Shown here one piece after another: positions 1-64,000 of a stretch of DNA of 64,000 bases (positions within the stretch are counted from its first letter, which is position 1; every line of letters starts with the position of its first letter). The translations under genes were made by a program, and so were the position numbers. The notes beneath the pieces were generated by a model. It saw only the letters and a list, made by a program, of their open reading frames with translations. It ran no database searches and was not told the DNA's origin. Source of the DNA: Polaribacter sp. NJDZ03 (GTDB taxonomy: Bacteria; Bacteroidota; Bacteroidia; Flavobacteriales; Flavobacteriaceae); NCBI RefSeq assembly GCF_019263805.1, contig NZ_CP079195.1, forward strand, positions 2,901,001-2,965,000, in the 5' to 3' direction.

Positions 1-1
1 T

Positions 2-2599
2 GCACAAGCTATTCAAAATTCTAATCTTTTAATTACTGGAGGTAATATAAAAACACCTCAAGAAGATTATTTAATTAGGGCAAGCAATCGTTTTTATTAT
101 GGTATAGAATTGCAAAACTTAATTGTAAGAACAGAAACAAACGGAAATATAATTAGGTTAAAAGACATTGCAGATGTTAGAGATACGTGGTCAGAAACTC
201 CAGACAGATTGTATTATAATGGTAACCTAGCAATCGATATTTCTATTAGTAATACTAATAACGAAGACTTACTTTCTTCTGCTGATAAGATTAAAGAGTA
301 TATCTATAAATTTAATCAAGAAAACCAAAATATTCATTTAGATATTACAGATGATAGAAGTGTTACCTTACAAGGTAGAACCAAACTTTTAATAGAAAAT
401 GGAGTCGTAGGTATTTTACTTGTTTTGTTTTTCTTAGCCTTATTTTTAAATTTACGTTTGGCAATTTGGGTGGCTTTTGGTTTGCCTATTTCCTTTTTTG
501 GAATGTTTATTTTAGCAGCTCAATTTGATGTTACTATAAATATTTTATCCCTTTTTGGGATGATTATTGTAATTGGTATTTTGGTGGATGATGGTATTGT
601 AATTGGAGAGAATATTTACCATCATTATTACGACTTAGGTAAATCTAAAATTCAAGCGGCAATAGACGGAACAATGGAGGTAATTCCGCCAATTGTATCT
701 GCAATTCTAACAACTATAATAGCTTTTTCTACCTTGTTTTTTGTAGATGGTAGAATTGGTAATTTCTTTAGTGAAGTATCTACAGTGGTCCTTTTAACCT
801 TAACGGTTTCTTTAATTGAAGCTTTAATTATATTACCAGCACATATTGCACATTCTAAAGCTTTAGATAGAAAAAGATTAGAAAGTGGTGAAATAAAAAA
901 GAAGAATGCAATTGATGCTTTTTTTAATAAAATAAACAGATTTGCAGATGGGGGCTTAACCAAGGTAAATCAAAAACTATATGTTCCTTTCTTAAAGTTT
1001 TCATTAAAAAACAAAGTATTTGCATTTTCAATTCCTATTGCTTTATTAATTTTTAGTTTAACATCCATTGGAGGGGGAATTGTAAGAACTTCATTTTTTC
1101 CTTCTGTTGCAAGTGATAGAATTCAGGTTACTTTAAACATGCCACAAGGAACTAATGAACACATTACAGATTCTATTATTTCGGCAATAGAAGAAAAAGT
1201 TTGGATTATTAATAAAGAATACACAGAAAAACAATCTGGAGATGATGAGGTTGTACAAAACGTAATTAAAAGAGTTGGTCCAGGGAGTGCAAATGCATCT
1301 TTAAATATTAATTTATTACCAGGAGAAAAAAGAGAGTTTGCATCATCTGAAATAACAAATTCTATTCGAGAAAAAGTTGGAAAAGTATATGGTGTAGAAA
1401 GTTTAATTTTTGGTTCTGGTGGTAACTTTGGTGGAAGCCCGGTGGCTGTGTCTCTTTTAGGAAATAATATTGAAGAGCTTAAAGCAGCAAAAGCAGAATT
1501 AAAGCTAGAGTTAGAAAATAACCCACTTTTAAAAGATATTTCAGACAATGATCCTGCAGGAATAAAAGAAGTAAGCATCACCTTAAAAGACAACGCTTAT
1601 GTACTAGGGTTAAATTTACAATCTGTAATGGCACAAATTCGTTATGGTTTTTTCGGTTTGCAAGCACAACGTTTTCAGCGTGGACAAGATGAAATTAAAG
1701 TTTGGGTACGTTATAATAAAGAAGATAGGTCTTCTATTAAAAACTTAGATGATATGCAAATTGTAGCTCCAAACGGAACTAGAATTTCGTTTTCTGAAAT
1801 TGGAAATTATCAAATTAAAAGAGGAGACATTGCTATAAATCACTTAAACGGAAAAAGAGAAATTCAAGTTTCTGCAGATTTAAAAGATGCTAAAGAAAGT
1901 GCTACAGAAATTTTAGATGATATTAAAACACGTGTAATGCCGTTAATAATTTCTAAATATCATTCTGTATCTCCACTTTACGAAGGTCAGAATAGAGAGG
2001 CCCAAAAAACTATAGATTCCTTAGAATGGTTAAAGTGGATTATTTTAGGCTTAATTTATATTGTAATTGCGTTTACATTTCGTTCTTACAGTCAGCCTAT
2101 TTTACTGCTTTTAATGATTCCTTTTAGTATGATTGGGGTTGTTTTGGGGCATTATATTCATGATTTCTCTATAAATATTTTATCTTGGTTAGGTATTATT
2201 GCTTTGGTGGGTATTATGGTAAATGATGGTTTGGTTTTAATAGGGAAGTTTAATAGCTATTTAAAAGAAGGAATGTTGTTTGATGATGCATTAATTATGG
2301 CAGGTCAATCTCGTTTTAGAGCAATTTTCTTAACTTCTTTAACCACAGTAGCTGGTTTAGCACCTTTAATGTTAGAAAAAAGTAGACAAGCACAATTTTT
2401 AATTCCAATGGCAATTTCTATTTCTTACGGAATTGCAATTGCAACTATTTTAACCTTGGTAATGTTGCCATTACTATTGTCGGTTTCTAATTCTATAAAA
2501 GTGGGAATTAAATGGTTAAAAACAGGAGAGAAAGTAAATAAAGAAGAAGTAGAAAGAGCTATTATAGAATCTAAATTCGACGAACATGAAGATCATTAG
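2..2599 (+). CDS. RND efflux transporter, inner-membrane subunit (5' end outside window)
   Basis: Inner-membrane pump of an AcrB-type tripartite exporter, which couples proton entry to export of small molecules. The reading frame is already open at base 2, so the N-terminus is missing; 865 codons remain of a family usually about 1,000-1,060 residues long. The first membrane block holds the paired acidic proton-relay motif GILVDDGIVIGENI (near bases 570-615), followed by a large periplasmic porter section. A second membrane block contains GIMVNDGLVLIGKF (near 2210-2250), the internal-repeat counterpart. The 3' end overlaps the TolC gene by 14 bp, which argues for translational coupling. The family is secure; the substrate cannot be told from sequence. 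Confidence 0.93.
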   Translation, partial: AQAIQNSNLLITGGNIKTPQEDYLIRASNRFYYGIELQNLIVRTETNGNIIRLKDIADVRDTWSETPDRLYYNGNLAIDISISNTNNEDLLSSADKIKEYIYKFNQENQNIHLDITDDRSVTLQGRTKLLIENGVVGILLVLFFLALFLNLRLAIWVAFGLPISFFGMFILAAQFDVTINILSLFGMIIVIGILVDDGIVIGENIYHHYYDLGKSKIQAAIDGTMEVIPPIVSAILTTIIAFSTLFFVDGRIGNFFSEVSTVVLLTLTVSLIEALIILPAHIAHSKALDRKRLESGEIKKKNAIDAFFNKINRFADGGLTKVNQKLYVPFLKFSLKNKVFAFSIPIALLIFSLTSIGGGIVRTSFFPSVASDRIQVTLNMPQGTNEHITDSIISAIEEKVWIINKEYTEKQSGDDEVVQNVIKRVGPGSANASLNINLLPGEKREFASSEITNSIREKVGKVYGVESLIFGSGGNFGGSPVAVSLLGNNIEELKAAKAELKLELENNPLLKDISDNDPAGIKEVSITLKDNAYVLGLNLQSVMAQIRYGFFGLQAQRFQRGQDEIKVWVRYNKEDRSSIKNLDDMQIVAPNGTRISFSEIGNYQIKRGDIAINHLNGKREIQVSADLKDAKESATEILDDIKTRVMPLIISKYHSVSPLYEGQNREAQKTIDSLEWLKWIILGLIYIVIAFTFRSYSQPILLLLMIPFSMIGVVLGHYIHDFSINILSWLGIIALVGIMVNDGLVLIGKFNSYLKEGMLFDDALIMAGQSRFRAIFLTSLTTVAGLAPLMLEKSRQAQFLIPMAISISYGIAIATILTLVMLPLLLSVSNSIKVGIKWLKTGEKVNKEEVERAIIESKFDEHEDH

Positions 2600-3914
2600 A
2601 AACACCATATTACTAGTTGGGTTTTTATATACCTTACAAGGGATTTCACAAGAAATCTTAACGAAGAAAGAAGCGCTAGAAATTACCTTAGAAAATAATT
2701 TCGGAATTAAAATAGCAAACAATAACTTAGAAGTTGCAAACAACAATAAAAGTATTTACAATACTGGTTTTTTGCCAACTGCATCTGTTTCTTCTGGGGC
2801 AAATTATAGTAATAATAATCAAACCAACACACCGCAAACGGGCGCGTCAACATCTACAACAGGTGCTGTAACTAAGTCTTATAACGCAAGTATTAGCTTA
2901 AATTATACTCTTTTTGATGGATTGGGAAGAAAATACAATTATGAGCAATTAAAAGAAACCTATAATCTAACCGAATTGCAAGCTAGAGAAACAATCGAAA
3001 ATACGTATTTACAATTGTTTACGACGTATTTTCAAATTGCAAGGTTATCAGAAAATAAAACAAACTTAGATGAGGCATTGTCTATTTCTAAACAACGTTT
3101 ACTGCGTGCAAAATATCAATACGAATACGGACAATCTACCAAGTTAGAGTTGTTAAACGCAGAGGTAGATGTAAATAATGATAGCATAACATTAATAAGT
3201 GCCAAACAGCAATTAAGCAATGCAAAACGTGGTTTAAACATTATTTTAGGAATTGAAAAAGCAGTAACTTATAATGTTGAAACGGAGGTTGTTTTTAATA
3301 AAATGATGAACTTAGAGGAGCTTCAGCAAAAAACAATTGCTAATAATTCTACCCTTAAACAAAATGAAAAAAACATTGCAATTAGTGAGTTTAACATAAA
3401 AGTAAATAAGGCTAATTATTTACCCTCTTTAGCTTTAAATACATCTTATGGTTGGAACCAGAATGATAATGAAAACCTTGCCAATGCCTTTCAACCAAAA
3501 TCTACATCATCTAACGGTTTAAATGCTGGTTTAAGTTTATCTTGGAATTTGTTTGATGGTGGAAGTACAAAAACGAGGGTTGCAAATGCAAAAATTGCTT
3601 TAGAAAATCAGCAAATACTATTAGAGCAACAAAAAGTAACCATCAATAATAATTTAAAAAATACTTGGGAGAATTATCAGAACCAATTATTTATTCTAAA
3701 AGCACAAGAACAAAACGTGTTAACCACGCAAAATAATTTTGATAGAAGTACAGAGCGTTACAAATTAGGACAGATAACTTCTATTGAATTTAGACAAGCT
3801 CAGATTAATTTTATCAATTCTAAAACGGCATATAACAATGCTAAGTTTGATGCAAAACTGATTGAATTACAGCTTTTACAATTAAGTGGAGATATTTTAA
3901 ATGTGAATTTTTAA
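2586..3914 (+). CDS. TolC-family outer-membrane efflux protein
   Basis: Outer-membrane channel partner of the RND pump just upstream, 442 residues. It has a hydrophobic signal peptide (residues 1-21, ending LQGIS-Q) followed by the two tandem TolC repeats, rich in Asn/Gln and long amphipathic helices. The phrase LNYTLFDGLGRK (about residue 109) and its counterpart LSWNLFDGGSTKT (about 318) mark the equivalent beta-barrel turns of the two halves. The ATG overlaps the pump gene by 14 bp. It would form the trimeric exit duct across periplasm and outer membrane. The matching periplasmic adaptor is presumably upstream of the window. Confidence 0.92.
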   Translation: MKIIRNTILLVGFLYTLQGISQEILTKKEALEITLENNFGIKIANNNLEVANNNKSIYNTGFLPTASVSSGANYSNNNQTNTPQTGASTSTTGAVTKSYNASISLNYTLFDGLGRKYNYEQLKETYNLTELQARETIENTYLQLFTTYFQIARLSENKTNLDEALSISKQRLLRAKYQYEYGQSTKLELLNAEVDVNNDSITLISAKQQLSNAKRGLNIILGIEKAVTYNVETEVVFNKMMNLEELQQKTIANNSTLKQNEKNIAISEFNIKVNKANYLPSLALNTSYGWNQNDNENLANAFQPKSTSSNGLNAGLSLSWNLFDGGSTKTRVANAKIALENQQILLEQQKVTINNNLKNTWENYQNQLFILKAQEQNVLTTQNNFDRSTERYKLGQITSIEFRQAQINFINSKTAYNNAKFDAKLIELQLLQLSGDILNVNF

Positions 3915-3918
3915 AAAA

Positions 3919-3962
3919 CTGATTTTGATCATATTTTAAAATCATCTTATTTTTTATTTTTG
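3919..3962 (+). promoter_or_regulatory. Crp/Fnr-like promoter of the small membrane protein gene
   Basis: A TGAT-TTTG-ATCA dyad occupies 3920-3931 (flanked c...t, so 8 of 10 matches to the FNR consensus TTGAT-N4-ATCAA). A perfect Bacteroidota -7 box TATTTTTG lies at 3955-3962. The dyad centre is 36.5 bp from the last base of the box, about -41 from the expected transcription start, which is the classical class II activator position. Four other promoters in this window show the same distance. No clear -33 element is needed in such a layout. Motifs are seen directly; regulation is inferred. Confidence 0.6.
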
Positions 3963-3975
3963 AATTCAAAATTAG

Positions 3976-4113
3976 ATGAATATGAGCTTTTTAAATATAC
4001 CACAAGTTTCTTGGGTAAATGGTACCATTATGATAGGCGTTTTTGCTGTAGTTGTTGTTGGCTTAGTTGTAGTCGTTTATTTATTAATGAGTACAGATAA
4101 AAAAGCAAAGTAA
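3976..4113 (+). CDS. Small single-pass membrane protein (45 aa)
   Basis: A short gene of 45 codons (or 43 if the second ATG at 3982 is used). It encodes a polar N-terminus with NIPQVSWVNG, one strongly hydrophobic helix (about residues 17-38, rich in Val), and a basic tail STDKKAK. The sequence has a promoter with an FNR-type dyad just upstream and a good hairpin terminator just downstream, so it looks like a monocistronic gene rather than chance. The pattern resembles small accessory subunits of respiratory complexes, but no family was recognised. The function is unknown; the regulatory context suggests a role in low-oxygen or redox physiology. Confidence 0.6.
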   Translation: MNMSFLNIPQVSWVNGTIMIGVFAVVVVGLVVVVYLLMSTDKKAK

Positions 4114-4131
4114 TTATTACCTAATATATAC

Positions 4132-4158
4132 AAAAGCCTGAGTTTATCTCGGGCTTTT
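4132..4158 (+). terminator. Rho-independent terminator
   Basis: Inverted repeat AAAAGCCTGAG / CTCGGGCTTTT with a 5-6 nt loop and one G-T pair, ending in a short T run. It lies 18 bp after the stop codon of the 45-residue membrane protein gene and separates it from the Crp/Fnr gene. Confidence 0.8.
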
Positions 4159-4234
4159 ATTGTTGCAATAAATTTCAATATCCTTTATTTATAAAAAACG
4201 TTTCACTATTTTTATAGATGAAAAATAAAGTAAA

Positions 4235-4867
4235 ATGACAAGTAAGTTAGAAATTAATTTTGGCTATCTTTTAGAAAAAGATTTAATTTCAGAAATAGAA
4301 GAATTAGGGGTTTTTAAAACCTTTAAAGAAGATACAACCATTATAGAAGTTGGAGATTATATTAAATCGATGCCTTTACTAATTTCTGGTGCTATTAAAA
4401 TTCTTAGAGAAGATGAGCATGGAGATGAGATTGTTTTATACTATTTAGAAAAAGGAGATACTTGTGCCATGACACTTTCTTGCTGTATGGGACAAACAAA
4501 AAGTAAGATTAGAGCGGTTGCAGAAACAAATGTTGAATTAATTATGTTGCCAAAAGAAAAAATGGCAGAATGGTTAGGGAAATATAAAACGTGGCAATCT
4601 TATATTTTACAAACCTATCATAACAGAATGGATGAGCTTTTAGAAGCTTTAGATACCATCGCTTTTCTAAAAATGGACGAGCGTCTTTTTAAATATCTTA
4701 AAGATAAGGCAATGGTTACCCACAATGATGTTTTAAATGTTACCCACAAACAAATTTCTGAAGATTTACATACCTCTAGAGTTGTAATTTCTAGATTGCT
4801 TAAAAAGTTAGAAAACGAAAGTAAAATTCAATTATTTAGAAATAGTATTAAAGTTTTAGAACTGTAA
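4235..4867 (+). CDS. Crp/Fnr-family transcriptional regulator
   Basis: A 210-residue DNA-binding regulator with an N-terminal cyclic-nucleotide-binding-type beta-roll (about 25-115), a dimer helix (about 118-145) and a C-terminal winged HTH (about 150-210). Recognition helix: HTSRVVISRLLKK. Aligned with CRP and FNR, R182 and R187 keep the two DNA-contacting arginines, but the glutamate that reads the G:C pair (CRP E181, FNR E209) is V183. There is no N-terminal FNR-type cysteine cluster; C77, C83 and C84 lie in the beta-roll (motif GDTCAMTLSCCM), a common Bacteroidota variant whose ligand is unclear. Its stop codon lies within the dyad of the next gene's promoter. It is a good candidate to act on the nearby GTAAC-N4-GTTAC sites. 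Confidence 0.9.
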   Translation: MTSKLEINFGYLLEKDLISEIEELGVFKTFKEDTTIIEVGDYIKSMPLLISGAIKILREDEHGDEIVLYYLEKGDTCAMTLSCCMGQTKSKIRAVAETNVELIMLPKEKMAEWLGKYKTWQSYILQTYHNRMDELLEALDTIAFLKMDERLFKYLKDKAMVTHNDVLNVTHKQISEDLHTSRVVISRLLKKLENESKIQLFRNSIKVLEL

Positions 4868-4907
4868 CATTAGTTACTGTGTAATTTAAAGTGGAGTCTT
4901 ATTTTTG
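4864..4907 (+). promoter_or_regulatory. Crp/Fnr-like promoter of the haem lipoprotein gene
   Basis: Perfect dyad GTAAC-ATTA-GTTAC at 4864-4877, overlapping the last codon and the TAA stop of the regulator gene, followed by a -7 box TATTTTTG at 4900-4907. Centre-to-box-end distance is 36.5 bp. The start codon at 4919 is 11 bp past the box, so the leader would be only about 5-7 nt. Confidence 0.7.
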
Positions 4908-4918
4908 TAATAAAAATA

Positions 4919-5890
4919 ATGAAATATTTTACTATTTTCATCGCAATTACTTTTCTTTTCGGTTGTAAAGATTCTAAAAAACCGCCCTATTCTAAGAAGA
5001 ATAACGTTTCAGAAATGCAAAACCATGCTGGTAAAAAGTTAATGGAAACAAACTGCTATGCTTGCCACAACCCAACAACAATAGAAGGTAATAGAATTGC
5101 ACCACCAATGATTGCTATTAAAAGACGTTATTTAATGGGCAACAGTTCTAAAGAATCTTTTATCAATTCTTTGCAAGATTTTATTAAAAACCCAACAGTA
5201 GAAAATGCTAAAATGTATGGAGCTGTAAAACGATTTGGAGTAATGCCAAAACAGGCTTTTCCTGAAGAAACCATTAAACAAATTGCAGATTATATGTTTA
5301 AGTTTGATATTGAAAAACCAACATGGTTTGAAGAACATTATAATAAACAGCATGGCAATAGTAACGGAATGCAAAAACAGCCCCAAGGAAATAATTTAAA
5401 AAAGTTATCTTATGGAGAACAAGGTTTAAAATACGCACTTTCTACCAAGACAGTTTTAGGGGGGAATTTAATGAGTAAAATGCAAAAAGAAGGAACGCTA
5501 GCTGCATTAAAGTTTTGTAATGTAAATGCATTCCCTTTAACAGATAGTATGTCTGTGGTACACAAAGCAACCATAAAAAGAGTGTCTGATAAGCCTAGAA
5601 ATCTTAAAAATAAAGCAACTGCTATAGAAAATGGATATATTACAGTGTTTAAAGAAGAGGCTAAATTAAATAAAGCGTCAGTACCAATTGTGGTAGAAGC
5701 TGCAGAAAATGTAAAAGTATATTATCCGATTAAAACAAATGGCATGTGTTTGCAATGTCATGGCCAACCAACCTTAGATATTAAAAGCACTACATTAGCA
5801 CAAATAGAAAAGTTATATCCAAAAGATTTGGCAATTGGATATAGTGAAAATCAAGTGAGAGGAATCTGGAGTATTACCTTTAATAAATAA
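4919..5890 (+). CDS. c-type haem lipoprotein: cytochrome c domain plus DUF3365 (Tll0287-like) domain
   Basis: A 323-residue exported lipoprotein (signal ending LFGC, lipidated Cys16). The first domain has the haem c attachment motif CYACH (46-50) followed by a cytochrome c core with [12 protein letters not shown] supplying a likely Met ligand (around residue 105-115). The second domain, about 160-323, resembles DUF3365/Tll0287-like haem sensor domains and carries CLQCH (277-281), so two haems are expected. It likely transfers or senses electrons in the periplasm. The adjacent Crp/Fnr gene, the dyad promoter and the thioredoxin 17 bp downstream suggest a redox-responsive unit. The DUF3365 name is from recall; the haem motifs are seen directly. 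Confidence 0.82.
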
Positions 5891-5907
5891 AAAAAACAAA
5901 TCTTAGT

Positions 5908-6207
5908 ATGCCTAACTTTACCGAAATTATAAATCAAGATAAACCTGTTTTAGTAGATTTTTTCGCAGAATGGTGTGGGCCTTGTAAAACCATGAGTCCA
6001 ATTTTAAAAGAAGTAAAAGACGCATTAGGTGATGCTGTTTCTATTGTTAAAATAGATGTTGATAAAAACCAATCGTTAGCAGCAAAATATGAAGTTAGAG
6101 GGGTACCAACCTTCATTTTATATAAGTCTGGAAAACAAGTTTGGAGACAATCTGGTGCAGTACCTAAAAACCAGTTAATCACTATTATAAATAACAGTGG
6201 TAAGTAA
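5908..6207 (+). CDS. trxA: Thioredoxin
   Basis: A 99-residue cytoplasmic thioredoxin with the active-site WCGPC at residues 22-26, the cis-proline segment RGVPTFILY, and no signal peptide. It starts 17 bp after the haem lipoprotein gene and is probably co-transcribed with it. It would reduce protein disulfides using electrons from thioredoxin reductase. Genomes of this group usually have several thioredoxins, so trxA is a family name rather than proof that this is the main one. Confidence 0.9.
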
Positions 6208-6354
6208 TTTAATAGTAGGTTGATTAGAAATAGTTTTCTAAAAAGGACATTTTTGTCAATCTGAATTTATTTCAGATGCTTATAAAGGTAGAACTTGATT
6301 AAGTTGATTTTTTGAAAAAGTTAAGTCTTTTAAACCTTTTTTAGACAGCCTCTT

Positions 6355-7944
6355 TTATTTAGAAATACAATCTAAACTATAAAAACCACCACAATTTTCG
6401 GTTCTCTTTTTAGAGAATTGTGTAATTAAATATGCAGTTGTAATTAAGTTTCTCAGTTCACATAAATCTATAGAAAGCTCAGAATGGTCATAGAGGCGTT
6501 TGTTGTCTTCATAAAGTACTTTTAAACGCTTTTCTGCGCGTAGCAAACGCTCATTAGAACGTACGATGCCTACATAATTACTCATAATAGTTTTTACTTC
6601 ATTTCTATCATGCGTAATTAATACTTTTTCCATGTTTTTAATAACACCACTATCATTCCAAACAGGAATATCTTTTGGGGTTTTGGCTTTATTATATTTT
6701 TTAGAAATGCTTAAAAATGCATTATGAGCATATACCAGTCCTTCTAATAAAGAGTTAGATGCCAATCTATTTCCGCCATGTAAACCAGTTCTGGTAACCT
6801 CACCACAAGCGTATAATTTCTTGATAGATGTTTTTGCTTTTTTGTTCACATTTACACCGCCACAAATATAATGAGCTGCAGGTACTACAGGAATATAGTC
6901 TTTGGTTACATCAATATTTAAAGATGCACATTTTTCTGTAATATTAGGAAAATGCTCTTTAAATTTTACCATGTCTAAATTAGTACAATCTAAATATACA
7001 TGCGGTTTTCCACTCTTTTTTAATTCATTATCAATGGCTCTTGCAACAATATCTCTAGAGGCTAATTCTTCTCTTTCATCATATTTATGCATAAAAAAAT
7101 CACCATTGTAATCTCTTAGTTTTGCACCAAATCCTCGCACAGCTTCGGATATTAAAAAGGCAGGATATTCGCCTGGGTTGTACAACGCGGTTGGGTGAAA
7201 CTGTATAAATTCCATTTCAGAAATTTCTGCCTTTGCACGGTATGCAATTCCTATTCCGTCTCCAGTTGCCACAGTTGGGTTTGTAGTAGTTTCGTAAACT
7301 TGCCCATTTCCTCCAGAAGCTAAAAGTGTAAATTTGCTTACAAAGGTTTTTACTTTATCTTCTTTAATATCTAAAACATAAGCACCATAACAAGAAATTT
7401 TGCCATTTCGCTTTGTTTTGGTCTTTTTAGTTTGATGCTCTGTAATTAAATCTATTGCGTAATGATAGGTAAGAAATTCTATGTTTGGTTGTGCATTTAC
7501 TTGCGCTAATAAAGCACGTTCTATTTCTGCACCTGTAATATCTGTATGATGTAAAATTCTGTTTTGCGAATGTCCGCCTTCACGACCTAAATCATAGTTT
7601 CCATTTTCATTTTCATCAAATTCTGTTCCCCAATTTATTAACTCTTGCAGTCTATCTGGTGCATTTTCTACAACCATTCTTACCACTTCTTCATCGCACA
7701 AACCATCACCGGCAACTAAAGTATCATTTATATGTTGTTCAAAAGTATCTACAGTTTTGTTGTAAACGGTTGCAATACCACCTTGGGCATATTTTGTGTT
7801 AGATTCGCTTTGTTTGTCTTTAGTAACAATAACAACTTTAGCATCTTTGTGTTCTATGGCAACTTTTAAAGCAAAAGTTAATCCAGAAACTCCAGAACCA
7901 ATTACTAAAAAATCGGTAGAGATTATGTTTTTATCAGGTAACAT
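6355..7944 (-). CDS. nadB: L-aspartate oxidase
   Basis: FAD enzyme that oxidises L-aspartate to iminoaspartate, the first step of bacterial NAD synthesis. 529 residues, usual length. The dinucleotide-binding motif GSGVSGL is near residue 17, AQGGIATVY near 53, and the fumarate reductase-like active-site segments EFIQFHPTALY and GEVTRTGLHGGNRLASNSLLEG are intact. Second gene of a nadA-nadB operon, starting 9 bp after nadA ends, so the two products are made together for direct use of the unstable intermediate. Confidence 0.96.
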   Translation of the reverse strand: MLPDKNIISTDFLVIGSGVSGLTFALKVAIEHKDAKVVIVTKDKQSESNTKYAQGGIATVYNKTVDTFEQHINDTLVAGDGLCDEEVVRMVVENAPDRLQELINWGTEFDENENGNYDLGREGGHSQNRILHHTDITGAEIERALLAQVNAQPNIEFLTYHYAIDLITEHQTKKTKTKRNGKISCYGAYVLDIKEDKVKTFVSKFTLLASGGNGQVYETTTNPTVATGDGIGIAYRAKAEISEMEFIQFHPTALYNPGEYPAFLISEAVRGFGAKLRDYNGDFFMHKYDEREELASRDIVARAIDNELKKSGKPHVYLDCTNLDMVKFKEHFPNITEKCASLNIDVTKDYIPVVPAAHYICGGVNVNKKAKTSIKKLYACGEVTRTGLHGGNRLASNSLLEGLVYAHNAFLSISKKYNKAKTPKDIPVWNDSGVIKNMEKVLITHDRNEVKTIMSNYVGIVRSNERLLRAEKRLKVLYEDNKRLYDHSELSIDLCELRNLITTAYLITQFSKKRTENCGGFYSLDCISK

Positions 7945-7953
7945 TTTAAGGCG

Positions 7954-8949
7954 TTATTTAGAAAGTTCTAGCATTCTGTTTATAGGAATTATTGCTTTTT
8001 CACATAATTCTGCTTCTACTTCTATATTTGGTAACTCGTGTTTTAAACATAAATACAATTTTTGCATTGTATTCATTTTCATATATGCACATTCACTACA
8101 AGCACATGTATTATCTTCTTTCGCCGGAGCAGGAATAATTATTTTATCAGGATTTTCTTGTAACATTTGAAACAAAATACCAGCTTCTGTAGCAACAATA
8201 AATTTCTTTTTATCACTATTTCTAACATGGTTTAAAAGGCCAGAAGTAGAACCAATATATTTAGCAACCTTAAGCATGTGCGCTTCAGATTCTGGATGCG
8301 CAATTAATTCTGCATCTGGATGTTCTTGATATAAGTCGATTAACTTTTCCATAGAAAAAGCTTCATGTACCATACAAGCTCCGTCCCAAAGTAACATTTC
8401 TCTTCCTGTTTCTTTATTTAAATAAGCACCCAAATTTCTGTCAGGAGCAAAAATAATTGGTTGGTCTAAAGGAATTGAATCGATAATTTTTCTAGCGTTA
8501 GATGAGGTACAAACGTAATCGCTTAAAGCTTTTATTTCTGCAGAGCAATTTATGTAAGTAACAACTAAGTGATCTGGATGTTTCTTTTTAAAGTCTGAGA
8601 ACTGTTCTGGCGGACAAGAATCTGCCAAAGAACAACCAGCTAATAAGTCTGGTAATAAAACTTTTTTAGTCGGATTTAATATTTTTGCAGTTTCTGCCAT
8701 AAAATGAACTCCTGCAAAAACAATAATGTCTGCATCTGTTTTAGCGGCTTGTTGTGCTAAAGCCAAACTATCACCTACAAAATCTGCAATTTCTTGAATC
8801 TCATCTATTTGATAGTAATGCGCTAAAATAACGGCATTCTTCTCTTTTTTTAGTTTCAAAATCTCCTCAACATAATCAATATTAGGAGTTTCAATATCTA
8901 AAAATCCTTTTTTGTTGAGGTTTTTTTTTGCACTAACTAAAGTTTTCAT
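7954..8949 (-). CDS. nadA: Quinolinate synthase A
   Basis: Condenses iminoaspartate with dihydroxyacetone phosphate to quinolinate using a [4Fe-4S] cluster. 331 residues. The usual motifs are present: [54 protein letters not shown] and the C-terminal [14 protein letters not shown], which supplies cluster cysteines. First gene of the operon with nadB. A -7 box TATATTTG lies on the minus strand 27 bp upstream of the ATG. Together with pncA-pncB in the same window, both routes to NAD are represented. Confidence 0.96.
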
Positions 8950-8976
8950 AAAAAGTGTTTATTATTAACTACGTTG

Positions 8977-8984
8977 CAAATATA
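8977..8984 (-). promoter_or_regulatory. -7 box of the nadA-nadB promoter
   Basis: CAAATATA on the plus strand reads TATATTTG on the minus strand, a perfect TAnnTTTG match 27 bp before the nadA start. No clear -33 TTG was found at the usual distance and no Crp/Fnr-like dyad is present at the 36.5-bp position. Confidence 0.5.
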
Positions 8985-9053
8985 AACTCTATTTTGTTGG
9001 TAGGAAAATGATTGGCGTCATTCTGTTAAATTATGGTTGTAATAAGCTAAAAA

Positions 9054-9635
9054 ATGAACTTATCTGAAAATTTTTGGGAAAACAAGTATCAATCAAACAA
9101 AATTGGTTGGGATTTAGGAGTGGTTTCTCCACCATTAAAAATATATTTTGATCAATTAACAAATAAAGACTTAAAAATTTTAATTCCAGGAGGAGGAAAT
9201 TCTTACGAAGCAGAATATCTTTTTAATAATGGTTTTACCAATGTTTATGTGGTAGATTTAGCTAAAAGTGCCCTAGAAAATATTAAAAAAAGGGTTCCAG
9301 GTTTTCCTGAATCACAATTAATTTTAGGTGATTTTTTTGATGTAAATCAAACTTTTGATTTGATTATTGAACAAACTTTTTTCTGTGCAATTCAGCCTGA
9401 TTTAAGAGGAAAGTATGCAGGTAAAATGAATTATTTATTGAGAGATAAAGGGAAGTTAGTAGGGTTGCTTTTTGATGCAAAACTAAATGATGATCATCCA
9501 CCTTTTGGTGGAAGTAAAACAGAATATACTACTTATTTCGATTCTCATTTTATAATGGATGTTTTTACAGCATGTTATAATTCTTACCCTAACAGACAAG
9601 AAATGGAGTTGTTTGTAAAGTTTTTGAAAAAGTAA
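9054..9635 (+). CDS. SAM-dependent methyltransferase, TPMT (thiopurine methyltransferase) family
   Basis: A 193-residue class I methyltransferase. It begins with the family hallmark FWENKYQSNKIGWDLG, followed by the SAM motif ILIPGGGNSYEAEYLF (about 43-58), motif II VYVVDLAKSALEN and the acidic GDFFD turn. Bacterial members methylate sulfur, selenium or halide substrates; the actual substrate is not visible. Single gene, divergent from nadA. A near-match -7 box TATGGTTG at 9032-9039 with a TTG 17 bp upstream (9012-9014) may be the promoter. It is convergent with the TlpA-like gene, leaving a 40-bp gap. Confidence 0.85.
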   Translation: MNLSENFWENKYQSNKIGWDLGVVSPPLKIYFDQLTNKDLKILIPGGGNSYEAEYLFNNGFTNVYVVDLAKSALENIKKRVPGFPESQLILGDFFDVNQTFDLIIEQTFFCAIQPDLRGKYAGKMNYLLRDKGKLVGLLFDAKLNDDHPPFGGSKTEYTTYFDSHFIMDVFTACYNSYPNRQEMELFVKFLKK

Positions 9636-9675
9636 TAAGTGCTTTTTAAAAAGTGTGTTTTTTGTAAGTCTTAAT

Positions 9676-10317
9676 CTATTTAAGATTTTCTAGAAATACT
9701 TTAAATTCATCCGTATTATAATTAGCCATTCCTTCATGTGCTAATACAATATTTTTATCAGTATCAATGATGTAAGTTGTAGGTAAGGCAGAAGATTGTA
9801 ACATTGCAGGTAGGTTTCCTACAAGCGTATAAATTGGTAGGTTATAACCTTTACGTTTATCAAAATCCTTTGCCGTTTCAAAATTTTTATCAAAAGACAG
9901 CAGTATAAAAGCGATATCATTTCCCATTTCTTTATGTAATTTACTAATACTTGGCATTTCTGCAATACAAGGAGGGCACCATGTTGCCCAATAATTTAGA
10001 AATATTACTTTGTCTTTTAAATCTGCTAAAGATGTAATTTTTCCATCGGCATCCATCAACCTTACATTTAAATTAGCTTTTGCGTATTCCGTAATGGTTT
10101 CAGAATCTTTTTTATGTGTAATTTCCTTTACATTAGGGTTCATTAAGCCAGTAGCTAATACGCCTCGTTGTACAAAACCAATAACCTCTGTGTGCAAACC
10201 TGTAGCGTAAAGTGTAATAATAATGCAGACAAAAACTCCGTTCTGAATCCACGTTTTCTTGGTGTTTTTATTTTTTTTCATTTTATTTTTTTTAAGAAAT
10301 TGTATCTTTTTTTTCAT
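9676..10317 (-). CDS. TlpA-like membrane-anchored thioredoxin
   Basis: A thiol-disulfide oxidoreductase facing the periplasm. It has a very lysine-rich N-terminus, one signal anchor (GVFVCIIITLYATGL), then a TlpA/ResA-type domain with YWATWCPPC and the cis-proline segment SALPTTYIID. Two starts are possible: ATG at 10317 (213 aa) or ATG at 10281 (201 aa); the second leaves a more normal basic N-terminus and may be the true one. Such proteins reduce apo-cytochrome c cysteines or other exported thiols. The upstream promoter carries a perfect GTAAC-N4-GTTAC dyad, linking it to the cytochrome bd and haem lipoprotein genes. Confidence 0.88.
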   Translation of the reverse strand: MKKKIQFLKKNKMKKNKNTKKTWIQNGVFVCIIITLYATGLHTEVIGFVQRGVLATGLMNPNVKEITHKKDSETITEYAKANLNVRLMDADGKITSLADLKDKVIFLNYWATWCPPCIAEMPSISKLHKEMGNDIAFILLSFDKNFETAKDFDKRKGYNLPIYTLVGNLPAMLQSSALPTTYIIDTDKNIVLAHEGMANYNTDEFKVFLENLK

Positions 10318-10445
10318 TTATAATATCAATTTATGTAGGATGTTTTATAATTGGTAATTATAAAATTTGACTCATTAAAATCCTTATTACAAGAAAATTA
10401 GAAAGTATAAAAATTTCTATTTAATTTTTAGATTTTTACAATGTG

Positions 10446-10489
10446 CAAACATAGATAAAATAAGACTTTACGCAGGTAACTCTAGTTAC
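10446..10489 (-). promoter_or_regulatory. Crp/Fnr-like promoter of the TlpA-like gene
   Basis: Dyad GTAAC-TCTA-GTTAC at 10476-10489, extended to GGTAACT-CT-AGTTACC (10475-10490). On the minus strand the -7 box TATGTTTG lies at 10446-10453. Centre-to-box-end distance is again 36.5 bp. The leader would be about 120-160 nt depending on the start used. On the plus strand the equivalent position holds only AATAATTG, so the site probably works leftward. It shares the 331-bp gap 10318-10648 with the cydA promoter; nothing else was seen in that gap. Confidence 0.68.
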
Positions 10490-10571
10490 CAAACTTGTTA
10501 AACTAATATTAAATAATTGCCCTTCTATGTGTTCTTGTTTTATTAAATTTACCAATGCAAAATATAGCTTA

Positions 10572-10615
10572 GCTACTTATGTTACATAGAGAATGTAATA
10601 CAATGTTTATTTTTG
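10572..10615 (+). promoter_or_regulatory. Crp/Fnr-like promoter of cydAB
   Basis: One-mismatch dyad GCTAC-TTAT-GTTAC at 10572-10585 and a -7 box TATTTTTG at 10608-10615; centre-to-box-end distance 36.5 bp. A second perfect inverted repeat, TTACATAGAGAATGTAA (10582-10598), overlaps its right half and could bind another factor or the same one in a shifted register. cydA starts at 10649, 33 bp past the box. Confidence 0.65.
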
Positions 10616-10648
10616 CAGATATTAATAAGTATAACAAGTATTTTTAAT

Positions 10649-11980
10649 ATGGAAGACATGATTTTTTATGATAGATTGCAATTTGCATTTACTATCACCT
10701 TTCACTATATATTTCCGCAGTTAACAATGGGACTTTCATTACTGATTGTCTATTATAAATGGAAATACCTCAGAAATAATAATGAAAAATATAACAATGC
10801 TGCAAAATTTCTGATGAAAATTTTTGCAATTAACTTTACAATGGGTGTTATAACTGGTATTCCAATGGAATTTCAATTTGGTACCAATTGGGCTAAATTT
10901 TCTGAATTAACTGGTGGAATTATCGGTCAGACTTTGGCAATGGAAGGGATGTTCTCTTTCTTTTTAGAATCCTCTTTCTTAGCGCTCTTTATTTTTGGTG
11001 AAAAATTAATGGGACAAAAACTTCATTTCTTAACCGGTTTTTTGGTGTTTTTAGGTTCTTGGGCAAGTGGTTGGTTTATTTTAGCTACCAATGCTTGGAT
11101 GCAACATCCGGTAGGTTATGAAATTTTACAGAATGGTAAGTTTGTGTTAGAAAACTTCTCTGCACTGTTTAGTAATCCTTGGTTATTACCTGCTTTTTTA
11201 CACAATCAAATGGCGTCTGTGGTAACTTCTTCTTTTGTGGTTGCAAGTATTGGTGCTTTTTATATTTTAAGAAAAAAACAAGTAGAATACGGGAAAATAT
11301 TTTTAAAAACAGGTGTAATTTTTGGTTTGATTTCTAGTGTTTTAGTGGCTTTACCTACGGGAGATTGGAACGCTAAAAATGTGGCAAAATATCAACCAGC
11401 TGCTTTTGCTGCTATGGAAGGAATTTTTGAAACAGAAGAAGCTGGAGCAGAAATTGTGTTGATTGGTCAACCAAATATGGTAGAAAAAAAGTTAGACAAT
11501 AAAATTGCGGTTCCTAATATTTTAAGTTTTTTAACGCATCAAGATTGGAATAAGCAGATTCCTGGAATGGATCAATTCAAAGAAGAAGAATTACCAGATA
11601 ATATTCCGGCGCTGTATTATTCATATCACATAATGGTTGGTTTAGGTACCATTTTTATTGGTATTATGGCACTAGCACTTTTCTTTTTATGGCGAAAAAA
11701 ACTGTATACTTTTAAGCCAATACTTTGGTTTATTATGTTTTTAGTTCCGTTTCCGTACATCGCAAATCTTACAGGTTGGTACACGGCAGAGTTAGGGAGA
11801 CAGCCGTATTTAGTATATGGATTGTTAAAAACTAGCGATGGTATTTCGCCAACCGTATCTTCTGGTAACACCTTATTTACCTTATTAGGTTTTGTTGCTT
11901 TGTATATGTTACTAGGACTATTATTTTTAGTTTTAGTTGGTAAAACGATTAACGAAGGTCCTAAACTTGAAAAACATTAA
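10649..11980 (+). CDS. cydA: Cytochrome bd ubiquinol oxidase subunit I
   Basis: Haem-bearing subunit of the high-affinity terminal oxidase that oxidises quinol and reduces oxygen to water. The ATG at 10649 is chosen over an upstream in-frame TTG at 10613 because that TTG is the end of the -7 box and because this start places the haem-ligand histidine of FTITFHYIFPQLTMG at residue 19, as in E. coli CydA. A second ligand candidate is H185 (LPAFLHNQMAS). The conserved GRQPYLVYGLLKTSD stretch is near the end. At 443 residues it is a short Q-loop type. cydB follows after 3 bp. Confidence 0.96.
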   Translation: MEDMIFYDRLQFAFTITFHYIFPQLTMGLSLLIVYYKWKYLRNNNEKYNNAAKFLMKIFAINFTMGVITGIPMEFQFGTNWAKFSELTGGIIGQTLAMEGMFSFFLESSFLALFIFGEKLMGQKLHFLTGFLVFLGSWASGWFILATNAWMQHPVGYEILQNGKFVLENFSALFSNPWLLPAFLHNQMASVVTSSFVVASIGAFYILRKKQVEYGKIFLKTGVIFGLISSVLVALPTGDWNAKNVAKYQPAAFAAMEGIFETEEAGAEIVLIGQPNMVEKKLDNKIAVPNILSFLTHQDWNKQIPGMDQFKEEELPDNIPALYYSYHIMVGLGTIFIGIMALALFFLWRKKLYTFKPILWFIMFLVPFPYIANLTGWYTAELGRQPYLVYGLLKTSDGISPTVSSGNTLFTLLGFVALYMLLGLLFLVLVGKTINEGPKLEKH

Positions 11981-11983
11981 AAG

Positions 11984-13057
11984 ATGGAAATATTTTGGTA
12001 CATTATAATAGCAACGGTTTTAGGTATCTTTTTTGTTTTAGATGGATATGATTTCGGAACAGGAATTATTCATTTATTTTTTGCAAAAAAAGAGAAGGAT
12101 AAAGAAGTAATTACAAAATCTGCAGGTTTATTTTGGGATTCTAATGAGGTTTGGTTAGTGGCAGCTGGAGGGATGCTTTTTATGGCTTTTCCTACTTTTT
12201 ATGCTTCTGTATTTAGTGGATTTTACTTACCCTTAATCATCGTTTTATGGTTGATTATTTTTAGAGCAATTGGCCTTGAATTTAGGAGTCAGTTTAAGTA
12301 TCAAATGTGGAAAGACATTTGGGATGTTTCTTTTGGAGTTTCTAGTTTATTATTAGCCTTATTTTTTGGGATTGCGCTAGGGAATATTGTGAGAGGTGTA
12401 AATTTAGGTGGCGTAGAAAACGGAGTTTCTGTGTACGAAGGGCATTATTTTTTCTTGCCATTATGGGATAGTAGTTTTAGTCCTTTAACAGAGCATCCAG
12501 GGGTTATAGATTGGTTTACGATTATTATAGGTTTAATTTCTGTTGTTACTTTAGCAATTCACGGTGCTAATTGGATAATTTTAAAAACCAATTCAACTAT
12601 TAACTTAAAATTGAAAGGTGTTATTTTTAAGTTGAATATTGCTTTAACAATTCTTACCATTGTTTCTGTAGCACTTTGGCAAATTGTAAATCCAGACTCT
12701 TTAAATAATTTTGTTGATAAACCTTATTTATTGGTATTCCCTATGCTGTATTTTACAGGATTAGTTGGTTTGTTTTTTATCAAAAAAATTAAAAAAGAGG
12801 TACATGCTTTTTGGCTATCAACGTTATTAATATTAGGAGGAATTACTTCTTCTTTGGCTTCTTTATTTCCAGTTATTTTACCTTCTGTCAATAATGTTCA
12901 CGAGCCACTTACCATATATAATACTTCGGCACCAGAATACGGTTTGTCTGTGGCATTTATTTGGGGAATTATCGGTATTATCTTAATTGTAATTTATGCA
13001 ATTATTCAAAAAAGATTAAAGGGAGGTAAAGTTGATAAAATGGATTACGGCCATTAG
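11984..13057 (+). CDS. cydB: Cytochrome bd ubiquinol oxidase subunit II
   Basis: Partner subunit of CydA, 357 residues with about eight or nine membrane helices. The family start FWYIIIATVLGIFFVLDGYDFGTGI is present, as are WDSNEVWLVAAGGMLFMAFP and the segment IHGANWIILKT. It starts 3 bp after cydA and is followed 15 bp later by a small membrane protein gene. No cydDC haem/thiol exporter genes lie beside it. Confidence 0.95.
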   Translation: MEIFWYIIIATVLGIFFVLDGYDFGTGIIHLFFAKKEKDKEVITKSAGLFWDSNEVWLVAAGGMLFMAFPTFYASVFSGFYLPLIIVLWLIIFRAIGLEFRSQFKYQMWKDIWDVSFGVSSLLLALFFGIALGNIVRGVNLGGVENGVSVYEGHYFFLPLWDSSFSPLTEHPGVIDWFTIIIGLISVVTLAIHGANWIILKTNSTINLKLKGVIFKLNIALTILTIVSVALWQIVNPDSLNNFVDKPYLLVFPMLYFTGLVGLFFIKKIKKEVHAFWLSTLLILGGITSSLASLFPVILPSVNNVHEPLTIYNTSAPEYGLSVAFIWGIIGIILIVIYAIIQKRLKGGKVDKMDYGH

Positions 13058-13072
13058 TCTAAACCTACTATT

Positions 13073-13369
13073 ATGACAGAAACATTAATTTCTTTACTGA
13101 GTATTTTATTAGGAATAATCGGAGCGATTGGTTTTGGTATGCTTTTTAAAAAATATTCATTTGGTATTGTAGGCAATACAATAGCGGGTGTTTTTGGAAG
13201 TGTATTTTTCATTAAATCATTTGGGCGATTAGGCTTTAATCCGCAATCTATAATGCAACATGGTACATTTAATACTTCATTATTTATAATGAACTGTATC
13301 GTCTCCGTTTTAGGAGGTGTTTTAGGGTTGATTATCATTAAAAAAATCTATAATAAGCTTAATAAATAA
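13073..13369 (+). CDS. Small Gly-rich membrane protein (98 aa), cydAB-linked
   Basis: Three hydrophobic segments (about 3-24, 29-50, 70-92) with glycine spacing such as IVGNTIAGVFGSVFF, which recalls GlsB/YeaQ/YmgE (transglycosylase-associated) small membrane proteins. It starts 15 bp after cydB and is probably the third gene of that operon. It is far longer than CydX-type subunits and lacks their sequence. The family assignment is tentative and the role is unknown. Confidence 0.6.
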   Translation: MTETLISLLSILLGIIGAIGFGMLFKKYSFGIVGNTIAGVFGSVFFIKSFGRLGFNPQSIMQHGTFNTSLFIMNCIVSVLGGVLGLIIIKKIYNKLNK

Positions 13370-13386
13370 CTGTTTATATAGCTTAC

Positions 13387-13446
13387 ATGATATAAGTCAT
13401 CTTATCTAGTTTCAATTCATTATACATTTGTTAACCAATTGGTTAA
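13387..13446 (+). promoter_or_regulatory. Promoter and likely auto-operator of the TetR/ABC-exporter operon
   Basis: A -7 box TACATTTG lies at 13423-13430. Immediately after it is a perfect 16-bp palindrome, TTAACCAATTGGTTAA (13431-13446), covering the expected transcription start, the usual place for a TetR repressor to block its own operon. In addition, ATGAT-ATAA-GTCAT (13387-13400) is an imperfect FNR-like dyad whose centre is 36.5 bp from the end of the -7 box, the spacing seen at five stronger sites; this part is weaker. Confidence 0.65.
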
Positions 13447-13458
13447 ACTAAATAGTTG

Positions 13459-14070
13459 ATGGGCGGGACTAAAAACGAAAATACAGAAGATCAAATTTTA
13501 AATGCAGCAAAAAATGTATTTCAATCTAAAGGAATGGATGGTGCTCGCATGCAAGAAATTGCCAATGAAGCAGGCATAAACAAAGCAATGTTGCACTATT
13601 ATTATAGAAGTAAACAATTACTTTTTGAAGCTGTTTTTATAAATGCTTTCTCCTTATTAGCGCCTCAAATAAATGCTATTTTAAATGACGATTCATCTAT
13701 AGAAAATAAAATACGAAATTTTTCTTCGAACTATATTTCCTTTATTGAGCAGCATCCTTATTTACCTAATTTTATTATTCAAGAATTAAATAGAAATCCT
13801 GATTTTATGTTAAAAATGAAGGAAAATAATGTGTTTCCAAATCTAGAGAAATTTAAAAAACAGGTAACTATTGAAGTTAAAAATGGCACTCTTAAAAATA
13901 TTAGCGCGGAGCAATTATTTATAAATATTCTAGCCTTAAATGTATTTCCTTTTATAGCCAAGCCTTTAATTAAGGGTTTAATAGCAGTTGAAGAAGACGG
14001 ATTTCAGCAAATAATTGAAGATCGTAAAACTGAAGTTGCCGATTTTATCATTAATTCAATAAAAAAATAA
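13459..14070 (+). CDS. TetR/AcrR-family transcriptional repressor
   Basis: A 203-residue repressor. The N-terminal HTH (about residues 9-55) reads ILNAAKNVFQSKGMDGARMQ... with AGINKAMLHYYYRSKQLLFEAVF as the recognition helix and following helix; the rest is a helical ligand and dimer domain. The ATG at 13459 is preferred to the TTG one codon earlier. It ends 1 bp before the TolC gene, so it heads the exporter operon. This resembles E. coli CecR (YbiH) preceding ybhGFSR. It is expected to bind the 16-bp palindrome upstream and to release it when an exported compound or related signal binds. Confidence 0.92.
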   Translation: MGGTKNENTEDQILNAAKNVFQSKGMDGARMQEIANEAGINKAMLHYYYRSKQLLFEAVFINAFSLLAPQINAILNDDSSIENKIRNFSSNYISFIEQHPYLPNFIIQELNRNPDFMLKMKENNVFPNLEKFKKQVTIEVKNGTLKNISAEQLFINILALNVFPFIAKPLIKGLIAVEEDGFQQIIEDRKTEVADFIINSIKK

Positions 14071-14071
14071 G

Positions 14072-15322
14072 ATGAAAAAAGTAGTATTCATTTTAATAGC
14101 AGTACTAAGTATCTCGGCATTTGCCCAAGAAAGTTTAACACTTAATGATTGTTATAATTTAGTAGAAACAAACTATCCTTTAATTAAGCAACATCAGTTA
14201 TTAGAGAAGCAACATCAATTAGATACAGAAATTATTTCGAATTCGAAATTGCCACAAATTAACTTAGATGCACAAGCAACGTATCAATCTGAAGTTATTC
14301 AAATTCCGATTCCGAATGCGAATATAGATCCCTTAAATAAGGATCAATACAAAGCAACTTTATCGGTAAATCAATTGATTTATAATGGTGGGTTAACGGC
14401 AGCGAACTTAAAGGTAAAAACGGCACAATTAAAAACGAAACAGAAACAAGTGGATGCGAATATTTATCAGTTAAAAGCACAAATTAATCAATTGTATTTT
14501 TCTGTTCTATTAAGCCAAGAAATTTTCAATCTATTAGAAGCTAAAAAAAAGCAATTAGAATCGAAATTAAAGGAGGTACAATCGGGTATAAAAAACGGCG
14601 TTTTATTGCCTTCTTCGGATAGTGTTTTAGAGGCTGAAATCTTAAAAATTAAGCAACAATTTATTGAGGTAGAAAGTCAAAAATTAACTTTAATGAATAC
14701 TTTATCGAGTTTAATTGGACAATCTGTAAGTACTGCTACAAAATTTGAAAAACCTTTAGTTAAAACGGAATTACAAACGGAAATATCTAGACCAGAACTA
14801 GATTTGTTTCAATTGAAAAAGGAAGAAATAAACAGTCAGGAAGCACTTATTTCTAAACAAAATTCGGTAAAATTAAATGGCTTTGCAACTGGCGGTTATG
14901 GAAATCCTGGGTTGAATATGTTGGATAACTCTTTTCAGACATATTATATAGTGGGTGTTAAATTACATTGGAATGTGTTTGATTGGAATACCAATAAAAA
15001 ACAACAAGAAACAGTGGCAATTAACAAAGATATCATAGAAAATGAAACTGAAATATTTAAACTAAACACCAATATAGAACTTAACAAACAACAACAAGAA
15101 ATTGAAAAGATTTCAGCTTTTATAAATTCGGATGAAGAGATTATCAATCTTCGTAAGAAAGTATTGAAAACATTAGATTCTCAACTTAAAAATGGTGTCA
15201 TCACATCTTCGGTTTATATTACAGAATTCACCAATTTATTTGAAGCAGAAAACACCTTGTTAAGACATAAAATACAAATACAATTAGCAAAAGCGAATTA
15301 TAATACTATAAAAGGAAAGTAA
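14072..15322 (+). CDS. TolC-family outer-membrane efflux protein (ABC exporter partner)
   Basis: A 416-residue outer-membrane channel. Signal peptide MKKVVFILIAVLSISAFAQ, then two TolC repeats rich in long polar helices. SVNQLIYNGGLTAANLK (about 107) and GVKLHWNVFDWNTNKKQ (about 294) are the equivalent barrel turns. It starts 1 bp after the TetR gene and is followed, after a repeat-filled gap, by its HlyD-type adaptor. Together with the two ATPases and two permeases it forms a full YbhGFSR-like exporter. Confidence 0.9.
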   Translation: MKKVVFILIAVLSISAFAQESLTLNDCYNLVETNYPLIKQHQLLEKQHQLDTEIISNSKLPQINLDAQATYQSEVIQIPIPNANIDPLNKDQYKATLSVNQLIYNGGLTAANLKVKTAQLKTKQKQVDANIYQLKAQINQLYFSVLLSQEIFNLLEAKKKQLESKLKEVQSGIKNGVLLPSSDSVLEAEILKIKQQFIEVESQKLTLMNTLSSLIGQSVSTATKFEKPLVKTELQTEISRPELDLFQLKKEEINSQEALISKQNSVKLNGFATGGYGNPGLNMLDNSFQTYYIVGVKLHWNVFDWNTNKKQQETVAINKDIIENETEIFKLNTNIELNKQQQEIEKISAFINSDEEIINLRKKVLKTLDSQLKNGVITSSVYITEFTNLFEAENTLLRHKIQIQLAKANYNTIKGK

Positions 15323-15327
15323 ATATT

Positions 15328-15467
15328 TTCTGCAGATAACGCAGATGTGCGCAGAGAAAAAACAAAATAAAAATCTGTGGTAATCTGCGAGATCTGCGGG
15401 AGAGAAGTAAAAAAAATATTCCCGCAGATTGCGCTGATAAGCGCAGAGAAAATAAAATCAGTGGGAG
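15328..15467 (+). repeat. Family I palindromic repeats (CGCAGATT type), two elements
   Basis: Two imperfect hairpins fill the gap between the TolC and HlyD genes: 15328-15402 (starting TTCTGCAGATAACGCAGA, ending ATCTGCGGGAG) and a shorter one at 15421-15467 (starting CCCGCAGATTGCG). The arms are complementary around a short A-rich loop. The same family recurs at 18278-18349, four times in 18763-19170, at 32187-32256 and at 32641-32713. Almost every copy starts within tens of bases of a stop codon inside an operon. Confidence 0.85.
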
Positions 15468-15481
15468 AAAAAACATACAAA

Positions 15482-16387
15482 ATGAAAAACAATAATTACA
15501 TATTAACATTAAGCATAATTGCTTCAACTCTATTTTCCTGTGGAAACAACAACGATAAAGCAGATGGTTATGGAAATTTTGAAGCTACAGAAATAACTAT
15601 TTCGGCAGAAAATAACGGAAAATTAATGCAGTTTTCTATAGAAGAAGGCGATCAATTAGAAAAAGACCAATTTGTTGGTTTTATAGATACAGTGCAATTA
15701 GCTTTAAAACAAGAACAATTAATCGTTTCAAAGTCTGTAATTAGTTCTAAGTCTAAAGGTGTTTTATCACAGATTTCTGTGTTAAATTCAAAATTAAAAA
15801 CTGCCAGAATTAATAAAACTAGAGTAGAAAATTTAATTAAAGACAATGCAGGTACACAAAAACAATTAGATGATGTTTCTGGTGAAATTGATGTTATTAA
15901 AAGTAAGATTAGAAGTGTAGAAATACAGAATTCGCCTGTTGTAAATGAACTTAAAAGTATTGATGTTCAATTAAAACAAGTTGAAGATCAAATTGAGAAA
16001 AGTAAAATAATAAACCCTGTAAACGGAACCGTTTTAACCAAGTATGCAGAACCAAATGAAATTACTGCTTTTGGAAAACCTTTGTATAAAATTGCAGATT
16101 TAAGTACTATGGAACTACGTGTTTATATTAGTGAAACACAATTGGCAAACATTAAAATCGGACAAAAAGTTACGGTTAAAATTGATGCTACGGAAGATAT
16201 GAAATCTTTTGAAGGTACCGTTAGTTGGATTGCTTCTGAAGCAGAATTTACGCCTAAAATTATTCAAACTAAAGAAGAACGTGTTGCTTTGGTGTATGCT
16301 GCAAAAATTAATGTGATTAATGATGGAAGCTTAAAAATAGGGATGCCTGCAGAAATGTGGATTAATTCAGTTAGCAGTTTTCAGTAG
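15482..16387 (+). CDS. HlyD-type periplasmic adaptor lipoprotein (YbhG-like)
   Basis: Membrane fusion protein of the ABC exporter, 301 residues. The frame is open further upstream, but that stretch is repeat sequence; the ATG at 15482 gives a proper lipoprotein signal (LFSC, Cys20). The layout is a barrel-sandwich half (about 35-70), a coiled-coil hairpin (about 75-160, with VENLIKDNAGTQKQLDD), the second half-motif KIINPVNGTVLTKYAEPNE, and a beta-barrel domain. The last codons (NSVSSFQ) run into a CAGT-rich low-complexity repeat, so the C-terminal tail may have been altered by it. Confidence 0.9.
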   Translation: MKNNNYILTLSIIASTLFSCGNNNDKADGYGNFEATEITISAENNGKLMQFSIEEGDQLEKDQFVGFIDTVQLALKQEQLIVSKSVISSKSKGVLSQISVLNSKLKTARINKTRVENLIKDNAGTQKQLDDVSGEIDVIKSKIRSVEIQNSPVVNELKSIDVQLKQVEDQIEKSKIINPVNGTVLTKYAEPNEITAFGKPLYKIADLSTMELRVYISETQLANIKIGQKVTVKIDATEDMKSFEGTVSWIASEAEFTPKIIQTKEERVALVYAAKINVINDGSLKIGMPAEMWINSVSSFQ

Positions 16388-16401
16388 CAGTTGGCAGTTA
16401 A
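16368..16401 (+). repeat. Family III low-complexity CAGT/CAGTTGGCAGT repeat
   Basis: Irregular run of CAGTT, TAGCAGT and TTGGCAGTT units that covers the last codons and stop of the HlyD gene. Related runs occur at 20265-20302 and 28762-28815, also directly at the stop codons of efflux genes. The rest of the gap to 16531 holds another GTGTAA/CTGTGAA-rich stretch with no gene. Confidence 0.6.
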
Positions 16402-16531
16402 AAATTTACGAATTTGAGATAATAGTTTAGTTGTTAACAAAATACCTCTGTGAAACTCATTTTACCCTGTGAAGTTCTGTGTAATAACCCATAAAGCGAT
16501 ATCACGGAGTAACACATAGAAAAAAAAGAAA

Positions 16532-17434
16532 ATGTCTATAATTATAAAAAATATTAGCAAATCTTATAAAAAGATAAAAGCTTTAGAAGATATTTCTTTT
16601 GAAGTAAAACCCGGAGAACTTTTTGGCTTGATTGGTCCGGATGGAGCAGGTAAAACCACTTTGTTCAGAGTGTTAACCACACTTTTAATTGCTAATGAAG
16701 GTGTTGCAACCGTTGCTGGTTTTGATGTAATTACAGACTATAAAAGTATTCGAAAAAATGTAGGCTATATGCCAGGGAAATTTTCATTGTATCAAGATTT
16801 AACAGTCGAAGAAAATTTAGATTTTTTTGCTACTATTTTCGGGACAACTATTGAAGAAAATTACGATTTAATAAAAGATATTTATATTCAAATAGAACCG
16901 TTTAAGAATCGTAGAGCAGGAAAATTATCTGGCGGAATGAAACAAAAACTAGCCTTATGTTGTGCGCTAATTCACAAACCTAAAGTGTTGTTTTTAGATG
17001 AACCAACAACAGGAGTTGATCCCGTTTCTAGAAAAGAATTTTGGGAAATGTTAAAACGTTTACAGAAAAAAGACATCACCATTTTAGTTTCTACACCGTA
17101 TATGGATGAAGCTGCTTTGTGTGATAGAATCGCCTTAATTCAGGATGGTAAAATTTTAGAAATTGATACGCCAGAAGCCATTGTAAAACATTATCCGTAT
17201 CAAATTTACAATGTAGGCGCAGACAATATGTATCAGCTTATTAATAATTTAAAGGAGTATGAATTTAACCATAGTGTATATCCTTTTGGTGAGTTTGTGC
17301 ATTATACAGATACAAGAACAGCTTTTAATCCGAATGATTTAAAAACATATTTAGAATCGAAAAATTTAGCTAATGTTTCAATAGAGAAAACATCAGCAAC
17401 TATTGAGGATACCTTTATGGAACTAGCAAAATAA
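16532..17434 (+). CDS. ABC exporter ATPase 1 (YbhF N-half-like)
   Basis: A 300-residue nucleotide-binding subunit of an ABC-2 exporter. Walker A GPDGAGKTT (35-43), signature LSGGMKQKL (from L132) and Walker B VLFLDEPTTGVDP are intact. The switch histidine of the H-loop is replaced by proline (STPYMDEA, P189). The next ATPase gene has the complementary defect, so a heterodimer with one good and one degenerate ATP site is expected. In E. coli the two halves are fused in YbhF (from recall). It lies between the adaptor gene and ATPase 2. Confidence 0.92.
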   Translation: MSIIIKNISKSYKKIKALEDISFEVKPGELFGLIGPDGAGKTTLFRVLTTLLIANEGVATVAGFDVITDYKSIRKNVGYMPGKFSLYQDLTVEENLDFFATIFGTTIEENYDLIKDIYIQIEPFKNRRAGKLSGGMKQKLALCCALIHKPKVLFLDEPTTGVDPVSRKEFWEMLKRLQKKDITILVSTPYMDEAALCDRIALIQDGKILEIDTPEAIVKHYPYQIYNVGADNMYQLINNLKEYEFNHSVYPFGEFVHYTDTRTAFNPNDLKTYLESKNLANVSIEKTSATIEDTFMELAK

Positions 17435-17444
17435 ACAGCGTATT

Positions 17445-17477
17445 AGACCTCACAGGTTTTTAAAACCTGTAAGGTCT
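17445..17477 (+). repeat. Family II palindrome (ACAGGTTTT/AAAACCTGT type)
   Basis: A near-perfect palindrome beginning AGACCTCACAGG and ending CCTGTAAGGTCT occupies most of the 56-bp gap between the two ATPase genes. Similar CCTGCAAGGTTT...AAACCTT-TAGGT elements lie at 27644-27671, 28823-28849, 32588-32615 and 63958-63985. It could form a stem in the mRNA. Confidence 0.75.
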
Positions 17478-17490
17478 CTAATAAAACAAA

Positions 17491-18252
17491 ATGAACAACA
17501 ACAAAGTCATACAAGTAGAAGAATTAACCAAAATGTTTGGAGATTTTTCAGCCGTCAATAAAATTACTTTTGAGGTAGAAAAAGGCGAAATATTTGGTTT
17601 TTTAGGCGCAAATGGCGCAGGAAAAACAACGGCTATGAAAATGCTGATTGGTATTTCTACTCCCACTTCTGGTAAAGCAAAAGTTGCTGGTTTTGATGTG
17701 TTTACACATGCAGAAGATATCAAAAAAAACATTGGGTATATGAGTCAGAAATTTGCTTTGTATGACGATTTAACAGTGAAAGAAAATATCACTTTTTTTG
17801 GTGGAATTTATGGTTTGTCAAGAAAACGAATTAAAGAAAAATCGGCAATTTTAATAGCAGAATTAGGCTTAGAAAGTGTTGCTAAGAAGTTGGTCGGTTC
17901 ATTACCATTGGGGTGGAAACAAAAGTTATCCTTTTCGGTGTCTTTGCTTCACGACCCAAAAATTGTTTTTTTAGATGAACCCACTGGAGGCGTAGATCCA
18001 ATTACTAGGCGTCAGTTTTGGGAATTGATTTACAAAGCTGCTCATCAAGGAACCACGGTTTTTGTAACGACACATTATATGGATGAAGCAGAATATTGTG
18101 ACAGGGTTTCCATCATGGTAAACGGAAAAATTGAAGCTTTAGACACGCCAAAAAAATTAAAAGAACAGTTTAAAGTAGATAATATGAATGATGTGTTTTT
18201 AAAATTAGCTAGGAGCCCATCGCCAACCCTTCCCAGAGGGAAGGTAGTTTAG
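17491..18252 (+). CDS. ABC exporter ATPase 2 (YbhF C-half-like)
   Basis: A 253-residue nucleotide-binding subunit. Walker A GANGAGKTT and Walker B IVFLDEPTGGVDP are intact and the switch histidine is present (TTHYMDEA, H195). The signature motif is degenerate: LPLGWKQKL (from L138) instead of LSGGxxQ. This mirrors the defect of ATPase 1. The last residues, SPSPTLPRGKVV, are encoded by a GC-rich hairpin typical of intergenic repeats, so the natural C-terminus near FLKLAR seems to have been extended by repeat insertion. Confidence 0.92.
   Translation: MNNNKVIQVEELTKMFGDFSAVNKITFEVEKGEIFGFLGANGAGKTTAMKMLIGISTPTSGKAKVAGFDVFTHAEDIKKNIGYMSQKFALYDDLTVKENITFFGGIYGLSRKRIKEKSAILIAELGLESVAKKLVGSLPLGWKQKLSFSVSLLHDPKIVFLDEPTGGVDPITRRQFWELIYKAAHQGTTVFVTTHYMDEAEYCDRVSIMVNGKIEALDTPKKLKEQFKVDNMNDVFLKLARSPSPTLPRGKVV
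18228..18244 (+). repeat. GC-rich hairpin inside the 3' end of ATPase 2
   Basis: CCTTCCC-AGA-GGGAAGG, a perfect 7-bp stem with a 3-nt loop, in a cytosine-rich stretch (about 18213-18247) unlike the surrounding AT-rich DNA. It encodes the terminal SPSPTLPRGKVV of the ATPase. It resembles CCCTCCCC/GGGGAGGG-type intergenic repeats common in flavobacterial genomes (from recall). Confidence 0.6.
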
Positions 18253-18277
18253 TGTTAATAAAAAAAGAGAAAAGTTT

Positions 18278-18349
18278 CCCGCAGATTTCGCGGATTTACG
18301 CAGAAAAGAGATTGAAAAAATCTGCGCTTATCTGTGTGATCCGCGGGAG
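18278..18349 (+). repeat. Family I palindromic repeat
   Basis: A full-length element starting CCCGCAGATTTCGCGGATTT and ending GATCCGCGGGAG, with complementary arms and an A-rich loop. It lies between ATPase 2 and the GxxExxY gene. A longer reading frame runs through it into the GxxExxY gene, but those codons are repeat-derived. Confidence 0.85.
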
Positions 18350-18374
18350 TGAAAATAAAATAAAAACAAAAACT

Positions 18375-18761
18375 ATGGAAGGAAAAACAGAAAACGAAAT
18401 ATCCTATATAATTAGAGGAGCTATTTTTAAGGTTTATAATGAATTAGGTCCAGGTTTGTTAGAATCGGTTTATGAAACAGTATTATCCTACGAATTAGAA
18501 AAAGAAGGTTTAACTGCTAAAAGACAAGTAATGTTACCAATATTTTATGATGATATTGAACTCGACAATGGATATCGATTAGATTTATTAGTAAATGATA
18601 AAGTAATAGTAGAAATAAAATCTGTTGAAAAATTGGCAAAGGTGCATCATAAGCAAGTATTAACTTATTTAAAACTTTCAAAATTGAAGTTAGGAATATT
18701 AGTCAATTTTAACGAAGATAATATAACAAAAGGAATTTTTAGAAAAGTAAATGAGTTATAG
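18375..18761 (+). CDS. GxxExxY protein, PD-(D/E)XK nuclease-like fold
   Basis: A 128-residue soluble protein of the GxxExxY family: G27-x2-E30-x2-Y33 within GPGLLESVYE, then a nuclease-like core D70...E80-x-K82 (RLDLLV, VIVEIKSV) and a Gln/Lys helix HHKQVLTYLKL. The ATG at 18375 is used; upstream codons are repeat sequence. The gene interrupts the exporter operon between ATPase 2 and permease 1 and has family I repeats on both sides. Members occur widely in Bacteroidota, often in several copies, with no established role. The nuclease fold is known for the family; activity is not shown. It may be associated with the repeats. Confidence 0.88.
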   Translation: MEGKTENEISYIIRGAIFKVYNELGPGLLESVYETVLSYELEKEGLTAKRQVMLPIFYDDIELDNGYRLDLLVNDKVIVEIKSVEKLAKVHHKQVLTYLKLSKLKLGILVNFNEDNITKGIFRKVNEL

Positions 18762-18762
18762 A

Positions 18763-19170
18763 TTTTCCCGCATATGAGCATAAAAGAAAAAATGAAACAC
18801 AATGATTAAAAAATTTGCGCATATCTGTGAAATCAGTCGGAGATAAAGAGTTGAGGGAAAAATGTTTCCCGCAGATTACGTTGATTTGCGCAGAAAAGAG
18901 AATAAAAAAAATCTGCGAGAGGTAAATTCACAGAAGAAAGAAACATATTATGAAAAGGTTCATAGGTTTTCCCGCATATGAGCGTAAAAGAAAAAATGAA
19001 ACACACTGATTAAAAAATCTGCGCATATCTGCGAAATCAGCGGGAGATAAAGAGTTGAGGGAAAAATGTTTCCCGCAGATTACGCTGATTTGCGCAGAAA
19101 AGAGAATAAAAAAAATCTGCGAGAGATAAATTCACAGAAGAAAGAAACATATTATGAAAAGGTTCATAGG
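18763..19170 (+). repeat. 204-bp tandem duplication containing four family I elements
   Basis: Two direct copies, 18763-18966 and 18967-19170, differ at about 8 positions by hand alignment. Each copy holds a CCCGCATATGAGC...hairpin and a CCCGCAGATTACG...hairpin, an A-rich leader and the first six codons of the permease gene (ATGAAAAGGTTCATAGG). The 392-bp gap 18762-19153 contains only this duplication. In copy 2 the arm reads CAGCGGGAG and in copy 1 CAGTCGGAG, so copy 2 keeps better hairpin complementarity. Confidence 0.9.
18950..19009 (+). other. Truncated duplicate start of the permease gene (19-codon decoy ORF)
   Basis: The end of duplication copy 1 reproduces the leader and first codons MKRFIGF of the permease, then runs into repeat sequence and stops (TGA 19007-19009) after 19 codons. 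It has the same upstream sequence as the true start at 19154, so ribosomes may initiate here as well. It may be inert or act as a short leader ORF. Confidence 0.6.
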
Positions 19171-20260
19171 TTTTATAAAGAAAGAATTCTACCATATATT
19201 TAGGGATAGACGCTCATTGTTTATCCTCTTTGGGATGCCGATTGCCCAGATTATGCTATTTGGTTTTGCTATTACCAACGAAATCAACAATGTAGATATT
19301 GCCATTTTAGATCATTCTAAAGACGCCACTACAAAAGAAATCATTAATAAAATAGCGGCTTCAAAGTATTTTAGTATCAAGCAAATTATTGAAAAAGAAG
19401 CTGATATTGAAACTATTTTTAAAAAAGGACATGTAAAAGCTGTTTTAAATTTCGAGAAAGACTTTAGTAAAAACCTGATTAAAGAAAACAAAGCAACGGT
19501 TCAGATTATTACGGATGCTACAGATCCAAATACAGCGAATACCATTAGTAATTTTGTAAATGCGATTCTGCAAAAATATCAACAAGAATTAAATAAAGAA
19601 ATTACAATTGCGTATCAAATAATACCTGAAACGCGTATGGTGTACAACCCAGAATTAAAAAGTGTGTACATGTTTGTGCCTGGTGTTATGACAATTATTT
19701 TAATGCTGGTTTCTGCAATGATGACTTCTATTTCCATCACCAAAGAAAAGGAATTAGGTACTATGGAAATACTTTTAGTATCGCCATTAAAACCATTTCA
19801 AGTAATTATAGGAAAAGTTTTTCCTTATATTTTTCTATCCATTATTAACGCTGTCGTTATTGTTTTACTGAGTATTTTTATCTTTAAAATGCCAGTTCAA
19901 GGAAGCTTATTATTGTTAGGTTTAGAAAGTGTTTTATTTATTATTTCTGCATTGGCTTTGGGTATTTTAATATCCACTATTTCTGCAACGCAACAAACTG
20001 CCATGATGATTTCTTTAATGGGGTTAATGCTGCCTGTAATTTTATTATCTGGTTTTATATTCCCTATAACAAGTATGCCATTTCCATTGCAAGTGATCAG
20101 TAATATTATTCCTGCTAAATGGTTTATCATCATTATAAAGGGCATTATGTTAAAAGGAGTTGGATTACAATATGTATGGAAAGAAACCTTAATTTTATTA
20201 GGAATGACCGTGTTTTTTATAGCCTTAAGTATTAAAAAATATAAAATTAGATTAGAGTGA
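19154..20260 (+). CDS. ABC-2 exporter permease 1 (YbhS-like)
   Basis: A 368-residue membrane subunit. One N-terminal helix (FRDRRSLFILFGMPIAQIMLFGFAI region), a large extracytoplasmic domain (about 45-165), then five helices with the ABC-2 family segment MMTSISITKEKELGTMEILLVSPL (about 190-215) and LMLPVILLSGFIFPITSMP near the end. It pairs with permease 2 and the two ATPases. Its leader and first six codons are duplicated 204 bp upstream. Confidence 0.92.
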   Translation: MKRFIGFIKKEFYHIFRDRRSLFILFGMPIAQIMLFGFAITNEINNVDIAILDHSKDATTKEIINKIAASKYFSIKQIIEKEADIETIFKKGHVKAVLNFEKDFSKNLIKENKATVQIITDATDPNTANTISNFVNAILQKYQQELNKEITIAYQIIPETRMVYNPELKSVYMFVPGVMTIILMLVSAMMTSISITKEKELGTMEILLVSPLKPFQVIIGKVFPYIFLSIINAVVIVLLSIFIFKMPVQGSLLLLGLESVLFIISALALGILISTISATQQTAMMISLMGLMLPVILLSGFIFPITSMPFPLQVISNIIPAKWFIIIIKGIMLKGVGLQYVWKETLILLGMTVFFIALSIKKYKIRLE

Positions 20261-20264
20261 AATA

Positions 20265-20302
20265 GTTTGCAGTCACAGTAAAGAGTAGCAGTATTCAGTT
20301 AA
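20265..20302 (+). repeat. Family III low-complexity CAGT repeat
   Basis: TTTGCAGTCACAGTAAAGAG followed by AGCAGTATTCAGTT units, directly after the permease 1 stop. It shares units such as GCAGTAAAGAGTAG with 28762-28825. The rest of the 147-bp gap is AT-rich with no gene. Confidence 0.5.
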
Positions 20303-20407
20303 ACAAAAAAGTGAAATTTAGATAAGAGTAAATAAAGTTAAGAGAAAATATAGGCTAAACTAAAATGTCTTTTTTCTTTATTCTATTCTCTTTATTCTTT
20401 TATAAAT

Positions 20408-21529
20408 ATGAAAACAATATTATACATCATACAGAAAGAATTTAAGCAAATCTTTAGAAATAAAGGAATGCTTCCAATCATTTTTGTTTTACCGTTATTA
20501 CAACTCGTTATTTTATCTAATGCGGCTACTTTTGAAGTGAAAAACATCAAATTTGGCTATATAGATCATGATCATACATCAACCTCTAGAGCGTTAATAG
20601 AAAAATTTAATGCTTCTACCTATTTTGATGTATTAACCGATTTTCCTTCAGAAAAATTAGCAAGTTCAGAAATGCTAAAAGGTAAGGTAGATGTAGTTAT
20701 AGAAATTCCCCACTACTTTGAACGTGATTTACAAAAAGAAAAATACAATAAATTAGGAGTAACTATTAACGCCATTGATGGAGCAGCAGCAGGTGTAGAA
20801 AACGTATATGTAACACAGATTTTACAGAGTTTTAATCAACAGATAAAAACAGATTTATTACAAATTTCAGACAAAGGCGTACAGCCAATTAGTATTGCAA
20901 CCATTCCTTTATTCTGGTATAATAAAACATTGAATTACAAAACGTTTATGGTTCCTGGAATTCTTGTTTTGCTGGTTACCATGATTACTTTATTCCTTTC
21001 GGGGATGAATATTGTTCGAGAAAAAGAAATAGGAACTTTAGAGCAAATAAACGTGACACCTATTAAAAAGAGTCAGTTTATAATTGGTAAACTTTTTCCG
21101 TTTTGGGTGATAGGAATGGGGCTATTAACAGTAGGATTAACTTTAGCAAAACTGATATTTAACGTTCCTATGATTGGTAGTTTGGCACTTCTATATTTAT
21201 ACACATCTATTTATATTTTGGTGATTTTAGGCATCGGGTTATTCATTTCTAACTTTACAGATACACAGCAGCAAGCCATGTTTATTGCTTGGTTTTTTAC
21301 CGTTATTTTTATTTTAATGAGCGGCTTGTTTACACCTATCGAAAGTATGCCAGAGTGGGCACAAATAGTTACAGAATTCAATCCAATAAAATATTTTGTT
21401 GAGGTTATGCGTATGGTAATGCTTAAAGGTTCTGGTTTTACAGATATTCTTCCGCAATTAATAAAAACATTACTTTTTGCCATTGTTATGAATGGTTTGG
21501 CAGTTTGGAGTTATAAGAAAACATCATAA
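20408..21529 (+). CDS. ABC-2 exporter permease 2 (YbhR-like)
   Basis: A 373-residue membrane subunit with the same layout as permease 1: N-terminal helix (RNKGMLPIIFVLPLLQLVILS), extracytoplasmic domain (about 45-175), five further helices, ABC-2 motif NIVREKEIGTLEQINVTPIKKSQF (about 198-221) and FILMSGLFTPIESMPEWAQ near the C-terminus. It closes the exporter operon. Substrates of YbhGFSR-type systems include cationic drugs and possibly cations, but none can be assigned here. Confidence 0.92.
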   Translation: MKTILYIIQKEFKQIFRNKGMLPIIFVLPLLQLVILSNAATFEVKNIKFGYIDHDHTSTSRALIEKFNASTYFDVLTDFPSEKLASSEMLKGKVDVVIEIPHYFERDLQKEKYNKLGVTINAIDGAAAGVENVYVTQILQSFNQQIKTDLLQISDKGVQPISIATIPLFWYNKTLNYKTFMVPGILVLLVTMITLFLSGMNIVREKEIGTLEQINVTPIKKSQFIIGKLFPFWVIGMGLLTVGLTLAKLIFNVPMIGSLALLYLYTSIYILVILGIGLFISNFTDTQQQAMFIAWFFTVIFILMSGLFTPIESMPEWAQIVTEFNPIKYFVEVMRMVMLKGSGFTDILPQLIKTLLFAIVMNGLAVWSYKKTS

Positions 21530-21671
21530 TTACTATCGTATATTATTAGAAAATGCAACATTAACTTAGTTTTTAGGTTGAGTAATTATTAATATCTTGC
21601 AGTAAGAGAAAATTGATGAATTTAAAAATTCATATTCAGATTACTTTATTTTAATAAACAGGGTTTAAGGA

Positions 21672-23855
21672 ATGTCAAAAACTGAAAAATTCGGCACATT
21701 TGCAGGTGTTTTTACACCATCAATACTTACCATTTTAGGTGTAATTATGTATATGCGTCTTGGTTGGGTAGTTGGAAACGCAGGCTTATTAGGTGCTATT
21801 CTAATTATTATAATTGCACATGTTATTTCTATCTCAACAGGTCTTAGTGTGTCTTCTGTTGCCACTGATAAAAAAATTGGTGCAGGCGGAATTTATTATG
21901 TCCTTTCTAGAAGTATGGGTGTTCCAATTGGTGGTTCTATTGGTATTGCTTTGTATGTAGGTACCGCTTTTTCTATTGCATTATATTTAATAGGTTTTGC
22001 AGAAAGTTTTAATAGTTATTTGGGCTTCGGAATGGAAATAAATGACTTTAGAATTACGGGAACTATCGCTTTAGTTTTACTGACAGCTTTGGCATTAATA
22101 AGCACATCCGTTGCCTTAAAATCTCAATATTTTATTTTAGGAGCCATTGTTTTATCAATAGTTTCTATCTTCTTTGGGTCGCATGATTTTACACCACAAA
22201 CGGTATCTATGTTTTCTACGGAAGGATCGGTTCCTTTAGAGGTTGTTTTTGCCATGTTTTTCCCTGCAGTTACTGGTTTTACTGCGGGTATAGCAATGAG
22301 CGGAGATTTAAAAGATCCTAAAAACTCTATTCCTAAAGGTACTTTACTCGCTATTGGGGTTGGTTTAATTGTGTATTTAGTATTGGCAGTTTTTATAGCC
22401 TACACCATAGATTCTGAAGTTTTAAAATCGGATTACAATATTCTAATGAAAATAGCCTTTTTTGCTCCTGCCGTAATTGCTGGGGTTTGGGGAGCAACAT
22501 TATCATCCGCTTTAGGCGGAATTTTAGGTGGCCCAAGAATTTTACAAGCCATGTCTGTAGATAAAGTTACACCTCGTTTTTTTGCAAAAGGAAGAGGTGA
22601 AAATAATGAGCCAGTAAATGCTTTATTGTTGGTGTTTTTAATTGCAGAAGCCGGAATTTTAATAGGTGAATTAGATGTTATTGCGCGTGTGGTTTCTATG
22701 TTTTATTTAACCGCTTACGGCTTTATAAATCTGTCTTATTTTTTAGAAAGTTGGGCAAACCCAGATTTTCAGCCCACTTTTAAAATTAAAAGATGGATTG
22801 GTTTGGTGGGTTTTGTAGCTTGTTTTGGAGTGATGTTTAAATTAGACATGATTGCAATGATTGGTGCTTTAGCTGTAATTAGTGGGTTGTATTTTATGTT
22901 GCAACGAAATGAAGTGAAAATAAATTCTACAGATATCTGGAAAAGCGTTTGGGAAAATGTGGTAAATAAAGGCTTGATGCGGATTGATACAAAACATGAT
23001 ATTGACACTAATTGGAACCCAAATATTATTCTTTTTAGCGGAAGTAGTGAGCATCAGGGGTATTTATTAGAATTAAGTAAAGCCGTTTCTGGTAAAACGG
23101 GTGTGGTTACTAACTTTAAGTTGATTATTGATAAAGAGAATAAAATTCCTTTAAAGAAGAGAGATCAGGTTGTTAGAGAAGACATCTATAATGAATTAGG
23201 TATTTTTGCTAGACAAGTTAAGGTTGATAATTTATATAAAGGAATTACCAATATTGCTACTACTTTTGGTTTTTCTGGCGTGGAACCGAATACCATTATG
23301 ATGGGGTGGCCAAAAGGTTTAGAAGGTTCTTCTGAATATGCAGAAATGACGGAAACTTTGCTCTATTTAGATTATAACTTATTGTATTTAGATTTTGATA
23401 GAAAATCGAAATTTGGAAGGTACAAAACCATCGATTTATGGTGGCGAGAAACCGACAGTAAAAATGCCGAAATGATGCTAAATATTGCTCGTTTTATTAT
23501 TGCTGCTCCAAAATGGAATCAAACTTCTATTCGTGTTTTATTTGTGGATAATAATAATGTGAATCCGGATGTTATTCATGCAAAAATATCTGAATTGGTA
23601 GAAGATCTTAGAGTATTAGTAGAAATTGTAATTGTAGAAAATGTTATAGATCAAACCCCTTTTTACGATTTAATAAAGCAATACTCTAAATCTACAGATT
23701 TAACAATTGTTGGAATTCCTAATTATAAAATTGAAAAACAAGCTCAATTTATTCTTAAAACAAACGACTTATTCGAAACTATTGGCTCTACGTTATTAGT
23801 AAAAGCTGCCAATAATTTTAATGTTTTAGACTTAGATTTTGAAGAAGATAAGTAG
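21672..23855 (+). CDS. SLC12-like amino acid permease / cation-chloride cotransporter homologue
   Basis: A 727-residue APC-superfamily transporter. The N-terminal two-thirds (about 1-430) has some twelve helices and begins FGTFAGVFTPSILTILGVIMYMRLGWVVGNAG, the hallmark of eukaryotic NKCC/KCC cotransporters and their bacterial relatives. About 450-727 forms a soluble domain with the SLC12-like segments NIILFSGSSEHQGYLLELSK and WWRETDSKNAEMMLNIARFI. It is a stand-alone gene between the exporter and pncA, whose 3' end is 17 bp away on the other strand. Substrate unknown; bacterial relatives transport amino acids or potassium with chloride. Confidence 0.85.
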   Translation: MSKTEKFGTFAGVFTPSILTILGVIMYMRLGWVVGNAGLLGAILIIIIAHVISISTGLSVSSVATDKKIGAGGIYYVLSRSMGVPIGGSIGIALYVGTAFSIALYLIGFAESFNSYLGFGMEINDFRITGTIALVLLTALALISTSVALKSQYFILGAIVLSIVSIFFGSHDFTPQTVSMFSTEGSVPLEVVFAMFFPAVTGFTAGIAMSGDLKDPKNSIPKGTLLAIGVGLIVYLVLAVFIAYTIDSEVLKSDYNILMKIAFFAPAVIAGVWGATLSSALGGILGGPRILQAMSVDKVTPRFFAKGRGENNEPVNALLLVFLIAEAGILIGELDVIARVVSMFYLTAYGFINLSYFLESWANPDFQPTFKIKRWIGLVGFVACFGVMFKLDMIAMIGALAVISGLYFMLQRNEVKINSTDIWKSVWENVVNKGLMRIDTKHDIDTNWNPNIILFSGSSEHQGYLLELSKAVSGKTGVVTNFKLIIDKENKIPLKKRDQVVREDIYNELGIFARQVKVDNLYKGITNIATTFGFSGVEPNTIMMGWPKGLEGSSEYAEMTETLLYLDYNLLYLDFDRKSKFGRYKTIDLWWRETDSKNAEMMLNIARFIIAAPKWNQTSIRVLFVDNNNVNPDVIHAKISELVEDLRVLVEIVIVENVIDQTPFYDLIKQYSKSTDLTIVGIPNYKIEKQAQFILKTNDLFETIGSTLLVKAANNFNVLDLDFEEDK

Positions 23856-23872
23856 TTGGTTTAGGTGTGTTT

Positions 23873-24478
23873 TTAAATCAATTTTGATGAAATAATTCGG
23901 ACTCCCATATCAATCATATCTTTTTTAATTTTCTTAAAACCTTCGTTATCTAAAGCTTCGGAAGCATCTTCAATAAAATAACAGTCAAAACCTTCTTTAA
24001 CAGCATCACGAATGGAGTAATAAACACAAATATCTGCAGCTAACCCACACATAAAGAGTTGGGTAGTTCCTTTTTCTTTTAAATATCCAGCTAATCCGGT
24101 AGATTTTAGGTGTCCATTATCATAAAAGGCACTATAGCTATCTATTTTCTTATCTGTTCCTTTTCTAAAAATAGTTTCACATTGTAATGTGTTTAGTTTA
24201 GGATGTAATTCTGCTCCTTTAGAACCTTGTACACAGTGATTTGGCCATAAGGTTTGTGGTTGTCCTTTTATTTTAATTTCATCAAAATTAGATAACCCTT
24301 TATGGTTCGAAGCAAAACTGATATGATCCTCTGGATGCCAATCTTGCGTAGCAATTACCAAATCAAATTTAGGTTGTATATCATTGATAATTGAAACTAT
24401 TTTATCTCCATTAGGAACAGGAAGCGATCCAGTTGGCATAAAGTCGTTTTGTACATCGATTATAAGAAGTGTTTTCAT
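23873..24478 (-). CDS. pncA: Nicotinamidase
   Basis: Hydrolyses nicotinamide to nicotinate in NAD salvage. 201 residues, usual length. The catalytic triad is visible as D8 (IIDVQNDF), K106 (FRKGTD) and C151 (GLAADICVYYS); metal ligands are D46 and H48 (QDWHPEDH) and H81 (WPNHCVQ). It lies 66 bp downstream of pncB on the same strand, so the two genes supply consecutive steps. Confidence 0.95.
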   Translation of the reverse strand: MKTLLIIDVQNDFMPTGSLPVPNGDKIVSIINDIQPKFDLVIATQDWHPEDHISFASNHKGLSNFDEIKIKGQPQTLWPNHCVQGSKGAELHPKLNTLQCETIFRKGTDKKIDSYSAFYDNGHLKSTGLAGYLKEKGTTQLFMCGLAADICVYYSIRDAVKEGFDCYFIEDASEALDNEGFKKIKKDMIDMGVRIISSKLI

Positions 24479-24544
24479 AAATCGTTTTTTAGTTGAAATT
24501 AATATATAATCATGCTATACACAATGGTCTCATGAATATTCAAT

Positions 24545-25942
24545 TTAGAATTTATGTTCTTGTATCAATTGATCGCGGTCTTGTTTTAGTTTTAAGCTAA
24601 GTCCTATTTTGTAAATATGCGGATTCTGAAAACGTTTGTATTCATTTGGAAGCTGTGCTAAACGAGATTTAGAATATGCAGCAATTTCAGAAACAGATCT
24701 AGAAGGGACTGTTTTTTTTCCATTTTCCATAACTTTCTCTAGCAATGGTTCTTGTTTAAAAGCATCTAAATTTAAACTTTTTGTAGCATCAAAAGGATGT
24801 TCTATTTTCGCTACTTCGCCTTCTTTATATAGTACTACAGCATCCGCACCATAAAACATGCCTTTATCATCTAACATTCTATAAACCTGTTTTTTGTAAG
24901 GTAATGATACTTTTATAATGTTTTCGGAAAGTTTAATTCTTGGCTCTCCATTGTATTCAGATAATTTATAAACACCATCCATGGCAGCATCAGGATTTCC
25001 TGTAACTAAATTAGTTCCAACACCAAAAATATCAATAGGAGCTTCTTGCTCTTTAAGACTTTTTATAACATATTCATCCAATTGATTAGAGGCTACAATT
25101 TTTACATAATCTAAACCGGCTTCGTCTAAAATTGCTCTCGTTTTTTTAGATAAATATGCCAAATCACCACTATCTAAACGGACTCCAAGTAATTTTTCTC
25201 CTCTAGCTTCCATTTCTTTGGCTACCGTAATCGCTTTTGGTAATCCACTTTTTAAACTATTGTAGGTATCTATTAAAAGTACACAGCCTTTTGGTCGTAT
25301 GCTTGCAAAATCTCTAAATGCTTGTATTTCTTCTTTATAACTTTGTATGAATGAGTGCGCCATTGTACCCGTAGACGGAATGTTATAATCTTTGGCAGCA
25401 ATGACATTACTTGTACTATCAAAACCACCAATTATAGCGGCTCTTGATGCATAATAGCCTCCAGTGGCATGTGCACGACGTAAACCCATATCTAATAGAA
25501 CTTCCTTTTTTGCACTATATCTAATTCTGCTTGCTTTGGTTGCTATTAAAGTCTGAAAATTAAGAATGTTTAGTAAAAAAGTTTCTATAATCTGTGCTTC
25601 AATAATATTCGCTTCTACCTGTAAAATAGGGCGATTAGGAAAAACAACATCACCTTCCTTACTTGAAAAAATAGTTCCTTTAAAACTAAAATTCTTCAAG
25701 TATTCTAAAAAATCATTCTGAAAACCATGTTGTTCTAAATATGCAATATCAGAAGCTGAGAATTTAAAAGTTTCTAAAGTCTTTAATACATCTTCTAATC
25801 CTGCAAAAATAGAATACCCACCATTAAAAGGATTGTGGCGATAATAATAATCAAAGACGGCTCGTCCATCTGGTTTCGTCTTAAAATAGACTTGAGCCAT
25901 GGTAAGTTGATAAAGATCTGTGTAAGCCGCTGTAATATTCAT
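24545..25942 (-). CDS. pncB: Nicotinate phosphoribosyltransferase
   Basis: Converts nicotinate and PRPP to nicotinate mononucleotide with ATP hydrolysis. 465 residues. Motifs include TDLYQLTMAQVYF at the start, FDYYYRHNPFNGGYSIFAGLED, the catalytic-histidine region GTMAHSFIQSY, GVRLDSGDLAYLSKK and FGVGTNLVTGNPDAAMDGVYKL. It precedes pncA. The 305-bp gap upstream (25943-26247) holds the dyad at 26183-26196; a near-match minus-strand -7 box, TATAGTTG, lies at 26153-26160, also 36.5 bp from the dyad centre, so pncB may share the regulator. That last point is tentative. Confidence 0.95.
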   Translation of the reverse strand: MNITAAYTDLYQLTMAQVYFKTKPDGRAVFDYYYRHNPFNGGYSIFAGLEDVLKTLETFKFSASDIAYLEQHGFQNDFLEYLKNFSFKGTIFSSKEGDVVFPNRPILQVEANIIEAQIIETFLLNILNFQTLIATKASRIRYSAKKEVLLDMGLRRAHATGGYYASRAAIIGGFDSTSNVIAAKDYNIPSTGTMAHSFIQSYKEEIQAFRDFASIRPKGCVLLIDTYNSLKSGLPKAITVAKEMEARGEKLLGVRLDSGDLAYLSKKTRAILDEAGLDYVKIVASNQLDEYVIKSLKEQEAPIDIFGVGTNLVTGNPDAAMDGVYKLSEYNGEPRIKLSENIIKVSLPYKKQVYRMLDDKGMFYGADAVVLYKEGEVAKIEHPFDATKSLNLDAFKQEPLLEKVMENGKKTVPSRSVSEIAAYSKSRLAQLPNEYKRFQNPHIYKIGLSLKLKQDRDQLIQEHKF

Positions 25943-26182
25943 GCTAATTAAGTTTTAAAATGTGAAGGTATTTAAAAAAAGAGATATTATTCCTAAGCCT
26001 TTAGAAAAAAAGTGCATTCCTTTATTTTAAACATTTCTATAACTCCCATAACCGTTCTTTTATTTGTGAAAATTTTTATAATAGTTTATCCTAGAACTAC
26101 TTTTAATTCTATTTGTGGTAGTGAATCCGTGTGTTTCGTAAAAATAAGTATGCAACTATAGCGAACTATCATTCTTTGCTCG

Positions 26183-26226
26183 GTAACTTATGTTACTGAC
26201 TAGAGAAATAGTCTAATGTACATTTG
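26183..26226 (+). promoter_or_regulatory. Crp/Fnr-like promoter of the second RND efflux operon
   Basis: Perfect dyad GTAAC-TTAT-GTTAC at 26183-26196 and -7 box TACATTTG at 26219-26226; centre-to-box-end distance 36.5 bp. The TTG at 26224 inside the box is not the start codon; the ATG at 26248 is. The dyad shares its TTAT centre with the cydA site. Confidence 0.72.
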
Positions 26227-26247
26227 CCACAGATAATTAAAGAATAC

Positions 26248-27558
26248 ATGAAAAACACAATATACATAACCATACTCTGCTTATTTACAGTTACTTTTCT
26301 GGTAGAAGCGCAAGAAATAAAACCAATATCAAAAGCAGAAGTCTTAGCTAAAGTTGCGGAGAAAAATACAACGATTCAGATTTCAGAGGAAGAGTTTAAT
26401 GCTTCTAAAGCAGATTATAGACAAACAAATGCGGTGTTTTTACCAAACATTACAGCAAGTCATACTGGTATTTCTACCACAAACCCGTTAATGTCTTTTG
26501 GTTCTAAATTGAATCAAGAAATATTGACAGCTGCAGATTTTAATCCAGCTATTTTAAATGATCCTACAACGACTAGAAACTTTGCGACGAAAATAGAAAT
26601 TCAGCAACCATTAATTAATTTAGATGGTTTTTATAAAAGAAAAGCTGCCAAAACTAAAATGGAAGCGATGTCTTTAAAAACGGAAAGAACGCAAGATTAT
26701 TTAGCCTTTGAAGTAGATAAAGCATACATGCAATTGCAGTTGGCATACAAAGCAGTTGAAGTTTTAGAAAAGGCTTTAGACGCTGCAAATGCGAATAAAC
26801 AAATGGCAGACAATAGTTTTAAACAAGGTTTTTTACAGCGAGCTGATGTTTTAAATGTTGAAATAAGAGTTACAGAAGTTAAAAATCAGTTGCAAACTGC
26901 AAAAAGTAATGTGCAAAATGCCTCTAATTATCTATCATTTTTAATGAATGATGAAAGCGATGTTTTATATAAACCAACAGAAAGTTTAGTTGTTGCTAGT
27001 TTTAATGTTGATAACAAAACAATTTCTGAAAATAGAGCAGATATAAAAGCAATGCATCTAGCTTCTAAAGCATACGAAGCCATGAATAAAGCAGATAAAA
27101 TGGCTTTTCTACCACGTTTAAATGCCTTTGGAAGTTATGAAATGTATGATAATAAAATTTTTCAGGGTGATGCAAATGGGTATTTAATTGGTGCCCAACT
27201 AAGTTGGGATATTTTTCAGGGTTCTAAACGTTTTGGGAAAGCTCAAAAAAGTAAAGCCGAATTAGAAAAATCGAAGTTAGAATACAATCAATATGTGTCT
27301 AAAAGTAATTTAGAGTTGAACAAAGTAAAACGTCAATTAGTGGATGCAAAAAACAGTTTAGAATTAACAGGTTTAGCGGTGCAACAATCTGAAGAGTCTT
27401 TAAGAATTAGAAAAAATAGGTTTAAAGAAGGTTTAGAAAAAACATCTGATTTATTAATGGCAGAAACGCAATTTGCACAAAAACAATTAGAATATTATCA
27501 AACAATTTATCAATTCAATTTTACACAAACGTATTTAAATTTTCTAACGAAGAAATAA
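26248..27558 (+). CDS. TolC-family outer-membrane efflux protein (second RND system)
   Basis: A 436-residue outer-membrane channel. Signal peptide (IYITILCLFTVTFLVEA-Q), then two TolC repeats; KIEIQQPLINLDGFYKRK (about 122) and GAQLSWDIFQGSKRFGKAQ (about 312) are the paired barrel turns. ATG 26248 is used because codons upstream overlap the promoter. First gene of an operon with adaptor, RND pump, PII-like and DUF2892 genes. Confidence 0.92.
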   Translation: MKNTIYITILCLFTVTFLVEAQEIKPISKAEVLAKVAEKNTTIQISEEEFNASKADYRQTNAVFLPNITASHTGISTTNPLMSFGSKLNQEILTAADFNPAILNDPTTTRNFATKIEIQQPLINLDGFYKRKAAKTKMEAMSLKTERTQDYLAFEVDKAYMQLQLAYKAVEVLEKALDAANANKQMADNSFKQGFLQRADVLNVEIRVTEVKNQLQTAKSNVQNASNYLSFLMNDESDVLYKPTESLVVASFNVDNKTISENRADIKAMHLASKAYEAMNKADKMAFLPRLNAFGSYEMYDNKIFQGDANGYLIGAQLSWDIFQGSKRFGKAQKSKAELEKSKLEYNQYVSKSNLELNKVKRQLVDAKNSLELTGLAVQQSEESLRIRKNRFKEGLEKTSDLLMAETQFAQKQLEYYQTIYQFNFTQTYLNFLTKK

Positions 27559-27643
27559 AAAGAGAGCCAGGAATTAAGAACCAAGAATCAAGACAGCGGT
27601 TTGTGTATTTCTAGTTTAAAAAAAACAAAGTAAATAGAATTAT

Positions 27644-27671
27644 CCTGCAAGGTTTCAAAAACCTTTTAGGT
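27644..27671 (+). repeat. Family II palindrome
   Basis: CCTGCAAGGTTTCAAAAACC followed by TTTTAGGT; imperfect inverted repeat in the gap between the TolC and adaptor genes. Same family as 17445-17477 and 63958-63985. Confidence 0.65.
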
Positions 27672-27692
27672 ATCAAATAAAAATCAATACAA

Positions 27693-28772
27693 ATGAAAAA
27701 ATATATCAACATAATTACAGTATTCACTTTTTTACTATTTATAGTGAGTTGTGGAAGTGAAGAAAAAAAGGCAGCAGTAGATAATTCGCCTGCAATTAAA
27801 ATTACGGTGAGTAAAGTTGCTGTAAACAGTAACAGTCCGTTTTTATCTGTAAGTGGAAAAATACAAGCATCTAATAGTGCAGATTTAAGCACCAGAATGA
27901 TGGGGTACGTTAAAAAAGTACATGTTAATGTTGGCGATAAAGTTAAAAAAGGTCAGTTGTTAATATCTATTAATAATGCGGATTTACAAGCTAAAAAAGG
28001 ACAAGTAAACGCAGGAATTACACAAGCTAAAACTGCTTTTAATAATGCAGAAAAGAATTACAATCGTTTTAAAAATTTATTTGAGAGTAAAAGTGTTACT
28101 CAAAAAGAAATGGATGACATGACTGCAAATTACCAAATGGCAAAAGCAGGTTTAGAATCTGCAAATCAAATGAAAAACGAAATTAATGCACAGTTTGCGT
28201 ATTCTAACATAACGGCGCCTTTTAGTGGTATAGTTACAAGTAAAAATATTGAAAGTGGAGATATGGCAAACCCAGGAATGCCTTTAATTAGTATAGAAAC
28301 TCCTAAGGAGTTTGAAGTAATTGCCATGGTTCCTGAGACAGAAATTTCGCAAATTAAAAAAGGAATAACTGTAAATGTTTTAGTGAAATCTATGGATAAA
28401 ACATTAACAGGAAAAGTTACGGAAGTAAGTACTTCTGCTAAAAATACAGGTGGACAATATTTAGTGAAAATTAATTTAGATAGAACAGAGGTGTCTATTT
28501 TATCTGGGATGTTTGCTACAGTTCAGTTTCCAGTAGAAAGAAAAGTGAAATCGGAATTGGTTTTAATTCCTAATGAAGCAATTGTAACTAACGGTCAATT
28601 ATCTGGGGTTTATACAGTAAGTGAAAGCAATACAGCAATGTTGCGTTGGTTACGTTTAGGAAGAACGTACGGAAATCAGGTTGAGGTTTTATCGGGTTTA
28701 AATGCTGATGAATCTTATATCGTTTCTGGTGAAGGGAAGTTGTTTAACGGAGCTAAAGTTAGTGTTCAGTAG
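27693..28772 (+). CDS. RND-type periplasmic adaptor lipoprotein (HlyD/MFP)
   Basis: A 359-residue membrane fusion protein. Lipoprotein signal ending IVSC (Cys20); first lipoyl half ADLSTRMMGYVKKVHVNVGDKVKKGQLL (about 68-95), alpha-hairpin (about 100-160), second lipoyl half FAYSNITAPFSGIVTSKNIESGDM (about 169-192), beta-barrel and membrane-proximal domains, with IPNEAIVTNGQLSGVYTV near 290-307. It bridges the TolC and RND subunits encoded on either side. Confidence 0.93.
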   Translation: MKKYINIITVFTFLLFIVSCGSEEKKAAVDNSPAIKITVSKVAVNSNSPFLSVSGKIQASNSADLSTRMMGYVKKVHVNVGDKVKKGQLLISINNADLQAKKGQVNAGITQAKTAFNNAEKNYNRFKNLFESKSVTQKEMDDMTANYQMAKAGLESANQMKNEINAQFAYSNITAPFSGIVTSKNIESGDMANPGMPLISIETPKEFEVIAMVPETEISQIKKGITVNVLVKSMDKTLTGKVTEVSTSAKNTGGQYLVKINLDRTEVSILSGMFATVQFPVERKVKSELVLIPNEAIVTNGQLSGVYTVSESNTAMLRWLRLGRTYGNQVEVLSGLNADESYIVSGEGKLFNGAKVSVQ

Positions 28773-28815
28773 ACAGTGTTCAGTTGGCAGTATTCAGTCA
28801 TCAGTTGCAGTAAAG
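28762..28815 (+). repeat. Family III low-complexity CAGT repeat
   Basis: GTGTTCAGTAGACAGTGTTC, then CAGTTGGCAGTATTCAGTC, then CATCAGTTGCAGTAAAGAG. It starts within the last codons of the adaptor gene and is one of three different repeat families stacked in the 209-bp gap before the pump gene. Confidence 0.6.
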
Positions 28816-28822
28816 AGTAGTT

Positions 28823-28849
28823 CTGCAAGGTTTTAAAAACTTTGTTGGT
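28823..28849 (+). repeat. Family II palindrome (decayed)
   Basis: CTGCAAGGTTTTAAAAACTT followed by TGTTGGT; imperfect member of the CCTGCAAGGTTTT family, second of three repeat types in this gap. Confidence 0.55.
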
Positions 28850-28881
28850 ACAAATAAAATAACAAATTTAGTTAGAATTGT

Positions 28882-28966
28882 CGCGTTAAGGATAGAAGTG
28901 AAAATCCTTTTTTTGCTGCCATATATGGCAAAAAAAGATTGTAACGGATAGCCTGTTAAAACGCCC
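28882..28966 (+). repeat. Family IV element (CGCGTTAAGGATAG ... GCCTGTTAAAACGCCC)
   Basis: About 85 bp with an inner stem TTTTTTTGC / GCAAAAAAA around TGCCATATAT, outer half-sites GTTAAGGATAG and GGATAGCCTGTTAAAACG. A second, diverged copy in opposite orientation is at 59124-59226, sharing the exact 16-bp end GGGCGTTTTAACAGGC. It could be a structured RNA or a non-autonomous mobile repeat. Confidence 0.65.
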
Positions 28967-28981
28967 AAAATATAAGAAAAT

Positions 28982-31900
28982 ATGAAAGAAGGTTTAGCTG
29001 GAAAAATTGCAAAAGTCTTTATTGGATCGAAACTGACCGTGTTGCTAATGATCGTTTTTATGGTGGTTGGTGTGTATGCTTCGTTTTTGATTCCGAGGGA
29101 AGAAGAGCCGCAAATTGATGTGCCAATGGCAGATATTTTTGTGGGGTATCCGGGGGCGAATCCTACAGAAGTAGAAAGTAGAGTTGTAAAACCTTTAGAG
29201 AAATTAATTTCGAATATTAAGGGTGTGGAGTATGTGCATTCTACTTCTATGAACGAAAAAGCAATGGTAATTGTGCAATTTTACGTGGGCGAAGATATTG
29301 AGCGTTCTTTTGTGAAATTATACAACGAAATTAACAAACATATGGATCAAATGCCTGCGGGTGTTACGTTTCCGTTGGTTAAAACTCGTGCTATTGATGA
29401 TGTGCCAATGTTGGGGTTAACGTTGTGGAGTGAAAACTATAGCGATTATCAATTAAGCCAAATGGCGCAAGAGTTAGAATCGGAAATTAAGAAGGTAAAT
29501 GATGTTTCTATTACGCATAAAATTGGTGGAAGAAATCGTCAGTTACGTGTAGTTTTAGACAAAGATAAATTGGCCGCAAGCGGATTGGATTTCTTATCGG
29601 TTTCTGAAATGATAAAAGCCAATAATACCCAATTAATTTCTGGTAGTTTTGATAAAAATGATACCGAATTTTTAGTAAATACGGGTAAGTTTTTAGAGTC
29701 TGTAACAGATGTAGAGAATTTAGTGGTTGGGGTACAGCAGAACAGACCTATTTATTTAAAGCAAATTGCCAACATTGTTGATGGACCAGAAATCCCTCAA
29801 AATTATGTGTCTTTAGGTTTTGGAAAAGGGAGTGAAAAATCTGCAGATTACAAATCTGAATATCCTGCGGTTACCATTTCGGTAGCTAAAAGAAAAGGTG
29901 CAGATGCAATGAAAATTTCGGAAGTTATTTTAACAAAAGTAGACCATTTACGAACTACTTTAATTCCGGATGATGTACATGTAGAAATTACAAGAAATTA
30001 CGGAGTAACAGCTTCTCATAAAGTATCTGAATTGTTGTGGCACTTGATTGGTTCTATCTTTGCAGTAACTTTGGTTGTGATGTTGGCAATGGGCTGGCGC
30101 GGTGGTTTAGTGGTGTTTTTATCTGTGCCGATTACGTTTGCTTTAACGTTGTTGAGTTACTATATGATGGATTATACACTAAACAGAATTACTTTATTTG
30201 CATTGGTGTTTGTAACGGGTATTGTGGTAGATGATTCCATTATTATTGCAGAAAATATGCACCGACATTTTAAGATGAAACGACTGCCTTTTAAACAAGC
30301 GGCTTTGTATGCGATTAATGAAGTTGGTAACCCAACAATATTAGCAACATTTACCGTAATTGCTTCTGTTTTACCAATGGCTTTTGTGTCTGGTTTAATG
30401 GGCCCTTATATGGCGCCAATGCCAATTGGAGCATCAATTTCAATGATTTTATCATTATTTGTAGCATTGACAATTACTCCTTATTTAGGGTATATTTTCT
30501 TAATTGAAAAAGATAAAAAAGGCGGTGTAGAAAAAGCAGAAAAAACTTTAGAGGAAACTTTTATTTATAGAATTTATAACAAGTTTGAAAGACCTTTGTT
30601 AGAAAACGGAAAGTTACGTTGGTTGTTTTTAGGTGGAACATTTGTGGTTTTAATGGCAACAATGGTATTGTTTTTCACCAATTCTGTAGCTGTAAAAATG
30701 TTACCTTTTGATAACAAAAATGAGTTTCAGGTAGTAATAGATATGCCAGAAGGAACTACTTTAGAAAGAACAGGCGTTGTAGCACAAGAAATTTCGCAAT
30801 ATTTAGCGACAAGACCAGAAGTGGTGAATTATCAGAATTATATAGGTACTTCTGCTCCGATTACTTTTAACGGTTTGGTACGTCATTACGATTTAAGAGG
30901 TGGATCTAATATGGCAGATATTCAAGTCAATTTGGTTGATAAGGGAGAACGAAGTATTCAGAGTCATGGAATTGCAAAATTATTAAGACCAGAAATACAA
31001 CGAATTGCTGCAAAATATAATGCAAATGTAAAGTTGGTGGAAGTTCCACCAGGACCTCCAGTTTTATCTACCATTGTTGCTGAGGTGTATGGACCAGATT
31101 ATAATGAGCAAATGAGAATTGCCAATGATGTTCAGAATATCCTAAAAAACACTGCAGATGTGGTAGATGTAGATTGGATGGTGGAAGCAGACCAAAAAGA
31201 ATATCAATTTGAAATAAATAAAGAAAAAGCAATGTTATATGGTGTTGCGCCACAACAAATTGCGTACACCATGAATATGGCGTTGTCTAACAGACCTGTT
31301 ACTAATTTGTATGATGAAAATGCCGTGAATCAAGTTGGTTTATTGTTGACTTTAGATGAAAAAGAAAAGTCTACTATTTCTGATATTTCTCAATTGAAAG
31401 TGAAATCTAAACAAGGTAACATGGTGCCTATTGCAGATTTGGTTGAAATTAAAGAAACTACAGCTGCAAAAAGCATTTATAGAAAAAATCAAAAACGTGT
31501 AGTTTATGTAACGGCTGATATGGCAGGAGAATTAGAAAGTCCGGCGTATGCTATTTTAGGAATGGAAGATAAGTTGAAAGAAATAAAACTTCCTGAAGGC
31601 TTTAAATTAAACGAAATGTATTTAGGTCAGCCAGATTTTGAAGATGATTATACTGTGAAATGGGATGGAGAATGGCAAATAACCTTAGAGGTTTTTAGAG
31701 ATTTAGGAATCGCATTTTTAGGAGCAATTATCTTAATTTATATTTTAATTGTTGGATGGTTTCAGAACTTTAAAGCACCAATTGTAATGATGGTTGCAAT
31801 TCCGTTATCATTAATAGGAATTATTTTAGGACACTGGATTATGGGTGCCTTTTTTACAGCAACGTCTTTTATTGGAATGATTGCTCTGGCAGGAATTATG

Positions 31901-32176
31901 GTTCGGAACTCGGTGTTGTTAATTGATTTTATCAACTTAAGAACAGATGAAGGCATTCCGTTAAAACAAGCTTGTATTGAGGCAGGAGCAGTAAGAACAA
32001 CGCCAATTTTATTAACTGCAGGTACTGTTGTAATTGGGGCGTTTGTAATCTTATTTGATCCTATTTTTCAAGGACTAGCAATATCATTAATGGGAGGAAC
32101 TATTGTTTCTACAGTATTAACCTTGTTGGTTGTGCCGTTGGTGTATTATATGATTGAAAAGAAAAATTATAAATAA
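28982..32176 (+). CDS. RND efflux transporter, inner-membrane pump (AcrB-like)
   Basis: Complete 1,064-residue RND pump. N-terminal cytoplasmic start and helix 1, then IPREEEPQIDVPMADIFVGYPGANPTEVE, the porter domain, the first helix bundle with the proton-relay motif GIVVDDSIIIAENMHRHF (about 416-433), then the repeat of the same plan with GMIALAGIMVRNSVLLIDFINL near 965-985. Part of the operon starting at 26248. It differs clearly from the RND pump at the left edge (NSV in place of NDG in the second bundle), so the two are not recent duplicates. Substrate unknown; the Crp/Fnr-type promoter suggests induction by respiratory or redox state. Confidence 0.94.
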   Translation: MKEGLAGKIAKVFIGSKLTVLLMIVFMVVGVYASFLIPREEEPQIDVPMADIFVGYPGANPTEVESRVVKPLEKLISNIKGVEYVHSTSMNEKAMVIVQFYVGEDIERSFVKLYNEINKHMDQMPAGVTFPLVKTRAIDDVPMLGLTLWSENYSDYQLSQMAQELESEIKKVNDVSITHKIGGRNRQLRVVLDKDKLAASGLDFLSVSEMIKANNTQLISGSFDKNDTEFLVNTGKFLESVTDVENLVVGVQQNRPIYLKQIANIVDGPEIPQNYVSLGFGKGSEKSADYKSEYPAVTISVAKRKGADAMKISEVILTKVDHLRTTLIPDDVHVEITRNYGVTASHKVSELLWHLIGSIFAVTLVVMLAMGWRGGLVVFLSVPITFALTLLSYYMMDYTLNRITLFALVFVTGIVVDDSIIIAENMHRHFKMKRLPFKQAALYAINEVGNPTILATFTVIASVLPMAFVSGLMGPYMAPMPIGASISMILSLFVALTITPYLGYIFLIEKDKKGGVEKAEKTLEETFIYRIYNKFERPLLENGKLRWLFLGGTFVVLMATMVLFFTNSVAVKMLPFDNKNEFQVVIDMPEGTTLERTGVVAQEISQYLATRPEVVNYQNYIGTSAPITFNGLVRHYDLRGGSNMADIQVNLVDKGERSIQSHGIAKLLRPEIQRIAAKYNANVKLVEVPPGPPVLSTIVAEVYGPDYNEQMRIANDVQNILKNTADVVDVDWMVEADQKEYQFEINKEKAMLYGVAPQQIAYTMNMALSNRPVTNLYDENAVNQVGLLLTLDEKEKSTISDISQLKVKSKQGNMVPIADLVEIKETTAAKSIYRKNQKRVVYVTADMAGELESPAYAILGMEDKLKEIKLPEGFKLNEMYLGQPDFEDDYTVKWDGEWQITLEVFRDLGIAFLGAIILIYILIVGWFQNFKAPIVMMVAIPLSLIGIILGHWIMGAFFTATSFIGMIALAGIMVRNSVLLIDFINLRTDEGIPLKQACIEAGAVRTTPILLTAGTVVIGAFVILFDPIFQGLAISLMGGTIVSTVLTLLVVPLVYYMIEKKNYK

Positions 32177-32186
32177 AGAACTTTTT

Positions 32187-32256
32187 CCCGCAGATTAAGC
32201 GGATCTACGCAGAAGAGTTAAATAAAAATCTGCGATTATCTGCGAAATCTGCGGGA
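32187..32256 (+). repeat. Family I palindromic repeat
   Basis: A full element starting CCCGCAGATTAAGCGGATC and ending GCGAAATCTGCGGGA. The arms pair well around an A-rich loop. It lies directly after the RND pump stop codon and before the PII-like gene. Confidence 0.85.
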
Positions 32257-32274
32257 AACCAAAAAAATAAACTC

Positions 32275-32580
32275 ATGAAATTAGTAATAGTTACAGCGGT
32301 AGAAGAATTTCAAAAGGAGGTTTTAAAAATCTTCAAGAAAGCAAATATTGAAAACTTTAGTAGTTCTGATATTGATGGTTATAAAAATGCACCTTCTTTA
32401 TTAAAAGCTTCAAATTGGTTTTCAGCAGAAAAGAACGGTAATGAATCTATTATGTTTTTTTCTTTTACTAAAGAGGAAAAAATTGACGGACTTTTCAATT
32501 TTATAGAAGCGTTTAATACTAATTTAGAAACAAACAACCCTATTAGAGCGATTGTTCTTCCTGTAGAAAGATTTATTTAA
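32275..32580 (+). CDS. Small PII-like protein linked to the RND pump
   Basis: A 101-residue soluble protein, MKLVIVTAVEEFQKEVLKIF at the start and NNPIRAIVLPVERFI at the end. The predicted alternation of strands and helices and the short length recall the ferredoxin-like fold of PII/CutA-type signalling proteins and of DUF3240 proteins that sit beside heavy-metal RND pumps. No nucleotide-binding motif is certain. Position between pump and DUF2892 genes suggests a regulatory or sensing role for the pump. The assignment is by fold impression only. Confidence 0.5.
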   Translation: MKLVIVTAVEEFQKEVLKIFKKANIENFSSSDIDGYKNAPSLLKASNWFSAEKNGNESIMFFSFTKEEKIDGLFNFIEAFNTNLETNNPIRAIVLPVERFI

Positions 32581-32587
32581 AAGTTAA

Positions 32588-32615
32588 GTCTGCAAAGTTT
32601 CAAAAGAATTTAGAC
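32588..32615 (+). repeat. Family II palindrome (decayed)
   Basis: GTCTGCAAAGTTTCAAAAGA followed by ATTTAGAC, an imperfect inverted repeat after the PII-like gene. Confidence 0.5.
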
Positions 32616-32640
32616 ATAAAAATAAGGAATGATTAATAGT

Positions 32641-32713
32641 CCCGCAGATTACGCGGATTTACGCAGAGCCATAGAGTAAAAAAATCTGCGCTTATCTGTG
32701 AAATTAGCGGGAG
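32641..32713 (+). repeat. Family I palindromic repeat
   Basis: An element starting CCCGCAGATTACGCGGATTT and ending GAAATTAGCGGGAG, between the PII-like and DUF2892 genes; nearly the same arms as 18278-18349. Confidence 0.85.
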
Positions 32714-32729
32714 ACAAAAAAGAATAAAA

Positions 32730-32915
32730 ATGTTAAACAAATATTTTAGAGTTGTAGTAGGAGTAATGGTTTTATTAAGTGTGGTGCTTTCTGTTTATGT
32801 GAGTCCTAATTGGATGTGGTTTACCGTATTTATAGGTGTAAATTTAATCCAATCTGCATTTACAAAATGGTGTTTGTTAGAAACCATTTTAGTGAAGTTG
32901 GGCGTCAAAAAATAA
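32730..32915 (+). CDS. DUF2892 (YgaP-type) small membrane protein
   Basis: A 61-residue two-helix membrane protein. The pattern VGVMVLLSVVLSVY followed by FTVFIGVNLIQSAFTKWCLLETILVKLG matches the DUF2892/YgaP transmembrane domain, in which a conserved cysteine follows the second helix. The family is common with rhodanese, sulfide and thiol genes. Last gene of the RND operon; tail-to-tail with the BrkB-like gene, 21 bp away. Confidence 0.85.
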   Translation: MLNKYFRVVVGVMVLLSVVLSVYVSPNWMWFTVFIGVNLIQSAFTKWCLLETILVKLGVKK

Positions 32916-32936
32916 GAGTTGATCTTAAAATAAGAC

Positions 32937-33839
32937 TTATTCGATAATTTTTTCTGGTTGTTTTAAAAGATATTTTGTTGAATAAGCTCTTGTAAAGTGT
33001 GCCCCATAAAAGAGAATTAAGCTAGTGTAAGAAACCCACAGCATTATTAAAATTATAGAGCCTGCAGCACCATAAGTAGAACCGGGTTCTAGTTCGCTAA
33101 AATAAATTGCAAGTAAATATTTACCAACAACAAAAAGAATTGAGGTTAGCAATGCACCAATTCTAACAGCTCTCCATGGTACGTTTGCATTTGGTAGAAT
33201 TTTAAACATCGCAGCAAAAACAAAATAAATAGAAGCTAAGGAAATAAAAATATCTAAAGTAAAAATAGAATTCACGAATTCATTGGAAATAATATTTTTT
33301 AAATTTTCTCCAAAAGTACTAAGTAGTGAAGTTAATACAAGACTTATTAAAAGTAAGAAAACAATAATAAGGATAAAACCAAAACTTTTTAATCTAACAA
33401 AAACAGTTTCTAAAACACCATTTTTAAACCTAGGTTTAGCGTCCCAAATGGAATCTAAAATATTTTGTATTTGAAAAAACACCCCAGTAGAACCGTATAT
33501 TAAAGTTGCAATACCAATTATTGTTGTAAAAAATGACGTTTTTTTACCTCCATCATTAAGCATCATTCCTTTTATTGTTTCTGCAGTTTCAGCACCAATA
33601 GCATTCGATATTTCGTTTAAAATTTGTCCTTCTACAATTTCTTTACCCCAAATAGAACCAACGAGGTTAAAAATAATAATTAGAAGTGCAGGTAAAGAAA
33701 GTATTGCATAATAAGCAATAATTGCAGCTTTATTAAAAGGATCATCTTTAAACCAAGATTTAGCACTCGTTATTAATAACTCGGGTAAGTGTTTTAGGTT
33801 AAACTTTTTTCTTTTAGTATCTTCTTTCTTTTCTATCAT
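32937..33839 (-). CDS. YihY/BrkB-family inner-membrane protein
   Basis: A 300-residue membrane protein with a basic N-terminus and about six helices. Family segments visible are DDPFNKAAIIAYYAILSLPALLII, GIATLIYGSTGVFFQIQNILDSIWD, and PNANVPWRAVRIGALLTSILF. BrkB-type proteins have been proposed as permeases but have no settled function, and the old annotation as ribonuclease BN is wrong. Single gene; no clear promoter box seen in the 131 bp upstream. Confidence 0.88.
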   Translation of the reverse strand: MIEKKEDTKRKKFNLKHLPELLITSAKSWFKDDPFNKAAIIAYYAILSLPALLIIIFNLVGSIWGKEIVEGQILNEISNAIGAETAETIKGMMLNDGGKKTSFFTTIIGIATLIYGSTGVFFQIQNILDSIWDAKPRFKNGVLETVFVRLKSFGFILIIVFLLLISLVLTSLLSTFGENLKNIISNEFVNSIFTLDIFISLASIYFVFAAMFKILPNANVPWRAVRIGALLTSILFVVGKYLLAIYFSELEPGSTYGAAGSIILIMLWVSYTSLILFYGAHFTRAYSTKYLLKQPEKIIE

Positions 33840-33970
33840 TAAAAGCTAAATTATAGCATAAATATAAATCTAATTTTCTTTTTTAACGAGTGTTTTTTAG
33901 TATACTATTTCCTGTTCATCTTTTATATTGAAAAATAAATAGTAAAATGCTGCTTTTTAGTTTCTATAAT

Positions 33971-36712
33971 TTATCCTCTATGTCTTCCTCTTCTTTGTGG
34001 TTCAAACTTTTTACCTTCTCCTCCTAAACTATTAAATTTCCAGGTAAAGGTTAACATTGCATATTGTTTTAAAACGGTACTTGAAGAATCTTGAATATAA
34101 TCTTCTGTTGCTACTCTTCTTGCATTTGTATTCTGATTTAAAATATCATACACTTTTATACCAACGGCTCCTTGATCTTTTAAGATGGAATAACGCAAAG
34201 TGGTATTCCAAAACCAAGCACTTTTTTGAAATCCGTCTGCAATATTCGGATTAAAGTTATACTTAACATCATTTCGCCATTCTAATTTTTTAGGTAAAAA
34301 AGTAGAGGTGCTTATTAAAACATCATGACTTGTAAAATTTTTATCACTAAAACTATCTATGTCGTAGGTGTTTCTGTTAAATGAAACAGAATAAGACGGT
34401 CTAATTTCAAAGACATCATCCCACATAAAATCAAAACCAATTCTTGGAGAAATTGACGTTGCTTTACTAGAATATTGTACACCATTATTAAAGTTAATAT
34501 TTTTATTATGATTTCCAAAAACCATAAATTCATATTTTAAACTACCTAAATCTTCCCATTTTTTGGTTACACTATAACTTCCACCACCTTGTATACTATA
34601 AAAACCATCTACGTTGGCATAGGTAGTTTCTCTAATAAGTGTATTTTGGTCTATTACAGTATTTGCAATTACTCTATCGTTTGTTATAGAAGCATTACCA
34701 AAAGCCCAAAAACCTGTTCTGTCTTGCCAATTAAAATTAGAGAGCCCAAAACGAAGGCTATGTGTTTTAGTTGGGTCTAACTCTGGGTTCCCTGTTACAA
34801 TATTTAGAGGGTTAGATTCATCTCTAAATGGTTGTAATTCATATAATGATGGAGTTCCGTTTCTAAAGTTATACCTAAGGCGAAAGCTACTAGTTTTGTT
34901 TTTTCTAAAACGGAGACTTAATCCATATTCTAGATTGTTAAACTCTCTTTCTAAATCTGTTTCTGGTCTTAGAAAGTCTGTGTTTTTTAGGGTTCTGTTT
35001 ACGTAAGCGATGTCTGCAGATGTAGACCATTTTTCATTTCTGAATGATAGCTTTGCACGTGGCTTTTTCACATTATCTTGATACTTAAAATCGGTACTTA
35101 ATAAACTACTAAAATCTGAGTAATCGTTTGTGTTTTCATCAAGATTAAATGTACTTCTTTTCTTTATTGTATTGGTGTTGGAGTATTCATAAATAACATC
35201 AAAGTGTAAAAGTTTAGAGATGATTGGAATACGATAGGTAACCTCACTACCTATTTCTGTTTTGTCTGTATTACCATCAGAAAATTGATCTCTTACTATT
35301 TGATTTGGACTATCTCCATAAATATTGGTTTCTGATTTTACCAAATCTTCAGTTTCAGATTTATCTACATTTGCTGTCAATTCTACTTTTAAAAATGCAC
35401 CTCTACTACCAAACATCTTTGTTATGTTTATCTCATTATCAAACTTTTTTCTATTAGAATCTGCAATAGAATTAGAGTTAGAATCGTTTGTAAGTGTGTT
35501 GCTATTATTAAAACTTTCTGAGATACTTGAGTATGTGTTCTTGTTTGTATCTGCATTAAAATCAGACTCTATATCAATTCTAAAAGTACTGTCAATTTCA
35601 ATCTCAAAATCTACACTTGCATCATGACTATCGCTTTCATTAAAAGAAGTGTTGTAAGAATTTGTAGAAAAGCTTGTACCGTCTGCTAAGAATGTTTCTC
35701 TGTTTCTAGTTGTTTTATTGTCAGATTCACTGTTTTTATAGAAATAATCACTAGAAAGTTCAAATTTTTCTCCAAAATCATTTATGTAGTTTAGACCATA
35801 ATTGTTAGAAGTAACAATACCTTGGCCACCTCCAAAACTTCTATCATTTCCACCAAACTGTAATCGTTGATTTCCAAAACTAAAACCAGGAGAATTTACA
35901 TTATTTCCACCAGCTAAAAGTCCAATTCGTTCACTTTGTTTAAAACGCGTTGCCATGCCTGCATATTCATACCTGCCGTCTGTTCCTATACCAGCTGCAG
36001 TTTTACCAAAATATCCCTTATTATTTTCTTTTCTAATAGTAAGGTTTATCGTTTTGTTTTCTCCATCAGAATCTTCACCAGCAAACGCTTGTGCATTTGT
36101 TTTTGTATCTGAAATTTGTATTTTTTCTATAATATCTTTTGTAAGATTTCTGGTGGTAATTGTTGGGTCGTTACCAAAGAAAGGTTTTCCGTTAACGAGT
36201 ATTTTATTAACAGATTTTCCGTTTACGGTAATGCCACCTTCATCATCTACCTCTACGCCAGGTAGTTTTTTTAGCAGATCTTCTACATTGGCATCCTTTT
36301 TAGTTTTAAAAGACTTTACATTAAATTCTACAGTATCTTTTTTTATGGTGATAGGAGCACTAGATCTAATAACAACAGCATCTAATGCATTAGCTAGTTC
36401 TAAGTTTAAATTACCAACATGCTGGTTTTTTGTATTAATTATTTTTGTGTACGGTTTATAACCAATATATGAAACGACTAATTTTATTTGGCTATCTGCT
36501 GTTTTTCCTTCAACATTAAAATAACCTTTAGCGTCGGTTATTGTATAAGAAATAATACTGCTGTCTTTTAAACGTTCTGCATGTACGGTTGCAGATTCTA
36601 GTAATTCATTATCTTCTAGAGATGTTATTGTACCAGTAATTTTAAATTCTTTAGTTTGAGAATAGGTGATACAGGTAAAAATTAAGCAGATGAGTAAAAG
36701 AACTTTCTTCAT
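33971..36712 (-). CDS. TonB-dependent-receptor-like outer-membrane beta-barrel protein
   Basis: A 913-residue outer-membrane protein. The ATG at 36712 gives a clean signal peptide (MKKVLLLICLIFTCITYSQ); an in-frame start 18 codons earlier has no signal. Order: carboxypeptidase-regulatory-like beta-sandwich (about 22-110), plug-like domain with VNGKPFFGNDPTITTRNLTKD (about 170-200), then a long Asn/Ser/aromatic-rich barrel (about 230-895) and a basic tail RRGRHRG. It belongs to the OMP beta-brl/TonB receptor-like group used in Bacteroidota for uptake or surface tasks; no partner SusD gene is next to it, so the substrate is open. Confidence 0.85.
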   Translation of the reverse strand: MKKVLLLICLIFTCITYSQTKEFKITGTITSLEDNELLESATVHAERLKDSSIISYTITDAKGYFNVEGKTADSQIKLVVSYIGYKPYTKIINTKNQHVGNLNLELANALDAVVIRSSAPITIKKDTVEFNVKSFKTKKDANVEDLLKKLPGVEVDDEGGITVNGKSVNKILVNGKPFFGNDPTITTRNLTKDIIEKIQISDTKTNAQAFAGEDSDGENKTINLTIRKENNKGYFGKTAAGIGTDGRYEYAGMATRFKQSERIGLLAGGNNVNSPGFSFGNQRLQFGGNDRSFGGGQGIVTSNNYGLNYINDFGEKFELSSDYFYKNSESDNKTTRNRETFLADGTSFSTNSYNTSFNESDSHDASVDFEIEIDSTFRIDIESDFNADTNKNTYSSISESFNNSNTLTNDSNSNSIADSNRKKFDNEINITKMFGSRGAFLKVELTANVDKSETEDLVKSETNIYGDSPNQIVRDQFSDGNTDKTEIGSEVTYRIPIISKLLHFDVIYEYSNTNTIKKRSTFNLDENTNDYSDFSSLLSTDFKYQDNVKKPRAKLSFRNEKWSTSADIAYVNRTLKNTDFLRPETDLEREFNNLEYGLSLRFRKNKTSSFRLRYNFRNGTPSLYELQPFRDESNPLNIVTGNPELDPTKTHSLRFGLSNFNWQDRTGFWAFGNASITNDRVIANTVIDQNTLIRETTYANVDGFYSIQGGGSYSVTKKWEDLGSLKYEFMVFGNHNKNINFNNGVQYSSKATSISPRIGFDFMWDDVFEIRPSYSVSFNRNTYDIDSFSDKNFTSHDVLISTSTFLPKKLEWRNDVKYNFNPNIADGFQKSAWFWNTTLRYSILKDQGAVGIKVYDILNQNTNARRVATEDYIQDSSSTVLKQYAMLTFTWKFNSLGGEGKKFEPQRRGRHRG

Positions 36713-36964
36713 TATTATTGGTTGATTAAATGAGGTGTGAAATAGTGTAACTAAATTTCTAGGCAAAGGTTTAATTAAAGAATTGATAAATATGGTGTTT
36801 TAACAAAACTTTAAGTTTTTAGATTGCTATTTCTTTTTCTATTTTGAGAAAAAAATGAACCAAGTTTATCAGGTATCCATTGCGTGTATTACAATAAAAA
36901 TTAGTTAAGTGTGGAGATTTTATAGTTTTTTATTTTGTTATTTTTATTTATTCTAAATAAATAC

Positions 36965-36972
36965 TATATTTG
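36965..36972 (+). promoter_or_regulatory. -7 box of the small Cys-rich gene
   Basis: TATATTTG, a perfect TAnnTTTG match, 17 bp before the ATG at 36990. The rest of the gap from 36713 is AT-rich with no other clear feature. Confidence 0.5.
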
Positions 36973-36989
36973 CGATATAATTATTTAAT

Positions 36990-37163
36990 ATGATAGTTTT
37001 TTATACCGAAAGTAAGTCTGTAGTTTCTATGTTAAATACATCCGTTTGTGATAGTGTTTGCTCTTCTAACTGCATAAAACCAAAAAGTAGCTGTTGTAAT
37101 AAGTATAAAAAAAAGGGTATCAACTGTAAGCGATGCCCAAATATTTTACTAAAAGCTTCTTAA
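36990..37163 (+). CDS. Small cysteine-rich protein (57 aa)
   Basis: A short gene encoding 57 residues with seven cysteines: CDSVCSSNC (20-28), CC (35-36) and CKRC (46-49), the last ones in a lysine-rich setting (NKYKKKGINCKRCP). It has no signal peptide or hydrophobic helix. A -7 box lies 17 bp upstream and the gene stands alone between two minus-strand genes. The CxxxCxxxC, CC and CxxC spacing suggests metal or iron-sulfur binding. I recall similar short Cys-rich proteins in related genomes but no named family. Function unknown. Confidence 0.55.
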   Translation: MIVFYTESKSVVSMLNTSVCDSVCSSNCIKPKSSCCNKYKKKGINCKRCPNILLKAS

Positions 37164-37241
37164 GTCCTTGCTCTTATTACTTTTTTAAGTTGATTGGTAA
37201 TAAAGTTAATTGTAGATAACAAGCTGTTTTATTTAGAATAC

Positions 37242-38006
37242 TTACTGTTTTGCTAACTTTTCTAATGCAATTGGTAAAAGTCTTTCTACAAATTTTGTAT
37301 AGGCTAATTTAGAAGGATGCAAACCATCATTAGCAACTAAAGCAGTGTTTGATAACCCCATTTTTGTAATGTCTGTAATGTTTAAGAAAGTAATGTTTTT
37401 TTCTGCGCAGTAAGATTTAGCAAAATCATTATATTTTTTAATATCACTAGAAATAGTAGGGTTTCCTTGTCCAAAAGGTGTAAAAGCATAGTCGGGAATT
37501 GATACAACAATAACATTATTCATATTACTATTAGCCGCTTTTATAGCCATGTTTACCAATTTAGGAAATTCTTCTTTATAAAGGGAAAACGATTTATTCT
37601 GATATTGATTATTGACACCAATTAACAATGTAACTAAATTATAGTCTGTACTAATTTTTTCTGATGCTATTGCGTTAATTAAATTAGTAGTAGTCCAGCC
37701 AGTTCTTGCTATTATTTTTAAAGGAAAAGTACTTTTGTTTTCGGTTTGTATTAAAAGAGAACCTACTAATTGTTCAGGAAATCTACAAGTATTACAAACA
37801 CTTTGTCCGATAGTATAACTATCTCCTAGCGCTAAAATTTTAAAAGCTTGGTGTTTTATTGTATCAGAATTATTTATGTCTGTTACACTATCTTTTACGG
37901 TAATAATCTCTTCATTTTCTATGATAGCATCTATTTCTGAAACGCTAGCACAAGATAAAAACAATAAAAAACAGACTGCAGTAATAAGGAGGTATAAGTT
38001 CTTCAT
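37242..38006 (-). CDS. SGNH/GDSL-type hydrolase lipoprotein
   Basis: A 254-residue exported esterase-like protein. Lipoprotein signal FLSC (Cys19). Block I ALGDSYTIGQSV holds the nucleophilic Ser; a Gly block (ARTGWTTTNL), the Asn block LLIGVNNQYQN and the catalytic pair DGLHPSKLAY complete the SGNH set. It lies 40 bp downstream of the acyl-CoA dehydrogenase gene on the same strand and may be co-transcribed. Likely removes acyl or acetyl esters in the periplasm; target unknown. Confidence 0.88.
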   Translation of the reverse strand: MKNLYLLITAVCFLLFLSCASVSEIDAIIENEEIITVKDSVTDINNSDTIKHQAFKILALGDSYTIGQSVCNTCRFPEQLVGSLLIQTENKSTFPLKIIARTGWTTTNLINAIASEKISTDYNLVTLLIGVNNQYQNKSFSLYKEEFPKLVNMAIKAANSNMNNVIVVSIPDYAFTPFGQGNPTISSDIKKYNDFAKSYCAEKNITFLNITDITKMGLSNTALVANDGLHPSKLAYTKFVERLLPIALEKLAKQ

Positions 38007-38046
38007 ATTATTGTAGTCTGACTTTTAGTGATTTAATTACACAATT

Positions 38047-39225
38047 TTATTTAAAAGCGCTTAAACCCGTAACGTCTAAACCTGTAATTAATAAGTGAAT
38101 GTCATGCGTTCCTTCATAAGTAATTACACTTTCTAAATTCATCATATGGCGCATAATAGAATACTCGCCAGTAATTCCCATTCCTCCTAACATTTGTCTT
38201 GCTTCTCTTGCAATGGTAATTGCCATGTCTACATTGTTTCGTTTAGCCATAGAAATTTGAGCAGATGTTGCTTTGCCTTCATTTCTTAAAGTACCCAATC
38301 TCCATGCTAATAATTGTGCTTTGGTGATTTCTGTAATCATTTCTGCTAATTTTTTCTGTTGCAATTGAAATTGACCAATTGGTTTGCCAAATTGTTCGCG
38401 CTCTTTACAATAACGCAAAGCGGTGTCATAACAATCCATGGCAGCACCAATTGCGCCCCAAGCAATTCCGAATCTTGCCGAATCTAAACAACCTAAAGGC
38501 GCTCCTAATCCAGATTTATTAGGTAATAAATTTTCTTTAGGTACTTTAACGTTATCAAAAATAAGTTCTCCGGTTGCAGAAGCACGTAAAGACCATTTAT
38601 TATGTGTAGTAGGCGTTGTAAAACCTTCCATTCCGCGTTCTACCAATAAACCATGAATTCTACCTTCTTCATTTTTAGCCCAAACAACGGCAACTTGAGC
38701 AAAAGGCGCATTAGAAATCCACATTTTAGCACCATTTAAGAGATAATGATCTCCCATATCTTTAAACTTTGTTTCCATGCCAGAGGGATTAGAACCGTGG
38801 TTTGGTTCCGTTAATCCAAAACAGCCCATCCATTCACCAGAAGCTAACTTTGGTAAATATTTCTTGCGTTGTGCTTCATTTCCATATTTATAAATAGGAT
38901 ACATAACTAAAGAAGATTGTACGGAAGCTGTAGAGCGAACTCCAGAATCTCCACGTTCTATTTCTTGCATTATCAATCCGTAAGAAATTTGATCTAAGCC
39001 TGCGCCACCATATTCTTCTGGAATATAAGGCCCAAAAGCACCAATTTCTGCCAAACCACTAATAATCTGAGTAGGAAACTCTGCTTTTTGAGCATATTCT
39101 TCAATAATAGGAGAAACGTCTCGTTTTACCCATTCTCTAGCGGCATCTCTTACTAGTTTATGTTCTTCGGATAATAAATCATCTAAATTATAATAATCTG
39201 GAGCTTGAAAAAGATCTTGTTTCAT
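38047..39225 (-). CDS. gcdH: Acyl-CoA dehydrogenase, glutaryl-CoA dehydrogenase type
   Basis: A 392-residue FAD enzyme. Sequence fits the glutaryl-CoA dehydrogenase branch: IPEEYGGAGLDQISYGLIMQEIERGDSG, the FAD/substrate segment CFGLTEPNHGSNPSGMETK, ARFGIAWGAIGAAMDCYD, and the catalytic base in SVITYEGTHDIH (E371). It would convert glutaryl-CoA to crotonyl-CoA in lysine/tryptophan breakdown. Substrate choice rests on family resemblance. A minus-strand -7 box TATATTTG is 65 bp upstream. Confidence 0.88.
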   Translation of the reverse strand: MKQDLFQAPDYYNLDDLLSEEHKLVRDAAREWVKRDVSPIIEEYAQKAEFPTQIISGLAEIGAFGPYIPEEYGGAGLDQISYGLIMQEIERGDSGVRSTASVQSSLVMYPIYKYGNEAQRKKYLPKLASGEWMGCFGLTEPNHGSNPSGMETKFKDMGDHYLLNGAKMWISNAPFAQVAVVWAKNEEGRIHGLLVERGMEGFTTPTTHNKWSLRASATGELIFDNVKVPKENLLPNKSGLGAPLGCLDSARFGIAWGAIGAAMDCYDTALRYCKEREQFGKPIGQFQLQQKKLAEMITEITKAQLLAWRLGTLRNEGKATSAQISMAKRNNVDMAITIAREARQMLGGMGITGEYSIMRHMMNLESVITYEGTHDIHLLITGLDVTGLSAFK

Positions 39226-39290
39226 AAGTTTATATCTAAAAATTGATTCGAATTTAATCTTATTTTTTGAACAATATGTATGTTTTTAAA

Positions 39291-39298
39291 CAAATATA
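39291..39298 (-). promoter_or_regulatory. -7 box of the gcdH promoter
   Basis: CAAATATA on the plus strand, TATATTTG on the minus strand, 65 bp before the acyl-CoA dehydrogenase start. No dyad at the 36.5-bp position. Confidence 0.45.
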
Positions 39299-39401
39299 TT
39301 GATTCTTGTTTAATATTGATGTTTGTTAAAATGAAACTTTAAAAAAGCAACAAATATTAAAGTTAAAGATACAAAATCTATAAAAAGTAGATGATTTCTA
39401 T

Positions 39402-39409
39402 TAAGTTTG
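39402..39409 (+). promoter_or_regulatory. -7 box close to the rnpA start
   Basis: TAAGTTTG, a perfect TAnnTTTG match, ending only 5 bp before the rnpA ATG (39415). If used, transcription would start at or next to the ATG, giving a nearly leaderless mRNA. No clear -33 element is seen. Confidence 0.4.
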
Positions 39410-39414
39410 TATAC

Positions 39415-39807
39415 ATGAAGCATACCTTAGGAAAAGAAGAGCGTTTAAAGAGTAAAAAGCTCATAGAAAAACTTTATATGGAGAGAAATTCTGTAAAGGC
39501 GTTTCCTCTTAGAATGATTTTTTTACAAACGGAGCATACCTCAGAATTCCCAGCTCAAGTGGGTGTTTCTGTTCCTAAACGTAATTTTAAACTAGCTGTA
39601 GATAGAAATAGAATTAAGCGATTAATGCGAGAATCTTATCGTTTACAAAAAGAAATTGTCTACAATAATATAGAGTTACCTTATGTTTTTATGATTTCGT
39701 ATATTGGGAAAGATAAATGTACTTATGACGAGATGTACTTAAAAATGGAAAAGTTACTAACTCGGTTTGTGAGCGAAATAAATAATAAGAAAAATGACGA
39801 GGTTTAA
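39415..39807 (+). CDS. rnpA: Ribonuclease P protein component
   Basis: Protein subunit of RNase P, which trims the 5' ends of tRNA precursors. The ATG at 39415 gives 130 residues (MKHTLGKEERLKSKKLIEKL), the expected start; an in-frame upstream ATG at 39391 adds eight unlikely residues. The RNR signature is present as RNRIKRLMRESYRLQ, along with GVSVPKRNFKLAV. It overlaps the S41 protease gene by 14 bp. The usual rpmH neighbour is not seen. Confidence 0.95.
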   Translation: MKHTLGKEERLKSKKLIEKLYMERNSVKAFPLRMIFLQTEHTSEFPAQVGVSVPKRNFKLAVDRNRIKRLMRESYRLQKEIVYNNIELPYVFMISYIGKDKCTYDEMYLKMEKLLTRFVSEINNKKNDEV

Positions 39808-41425
39808 GATTTCGAAAAATACAATTATTGTCCTTTTGGTAGGAACAATCTTTTTATCGTTTGCATTTAAATCGAAATTTTTTGAGGTTGCAAAACAAAT
39901 TGAAATTTACAATACTTTATTTAAGGAGTTAAATATGTATTATGTAGATGAAATTAATCCTGCAGAATTAACAGATAGTGCTATTAAAAATACGCTTAAA
40001 GATTTAGATCCTTATACCAATTTTTACAACGAGCAAGATGTAGAAAATGCAAAAATATTAAGAGAAGGTGAGTACGGAGGTATTGGCGTTACTGTTTATT
40101 ATTTAAAAGAAGGAATTCAGATTAAAGAAATTTTTAAGGGATATTCGGCAGATAAAGCTGGTTTAAAACCTGGAGATATTATTGTTTCTATTAATGGACA
40201 AACTGTAAAAGATATGGAAAGTGAACAACTTTCTATGTTGATAAAAGGAACGCCAAACAGCATGTTTTCTGCAGAAATTGAAAGACAAGGAAAAAGGATT
40301 CAGAAAGAAATAACAAGGGATAAAGTGGAGATAAACCCAGTACCTTTTTCTGAAATGATCGATGAAGAAACGGGGTATATTGTATTAACAAGATTTAATG
40401 AAAAAGCGTCATTTGAAGTAAAAAAAGCATTTAGAAAATTAAAGAAAGTAGGAATGAAGCAACTGGTTTTCGATTTAAGAGGGAATCCCGGAGGTTCTTT
40501 GTTAGAATCTATAAATATTTCTAATTTCTTCTTGCCAAAAGGAGAAGTAATTGTTTCTACAAAAGCTAAAGTTAAAAAATGGAGCAATATTTATAAAAGT
40601 ACTAATGATCCTTTAGACTTAGAAATACCGATTGTAGTTTTAGTAAATGGACGTTCTGCTTCGGCCTCTGAGATTGTAAGTGGTTCTTTGCAAGATTATG
40701 ATAGAGCGGTAATTATGGGGCAACGTTCTTTTGGTAAAGGATTGGTGCAGCGTTATAGAAAATTGACATACGGTACGCAGTTAAAATTAACAATTTCTAA
40801 ATATTATACGCCAAGTGGTCGATGTATTCAAGAATTAGATTATGCTAATAGAGATAAAAATGGAAAAGTTCCTAAATTTTCTGATGCAGGAGTTAATGTC
40901 TTTACAACGGCAAACGGTAGAAAAGTATATGATGGAGGCGGAGTTTTACCAGATGTAGTTATTAAAACATCAGAAAAAACAGCAGCAACAGAAAAATTAT
41001 TAAGCGCTATCACTATTTTTAATTTTGCAACAAATTATTATTATCAGCATCCATCAATAGAAAGTGAAGTTAATTTTGATTTTAAAGAATCAGATTTTAT
41101 AGATTTTACTAATTATTTACAATCAGATACTACGTTTGTTACCAAACAAGAGAAGCTTTTTAAGGAAGCTTATCAGGCATCAAAAGGAAATGATATTTCT
41201 GACGAGTATAAAAAAATTAAAGAAAAATTGGTTAAAGATAAGATTGATGAAATATCAAAGAATAAAGATATTTTAAAAAGAGTAATTAAAGAAGAAATAT
41301 TAAATAGATATTATTATCGAAAAGGAGTTTATAACCATAATTTAAAAAATGATTTGGTTATAAAAGAAGCAGTTAAATTACTGTATAACCAAGATGAATA
41401 TAAGCAGCTATTGTCCGCTAATTAA
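39794..41425 (+). CDS. C-terminal processing peptidase (S41 family)
   Basis: A 543-residue periplasmic serine protease of the CtpA/Tsp/Prc group. N-terminal signal anchor (IIVLLVGTIFLSFAF), PDZ domain (about 85-175, GEYGGIGVTVYY and SADKAGLKPGDIIVSINGQ), then the S41 core. By alignment with Tsp the catalytic pair is S290 (GRSASASEIVSG) and K315 (FGKGLVQ), with Q319. A helical C-terminal region about 400-543 is rich in lysine. It overlaps rnpA by 14 bp. It would degrade or trim exported proteins from their C-termini. Confidence 0.92.
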   Translation: MTRFKISKNTIIVLLVGTIFLSFAFKSKFFEVAKQIEIYNTLFKELNMYYVDEINPAELTDSAIKNTLKDLDPYTNFYNEQDVENAKILREGEYGGIGVTVYYLKEGIQIKEIFKGYSADKAGLKPGDIIVSINGQTVKDMESEQLSMLIKGTPNSMFSAEIERQGKRIQKEITRDKVEINPVPFSEMIDEETGYIVLTRFNEKASFEVKKAFRKLKKVGMKQLVFDLRGNPGGSLLESINISNFFLPKGEVIVSTKAKVKKWSNIYKSTNDPLDLEIPIVVLVNGRSASASEIVSGSLQDYDRAVIMGQRSFGKGLVQRYRKLTYGTQLKLTISKYYTPSGRCIQELDYANRDKNGKVPKFSDAGVNVFTTANGRKVYDGGGVLPDVVIKTSEKTAATEKLLSAITIFNFATNYYYQHPSIESEVNFDFKESDFIDFTNYLQSDTTFVTKQEKLFKEAYQASKGNDISDEYKKIKEKLVKDKIDEISKNKDILKRVIKEEILNRYYYRKGVYNHNLKNDLVIKEAVKLLYNQDEYKQLLSAN

Positions 41426-41451
41426 TTTATCTTTGAAGATTAAAATTTAGA

Positions 41452-43131
41452 ATGGCGAAAATAAATAAAACAGATAGAACAAGAGCCCAAGAATCTACCA
41501 ATGCAATAGAGAAATTATACATTTCTATGCGTCATTTATTTAGTAGAGGTTTTTATAAACCAATGGGAATTTCGGGAGAAACATTGCGTAAATCTTTACT
41601 TTCTTTAAGACCAGAGATTTATGGTTCAATTGCAGAAGAAAGAATTGAATTAAGTGGTTTGGTCTATGTAATAGAAAGATTACCAAAAGGAATTGAAGAG
41701 TGTCAATTTATCAATTTAACGGCAGATGAAGGCTATGGTGATTCTCATTTCGAAAGCATAATTCCTCCAAAAAGAAGAAGAAATTGTTATAGAATAGACA
41801 AAGATCAAATGAACATAGAGATTACTCGTGGGCGTTCTGAAATTTATGATATTCTTACACATTTAACGTTCTTGTTTATAGAATCTCATAAAATTCAAAA
41901 AAGAGTAACCATAAACGAAGGAACAGATTTTATTAGAGAATGGAAATATTTAGAAGATATTGTTATCTATAATAAAGAAATTACAGACCAAGAAAGAGAG
42001 GTTGCTACTGCTCATTTAAGTAATATTTTAGGAAGAACTTTTGAGGAAGTAGTAGATATTCATAAAACATTTGCAACATCAGAAAAAAAAGATCGTTTTT
42101 TTCATTTAATTTATTGGTTAGGTAAATTAGCAATAGATGAAGTTTTAGATAACAAAAAGAGAAAAGTTACTTTTAGCTCTGTTTTAATTGAAGAAATCGG
42201 ACATCATATTTATGGTGATATTTGGGCAAATAATATTAAAAAAGTACTAAAAGAAAATAGTTTACTAAAAAGACCAATTCATATTATTAGTGCAAACATG
42301 CACAGTGTCTTAAATTCTATTTATGCAAAAGGTGCGTTGCCAAAAGAAGCTGAAGAACATGAAGGTTTTGGCCTGTTTCAGTTATTAAGTAATTCAGATA
42401 GTAAACCTTTGCAAAAAGCGGTTAAGCAATATGCGTCTGAAAATGGATTGATCTATATTAAAGATACTTCTGGTACCAATATTAATGTACAAGTAATAGA
42501 TACAGAGAAAATTAATTTTGAAGATTCTCCGTTTGATAAAGTAAATTCTGTAAACAAAAAGCCTGTTATTATTGTAATGGATTATGCTTTTGGTGAGCAA
42601 GCTTACGAAACTATGGACGAGTTGTTAAAACCTTATAAAAACAGTAAGAAAAAGAATCATTTAGATGTAAAATCTGTTTCTATAATGGGTAAAGCAGGTA
42701 TTTTAGAAGGTGGTAAAGGAGATATTATGATTCCTACTGCACATATTTTTGAAGGTACTGCAGACAATTATCCGTTTAAAAATGAGTTGTCTAAAGAAGA
42801 CTTAGAAGGTTTTGGAGTAGAAGTTTTTGATGGTTCTATGATTTCTGTTTTAGGAACCTCATTACAAAATAAAGATTTGTTACAGTTTTTCCATGATTCT
42901 ACATGGAATGTTATTGGTTTAGAGATGGAAGGAGCTCATTATCAAAAAGCAATACAATCTGCCTCTAAAATTAGAGGAAATATTTCTAAAAACGTAAAAG
43001 TAAGATATGCATACTATGCATCAGATAATCCGCTAGAAACAGGAGCAACATTGGCCTCAGGAGGTTTAGGTATGACAGGTGTTACACCAACATATGCGAT
43101 TACACAAAAAATATTAGAACAAATTTTTTAA
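41452..43131 (+). CDS. DUF6909-like protein with a nucleoside-phosphorylase-like C-terminal part
   Basis: A 559-residue cytoplasmic protein, conserved in Bacteroidota as far as I recall (DUF6909). The first 250 residues are mostly helical with the phrase QFINLTADEGYGDSHFESIIPPKRRRN. From about 355 the sequence resembles nucleoside phosphorylases: VMDYAFGEQAYETMDEL, MGKAGILEGGKGDIMIPTAHIFEGT, and GLEMEGA (489-495), the motif that in phosphorylases binds the ribose and base. Catalysis is not shown. It lies between the protease and the polysaccharide locus. Confidence 0.65.
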   Translation: MAKINKTDRTRAQESTNAIEKLYISMRHLFSRGFYKPMGISGETLRKSLLSLRPEIYGSIAEERIELSGLVYVIERLPKGIEECQFINLTADEGYGDSHFESIIPPKRRRNCYRIDKDQMNIEITRGRSEIYDILTHLTFLFIESHKIQKRVTINEGTDFIREWKYLEDIVIYNKEITDQEREVATAHLSNILGRTFEEVVDIHKTFATSEKKDRFFHLIYWLGKLAIDEVLDNKKRKVTFSSVLIEEIGHHIYGDIWANNIKKVLKENSLLKRPIHIISANMHSVLNSIYAKGALPKEAEEHEGFGLFQLLSNSDSKPLQKAVKQYASENGLIYIKDTSGTNINVQVIDTEKINFEDSPFDKVNSVNKKPVIIVMDYAFGEQAYETMDELLKPYKNSKKKNHLDVKSVSIMGKAGILEGGKGDIMIPTAHIFEGTADNYPFKNELSKEDLEGFGVEVFDGSMISVLGTSLQNKDLLQFFHDSTWNVIGLEMEGAHYQKAIQSASKIRGNISKNVKVRYAYYASDNPLETGATLASGGLGMTGVTPTYAITQKILEQIF

Positions 43132-43163
43132 TAGCCAAAGGCTAAATTTTATATCAAAGAAGA

Positions 43164-44201
43164 ATGTCAACAAATCAAAAAAATAACGAAGAAGAAATAG
43201 ATTTAGGTTCTTTATTTGTACTTATAGGTAAAGGATTTTCTAAGTTTTTTAATTTTATTGGAAGTGTTTTTAAAGCGTTTTTTAATTTTCTAATCATAAT
43301 TTTAATCTTTTTTAAACAACACTTTATTAAAATTGCAATTGCAGCATTAATTGGGGCTGTTGCAGGTGTCTTTTTGGAGGTAAAAAAGAAAGATCTTTAT
43401 GGATCTGATTTAATTGTAAAACCGAATTTTGAAAGTACAAGGCAATTATACAATAATATAAATTACTATAATGATCTTGTAAAACAACAGAAAACGGCAG
43501 ATTTAGCAGCTATTTTTAAATTAGATGAACCAACAGCTGCCAGTTTTAAGAAATTTACAATCACCTCAATTAAAACTGAAAACGATATTATTGATTCTTA
43601 CAATAAATTTATTTTGGATGTAGATACAGCAACTGTTAAGAGTTATAAATATGAACAGTTTAAAATGGCGTTCTCAGATTATGACTATAAGGCTCATGAA
43701 ATTCATGTAGTTTCAGAGAAAAACGACGTTTTTAATAATTTAGGAGATGTTATTATTTCTTCAGTTACAAAAAATAAATACTTTAATAGATTAAAAGAGT
43801 TAGGTAATGAGAATTTAAATAGAACAGATTCATTATTACGCCAAAATTTAGGTCAGGTAGATTCTTTGAGAAAGGTTTACATGCAAGTAATGGTTGAAGA
43901 GGCTAAGAAGCAAAGTAATGGAACAAATATAGATTTAGGAGGAGTAAAGAGCACAACTAAAGAATTAGAGCTATTTGAAACAAACAGAAGGATTAATAAT
44001 GAATTAATGAGTGTTGTTGATGATAAATCTGAAAAATATGAGATTATAAATGTAATTTCTAATTTTCAGGCGGTAGGTTATAAAATAAGTGGAGTTACAC
44101 AAAATTATGTGTTTTTATTATGTGCTTTAGGTGCGGCTATTATGATTTTATTTTTAATGATAAAACAGTTAAATACGTTTCTAAACAACTACAAAAAATA
44201 A
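43164..44201 (+). CDS. Wzz-like chain-length / polysaccharide co-polymerase protein
   Basis: A 345-residue inner-membrane protein with a hydrophobic block near the N-terminus (about 25-75, including IKIAIAALIGAVAGVFLEV), a long periplasmic helical region (about 75-310) and a C-terminal helix (FLLCALGAAIMILFLMI). That layout matches Wzz co-polymerases, which set O-antigen or capsule chain length, and there is no kinase domain. It heads the polysaccharide locus, 3 bp before rmlB. Confidence 0.72.
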   Translation: MSTNQKNNEEEIDLGSLFVLIGKGFSKFFNFIGSVFKAFFNFLIIILIFFKQHFIKIAIAALIGAVAGVFLEVKKKDLYGSDLIVKPNFESTRQLYNNINYYNDLVKQQKTADLAAIFKLDEPTAASFKKFTITSIKTENDIIDSYNKFILDVDTATVKSYKYEQFKMAFSDYDYKAHEIHVVSEKNDVFNNLGDVIISSVTKNKYFNRLKELGNENLNRTDSLLRQNLGQVDSLRKVYMQVMVEEAKKQSNGTNIDLGGVKSTTKELELFETNRRINNELMSVVDDKSEKYEIINVISNFQAVGYKISGVTQNYVFLLCALGAAIMILFLMIKQLNTFLNNYKK

Positions 44202-44204
44202 ACA

Positions 44205-45212
44205 ATGCAAACAATTCTTATAACAGGTGGAGCAGGGTTTATAGGCTCTAATTTTATACCTTATTTTTTAAATACCAATAAAAATTACAAAGTTGTAAAC
44301 TTAGATCTACTTACGTATGCAGGAGATCTTTCTAACTTGTCTGAAATAGAAGATAATGAAAGATATATTTTTGTAAAAGGAGATATTTGTGACAGAGATT
44401 TGGTAGAAAACCTTTTTAAGGAACATAAATTTACAGGGGTTATTCATTTTGCGGCAGAATCTCATGTAGATAATTCTATTAAAAATCCTGATGCTTTTGT
44501 TAGAACAAACGTTTTTGGAACTTTTAATTTACTAGATGTTGCAAAAAAATATTGGATGGAAAGCCCGAATGTATTTACAAAAGGTTTTGAAAGCTCAAGA
44601 TTTTTACATGTTTCTACAGATGAGGTATATGGCACTTTAGGTGAAACAGGTTTGTTTACAGAAGAAACACCTTATGCACCAAATAGTCCGTATAGTGCAT
44701 CTAAAGCATCATCAGATTTTATGGTAAGAAGCTATTTTCATACGTTTGGGATGAATGTTGTAACCACCAATTGTTCTAATAATTATGGGCCGAAACAACA
44801 TGATGAAAAACTGATTCCTACAATTATAAGAAAAGCAATTTCTGGGGAAAATATTCCCATTTATGGTGATGGAAAAAATATAAGAGATTGGTTATTTGTA
44901 TTAGACCATTGTACTGGAATAGCACTTGCTTTTAAAGAAGGTAAATTAGGGGAAACCTACAATATTGGCGGTAAAAACGAACGAAATAATTTATATATAG
45001 CAAATGCTATTTGTGAAATTTTAGACGATGAAAAACCAAAAGGAAAATCGTACAAAGAACAAATTAGTTTTGTAGAAGACAGAGCAGGTCATGATTTTAG
45101 ATATGCAATTGATGCATCGAAAATAGAGAATAAATTAAACTGGAAAGCTCAAGAAAATTTTGAGACTGGTATTAGAAAAACCATTCAGTGGTATTTAGAA
45201 AAATATAGTTAA
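44205..45212 (+). CDS. rfbB: dTDP-glucose 4,6-dehydratase
   Basis: A 335-residue SDR-type enzyme. NAD-binding [10 protein letters not shown] at the N-terminus, the active-site [11 protein letters not shown] and Y-x3-K pair (YSASKAS), and the extended family segment [17 protein letters not shown]. It makes dTDP-4-keto-6-deoxyglucose. Followed directly by rfbA and rfbC, but not by rfbD. Confidence 0.95.
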
Positions 45213-45214
45213 AT

Positions 45215-46072
45215 ATGAAAGGAATAGTTTTAGCAGGAGGTTCTGGTACAAGGTTGCATCCTCTTACATTAGCGGTTAGTAAACAGTTAATGCCAGTGTA
45301 TGACAAACCGATGATTTATTATCCTATTTCTGTTTTAATCCTTTCAGGGATAAATGAAATATTAATCATTTCTACACCGCAAGATTTACCATTGTTTAAA
45401 AGATTATTGGGTGATGGAAAAAAATATGGATGTGATTTTCAATATGCAGTTCAAGAAGAACCTAATGGATTGGCAGAGGCATTTATTATTGGGGAGAAAT
45501 TTATAAAAAATGATAGTGTAGCTTTAATTTTAGGTGATAATATTTTTTATGGTTCTGGTTTACCAAGATTATTAAAAGAAAATAATAATCCTGATGGAGG
45601 AATTGTATATGCTTATCATGTAAATGATCCAGAACGCTATGGAGTGGTAGAGTTCGATGATGATAAGAAGGTGTTATCTATTGAAGAGAAACCTTTAGAG
45701 CCTAAATCTAATTATGCAGTTCCAGGAATTTATTTTTATGATAATTCTGTTATAGAAATTGCAAAAAAAATGAAGCCAAGTAAAAGAGGAGAGCTTGAGA
45801 TAACAGATATTAATAAAACCTATTTAGAAAAAGGAAAATTAAAAGTAACCATTTTAGATAGAGGTACTGCTTGGTTAGATACTGGTACTTTTAACTCTTT
45901 AATGCAAGCCTCTCAATTTGTACAGGTAATTGAAGAAAGACAAGGTTTAAAAATAGGTTCTATAGAAGAAGCTGCTTTTAGAGCTGGTTTTATTACCAAA
46001 CAAGAAATGTATGAATTAGCAAAACCACTTTTAAAAAGTGGTTATGGAAATAATTTATTAGAAATAAAATGA
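45215..46072 (+). CDS. rfbA: Glucose-1-phosphate thymidylyltransferase
   Basis: A 285-residue nucleotidyltransferase with [30 protein letters not shown] at the start, [14 protein letters not shown], and [21 protein letters not shown]. It makes dTDP-glucose from dTTP and glucose 1-phosphate. It begins 2 bp after rfbB and overlaps rfbC by 4 bp (ATGA). Confidence 0.95.
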
Positions 46073-46620
46073 TAGTTAAAGAGACAGGATTAAAAGATTG
46101 TTTTGTAATAGAACCAATTTTTTTTAAAGATAATAGAGGGTGTTTTTTAATGGAATATAATAAAAAAGAGTTTCAAGAAAAGACAGGTTTTACTGGAGAT
46201 TTTGTTTTAGGAAATCAATCTACTTCGCAATATGGTGTTGTAAGAGGTTTGCATTTACAAAGAGGCGAGTTTGCACAAGCAAAATTAGTAAGAGTTGTAA
46301 AGGGCAGAATTTTAGACGTTGCCGTTGATGCAAGAAAAGATTCTGAAACTTATGGTAAAGTGTTTTCGGTAGAATTGTCTGCAGAAAATAATAAACAATT
46401 ATTTGTTCCAAGAGGATTTTTACATGGTTTTTCTGTTTTAGAAGATGATACTATTGTATCTTATAAATGTGATAATTATTATAACCTAAAGTCTGAAGAT
46501 GGCGTTATTTATAATGATGAAGATTTAAAAATTGATTGGAAAATACCTTCTAATAAAGTTACATTGTCAGAAAAGGATACTAAATTACACCCATTTAACA
46601 AGTTTGTAAAGGAATCGTAA
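46069..46620 (+). CDS. rfbC: dTDP-4-dehydrorhamnose 3,5-epimerase
   Basis: A 183-residue cupin epimerase with [14 protein letters not shown], the catalytic-His segment [21 protein letters not shown], the [16 protein letters not shown] strand and [14 protein letters not shown]. The locus lacks dTDP-4-dehydrorhamnose reductase (rfbD), so either it lies elsewhere or a different dTDP-6-deoxysugar is made. The gap of 219 bp after it (46621-46839) shows no gene. Confidence 0.93.
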
Positions 46621-46839
46621 TTTACAATAAGTTATTTATTAAAAAATATACCTCATCTTAATTATAACAAAAATTATTTTGTTTATTCGAGATATATCTA
46701 GTAGCACAAGCTATTAAAAGATTCTCGTACCTGTAAGTAAGCTACATAACATTTATGGAGTCAGAATCGTAGATGAAAAATAATAAAACACAGATTAAAT
46801 CTTTATTGTTTAGAGGTTAAAAGTATTAAATTATATATA

Positions 46840-48255
46840 ATGAATATAGTTATTAAAGGTTTTAGTTGGAATTTTATTACGCAAGTATATAAAGTTTTAT
46901 TTTCTTCTTTAACCTTAGTTGTATTAGCAAGGTTAATTGATGTCTCTGACTTCGGTATTATAGGTATGGCAACTGTTTTTGTGCTATTTTTTAATACAAT
47001 ACAAAATATTGGGTTTGATAGTTCTATCATTTATTCTAAAAGTTTTAAAGAAAATCATTTACTTTCTTTATTTCTTTTAAATATAATTTTAGGGGTTTTT
47101 ATTTATCTAGGAGGATATTTATTATCACCATTTTTATCATATTTTTATGATAATAAAGAAATAGAATCGATCTTTAAAGTACTTGTTTTAACAGTCTTAT
47201 TATCTAGCTTTGGTATTGTTTCTAGAGGTTATTTGCAAAAGAAATTAGATTTTAAAAGATTAGCTATAGTAGAAATAATTGCTATTACTATATCAGGAGT
47301 TATTGCAGTTTTTTTAGCAATAAAAAATTATGGTTACTGGTCTTTAATAGTTCAGCAATTAGTTACAGTTGGTTTAACTTCTTTGGGTTTTTTACTTATA
47401 ACATTTAAGAGTGTTTTTGGACATAAGTTTTTTTCATTTAAAATTATCTATGAACATTTAAAGTTTGGGTATAATGTATTTATTTTTAACGTTTTAAATT
47501 TTTTCGCTCAGCAATTAGATGTTCTTTTAATTGGTAAATTACTTGGTGAGGAACAGTTAGGGATATACTTATTAGCCTTCAATTTAATTTTAAAACCAAT
47601 ATCATTATTAGTTCAGATTTTCAACAAAACTATTTATCCCGTTTTAACAAAAGTTAAATCATCTTTAATTAGAGATAGTTATATTAGTTTTACATATTCA
47701 TTTTTCTTTTTTTTAGCGCCATTAATTATTTTTCTTGTATCTATAAGTCAAATTTTGGTACCAGAGCTTTTAACTAATAAATGGATTGAAACTTTACCAC
47801 TTCTTTTAATTTTTGGTTACCAATGTGTTAGAATGATAATAGCATCTCCATCAGGACTATTATTTTTGATAACAGGAAACCCAAATAAACAATGGAAATA
47901 TGCAATATTTATATCTATTCCTTTAAGGTTTATTGGAGTGTTTTTAGGTTACTTTTTTTTTAAATCTGCTTTAGGTATAGCTTTGGGCATCAATTTATTT
48001 GCTACAATTGAAATGTTTGCTGGGTTTTATATTACCTTTAAATTAATAAATTTAAAAATATATAATTATTTAATGTATTTTAAAAACTACTTTTTTTCAC
48101 TATTCTTACTTATTACCTTATTATTTATTATTAATACGTTTATTTCTTTAGTTTGGTTTTCATTTTTAATGCAGCTCTTAACAATAATAATATTTGTATT
48201 TTTTAATAGAAATGAAATAGGAATTAATATAAAAAAAGTTAAAGAAATTTTATGA
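46840..48255 (+). CDS. Oligosaccharide flippase (Wzx-like)
   Basis: A 471-residue polytopic membrane protein of the MATE/MOP superfamily, with some twelve to fourteen hydrophobic helices and the family start NIVIKGFSWNFITQVYKVLF...VVLARLIDVSDFG. It would flip lipid-linked repeat units across the inner membrane. It overlaps the next gene by 4 bp (ATGA), and the downstream genes are tightly coupled to it, so it leads a sub-operon of the polysaccharide locus. Confidence 0.88.
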   Translation: MNIVIKGFSWNFITQVYKVLFSSLTLVVLARLIDVSDFGIIGMATVFVLFFNTIQNIGFDSSIIYSKSFKENHLLSLFLLNIILGVFIYLGGYLLSPFLSYFYDNKEIESIFKVLVLTVLLSSFGIVSRGYLQKKLDFKRLAIVEIIAITISGVIAVFLAIKNYGYWSLIVQQLVTVGLTSLGFLLITFKSVFGHKFFSFKIIYEHLKFGYNVFIFNVLNFFAQQLDVLLIGKLLGEEQLGIYLLAFNLILKPISLLVQIFNKTIYPVLTKVKSSLIRDSYISFTYSFFFFLAPLIIFLVSISQILVPELLTNKWIETLPLLLIFGYQCVRMIIASPSGLLFLITGNPNKQWKYAIFISIPLRFIGVFLGYFFFKSALGIALGINLFATIEMFAGFYITFKLINLKIYNYLMYFKNYFFSLFLLITLLFIINTFISLVWFSFLMQLLTIIIFVFFNRNEIGINIKKVKEIL

Positions 48256-49472
48256 AAAAAATAGGAATAGTAACTACTTGGTTTGAAAGGGGAGCTGCTT
48301 ATGTCTCTAAACAATTTAAAGAAATTTGGGAAGAAGAAAACGAAGTATTTATATACGCTAGAGGTGGTGAGGATGTTGCCTCTAATGACCCAAAGTGGGA
48401 GACAAAACAGATTACTTATGGTAAAAGGTATTCTTACACAAAGTTAGATAAAATAGACCTTAAGCATTTTGAAAATTGGGTTAAAACAAATAATCTAGAC
48501 ATTGTTTTTTTTAATGAACAGCATATTTGGTCACCAGTTTTATTGTGTAGAGAACTAGGAGTAACAATTGGTTCTTATATAGATTATTACACAGCATCAA
48601 CAGTTCCTTTATTTGGTGTTTTCGATTTTCTAATTTGCAATACTAAGAGACATTATAATGTCTTTAATTGGCATCCACAAGTTTTTTATATTCCTTGGGG
48701 TACAAACCAGAATATATTTAACAAAACACAAAAAAAAATCACAAAATTAAATGAAATAGTTTTTTTCCATTCAGCAGGAATGAATCCTTATAGAAAAGGG
48801 ACAGATTTTTTGATAAAAGCATTTAACGAATTAGATTCAGATATAGCAAAGTTAATTATACATTCTCAGGCAGATATTTTTAATTTTTTTCCGAAATTAA
48901 AAAATGTATGTGAAGATTTAATAAAACAGAACAAACTAGAAATTATAAATGGAACAATATCCGCACCTGGTTTGTATCATAAAGGTGATGTTTATGTATA
49001 TCCAACTAGATTAGAAGGAATTGGTTTGTCTATTGCGGAAGCAGGGAGTTGTGGAATGCCGGTAATAACAACAAATGAAGCACCAATGAATGAGTTTGTT
49101 GTTGATAAAAAAAATGGTCACTTAATTAATGTTTCGTCCAGAAAAGAGAGAAGGGATAAATATTATTGGAAAGAGAGCTATGTAGATATAAATCATTTAA
49201 CATTTTTATTACAAGATTATGTTACTAATTCTCTGAATTTAGAAGAAAGAAAGAGAAATGCAATAGCCTATTCAGAAGAAAACTTTAATTGGTCTCAGAA
49301 TGCTAAAAATATATTACCAATTGTAAAGGAGGTAAAAAAAATAGAAAATGATACAGAATTAATTTTTAATATTAAGAAGTACGAGCAATCTAGAGGGCTC
49401 AAATTTTATTTAAGTAATTTGGTGTTATATGATAAGGTTAAAAATAAAATTAAAAATCACCTAATAAAGTGA
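48252..49472 (+). CDS. Glycosyltransferase family 4-like protein
   Basis: A 406-residue GT-B transferase. The C-terminal half carries the sugar-nucleotide binding segment VYVYPTRLEGIGLSIAEAGSCGMPVITTNEAPMNE with the E-x7-E pair. The N-terminal half starts IGIVTTWFERGAAYVSKQF, an acceptor-domain pattern. It adds one sugar of the repeat unit; donor and linkage are unknown. It overlaps the flippase gene by 4 bp. Confidence 0.85.
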   Translation: MKKIGIVTTWFERGAAYVSKQFKEIWEEENEVFIYARGGEDVASNDPKWETKQITYGKRYSYTKLDKIDLKHFENWVKTNNLDIVFFNEQHIWSPVLLCRELGVTIGSYIDYYTASTVPLFGVFDFLICNTKRHYNVFNWHPQVFYIPWGTNQNIFNKTQKKITKLNEIVFFHSAGMNPYRKGTDFLIKAFNELDSDIAKLIIHSQADIFNFFPKLKNVCEDLIKQNKLEIINGTISAPGLYHKGDVYVYPTRLEGIGLSIAEAGSCGMPVITTNEAPMNEFVVDKKNGHLINVSSRKERRDKYYWKESYVDINHLTFLLQDYVTNSLNLEERKRNAIAYSEENFNWSQNAKNILPIVKEVKKIENDTELIFNIKKYEQSRGLKFYLSNLVLYDKVKNKIKNHLIK

Positions 49473-49507
49473 TATTAAAAAAATACTTACTAAAGTAGAG
49501 TTTGTTT

Positions 49508-50689
49508 ATGAAAATATTGATTGTTAATACTTTATATTATCCTAATAGTATTGGAGGTGCAGAGAAATCAGTACAAATTTTAGCTGAAAAACTAGTACTT
49601 TCAGGACATGTTGTAAAAGTTGTTTGTTTAGATAAACAAGACTCAAATTATGAAATAAAAGGAGTTAGTGTTAATGCTTTAAAAATTAAAAACAATTATT
49701 GGCCTTTTGATAATAGTACTAAGTCTCCATATCAGAAATTTTTATGGCATTTAAAAGATTCTAAGAATACCAACTATCTTAGTGAGTTTAATAAAATATT
49801 TATAGAATTTAAACCAGATGTTTTATTTACAAATAATTTAAGTGGCTTTTCTACCAATATTTGGTCAATAGCAAAGCAATTTAAGGTAAAGATAGTTCAT
49901 ACTTTAAGAGATTATTATTTACAATGTCCAAAAATAACAAAGTTTAAAAATGAAAAAAATTGTAAAACTCTTTGCGTAGATTGTAAATTACTTTCTATTA
50001 CAAAAAAGAAAGATTCAGCTAAAGTAGATCATGTAATAGGTATTAGTAATTATATTTTACAAGATCATTTAAAAAATGGATATTTTAAAGATGTGCAGAA
50101 TCAAGTAATTTATAATGGTTTTAATATTAAGAGTAAACATAATTCTATAGATAATGATAAAATTGTGTTTGGTTATATTGGTCAGGTTAATAAATCGAAG
50201 GGTGTTGAGTTGTTATTACAAAGTTTCTTAAATATAAAAAGTAAGAATTGGCAACTTTTAATTGCAGGAAATATAGAGGAAAAATATCTTAATTATTTAA
50301 AAGGAATTAATAATTCTGATAAAATAAAATTCTTAGGGTTTATAAATAGCAATGATTTCTTTAAGAAAATAGATGTGTTAATTGTGCCTTCATTATGGCA
50401 CGAGCCTTTCGGAAGAGTTGTTTTAGAATCTTTAATACATAAAAAACCTGTTATTGGTAGTAAGAGAGGTGGCATCATAGAACTTTTGTCGAATAATAAA
50501 GCCTTTATTTTTAACCCGGATGATGAAAATTTAGATCTTCTTATCGAAAAAATAATTTTAGACAAGAATTTTTTAAATAGTTTTAATTTTAATGAGGAGT
50601 TTCTTAAACAGTTTAAAGTAGAAAAAGTTGTAGAGGAGTATTTAAATGTGTTTCATAAATTATTGATCAATGAGGGTAAAATTAAATAA
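49508..50689 (+). CDS. Glycosyltransferase family 4
   Basis: A 393-residue GT-B transferase. ATG 49508 preferred over a TTG two codons upstream, giving MKILIVNTLYYPNSIGGAEKS, the typical GT4 N-terminus. The C-terminal half contains FGYIGQVNKSKGVELLLQ and the E-x7-E motif EPFGRVVLES in PSLWHEPFGRVVLESLIHKKPV. A cysteine group CKTLCVDCKLL lies near 155-165. It overlaps the next gene by 20 bp. Confidence 0.88.
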   Translation: MKILIVNTLYYPNSIGGAEKSVQILAEKLVLSGHVVKVVCLDKQDSNYEIKGVSVNALKIKNNYWPFDNSTKSPYQKFLWHLKDSKNTNYLSEFNKIFIEFKPDVLFTNNLSGFSTNIWSIAKQFKVKIVHTLRDYYLQCPKITKFKNEKNCKTLCVDCKLLSITKKKDSAKVDHVIGISNYILQDHLKNGYFKDVQNQVIYNGFNIKSKHNSIDNDKIVFGYIGQVNKSKGVELLLQSFLNIKSKNWQLLIAGNIEEKYLNYLKGINNSDKIKFLGFINSNDFFKKIDVLIVPSLWHEPFGRVVLESLIHKKPVIGSKRGGIIELLSNNKAFIFNPDDENLDLLIEKIILDKNFLNSFNFNEEFLKQFKVEKVVEEYLNVFHKLLINEGKIK

Positions 50690-51842
50690 GCTTTTTTTTT
50701 GGTCTATTCTTTTAACAATAATATCTACACAAGGTGTTTTAACTTTTGTCGTTTTTAAATTTCTTGGTAATTGGGAATTAAAAAAACTTATCCATCCTCT
50801 TTCTTTTTTTTTAATTTGTTTTCTGTTCCTTTTTAAAGCAATAAAAAAAATAAAAGTCACCATTATAGACTCACTTTTTATTCTATATTTTTTGGGGTTA
50901 TTTATAGTATTGTTGTTTAATAATAATGGATTACAATCTTTATATATTTCGTTTAGAGAAGTGTATTTTTTATTTATTCTCATTTTTATATTTCAAAAAT
51001 TAGAAATCGAAGAAAAAGAGTGGAATAAAATATTAAACCTTCTTTTTTATTTACTAATATTAAATACAGGGTTTATAATATTAACCTATGTTTTAGGGCC
51101 AAAGAGTTATATGGAATTAATGACAGGACGTTATAGATGGGGAATTGATCCTGAATATAAATTTAAAATGACTAATTTTTCTAAATTTTGGAGATCTCCA
51201 GCTCTTATTGGTAATCCTGCATCTGTAGGTTATTTTAGTATTTTAACTTATCTTTTAATGGATCAAAATGAAAAATTTAAAAAGAAGAAATACTTTGCAT
51301 TAATACCTTTAATTTTTTCATTTGTAAGAAGTCCATACTTGATTTTTATAGTATATGAGTTTTTTAAGTTTTTTACCAAAAAGAAAAATTTGAAGAAGTT
51401 AGTTTTACTTTTAAAGGTTGGAATGCCTGTTGGTGTTTTAACATTTATTTTTTTAGCTAAAAATAATATTTTATCAACAGCATCTTTATATGATAGAGTT
51501 CATTTATGGACTACTCAGATTAATGTAGATTATAATTTTCTTTTTGGAGGAGCAATTGGTAATGTAGGAGGAGGTGTTAGAGGAATAGGTGGTTTTATAG
51601 AGACTATAGATAGTTCTTGGTTCTTTTTTTTATTTTCATCTGGGTTTATAGGAATTGTTTTAATTATTCTTTTTATTCTTCAAAAAATTAAAAATAATAA
51701 TAAGTCCTTTTTTATTTTAATAGCCTTTTTTTTAGCTGGTTTTCTTGTTCATTTAACACAAAGCATTGTGTTTTTAGGAATCTTTCCGTTATTGTTTATA
51801 AAAATAAAAAAAGAGAAAGTAATACATAATTTAGAAAAATGA
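50670..51842 (+). CDS. O-antigen polymerase/ligase-like membrane protein (first of two)
   Basis: A 390-residue protein with about ten hydrophobic helices and a periplasmic loop (about 140-180) with TGRYRWGIDPEYKFKMTN. It fits the Wzy polymerase or WaaL ligase class, whose members diverge strongly. Start overlaps the previous gene by 20 bp and the end overlaps the next by 4 bp. Very AT-rich. Role is inferred from topology and context. Confidence 0.7.
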   Translation: MRVKLNKLFFWSILLTIISTQGVLTFVVFKFLGNWELKKLIHPLSFFLICFLFLFKAIKKIKVTIIDSLFILYFLGLFIVLLFNNNGLQSLYISFREVYFLFILIFIFQKLEIEEKEWNKILNLLFYLLILNTGFIILTYVLGPKSYMELMTGRYRWGIDPEYKFKMTNFSKFWRSPALIGNPASVGYFSILTYLLMDQNEKFKKKKYFALIPLIFSFVRSPYLIFIVYEFFKFFTKKKNLKKLVLLLKVGMPVGVLTFIFLAKNNILSTASLYDRVHLWTTQINVDYNFLFGGAIGNVGGGVRGIGGFIETIDSSWFFFLFSSGFIGIVLIILFILQKIKNNNKSFFILIAFFLAGFLVHLTQSIVFLGIFPLLFIKIKKEKVIHNLEK

Positions 51843-53158
51843 AAATAAGTATTTTACATAAGTTCTTTTTAAGTTTCACTTTAGTTTTAGCATCTTTTCC
51901 TTTACTTCCTTTTGGAGTTAGAAGTGTCGTAACTGTTATCTGGTGTCTATCTGGTATTTTATTTTATTTTAAAGAAAATAAGATTAATGTTAAATTGAAT
52001 AAAGAAATATGGGTGTTTTTAATTCCGTATTTAATATTAATTTTTTCATTAATTTATTCTAAAAATACAAATGAAGGAATAAATACCTTAACTAAAATGT
52101 TGTCTTTTATAATTATTCCAATTCCTTTTTTTTTAAATAGAAATATTTTTAATAATAAAAATGTGTTTAGAATTATATATGTTTTTTCTATTGCCGTTGT
52201 TTTACTAGTTCTTTATCAATTAAGTGTAGTCTTATTTAATATGGACTATTTATTGGAAGGATTATCAGTATCAGAAATAAAAATTAACGGATACAAATCT
52301 ATTCATGAGGTTACTGAAGAAGCTGTTTCAAGAATTAAGCTTAGAAGGTTTAGAAGTTTTATAAATACCATTTCAAACACACATACTACTTACCAAGGAT
52401 TATGGATATCTTTTACTATTTTTATATTTAGTGCTTCAATTTATAAAAGGAAGATATGGGCTGAAAGAGTCGTTTTATTCTTTTTAGTAGTTATCTTGTT
52501 AACTTGGTTATACCTTATTTCAACTAGAATGCCTTTATTGTCTCTTTTAGTATCTAGTATTATAACTATTGTTGTTTTTGGTAGATTAACAAAAAAGAAG
52601 TTGTTTTATTTAGGTTTTACTTTTTCGCTAATTTGTATTCTTACATTATCGTTTAAGAACCCACTATCTATAAGGGTAAAAGAGTATTTTAACACAGGGT
52701 TTCAGGTTTTAAATAAAAGTTCAAAAATTAATGATTATAATTCTTCAAATGTTAGAAACGGTATATATTACTGTTCGTTAAATTTAATTCCTAAAAATTT
52801 ATTTTTAGGTGTTGGTATTGGTGACATGCAAGATGAATTAAATAATTGTTATTCTACAGAACTTAGTTCTGTTATTTATAGTTGGAATGATTATAATACT
52901 CATAATCAGTATCTTTTATTTTTTGTTTCTTCTGGTGTTATTGGTTTTATAGCCTTTATGTTTTTTTTGTTTTATATGATAAGAAAATCTTATAGAGATA
53001 AAAATTTTATATATTTTTATTTTATAATATCTATTTGTCTGATGTTTTTAACGGAAAATATTTTAGTAAGATCAGATGGTGTTATCTTTTTTTCTTTCTT
53101 TAATTCGCTTTTATTTTTTAATACCCTAAAAAAGAAAAATTCGTATGATTATAATTAA
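51839..53158 (+). CDS. O-antigen ligase/polymerase-like membrane protein (second of two)
   Basis: A 439-residue polytopic protein. The segment STRMPLLSLLVSSIITIVVFGRLTKKK and the large periplasmic loop before NDYNTHNQYLLFFVSSGVIG fit the Wzy_C/O-antigen ligase family. With the preceding gene it gives two such proteins in a row; one may polymerise repeat units and one may transfer the finished chain. They cannot be told apart by sequence alone. Overlaps both neighbours (4 and 14 bp). Confidence 0.75.
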   Translation: MKISILHKFFLSFTLVLASFPLLPFGVRSVVTVIWCLSGILFYFKENKINVKLNKEIWVFLIPYLILIFSLIYSKNTNEGINTLTKMLSFIIIPIPFFLNRNIFNNKNVFRIIYVFSIAVVLLVLYQLSVVLFNMDYLLEGLSVSEIKINGYKSIHEVTEEAVSRIKLRRFRSFINTISNTHTTYQGLWISFTIFIFSASIYKRKIWAERVVLFFLVVILLTWLYLISTRMPLLSLLVSSIITIVVFGRLTKKKLFYLGFTFSLICILTLSFKNPLSIRVKEYFNTGFQVLNKSSKINDYNSSNVRNGIYYCSLNLIPKNLFLGVGIGDMQDELNNCYSTELSSVIYSWNDYNTHNQYLLFFVSSGVIGFIAFMFFLFYMIRKSYRDKNFIYFYFIISICLMFLTENILVRSDGVIFFSFFNSLLFFNTLKKKNSYDYN

Positions 53159-54200
53159 TTCAAGATTTTTAACTCAAAGAATTACAGGGGTTCAAAGGTT
53201 TGCAATTGAAATTTGTAAGGAGTTAAAAAAAAGTAATTTAGAAATTGAATTTGTTTCTCCAAAAAATATTATAAATTCTGAGATTGCAGAAGAATTAGAT
53301 ATAAAAAAAATTGGTAATTTAACAGGTCATTTATGGGAGCAAATAACATTACAATTGTATGTTAGCAAAAAAGATGCCTTATTAATTTCATTATGTAATA
53401 CTGCTCCTCTTTTTTTAAAACATCAAATTGTAACAATCCATGATCTAAGTTTTATGTTATTTCCCGAATGGAATTCAAAAATGTTTTCATTGGTATATAA
53501 TTTTATGATACCGATTATAGCTAAAAAGGCAGACCATATATTAACAGTTAGTAATAGCTCTAAAAAAGAACTGATTAGTGAATTAGAAATACCTGAAAAT
53601 AAAATTAGTGTTATCTACAATGCTGTAAGTACCATTTTTTTAGAAAAAGATGCACAAGAAAAAGAAAGTTATAAAAATGAAGAAGATTATATTCTAACAG
53701 TTTCTTCTTTTCATCCTAGAAAAAATTTAAAAAGATTAATTGAAGCATTTCTTATATTACCTGATAAAAAATTAAAGTTATATATTATTGGTAATTTTGA
53801 TAAAAATTTTGCTTTTGAGGCTTTAAATATAGAAGAACATCATTCTCGCATTAAAATACTAACAGGTGTAAATGATTATGATTTAAAAGGATTTTATAAG
53901 AACGCAAGGCTTTTTGTATATCCTAGTTTGTATGAAGGTTTTGGTATACCAATAATAGAAGCTATGAGTTGTGGTGCTCCTGTATGTGTTTCTAATATAG
54001 ATGTTTTTAAAGAAGTTTGTGGTAACAATGCGGTGTATTTTAATCCTAAAAGTACAGCGGATATAAAAGATAAAATTATTTTATCAATAAATAAACCTAA
54101 GCAAGTATTTAATCAATTGGATAAATATAGTTGGACGAAGTCTGCTAGTTTCTTAAAAATAAAAATTTTAGAATTAGAGGCAAAGCATTTAAAAAAGTAA
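53145..54200 (+). CDS. Glycosyltransferase family 4
   Basis: A 351-residue GT-B transferase. N-terminal pattern NSRFLTQRITGVQRFAIEI, donor-domain motifs SSFHPRKNLKRLIEAF and LFVYPSLYEGFGIPIIEAMSCGAPVCVSN with the E-x7-E pair. It resembles mannosyl/rhamnosyl transferases of WbaZ/WbdB type. It overlaps the previous gene by 14 bp and ends the coupled gene block; a 288-bp gap follows. Confidence 0.88.
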   Translation: MIIINSRFLTQRITGVQRFAIEICKELKKSNLEIEFVSPKNIINSEIAEELDIKKIGNLTGHLWEQITLQLYVSKKDALLISLCNTAPLFLKHQIVTIHDLSFMLFPEWNSKMFSLVYNFMIPIIAKKADHILTVSNSSKKELISELEIPENKISVIYNAVSTIFLEKDAQEKESYKNEEDYILTVSSFHPRKNLKRLIEAFLILPDKKLKLYIIGNFDKNFAFEALNIEEHHSRIKILTGVNDYDLKGFYKNARLFVYPSLYEGFGIPIIEAMSCGAPVCVSNIDVFKEVCGNNAVYFNPKSTADIKDKIILSINKPKQVFNQLDKYSWTKSASFLKIKILELEAKHLKK

Positions 54201-54214
54201 AACCTTTTTAATAA

Positions 54215-54310
54215 ATGAATCTTCTTGTTGTGTGTAAATATGGTTTTAGTAGGTTATTTGATGTTGTAGTTTTTTTAAAATATCATCTGTTATATTACAT
54301 GTGTTTTTAG
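54215..54310 (+). pseudogene. Possible remnant ORF (31 codons) in the 54201-54488 gap
   Basis: ATG at 54215 opens a frame encoding NLLVVCKYGFSRLFDVVV... that stops after 31 codons. The start recalls glycosyltransferase N-termini (LVV-KY-FSR), so this might be the trace of a lost gene. It is short and AT-rich, so chance is also possible. The rest of the 288-bp gap shows no other feature. Confidence 0.25.
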
Positions 54311-54488
54311 GTTTTACTATAGGGTCTATTAACACCATTGTTATTTAGTTTTTTCTACAAGAAGTTCAATTTTAGAGGTTTATTTGTATATCCCTTTTAA
54401 GTTTAGAAAAATTACTGTCATTTTTTTGATTTTACACTATTTTATAAGGCAACATTCCATAAATTTGGGCTAAAAAGCTAGAAATTAA

Positions 54489-55592
54489 ATGAGAAAAGCA
54501 CTAGTACATGACTGGTTTTATACAAATGGTGGAGCCGAAAAAGTAGTTCATTCAATTGGTAATATTTGGGATGATTTAGAATATCACTCACTTATAGATT
54601 TTTTAGATGAAAAAGACAGATCTTTTATTTTAAAAGGAAAAAAAGTTAAAACTAGCTTTATTCAAAAGTTTCCAACAGCTAAAAAGAATCATAGAAAATT
54701 TTTGCAATTTTTTCCAAAAGCGATAGAATCCTTTAACCTTAACGACTATGAATTAGTAATTTCTTCTTCGTCATCGATAGCTAAAGGTGTTTTAACAAAC
54801 CAAAACCAATTACATATTTGTTATTGCCATTCTCCAATGAGATATGCATGGAATTTATATCATGAATATTTAGAAGATAAAAACCTAACAACAGGTTTAA
54901 AAGGGTGGTATGCCAAACGAGTTTTACATAAATTAAGAACTTGGGATGTTATTTCTACCAATAGAGTAGACCATTTTGTAGCTAATTCTAATTACATAGC
55001 CCAAAGAATAAAGAAAATTTATAATAGGGAAGCTACTGTTATTTATCCACCTGTAGATATACAAAATTTTCCATTAGAAGAAAATAAAGAAGACTATTAC
55101 GTAGCAGCTTCTAGATTAGTTTCTTATAAGAAAATTGCTTTAATTGTTGAAGCTTTTAATAAAATGCCAAATAAAAAATTAAAAGTTATTGGAGAAGGAC
55201 CAGAGATGTCTAAAATTGTTGAAATTGCTAAAAGCAATGTAGAAATTTTAGGAAGAAAAAAACAAGATGACATGGTTAAAATTCTACAAAAAGCAAGAGC
55301 ATTAGTTTTTGCCGCTGATGAGGATTTTGGAATTTTACCTGTAGAAGCTCAAAGTTGTGGTACACCAGTTATTGCACTAAATAGAGGTGGGTTAAAAGAA
55401 ACCGTGATTAATAATGAAACTGGTGTGTTTTTTCAAAAACAAGAAACTACAGATATTATGGAAGCTGTAAACAAATTTGAGACTTTAAAATTTGACGCTA
55501 AGATAATTAGAAGAAATGCAGAGCGTTTTAGTAAAGAAAGGTTTGAAAGAGAATTTAAAGAATTTGTAGAACAAAAAATAAAAAATCTTTAA
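54489..55592 (+). CDS. Glycosyltransferase family 4 (WbaZ-like)
   Basis: A 367-residue GT-B transferase: ALVHDWFYTNGGAEKVVHSI at the start, ICYCHSPMRYAWNLYHEYLE (about 110-130), then VAASRLVSYKKIALIVEAF and the donor motif FAADEDFGILPVEAQSCGTPVIAL. The central CHSPMRYAW pattern is typical of WbaZ-type mannosyltransferases. It ends 1 bp before the priming transferase gene. A 288-bp gap separates it from the block upstream, so it may have its own promoter. Confidence 0.9.
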   Translation: MRKALVHDWFYTNGGAEKVVHSIGNIWDDLEYHSLIDFLDEKDRSFILKGKKVKTSFIQKFPTAKKNHRKFLQFFPKAIESFNLNDYELVISSSSSIAKGVLTNQNQLHICYCHSPMRYAWNLYHEYLEDKNLTTGLKGWYAKRVLHKLRTWDVISTNRVDHFVANSNYIAQRIKKIYNREATVIYPPVDIQNFPLEENKEDYYVAASRLVSYKKIALIVEAFNKMPNKKLKVIGEGPEMSKIVEIAKSNVEILGRKKQDDMVKILQKARALVFAADEDFGILPVEAQSCGTPVIALNRGGLKETVINNETGVFFQKQETTDIMEAVNKFETLKFDAKIIRRNAERFSKERFEREFKEFVEQKIKNL

Positions 55593-55593
55593 T

Positions 55594-56949
55594 TTGAGAA
55601 AAAGATATTCAACATATATAAAACCAGTATCATTTTTTTTTGATTTATTAATAATAAACTTAGTAATCTTTTTTATCTATGATTCTGAGTTTTTAAATAA
55701 ATTTTTTCTAGTTTACATTTCCCTATTTTGGTTAATTTCTTCTTTAGTTTTAGGATACTATAATACGTATAGAAATACCAAACTTTATCAGCTTATTAAA
55801 ATATTAATATCCCAGACGGTTATTTTTATTTTAGGCTATTTTACTTATTTTGGTTTTTTTAGAGAGGGGGTTGTTATTAATAATCAAGCAAAAATTTTAA
55901 CAATAATTATAGCATTTTTATGGATCTTCAAACTTTTTGTTTTTTATTCGATAAGATTATACAGGTCTAAAGGTAATAATTACAGAAACGTTGTTGTTTT
56001 AGGGAGTGATAGTTCAACAAAAAAAATTATACAAACATTAATAGAAGATAAGGAATTAGGATATAAGTATCTAGGTTTTTTTTCTGATAAAGTAAAAGTT
56101 AATAAGTTGTATTTAGGTACTATTAAAGCTAGTTTTAAATATGTGTTAAAAAATGAAGTTGATGAAATATTCTGTTCTTTAGATGAATTAAAAGAAGTAG
56201 AATTAAGAAAAATAAGAAAGTTTGCGAATAGAAATAATTTAATACTAAAATTAATACCTAACTCAAGAGAAATATATAATAAAGATTTAAATACAGAGTA
56301 TTTTGGTAATTCTTTACCAATTTTAAATGTAAAAAAATTACCACTTGAAATCTTTGAGAATAGAGCTTTAAAAAGATTTTTTGATATTTTATTTTCTTTT
56401 TTAATCGGTATACTTGTTTTTTCATGGCTATTTCCTATTATTATTCTTATTATAAGAATTGAATCTAAAGGGGCAACAATTTTTAAACAAAAAAGAGAAG
56501 GTATTAATGGAGGAGACTTTATGTGTTATAAATTTAGATCTATGTATCAAGAAAAATCAATAGATGCAGGCCATACAAAGAAAAATGATGCCAGAATTAC
56601 TAAAGTAGGAGCTTTTTTAAGAAAAACAAGTATTGATGAATTTCCTCAATTTATTAATGTATTTTTAGGTCAGATGAGTATTGTAGGGCCAAGACCACAT
56701 ATGAATATTCATTCTTTAAAATTTGATAAAGAAGTTAATAATTATATGAAAAGAAAGTCTGTAAAACCAGGAATTACTGGTTTGGCTCAGGTTAGTGGTT
56801 ATAGAGGTGAAATACAAAAAAAATCAGATATAGAAAATAGAGTTCGTTTAGATGTTTTTTATATAGAAAATTGGTCATTTTTATTAGATATTAAAATTAT
56901 ATTTAAAACTTGTATGAATATTTTTAAAGGAGAAGAGAAAGCATATTAA
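55594..56949 (+). CDS. Priming undecaprenyl-phosphate sugar phosphotransferase (WcaJ/WbaP type)
   Basis: A 451-residue membrane enzyme that starts repeat-unit synthesis by moving a sugar phosphate onto undecaprenyl phosphate. About five N-terminal helices, a nucleotide-binding-like middle (VVVLGSDSSTKKIIQTL), then the catalytic domain with KFRSMYQEKS, DARITKVGAFLRKTSIDEFPQ, GQMSIVGPRPHM and PGITGLAQVSGYRGE. No ATG fits; a TTG at 55594, 1 bp after the previous stop, gives the expected N-terminus. Confidence 0.92.
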   Translation: MRKRYSTYIKPVSFFFDLLIINLVIFFIYDSEFLNKFFLVYISLFWLISSLVLGYYNTYRNTKLYQLIKILISQTVIFILGYFTYFGFFREGVVINNQAKILTIIIAFLWIFKLFVFYSIRLYRSKGNNYRNVVVLGSDSSTKKIIQTLIEDKELGYKYLGFFSDKVKVNKLYLGTIKASFKYVLKNEVDEIFCSLDELKEVELRKIRKFANRNNLILKLIPNSREIYNKDLNTEYFGNSLPILNVKKLPLEIFENRALKRFFDILFSFLIGILVFSWLFPIIILIIRIESKGATIFKQKREGINGGDFMCYKFRSMYQEKSIDAGHTKKNDARITKVGAFLRKTSIDEFPQFINVFLGQMSIVGPRPHMNIHSLKFDKEVNNYMKRKSVKPGITGLAQVSGYRGEIQKKSDIENRVRLDVFYIENWSFLLDIKIIFKTCMNIFKGEEKAY

Positions 56950-56953
56950 ATAA

Positions 56954-57724
56954 ATGAAAGAGAAATTAGACATAACAGTATCTATTGTTCTTTATAATGA
57001 AAATTTAGAGGAGCTTACCGAAACAATAAATTGTTTTTTAAGTATTCCACTAAAAAAGAAACTTTATTTAATAGATAATACTCCTGAAAAAATGTTTAAT
57101 AATCTTTTTTTACAAAATGAAATAGAATATATAGCTATTGGACATAATATAGGTTTTGGCTCTGGACATAATATAGTTTTAGATAAAATTGATAAAAGCT
57201 CTAGGTTTCACTTAGTATTAAACCCAGATGTTTTTTTTAAACCAACAGTTATACTTAACTTAATTAAAGAATTAGCAAACAATAAAGAAGTTGCAATGAT
57301 TGCGCCAAAAGTTTTGTTTCCAGATGGTAGGCATCAATATTCTTGCAGAAGGTATCCTTCTGTTTCAGAGTTAATTGCTAGGAGGTTTTCATTGTTAAAA
57401 CCATTTTTTACAGCTGTTATTTTAAAAGGAGAATACAGAGAAAGAGATTTAAAAGTGCCTTTTTTTGCAGAATATATTACAGGCTGTTTTCAATTATACA
57501 GAACAGAAGACTTTATAGCATTAAAAGGTTTTGATAAGCGATATTTCTTATATATGGAGGATGTTGATATTTGTAAAAAAATAGATGTATTACAGAAGAA
57601 AAAAATCTATTTTCCTCAAGAAGAAATCATACATGTTTTAAAACAAGGCTCTTCTAAAAGCAAAAAATTATTTTTACGACATACTTTATCTGTGGTTAAA
57701 TATTTCTTTAAATGGGGGTTTTAA
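56954..57724 (+). CDS. Glycosyltransferase family 2 (rhamnosyltransferase-like)
   Basis: A 256-residue GT-A transferase. VSIVLYNENLEELTETI at the start, HNIGFGSGHNIVL, the metal/donor acidic pair in LNPDVFF, and YITGCFQLYRTEDFIALKGFDKRYFLYMEDVD, which matches rhamnosyltransferase-like GT2 proteins. Last gene of the polysaccharide locus; the rmlBAC genes upstream fit a deoxysugar donor. Confidence 0.88.
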   Translation: MKEKLDITVSIVLYNENLEELTETINCFLSIPLKKKLYLIDNTPEKMFNNLFLQNEIEYIAIGHNIGFGSGHNIVLDKIDKSSRFHLVLNPDVFFKPTVILNLIKELANNKEVAMIAPKVLFPDGRHQYSCRRYPSVSELIARRFSLLKPFFTAVILKGEYRERDLKVPFFAEYITGCFQLYRTEDFIALKGFDKRYFLYMEDVDICKKIDVLQKKKIYFPQEEIIHVLKQGSSKSKKLFLRHTLSVVKYFFKWGF

Positions 57725-57741
57725 GAACGCAAAGTTCTTAA
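57721..57741 (+). terminator. Hairpin at the end of the polysaccharide locus
   Basis: TTAAGAAC-GCAAA-GTTCTTAA, a perfect 8-bp stem with a 5-nt loop that includes the GT2 stop codon. There is no strong T run directly after it, so termination is plausible but not certain. Confidence 0.45.
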
Positions 57742-57803
57742 ATAGAATTTCGTTTTCCTTTAAATTGTCTATACAATCAAAGGGGAATCCAATATTTTTA
57801 AAA

Positions 57804-57811
57804 TATATTTG
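57804..57811 (+). promoter_or_regulatory. -7 box of purD
   Basis: TATATTTG, a perfect TAnnTTTG match, 23 bp before the purD ATG. No TTG at the usual -33 distance was found. Confidence 0.45.
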
Positions 57812-57834
57812 CAATAACAACAACACAACAAACA

Positions 57835-59109
57835 ATGAATGTACTTATTTTAGGTTCTGGAGGTAGAGAACACGCTTTTGCAATTAAATTATTAGAAAGT
57901 AAAAAAATTAATAAACTATTTGTAGCTCCAGGAAATGCCGGAACAGACAAAATTGCCACCAATATTAATATTGATGCTACAGATTTTGAAGCGGTTAAAA
58001 AAGTAACCTTAGAAAACGACATTAAAATGGTTGTTGTTGGTCCAGAAGTACCTTTGGTAGCTGGAGTTCACGATTTCTTTTTGGCAGACGAAAAGTTGAA
58101 AGATATTCCTGTAATCGGACCTAAAAAAGACGGAGCATTGTTAGAAGGATCTAAAGATTTCTCTAAACAATTTATGCAAAAACATGGCGTTCCAACAGCC
58201 AGATATCAATCTTTTACGAAAGATAATTTACAAGAAGGTTTTGATTTCTTAGAAACCTTAGCACCACCTTTTGTATTAAAAGCAGACGGTTTAGCAGCAG
58301 GAAAAGGAGTATTAATTTTAAACTCTTTAGAAGAAGCAAAAACCGAATTAGAAGATATGGTTTCTAACAAAAAATTCGGAGAAGCATCTACAACCGTTGT
58401 TATCGAAGAATTTTTAAAAGGAATAGAATTATCTGTCTTTGTTTTAACAGACGGAAAAAGCTATAAAATTTTACCATCAGCAAAAGATTATAAGAGAATT
58501 GGAGAAGGTGACGCAGGTTTAAATACTGGCGGAATGGGCGCAATTTCTCCTGTACCATTTGCAGATAAAGCATTTTTAGATAAAGTAGAAGAATTGGTTG
58601 TAAAACCAACAATTGCAGGTTTACAAAAAGACGGAATAGATTACAGAGGTTTTATCTTTATTGGTTTAATGAACGACAACGGAAACCCTTCTGTGGTTGA
58701 GTATAACGTGAGAATGGGGGATCCGGAAACGGAAGTTGTTTTACCAAGAATTGAGTCAGATTTATTTGAATTGTTCGAAGGAGTGGCACATCAAAATTTA
58801 CATGAAAAATCATTTTCTGTAACCGATAAAACGGCAACAACCGTAATGTTGGTTTCTGGCGGATACCCAGATGCATACGAGAAAAATAAAGAAATTACAG
58901 GTTACGATACCGTAGAAGATTCTTTCGTTTTTCATGCAGGTACTACCATTAAAGATGGTAAAGTGGTTACAAACGGAGGTAGAGTTATCGCGGTAACTTC
59001 TTTTGGTAACACCATTGAAGAGGCTTTAGAAAAGAGTTATAAAAGTATAGATAAGATTCATTTCGATAAAATGAATTACAGAAAAGACATTGGTTTCGAT
59101 TTAGTGTAA
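57835..59109 (+). CDS. purD: Phosphoribosylamine-glycine ligase (GAR synthetase)
   Basis: A 424-residue ATP-grasp enzyme joining phosphoribosylamine and glycine in purine synthesis. VLILGSGGREHAFAIKL at the start, VVVGPEVPLVAGV, ATP-grasp segments LKADGLAAGKGVLI and GDAGLNTGGMGAISPVP, and YNVRMGDPETEVVLPR. Usual length and single gene. Codon use and composition are less AT-rich than in the polysaccharide block upstream. Confidence 0.96.
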   Translation: MNVLILGSGGREHAFAIKLLESKKINKLFVAPGNAGTDKIATNINIDATDFEAVKKVTLENDIKMVVVGPEVPLVAGVHDFFLADEKLKDIPVIGPKKDGALLEGSKDFSKQFMQKHGVPTARYQSFTKDNLQEGFDFLETLAPPFVLKADGLAAGKGVLILNSLEEAKTELEDMVSNKKFGEASTTVVIEEFLKGIELSVFVLTDGKSYKILPSAKDYKRIGEGDAGLNTGGMGAISPVPFADKAFLDKVEELVVKPTIAGLQKDGIDYRGFIFIGLMNDNGNPSVVEYNVRMGDPETEVVLPRIESDLFELFEGVAHQNLHEKSFSVTDKTATTVMLVSGGYPDAYEKNKEITGYDTVEDSFVFHAGTTIKDGKVVTNGGRVIAVTSFGNTIEEALEKSYKSIDKIHFDKMNYRKDIGFDLV

Positions 59110-59123
59110 ATTTATTTTTATTT

Positions 59124-59226
59124 GGGCGTTTTAACAGGCTTGGAATTTATCTTGAGTGGAGTCGAAAGATTATATCTTTTTTTCAGAAAAAGAAAAAAAG
59201 GATGCCATTTCAATCCCTAACGCACT
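59124..59226 (-). repeat. Family IV element, second copy (inverted relative to 28882-28966)
   Basis: Begins with GGGCGTTTTAACAGGC, the exact reverse complement of the end of the first copy, and ends with TCAATCCCTAACGCA, close to the reverse complement of that copy's start. An inner T-rich/A-rich stem (ATCTTTTTTTC / GAAAAAAAGGAT) is kept, while the middle has diverged. Confidence 0.65.
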
Positions 59227-59274
59227 TGTTTAAAAGCAACTGTTTTATCCGAGTTTTTTAGTGATGATTAAAAA

Positions 59275-60333
59275 ATGAAAGCGAGCCAAAATAAAATAAT
59301 AATTGCACCCTTAAATTGGGGTTTAGGTCATGCAACACGTTGTGTGCCTATTATAAATGCATTATTAGAAAATAATTTTACACCCATTATTGCATCAGAC
59401 GGAAACGCCTTAACCTTTTTAAGAAAAGAGTTTCCTTACTTAGAATATATAGAAATCCCAGCTTATAATATTTCTTATCATAGAAATTTAAAGTTGGGAT
59501 TACTTTTTCAAATTCCTAAAATTTTAAAAGCTGTTAGAGAAGAATGTAAAATTATAAATGATTTTATACTTAAAAATACAGACGTTGTTGGTGTAATATC
59601 AGATAACAGATTCGGAGTAAGAAGCTCGTTAGTTCCTTCGGTTTACATAACCCATCAAGTAAACGTCTTGTCTGGGCGTACCACTTTTTTTACTTCTTAT
59701 TTTCATCAACAAATAATAAAAAAGTTTGATGAATGTTGGATTCCCGATAATGAAAATTCTCAGTTTTCAGGAAAACTATCATCAACCAAAAAAAATCTGA
59801 ACACAAAGTTTATTGGAGTTTTAAGTCGTTTTAAAAAAGCAGCATCAACCCAAAATACAGATGTTTTAATCATTCTTTCTGGTATTGAACCCAACAGGAC
59901 ATTCTTAGAGAAAAAGTTAATCTCAGTCTTTAAAAACGACACTAGAAATATTATTTTTGTTTTAGGTAAAATAGAGTCCGCAAAAAAAAGTTGGAAAATA
60001 GGAAATACTACTTTTTACAATTATGTACTATCACACGAACTTCAAGATTTAATAAACGCGAGTAAGATTGTTATTTGTAGATCTGGTTATTCCTCTATAA
60101 TGGATTTGGCTGTTCTGGGTAAAAAAGTATTTTTTATTCCAACAGAACAACAAGATGAGCAAGAATATTTAGCATCATTTTTAGAAGAAAAAAAGTATGC
60201 TCCATTTTCTAAAATGAAAGATTTTGTAAAAGAAGATATTTTTAAAGTTGAAGATTATAAAGGTTTAAAAACTGTAGAAACAATATTAGATTCAGATTTA
60301 TTTAGCCTTTTCGAGCGTAAAAGAAAACTCTGA
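59275..60333 (+). CDS. MurG-like glycosyltransferase (family 28-type)
   Basis: A 352-residue GT-B protein: APLNWGLGHATRCVPIINALL at the start, and a C-terminal half with ICRSGYSSIMDLAVLGKKVFFIPTEQQDEQEYLASFLEE, a donor-binding pattern seen in MurG and related family 28 enzymes. It is not MurG itself, as the N-terminal acceptor part differs. It overlaps the histidine-kinase gene tail-to-tail by 36 bp. Confidence 0.8.
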   Translation: MKASQNKIIIAPLNWGLGHATRCVPIINALLENNFTPIIASDGNALTFLRKEFPYLEYIEIPAYNISYHRNLKLGLLFQIPKILKAVREECKIINDFILKNTDVVGVISDNRFGVRSSLVPSVYITHQVNVLSGRTTFFTSYFHQQIIKKFDECWIPDNENSQFSGKLSSTKKNLNTKFIGVLSRFKKAASTQNTDVLIILSGIEPNRTFLEKKLISVFKNDTRNIIFVLGKIESAKKSWKIGNTTFYNYVLSHELQDLINASKIVICRSGYSSIMDLAVLGKKVFFIPTEQQDEQEYLASFLEEKKYAPFSKMKDFVKEDIFKVEDYKGLKTVETILDSDLFSLFERKRKL

Positions 60334-61338
60334 TCCTTCGCCATAAGTACTCTTTAGTAAAATGGTTTCGTTATGTGCTTCTATAATGTGTTTTACAATA
60401 GACAAACCTAAACCAGAACCACCTTGTTCTCTAGATCTGCTTTGGTCTACTCTATAAAATCGCTCAAAAAGACGCGAAAGATGTTGTGGTTTAATCCCTT
60501 CACCATTATCTATTGTTTTAACAATAAATTTATTTTCATTGTAACTTTCTACCGCAACAATAGTAGTACCGTTTGGTTTACCATATTTAATAGAGTTTAC
60601 AATTAGGTTTATTAAAACTTGTTCAATTTTTTCTGCATCTCCTTTTACAAATACAGGAAATTCATGAATTCTATCAAATTTTAAGATAATGTTTCTTTTT
60701 TTAGCTCTCATTTCAAACATGTCAAAGACATTTTGTACAAGTTCTAAAATATTAAAGACATCTTTATTTAGTTTCATACCATCATTTTCTAATTTAGCAA
60801 TCATATCTAAATCTTTAATAACAGCAACCAATCTTTCTACTCCTTTATTGGCTCTTTCTAAGTATTTTGTTCTAATTTCTTTGTCATTTACGGCTCCTTC
60901 AATTAAGGTTAAAATATAGCCTTGTACCGTAAATAAAGGTGTTTTTAGTTCGTGTGCAACATTTCCTAAAAAATCTCTTCTAAAAGAATCTCTCTCTGTT
61001 AAACTTTTTATTTCTAGTCTTTTACCTTCTACAAATCTTTGCATTCTTTTAGAAAGTTTTTCAATATCTGTAGTTACAGAATCTCTTCGTAAATCGTTTA
61101 CATCTAAAATAGAAACATCTTCATATATTTTTTTAAGACGTCTGTAAATAAAGTGTTCTGTTCTATACTGAATGATAAAAAAGGAAATTACAAAAAGAAC
61201 TACAATAGAAAAAAAGACAGAAACGGCACCAATATGATTAGAAAAAAAATAATAGAATATTAATGCGATAACAACAGTAAGCATTGTTAAGTATACGGCA
61301 GACCAAAGTGCGTAAGAATACGTTTTTTTAATTTTCAT
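60298..61338 (-). CDS. Sensor histidine kinase (PhoR-like)
   Basis: A 346-residue kinase with two N-terminal helices (about 12-32 and 38-57) and almost no periplasmic domain. HisKA domain with phosphorylated H129 in GNVAHELKTPLFTVQGY; HATPase domain with N-box NLIVNSIKYG, DNGEGI and GGSGLGLSIVKHII. It ends a two-gene operon with the response regulator 9 bp upstream. Close to PhoR in sequence type, but phosphate sensing is not demonstrated; no pst genes are nearby. Confidence 0.92.
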   Translation of the reverse strand: MKIKKTYSYALWSAVYLTMLTVVIALIFYYFFSNHIGAVSVFFSIVVLFVISFFIIQYRTEHFIYRRLKKIYEDVSILDVNDLRRDSVTTDIEKLSKRMQRFVEGKRLEIKSLTERDSFRRDFLGNVAHELKTPLFTVQGYILTLIEGAVNDKEIRTKYLERANKGVERLVAVIKDLDMIAKLENDGMKLNKDVFNILELVQNVFDMFEMRAKKRNIILKFDRIHEFPVFVKGDAEKIEQVLINLIVNSIKYGKPNGTTIVAVESYNENKFIVKTIDNGEGIKPQHLSRLFERFYRVDQSRSREQGGSGLGLSIVKHIIEAHNETILLKSTYGEGSEFSFTLEKAK

Positions 61339-61347
61339 GAGGCAATT

Positions 61348-62046
61348 TTAATGTTCTGCACCTTCTAAAACAAACTTATAGCCAACCCCTTTTACAGTTT
61401 TAAAGTGGTCGTCACCAATTTTTTCACGCAGTTTTCTAATGTGTACATCAATAGTTCTGCCGCCTACAACAACTTCATTTCCCCAAACGGTATCTAATAT
61501 AACTTCTCTTTTAAAAACTTTACCAGGTTTAGAGGTTAACAAAGAAAATAATTCGAATTCTTTTCTAGGTAGCGATATTCTTTTTCCTGCCTTATAGACT
61601 ACATATTCATCTCTATCGATAACAATATCACCAATTTTAAAAGTTTCTTCGCTATCTTTTTTTGTTTTTAGTCTTCGTAAAAGAGATTTTACTTTACTTA
61701 TTAAAACTTTAGGTTTAATAGGTTTTGTAATATAATCATCTGCACCGGCTTCAAAACCAGCTAATTGAGAATAGTCTTCGCCTCTAGCTGTTAAGAATGC
61801 AATAATAACGTTTTCTAGTGATTTTACTTTTCTAATTTTTTCGCAAGCTTCTATTCCGTCCATTTCTGGCATCATAATATCTAATAAAATTAGATGAGGA
61901 ATATTTTTCTTAGCAGCTTTAACAGCTTCTACACCATTTGTTGCTGTAAATATCTGATAACCTTCATTTTTTAAATTGTAACCAACAATTTCTATAATAT
62001 CTGGTTCATCATCTACCAATAAAATTTTAATATCACTTTTATTCAT
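61348..62046 (-). CDS. OmpR/PhoB-type response regulator
   Basis: A 232-residue regulator. Receiver domain with acidic pocket D12-D13, phosphoacceptor D56 (LILLDIMMPEMDG), T/K positions in LTARG and YITKPIKP, then a winged HTH with KVFKREVILDTVWGNEVVVGGRTIDVHIRKLREKIGDD. ATG 62046 is used; the ATG ten codons upstream abuts the -7 box at 62074-62081, so the longer form is unlikely. Forms a two-component system with the kinase gene 9 bp downstream. Confidence 0.92.
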   Translation of the reverse strand: MNKSDIKILLVDDEPDIIEIVGYNLKNEGYQIFTATNGVEAVKAAKKNIPHLILLDIMMPEMDGIEACEKIRKVKSLENVIIAFLTARGEDYSQLAGFEAGADDYITKPIKPKVLISKVKSLLRRLKTKKDSEETFKIGDIVIDRDEYVVYKAGKRISLPRKEFELFSLLTSKPGKVFKREVILDTVWGNEVVVGGRTIDVHIRKLREKIGDDHFKTVKGVGYKFVLEGAEH

Positions 62047-62073
62047 ATAACTAGTTAAAGTACCGTTGAATAT

Positions 62074-62081
62074 CAAAAATA
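62074..62081 (-). promoter_or_regulatory. -7 box of the two-component operon
   Basis: CAAAAATA on the plus strand, TATTTTTG on the minus strand, 27 bp before the regulator ATG. Further upstream are a palindrome ATTAACGTTAAT (62139-62150) and a dyad TAATGT-A-ACATTA (62147-62159) of unknown meaning in the AT-rich gap. Confidence 0.5.
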
Positions 62082-62277
62082 GTAATAATTATATTAGCAA
62101 GTCTATTACTTAACAATCATTTAATCTCAAACAAGTCTATTAACGTTAATGTAACATTAAAATATATTATTGATTAAAATTTAGTTTTTTTTTAATTTTA
62201 TTAGTTGAATAATAAATTAAGCTATTAATAATTCAATTATATGTATTTTTACTTGAATAATCTAAAATAGTTGCAGC

Positions 62278-63087
62278 ATGAAAAAAAACTACATTTTTAC
62301 TTTATTAATTACACTTTGTTTAACAGGTGTTTCTTTTGGTCAAGAAATGCTATTAAACGGAGGTTTAGAAAATTGGGATGATGATACGTCTCCAACAAGT
62401 TGGACAAAAGCAGAGAGTTTAACCAAAATAACAACAGAAATACATGGTGGTTCTTTTTCAGCGGTTAGAAATGGTGAATCTGGGACTAAAGATTTAGGAC
62501 AAACAATTACAGGAATTGTTCCTGGTGAAAGCTATACAGTAAGTTTTTGGTATAAAGTTACTGCCGGAGATGATAAGGATGCAAGAATTTGGTGTACTTG
62601 GAAAAATGGTTCAACTACAGTTTATCATGCAGGAGATGGAAATAATCGTTCTGCTGATATTTTAAGAGGGCCAGAAGATGGTTATTTAGATAATAATGGT
62701 GGTGTTTGGACAAAACACGAAGTTATCGTTACTGCTCCTGCAGGTGTAGATCGTTTTTATTACGAGGTAAGATCTTATTCAAACTCTGTTACTTATTGGG
62801 ATGATTTATCATTTATTAAAAATACAACAGCATCAGTAAAAAATAATGCTATAGAAGGTTTTGCAACATACCCAAACCCAATTACAGATAAAAATTTTAC
62901 GATTTCTAGTAATAGTTCAAATACTAAACAAGTAGCTATTTTTAGTGTTATTGGTAAAAAAGTGTTTTCTACTTCTTTTACAGGTTTAAAGAAAAACTTA
63001 GATGTTTCTACAGTAAACTCTGGAATCTACATTTTAAAAGTTACAGAAGATGGTAAAACAGCTACTAAAAAATTAGTGATTAGATAA
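62278..63087 (+). CDS. Secreted T9SS cargo protein with carbohydrate-binding-like domain
   Basis: A 269-residue secreted protein. Signal peptide (IFTLLITLCLTGVSFG), then a beta-sandwich domain (about 22-175: LLNGGLENWDDDTSPTSW, SYTVSFWYKVTAGDDKDARI, WDDLSFI), which resembles carbohydrate-binding modules, and a C-terminal type IX sorting domain (about 190-269) with YPNPITDKNFTISSN and GIYILKVTEDGKTATKKLVIR. It would be exported through T9SS and attached to the cell surface or released. No catalytic domain is present. Confidence 0.88.
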   Translation: MKKNYIFTLLITLCLTGVSFGQEMLLNGGLENWDDDTSPTSWTKAESLTKITTEIHGGSFSAVRNGESGTKDLGQTITGIVPGESYTVSFWYKVTAGDDKDARIWCTWKNGSTTVYHAGDGNNRSADILRGPEDGYLDNNGGVWTKHEVIVTAPAGVDRFYYEVRSYSNSVTYWDDLSFIKNTTASVKNNAIEGFATYPNPITDKNFTISSNSSNTKQVAIFSVIGKKVFSTSFTGLKKNLDVSTVNSGIYILKVTEDGKTATKKLVIR

Positions 63088-63110
63088 TTTCTAAACACCT
63101 CTTTATTATA

Positions 63111-63140
63111 AAAAGCTCCGAATTAAATTCGGAACTTTTT
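63111..63140 (+). terminator. Rho-independent terminator
   Basis: AAAAGCTCCGAATT / AATTCGGAACTTTT inverted repeat with one mismatch and a 2-nt loop, then a T-rich stretch; 23 bp after the T9SS gene stop. Confidence 0.75.
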
Positions 63141-63182
63141 TATTTTTAGTATCTTACTAGGTGAACAAGAAAATATATTGCT

Positions 63183-63899
63183 ATGAATTTACCTTTAAAA
63201 CTTAATGATGTTCTTTTTTTAGATATTGAAACTGTGCCAGAATATGAAGATTGGGAACAGCTTGCAGAAGAAACGCAAGTACTGTACAATAAGAAAACTG
63301 AATACCAACGTAAAGAAGATGTTACGGCCGAAGAGTTTTATGAAAGAGCTGGTATTTGGGCAGAATTTGGCAAGATTGTTTGTATTTCTGTTGGGTATTT
63401 TGTTGATGTTGAAAAGAGAAAACAATTGCGTTTAACTTCTTTTTATGGTGATGATGAACATCTACTTTTAATGGAGTTTAAATCGTTACTAAACTTACAT
63501 TTTAATAAGAAAAGCAATGTTTTATGTGCACATAATGGTAAAGAATTCGATTTTCCTTTTATCGCCAGAAGAATGATTGTACATCAAATAGAATTACCAA
63601 GTAAATTAAACTTGTTTGGTAAAAAGCCTTGGGAAGTTCCGCATATAGATACACTAGAACTATGGAAATTTGGCGATTATAAACATTATACATCACTAAA
63701 ATTATTAACGTCTATTTTAGGTATTCCATCACCAAAAGATGATATTGATGGGAGTGAAGTGGCTAAAGTCTATTACAAAGAAAAAAACCTACAAAGAATT
63801 GTAACCTATTGTGAAAAGGATACCATTGCAGTGGCTCAAATTTTATTGCGTTTTAACAACCAAGAATTATTGAAAGCAGAAGATATTGTAAGTGTTTAA
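63183..63899 (+). CDS. 3'-5' exonuclease, PolB-exonuclease-like (DEDDy)
   Basis: A 238-residue RNase H-fold exonuclease. ExoI motif FLDIETVPEYEDW, ExoII CAHNGKEFDFPFIARRM and ExoIII YCEKDTIAVAQ give the acidic D-E-D-D set with Tyr. It matches the predicted PolB-like 3'-5' exonuclease family in Bacteroidota. Stand-alone gene with its own gap upstream. Substrate (DNA or RNA) is not evident. Confidence 0.85.
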   Translation: MNLPLKLNDVLFLDIETVPEYEDWEQLAEETQVLYNKKTEYQRKEDVTAEEFYERAGIWAEFGKIVCISVGYFVDVEKRKQLRLTSFYGDDEHLLLMEFKSLLNLHFNKKSNVLCAHNGKEFDFPFIARRMIVHQIELPSKLNLFGKKPWEVPHIDTLELWKFGDYKHYTSLKLLTSILGIPSPKDDIDGSEVAKVYYKEKNLQRIVTYCEKDTIAVAQILLRFNNQELLKAEDIVSV

Positions 63900-63957
63900 T
63901 TATTTTGCCGAGATTTATAGAGAAACTCAGACGTATAAAAGAAAATAAGAAGTTTCT

Positions 63958-63985
63958 CCTGCAAGGTTTCCAAAACCTTGTAGGT
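63958..63985 (+). repeat. Family II palindrome
   Basis: CCTGCAAGGTTTCCAAAACC followed by TTGTAGGT, a close inverted repeat at the right edge. Best-conserved copy of the family in the window. No gene is seen in the remaining bases. Confidence 0.75.
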
Positions 63986-64000
63986 GTTTTTAACTATTTT

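Follow-up and report, generated by a model that had tools for sequence, protein, structure and literature searches.

Do the five promoters with a TAnnTTTG box in this part of the Polaribacter genome belong to one regulon, which protein binds the dyads upstream of them, and what does the regulon handle? The window is the whole stretch of 64,000 nucleotides that was analyzed. All five boxes and all five dyads described in the first-pass annotation are present in the window sequence (Table 1), and at 5 of 5 promoters the dyad centre lies 36.5 bp from the last base of its own TAnnTTTG, a value that was recomputed for the three exact GTAAC dyads. The equivalent dyad-to-box distance is referred to below as gap 22.

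Table 1. Dyads, promoter boxes and genes in the window (domain matches are given with their E-values).
Feature	Position	Strand	Remarks
TGAT-N4-ATCA dyad, FNR class, outside the GTAAC regulon	3920..3931	+	box 3955-3962
45-aa membrane-like protein behind the FNR-class site	3976..4113	+	
Crp/Fnr-family regulator, 210 aa	4235..4867	+	cNMP-binding fold and Crp-type HTH; Pfam PF00027 6.7e-12, PF13545 5.2e-7
GTAAC-N4-GTTAC dyad	4864..4877	+	overlaps end of regulator gene; precedes cytochrome c/Tll0287 lipoprotein gene
TAnnTTTG -7 box of cytochrome c lipoprotein gene	4900..4907	+	
Cytochrome c and Tll0287-like lipoprotein	4919..5890	+	Pfam PF11845 1.6e-18, PF00034 2.5e-5
Thioredoxin	5908..6207	+	Pfam PF00085 9.5e-32
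TlpA-like thioredoxin/redoxin	9676..10317	-	Pfam PF00578 1e-15, PF08534 3.8e-15
GTAAC-N4-GTTAC dyad of TlpA-like gene	10476..10489	-	box 10446-10453 on minus
GCTAC-N4-GTTAC dyad of cydA	10572..10585	+	2 mismatches; box 10608-10615
Cytochrome bd oxidase subunit I	10649..11980	+	ORF listed from 10613; Pfam PF01654 5.3e-146
Cytochrome bd oxidase subunit II	11984..13057	+	Pfam PF02322 2.9e-75
GTAAC-N4-GTTAC dyad of TolC-type/RND gene row	26183..26196	+	box 26219-26226
TolC-family outer membrane efflux protein	26248..27558	+	ORF listed from 26224; Pfam PF02321 2.2e-47
RND periplasmic adaptor	27693-28772	+	NCBIfam TIGR01730 1.9e-66 (over cut-off)
RND permease	28982-32176	+	NCBIfam NF033617 5.4e-143 (below its cut-off)

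Spacing between dyad and box

The first-pass annotation regarded so exact a repetition as unlikely by chance, and both window shuffles and a genome-wide excess at no more than one mismatch bore this out. Of the 104 TAnnTTTG boxes in the window, 4 are preceded at gap 22 by a GTAAC-N4-GTTAC-like dyad with no more than two mismatches, and none has one at any other gap from 12 to 32. In 100 shuffles of the window, the count of such dyad-box pairs at gap 22 had a mean of 0.08 and a maximum of 1. The palindrome by itself does not stand out in the window, where it has 3 matches with one mismatch or fewer, a number that 20 of 100 shuffles reach; it is therefore the spacing that carries the signal.

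A genome scan for GTAAC-N4-GTTAC at the box spacing, which that annotation had proposed as a check, revealed enrichment: there were 8 matches at up to one mismatch, representing 7 dyads since two strands of one dyad are counted twice, versus about 0.3 expected. For 0, 1, 2 and 3 mismatches, 4, 4, 6 and 86 pairs of palindrome and box were observed, and 0.006, 0.29, 6.5 and 89 were expected from the base composition of the window; a reversed-pattern control gave 93 pairs in total versus 100 for the true pattern over 0–3 mismatches. The genome-wide signal is strong at 0–1 mismatch and nil at 2–3. The genome has 11 exact copies of the palindrome, four of them with an exact box at the 36.5-bp spacing and one with a 7-of-8 box there. 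Five of the other six lie within ORFs and one in a terminator-like stem, and none of these six has a box at that spacing.

The same geometry was found in relatives. A search of 58 other genomes with 31 gaps allowed gave 71 matches, 54 of them at gap 22 and none at gap 21 or 23. Across 196 genomes of the order, a set that has genomes in common with the 58, gap 22 accounted for 72 of 87 matches (5 at gap 21, 4 at 23 and 6 at other gaps). The dyad signals are genuine and recur at an even spacing in many relatives. Gap 12 was considered as a second geometry and rejected: four such sites, at DUF983-like genes, also have GAAATTTG (7/8) at gap 22, and the fifth is the opposite strand of a gap-22 dyad. 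Among 194 sites, no preference for TTTG was detected between dyad and box. The promoters thus combine a constant distance from dyad to -7 box with the lack of a -33/-35 element of their own, which agrees with the earlier description of Crp/Fnr-type dyads placed as in class II activation. We infer that activation from the dyads near -41 is of class II.

Two classes of dyad

Grouping the five promoters into one regulon was not borne out. The dyad at 3920 is of the FNR type and belongs to a separate genome-wide set with different first genes, so that a single regulon was ruled out by the two dyad classes. At the same geometry, TGAT-N4-ATCA occurs genome-wide 6 times exactly and 29 times with at most one mismatch (reversed control, 12), and its first genes, assigned by eye, include those for nitrite reductase, phosphotransacetylase, phosphofructokinase, CcoS and a universal stress protein, among others. 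FNR-type regulons (TTGAT-N4-ATCAA), represented here by the TGAT-N4-ATCA set, share the box spacing of the GTAAC set, whereas their half-site and targets differ. Two other Crp/Fnr proteins of this genome, L042 and L045, have Glu at the position of CRP residue 181 (by eye), and they appear to be better candidates for the TGAT sites than the 4235-4867 protein.

The regulator and its sites

The regulator encoded at 4235-4867 belongs to the Crp/Fnr superfamily: the profile of its family matches chains of CRP, NtcA and 3DV8, the last being the best PDB match (1.3e-35). Its AlphaFold model has a mean pLDDT of 89. The hallmark of FNR is an N-terminal cysteine cluster. The regulator has cysteines at 77, 83 and 84 only and therefore has no such cluster; on this ground, and with sites of GTAAC-N4-GTTAC and not TTGAT-N4-ATCAA, membership of FNR was ruled out. 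Its recognition helix reads TSRVVISR, which places Val183 at the position of Glu181 in CRP, and the aligned cAMP cassette region is GDTCAMTLSCC versus GDFIGELGL in CRP. Cys77 is present in 76 of 76 rows with Val or Glu at the 181 position (V- and E-type) and in 0 of 11 HcpR-type rows, with 2 further distant rows left out; it is invariant in a 60-sequence alignment of V/E-type rows, and Cys83 is not kept throughout the family.

Sites and regulator occur together. A gap-22 site was found in 28 of 37 genomes with a homologue at E<=1e-60 (own genome included), in 9 of 80 with a homologue between 1e-60 and 1e-35, and in 0 of the 79 that lack a homologue at E<=1e-35; a perfect site is absent from 9 of the 37 orthologue genomes. 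Within the genus, 26 of 29 genomes with the orthologue have sites, versus none of the 7 without it, several of which are incomplete. In relatives, GTAAC sites frequently abut the regulator gene, and the layout at 4864..4877, with a dyad beside this gene, recurs in several of them. The local gene had been proposed as the binder and, given 28 of 37 versus 0 of 79, the protein is likely to bind GTAAC-N4-GTTAC.

The residue at the CRP-181 position goes with the half-site: V or P is found with GTAAC and E with GTGAC. The match involves about four changes in the tree and 1–2 independent pairs, numbers too small to test formally. Near GTAAC sites, the recognition residues were R-V-R in 41 cases, R-P-R in 11 and three others. 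Near GTGAC sites, they were R-E-R in 14 of 14, so that the predicted use of GTGAC by E-type regulators was seen in 14 loci. The 20 GTGAC matches fall mainly at gap 22 (11) and 23 (7), with one each at 21 and 26. There are exceptions: the E-type regulator L333 adjoins a GTAAC site, and the stretches examined for the E-type regulators of genus g21 contain no perfect dyad at gap 21–23. Among genomes with a weaker homologue, the best homologue is E-type in 4 of 9 with a site and V-type in 2 of 11 examined without one.

Target genes

In relatives, the families behind GTAAC sites are rhodanese, metallo-lactamase/rhodanese, TauE, sulfate-permease, thioredoxin and TolC-type proteins. Among 133 GTDB sites listed, 9 have no first gene and 14 lie within an open frame of at least 150 codons. 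The 124 first genes listed for GTDB sites include 31 for rhodanese, 18 TolC-type, 13 for metallo-lactamase (partly the same proteins as rhodanese), 9 TauE, 5 Thioredoxin_9, 4 sulfate permease, 4 YgaP-type, 3 YeeE-type and 2 for a SoxA/TsdA-type cytochrome. We also compiled set A, the 55 first genes behind sites with our own genome included. TolC-type genes are its commonest target (18 of 55), and some of its first genes have no visible sulfur link. For the TolC/RND pump, we have no sulfur role that could be cited.

In our own genome, one-mismatch sites precede a rhodanese gene and a row consisting of a ruvB-like gene, a sulfate permease gene and a metallo-lactamase/rhodanese gene. The thioredoxin gene 17 bp downstream of the lipoprotein gene is possibly on the same transcript, and a thioredoxin gene of similar size lies immediately behind a site in two relatives (L118 and L145). 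Because GTAAC targets elsewhere are mostly sulfur, thiol and efflux genes, the GTAAC regulon probably handles sulfide or reactive sulfur rather than low oxygen.

The cydA dyad is not significant alone, as two-mismatch matches are at chance level genome-wide (6 versus 6.5 expected), and the case for it depends on its partial conservation. Dyads of the same spacing occur upstream of cydA in 6 of 10 other close cydA loci, two relatives having the GTGAC form, and none was found in G003, G017, G013 and G036. Cytochrome bd of E. coli is sulfide-insensitive, according to the part of PMC4815019 cited here. Weak as its site is, cytochrome bd could fit the GTAAC regulon as a sulfide-resistant oxidase.

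Discussion

The motif, its spacing, the missing -33 element, the co-occurrence with the regulator, the match of residue and half-site and the target families were all computed. Based on these, we consider it fairly probable that a dimer of the 4235-4867 protein acts as class II activator of a reactive-sulfur and thiol-stress regulon. The dimer would bind GTAAC-N4-GTTAC centred near -41 and recruit RNA polymerase to TAnnTTTG promoters that have no -33 element. The regulator would represent a lineage separate from FNR and HcpR, marked by the invariant Cys77, located in the region of the effector domain with which CRP holds cAMP, and with Val at the CRP-181 position in its own branch. The predicted regulon comprises rhodanese, a metallo-lactamase/rhodanese fusion, sulfur-anion transporters, thioredoxins, the TolC/RND pump and a c-type cytochrome. 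Certain species, this one probably among them, would add the sulfide-insensitive cytochrome bd. The regulator would activate these genes on sensing sulfide, persulfide or polysulfide, possibly through Cys77, together with Cys83 in the proteins that have it.

The palindrome differs from the FNR consensus, as first annotated, though it was already known, since Rodionov et al. 2005 (PMC1274295) gave GTAACnnnnGTTAC as the motif of HcpR2. The cited part of that paper gives HcpR2 a Pro at CRP position 181, with Ser or Gln in a few species, so that HcpR2 regulons and the 4235-4867 regulator have the consensus, the Crp/Fnr family and the loss of Glu181 in common. If the regulator were a Flavobacteriia HcpR, its regulon would concern NO and nitrosative stress; the identical palindrome, gap 22 to TAnnTTTG in 10 of 11 HcpR-type loci (21 in the other), and hcp and ferredoxin-type genes behind such sites among the matches listed would all suit this. 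However, the HcpR-type regulators there have Pro at 181 and no Cys77, in contrast to Val183 and Cys77 here, and the tree splits their 11 rows from the 76 V/E rows (SH-aLRT 100, long branches). In addition, the HcpR2 core targets, hcp and ferredoxin genes, were found neither among our own sites with up to one mismatch nor in set A (55 first genes). HcpR membership was ruled out by the 181 residue, the targets and the separate clade, and we regard such a regulon as highly improbable.

A haem-based sensor of CO, NO or sulfide, like CooA, HcpR or PgRsp and with Cys77 as a possible ligand, seems unlikely, although several observations speak for it. CooA uses Cys75 and its chains weakly match the family profile (1ft9 1.1e-6, 2fmy 2.4e-7), and HcpR, which in other species uses the identical palindrome, is a haem-based NO sensor according to the cited part of PMC12750200. 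PgRsp of Porphyromonas gingivalis is likewise a Bacteroidota Crp/Fnr protein outside the named families, with Cys76 and modelled on 3DV8; the part of PMC6955866 cited here reports it as a haem binder with an oxidative-stress phenotype, in which it differs from our regulator, and kinship is a lead only. However, replacement of Cys76 left the haem spectra unchanged (PMC6955866, same part), and the targets here are sulfur genes and not NO genes. We also considered one low-oxygen or redox Crp/Fnr regulon spanning all five promoters, for which the identical geometry, the FNR-class set in this genome, and the fit of cytochrome bd and a c-type cytochrome to oxygen limitation would speak. Against it stand the separate dyad sets, the better TGAT candidates L042 and L045, the largely sulfur, thiol and efflux targets of GTAAC sites in relatives, and a regulator with Val in place of Glu at 181 and no FNR cysteine cluster. 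We judge this reading quite improbable, and the low-oxygen assignment originally given to the GTAAC promoters is not retained.

The reading as an activator of a reactive-sulfur regulon resembles the roles of CstR, SqrR/BigR and FisR, which govern sulfide- and persulfide-handling genes through cysteine sensing; as reviewed in the cited part of PMC9774590, these persulfide regulators are CsoR-like, ArsR-family and Fis-family proteins, unlike the Crp/Fnr regulator here, and none of the sensors named in that part is a Crp/Fnr protein. Among the matches listed, no open-licence PMC paper describes such a regulon by its title or the start of its abstract. We further speculate, as a possible extension somewhat less probable than not, that the protein may be a reactive-sulfur master regulator of much of Bacteroidota, in which persulfidation of the invariant cysteine in the former cAMP pocket would replace the ligand and a Val/Glu switch at one recognition-helix residue would split two parallel sulfur regulons, GTAAC and GTGAC, built on a common, rigid class II promoter layout. 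The correspondence of V/E to A/G is a testable rule for predicting the sites of uncharacterised Crp/Fnr proteins. If our reading is true, a Crp/Fnr protein would add a family to the persulfide regulators, and Bacteroidota would gain a candidate switch for the sulfide response whose promoter code can be searched for.

Dyad and box geometry in the window and the genome

The first-pass annotation had claimed that dyad centres lie at a fixed 36.5 bp from the last base of the TAnnTTTG box (‘gap 22’) at five promoters, and we found all five spacings to be exact. The bare palindrome GTAAC-N4-GTTAC is not rare alone, given that 20 of 100 shuffles attained its three matches in the window. When the palindrome (at most two mismatches) was required at gap 22 before TAnnTTTG, the window contained four matches versus 0.08 in shuffles, and zero such pairs at other gaps from 12 to 32.

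The genome-wide enrichment proposed as a check was also observed. In the source genome (G000; 4,078,668 bases, single contig), palindrome plus box gave 4, 4, 6 and 86 matches at 0, 1, 2 and 3 mismatches, against 0.006, 0.29, 6.5 and 89 expected from the base composition of the window. Because the reversed pattern gave nearly as many matches overall (93 versus 100), the excess is limited to 0–1 mismatch, where eight matches represent seven dyads. Of the 11 exact palindromes in G000, four have the exact box at 36.5 bp and a fifth (locus L007) has TAATATTG at that distance. The remaining six (five within open reading frames, one a terminator-like stem) have no box at 36.5 bp; a bare palindrome without a box is not a site. 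In that stem, at locus L003, the palindrome forms the core of a longer inverted repeat with T after it.

Among the four one-mismatch matches, one precedes a rhodanese gene and another precedes a row, which we guess to be a single transcript, led by a ruvB-like gene (identified by eye) and including a sulfate permease gene and a metallo-lactamase/rhodanese gene. The third, with a 7-of-8 box at 36.5 bp, precedes the gene for a 795-aa protein that had no Pfam match and is a possible new regulon member. The fourth is the 26183 dyad read on its opposite strand, facing a nicotinate phosphoribosyltransferase gene, and this dyad may serve both directions. Immediately upstream of the regulator region is a second pair of RND permease and TolC genes, with no GTAAC-class palindrome at one mismatch or fewer nearby.

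Coordinates of the features discussed (window positions, except where a genome or locus handle is given)
Feature	Position	Details
Crp/Fnr-family regulator gene	4235-4867	
Four GTAAC-class promoters	dyads at 4864, 10476, 10572 (GCTAC variant, cydA), 26183	regulator gene; cytochrome c lipoprotein and thioredoxin gene; TlpA-like gene divergent from cydAB; TolC/RND row
Fifth promoter	dyad at 3920 (TGAT-N4-ATCA)	gene for 45-aa membrane-like protein
Other strand of 26183 dyad	26153-26196, minus	TATAGTTG (7/8) at 36.5 bp
Nicotinate phosphoribosyltransferase gene	24545-25942	
Second RND permease/TolC gene pair	110-3914	
One-mismatch FNR-class dyad	13388-13430	with TACATTTG, same geometry
TetR-type gene	13456-14070	
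Exact palindrome, L003	G000:C1:2091750-2091763	
795-aa protein	L163:2455-4842	

Spacing and regulator in relatives

A scan of 59 genomes including G000, with gaps of 8–38 allowed, placed 58 of 76 matches at gap 22; with G000 excluded, this was 54 of 71, and zero matches fell at gap 21 or 23. A second scan, with gaps of 18–26 allowed, covered 196 genomes from the order and shares genomes with the first; here 72 of 87 matches were at gap 22, five at 21, four at 23 and six elsewhere. Four of the five gap-12 matches were upstream of a DUF983-like gene, and each of the four has, in addition, a 7-of-8 box at gap 22.

G000 has 12 cNMP-binding-domain matches, and among the eleven of these that were translated, only the regulator combines Arg182, Val183 and Arg187, as judged by eye; proteins named Polaribacter show 97% identity to it. 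A homologue at E≤1e-60 was found in 37 of 196 genomes, and 28 of these have a gap-22 site, as do 9 of the 80 genomes with a best homologue between 1e-60 and 1e-35 and none of the 79 lacking one at 1e-35. Within the genus, the site occurs in 26 of 29 genomes with the orthologue versus 0 of 7 without it, several of the seven being incomplete. In 20 weaker-homologue genomes, V-type residues (Val at CRP position 181) were seen in five of nine with a site and two of 11 without.

Regulators within 4 kb of GTAAC sites carry R-V-R (41), R-P-R (11), R-E-R (1), K-D-R (1) or T-E-R (1), and those within 4 kb of GTGAC sites carry R-E-R (14/14; 20 matches in 19 of 196 genomes, regulator found at 14 of 20 loci). 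The GTGAC-N4-GTCAC sites (loci L350-L369) form a parallel set, mostly at gap 22 or 23, with Glu-type paralogues adjoining 14 of 20; their first genes, by eye, encode YgaP-type membrane proteins (5), rhodanese (2), a thioredoxin_9-like protein (1) and a 280-aa family (9). Glu-type regulators with GQACAISMIC occur at L315, L316, L319 and L320 (genus code g21), where the fetched stretches have no perfect dyad at gap 21–23 and the genomes no GTGAC match.

The GTAAC-N4-GTTAC DNA motif is already known: Rodionov et al. reported it for the HcpR2 lineage, tied to replacement of Glu181 (PMC1274295). Two lineages, one with Val and the other with Pro, therefore share this half-site. The regulator tree needs only four residue changes, with 1–2 independent residue/motif pairs.

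Target genes

The relatives' stretches and the window together contained 58 sites (four from G000), with the first gene obtained for 55 and families named by Pfam on cluster representatives. These were TolC-type (18), rhodanese or metallo-lactamase/rhodanese (12), thioredoxin_9 (8) and cytochrome c (7), with smaller clusters of sulfate permease (3), thioredoxin/TlpA-type (3), HMA (2), TauE (1) and YeeE (1). A GTDB scan gave at least 118 stretches with at least 133 sites; 14 of the 133 GTDB sites listed lay within an open frame of at least 150 codons. Among the 124 first genes scanned from the matches listed (counts from the best 25 of 50 families), we found rhodanese (31), TolC-type (18), metallo-lactamase (13), TauE (9), Fer4 (6–7), thioredoxin_9 (5), prismane (Hcp; 5), sulfate permease (4), YgaP-type (4), DUF983 (4), YeeE-type (3), fatty acid hydroxylase (3) and others fewer. 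For scale, the entire G000 genome has nine rhodanese stretches. An HcpR-type regulator (Pro at 181) was present at 9 of the 11 GTDB loci listed that are led by an hcp or ferredoxin-type gene. At two further HcpR-type loci (L204, L217), the GTAAC site precedes another gene family, 618–620-aa and lipoprotein-like, not hcp.

Fifteen cydA-like loci were found in 36 genomes, and the 11 closest were judged. A gap-22 dyad lies upstream of cydA in G000 (two mismatches), G004 (one) and G006 (two), GTGAC-N4-GTCAC at gap 22 in G008 and G018, and a one-mismatch gap-22 dyad with a 7-of-8 box in G001 and G021; no dyad was found at the G003, G017, G013 and G036 loci, and G013 has no regulator orthologue. The bd oxidases of E. 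coli are described as insensitive to sulfide (PMC4815019), which would make cytochrome bd a sensible regulon member.

A separate FNR-class set

The five promoters had been proposed as a single regulon, which should instead be split in two: the 3920 site belongs to a separate FNR-class set sharing the promoter architecture. With the same geometry, TGAT-N4-ATCA plus box occurs in G000 at six exact places and 29 at one mismatch or fewer (reversed control, 12). We examined 24 of the 29 and obtained the first gene for 20; by eye, several belong to anaerobic/energy metabolism, and others (TetR, TonB-like, porin-like) do not. The regulators at loci L042 or L045 are candidate binders. A one-mismatch FNR-class dyad also precedes a TetR-type gene in the window; the genes downstream of the TetR-type gene resemble, by eye, those for outer-membrane efflux proteins and ABC transporters.

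Proposed mechanism and reinterpretation

All 76 V/E-type rows of the regulator alignment have Cys77, and none of the 11 HcpR-type rows does. This cysteine lies immediately ahead of helix 78-86 in the predicted structure model, in a stretch that aligns with the CRP cAMP cassette, the part of the effector domain that holds cAMP. Cys83 is found in all but one of the 42 closest rows (r000-r041) and in none of the 14 GTGAC-associated rows. The dyad-to-box interval of 194 sites showed no TTTG preference, and Bacteroides promoters are reported to carry TTTG/TAnnTTTG at -33/-7 (PMC10620806); this comparison suggests that the bound regulator replaces the -33 contact. The regulator would activate GTAAC promoters, and both its signal and its sensor cysteine are inferred.

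A redox or low-oxygen regulon had been claimed, but the predicted targets of the GTAAC part include rhodanese, metallo-lactamase, TauE, sulfate permease, thioredoxin_9 and TolC-type genes. Our search of open-licence PMC literature found no pairing of the GTAAC motif, this regulator lineage and sulfur targets. Judged from sequence, the GTAAC regulon should be re-read as a putative reactive-sulfur/thiol stress regulon under a cysteine-bearing Crp/Fnr lineage.
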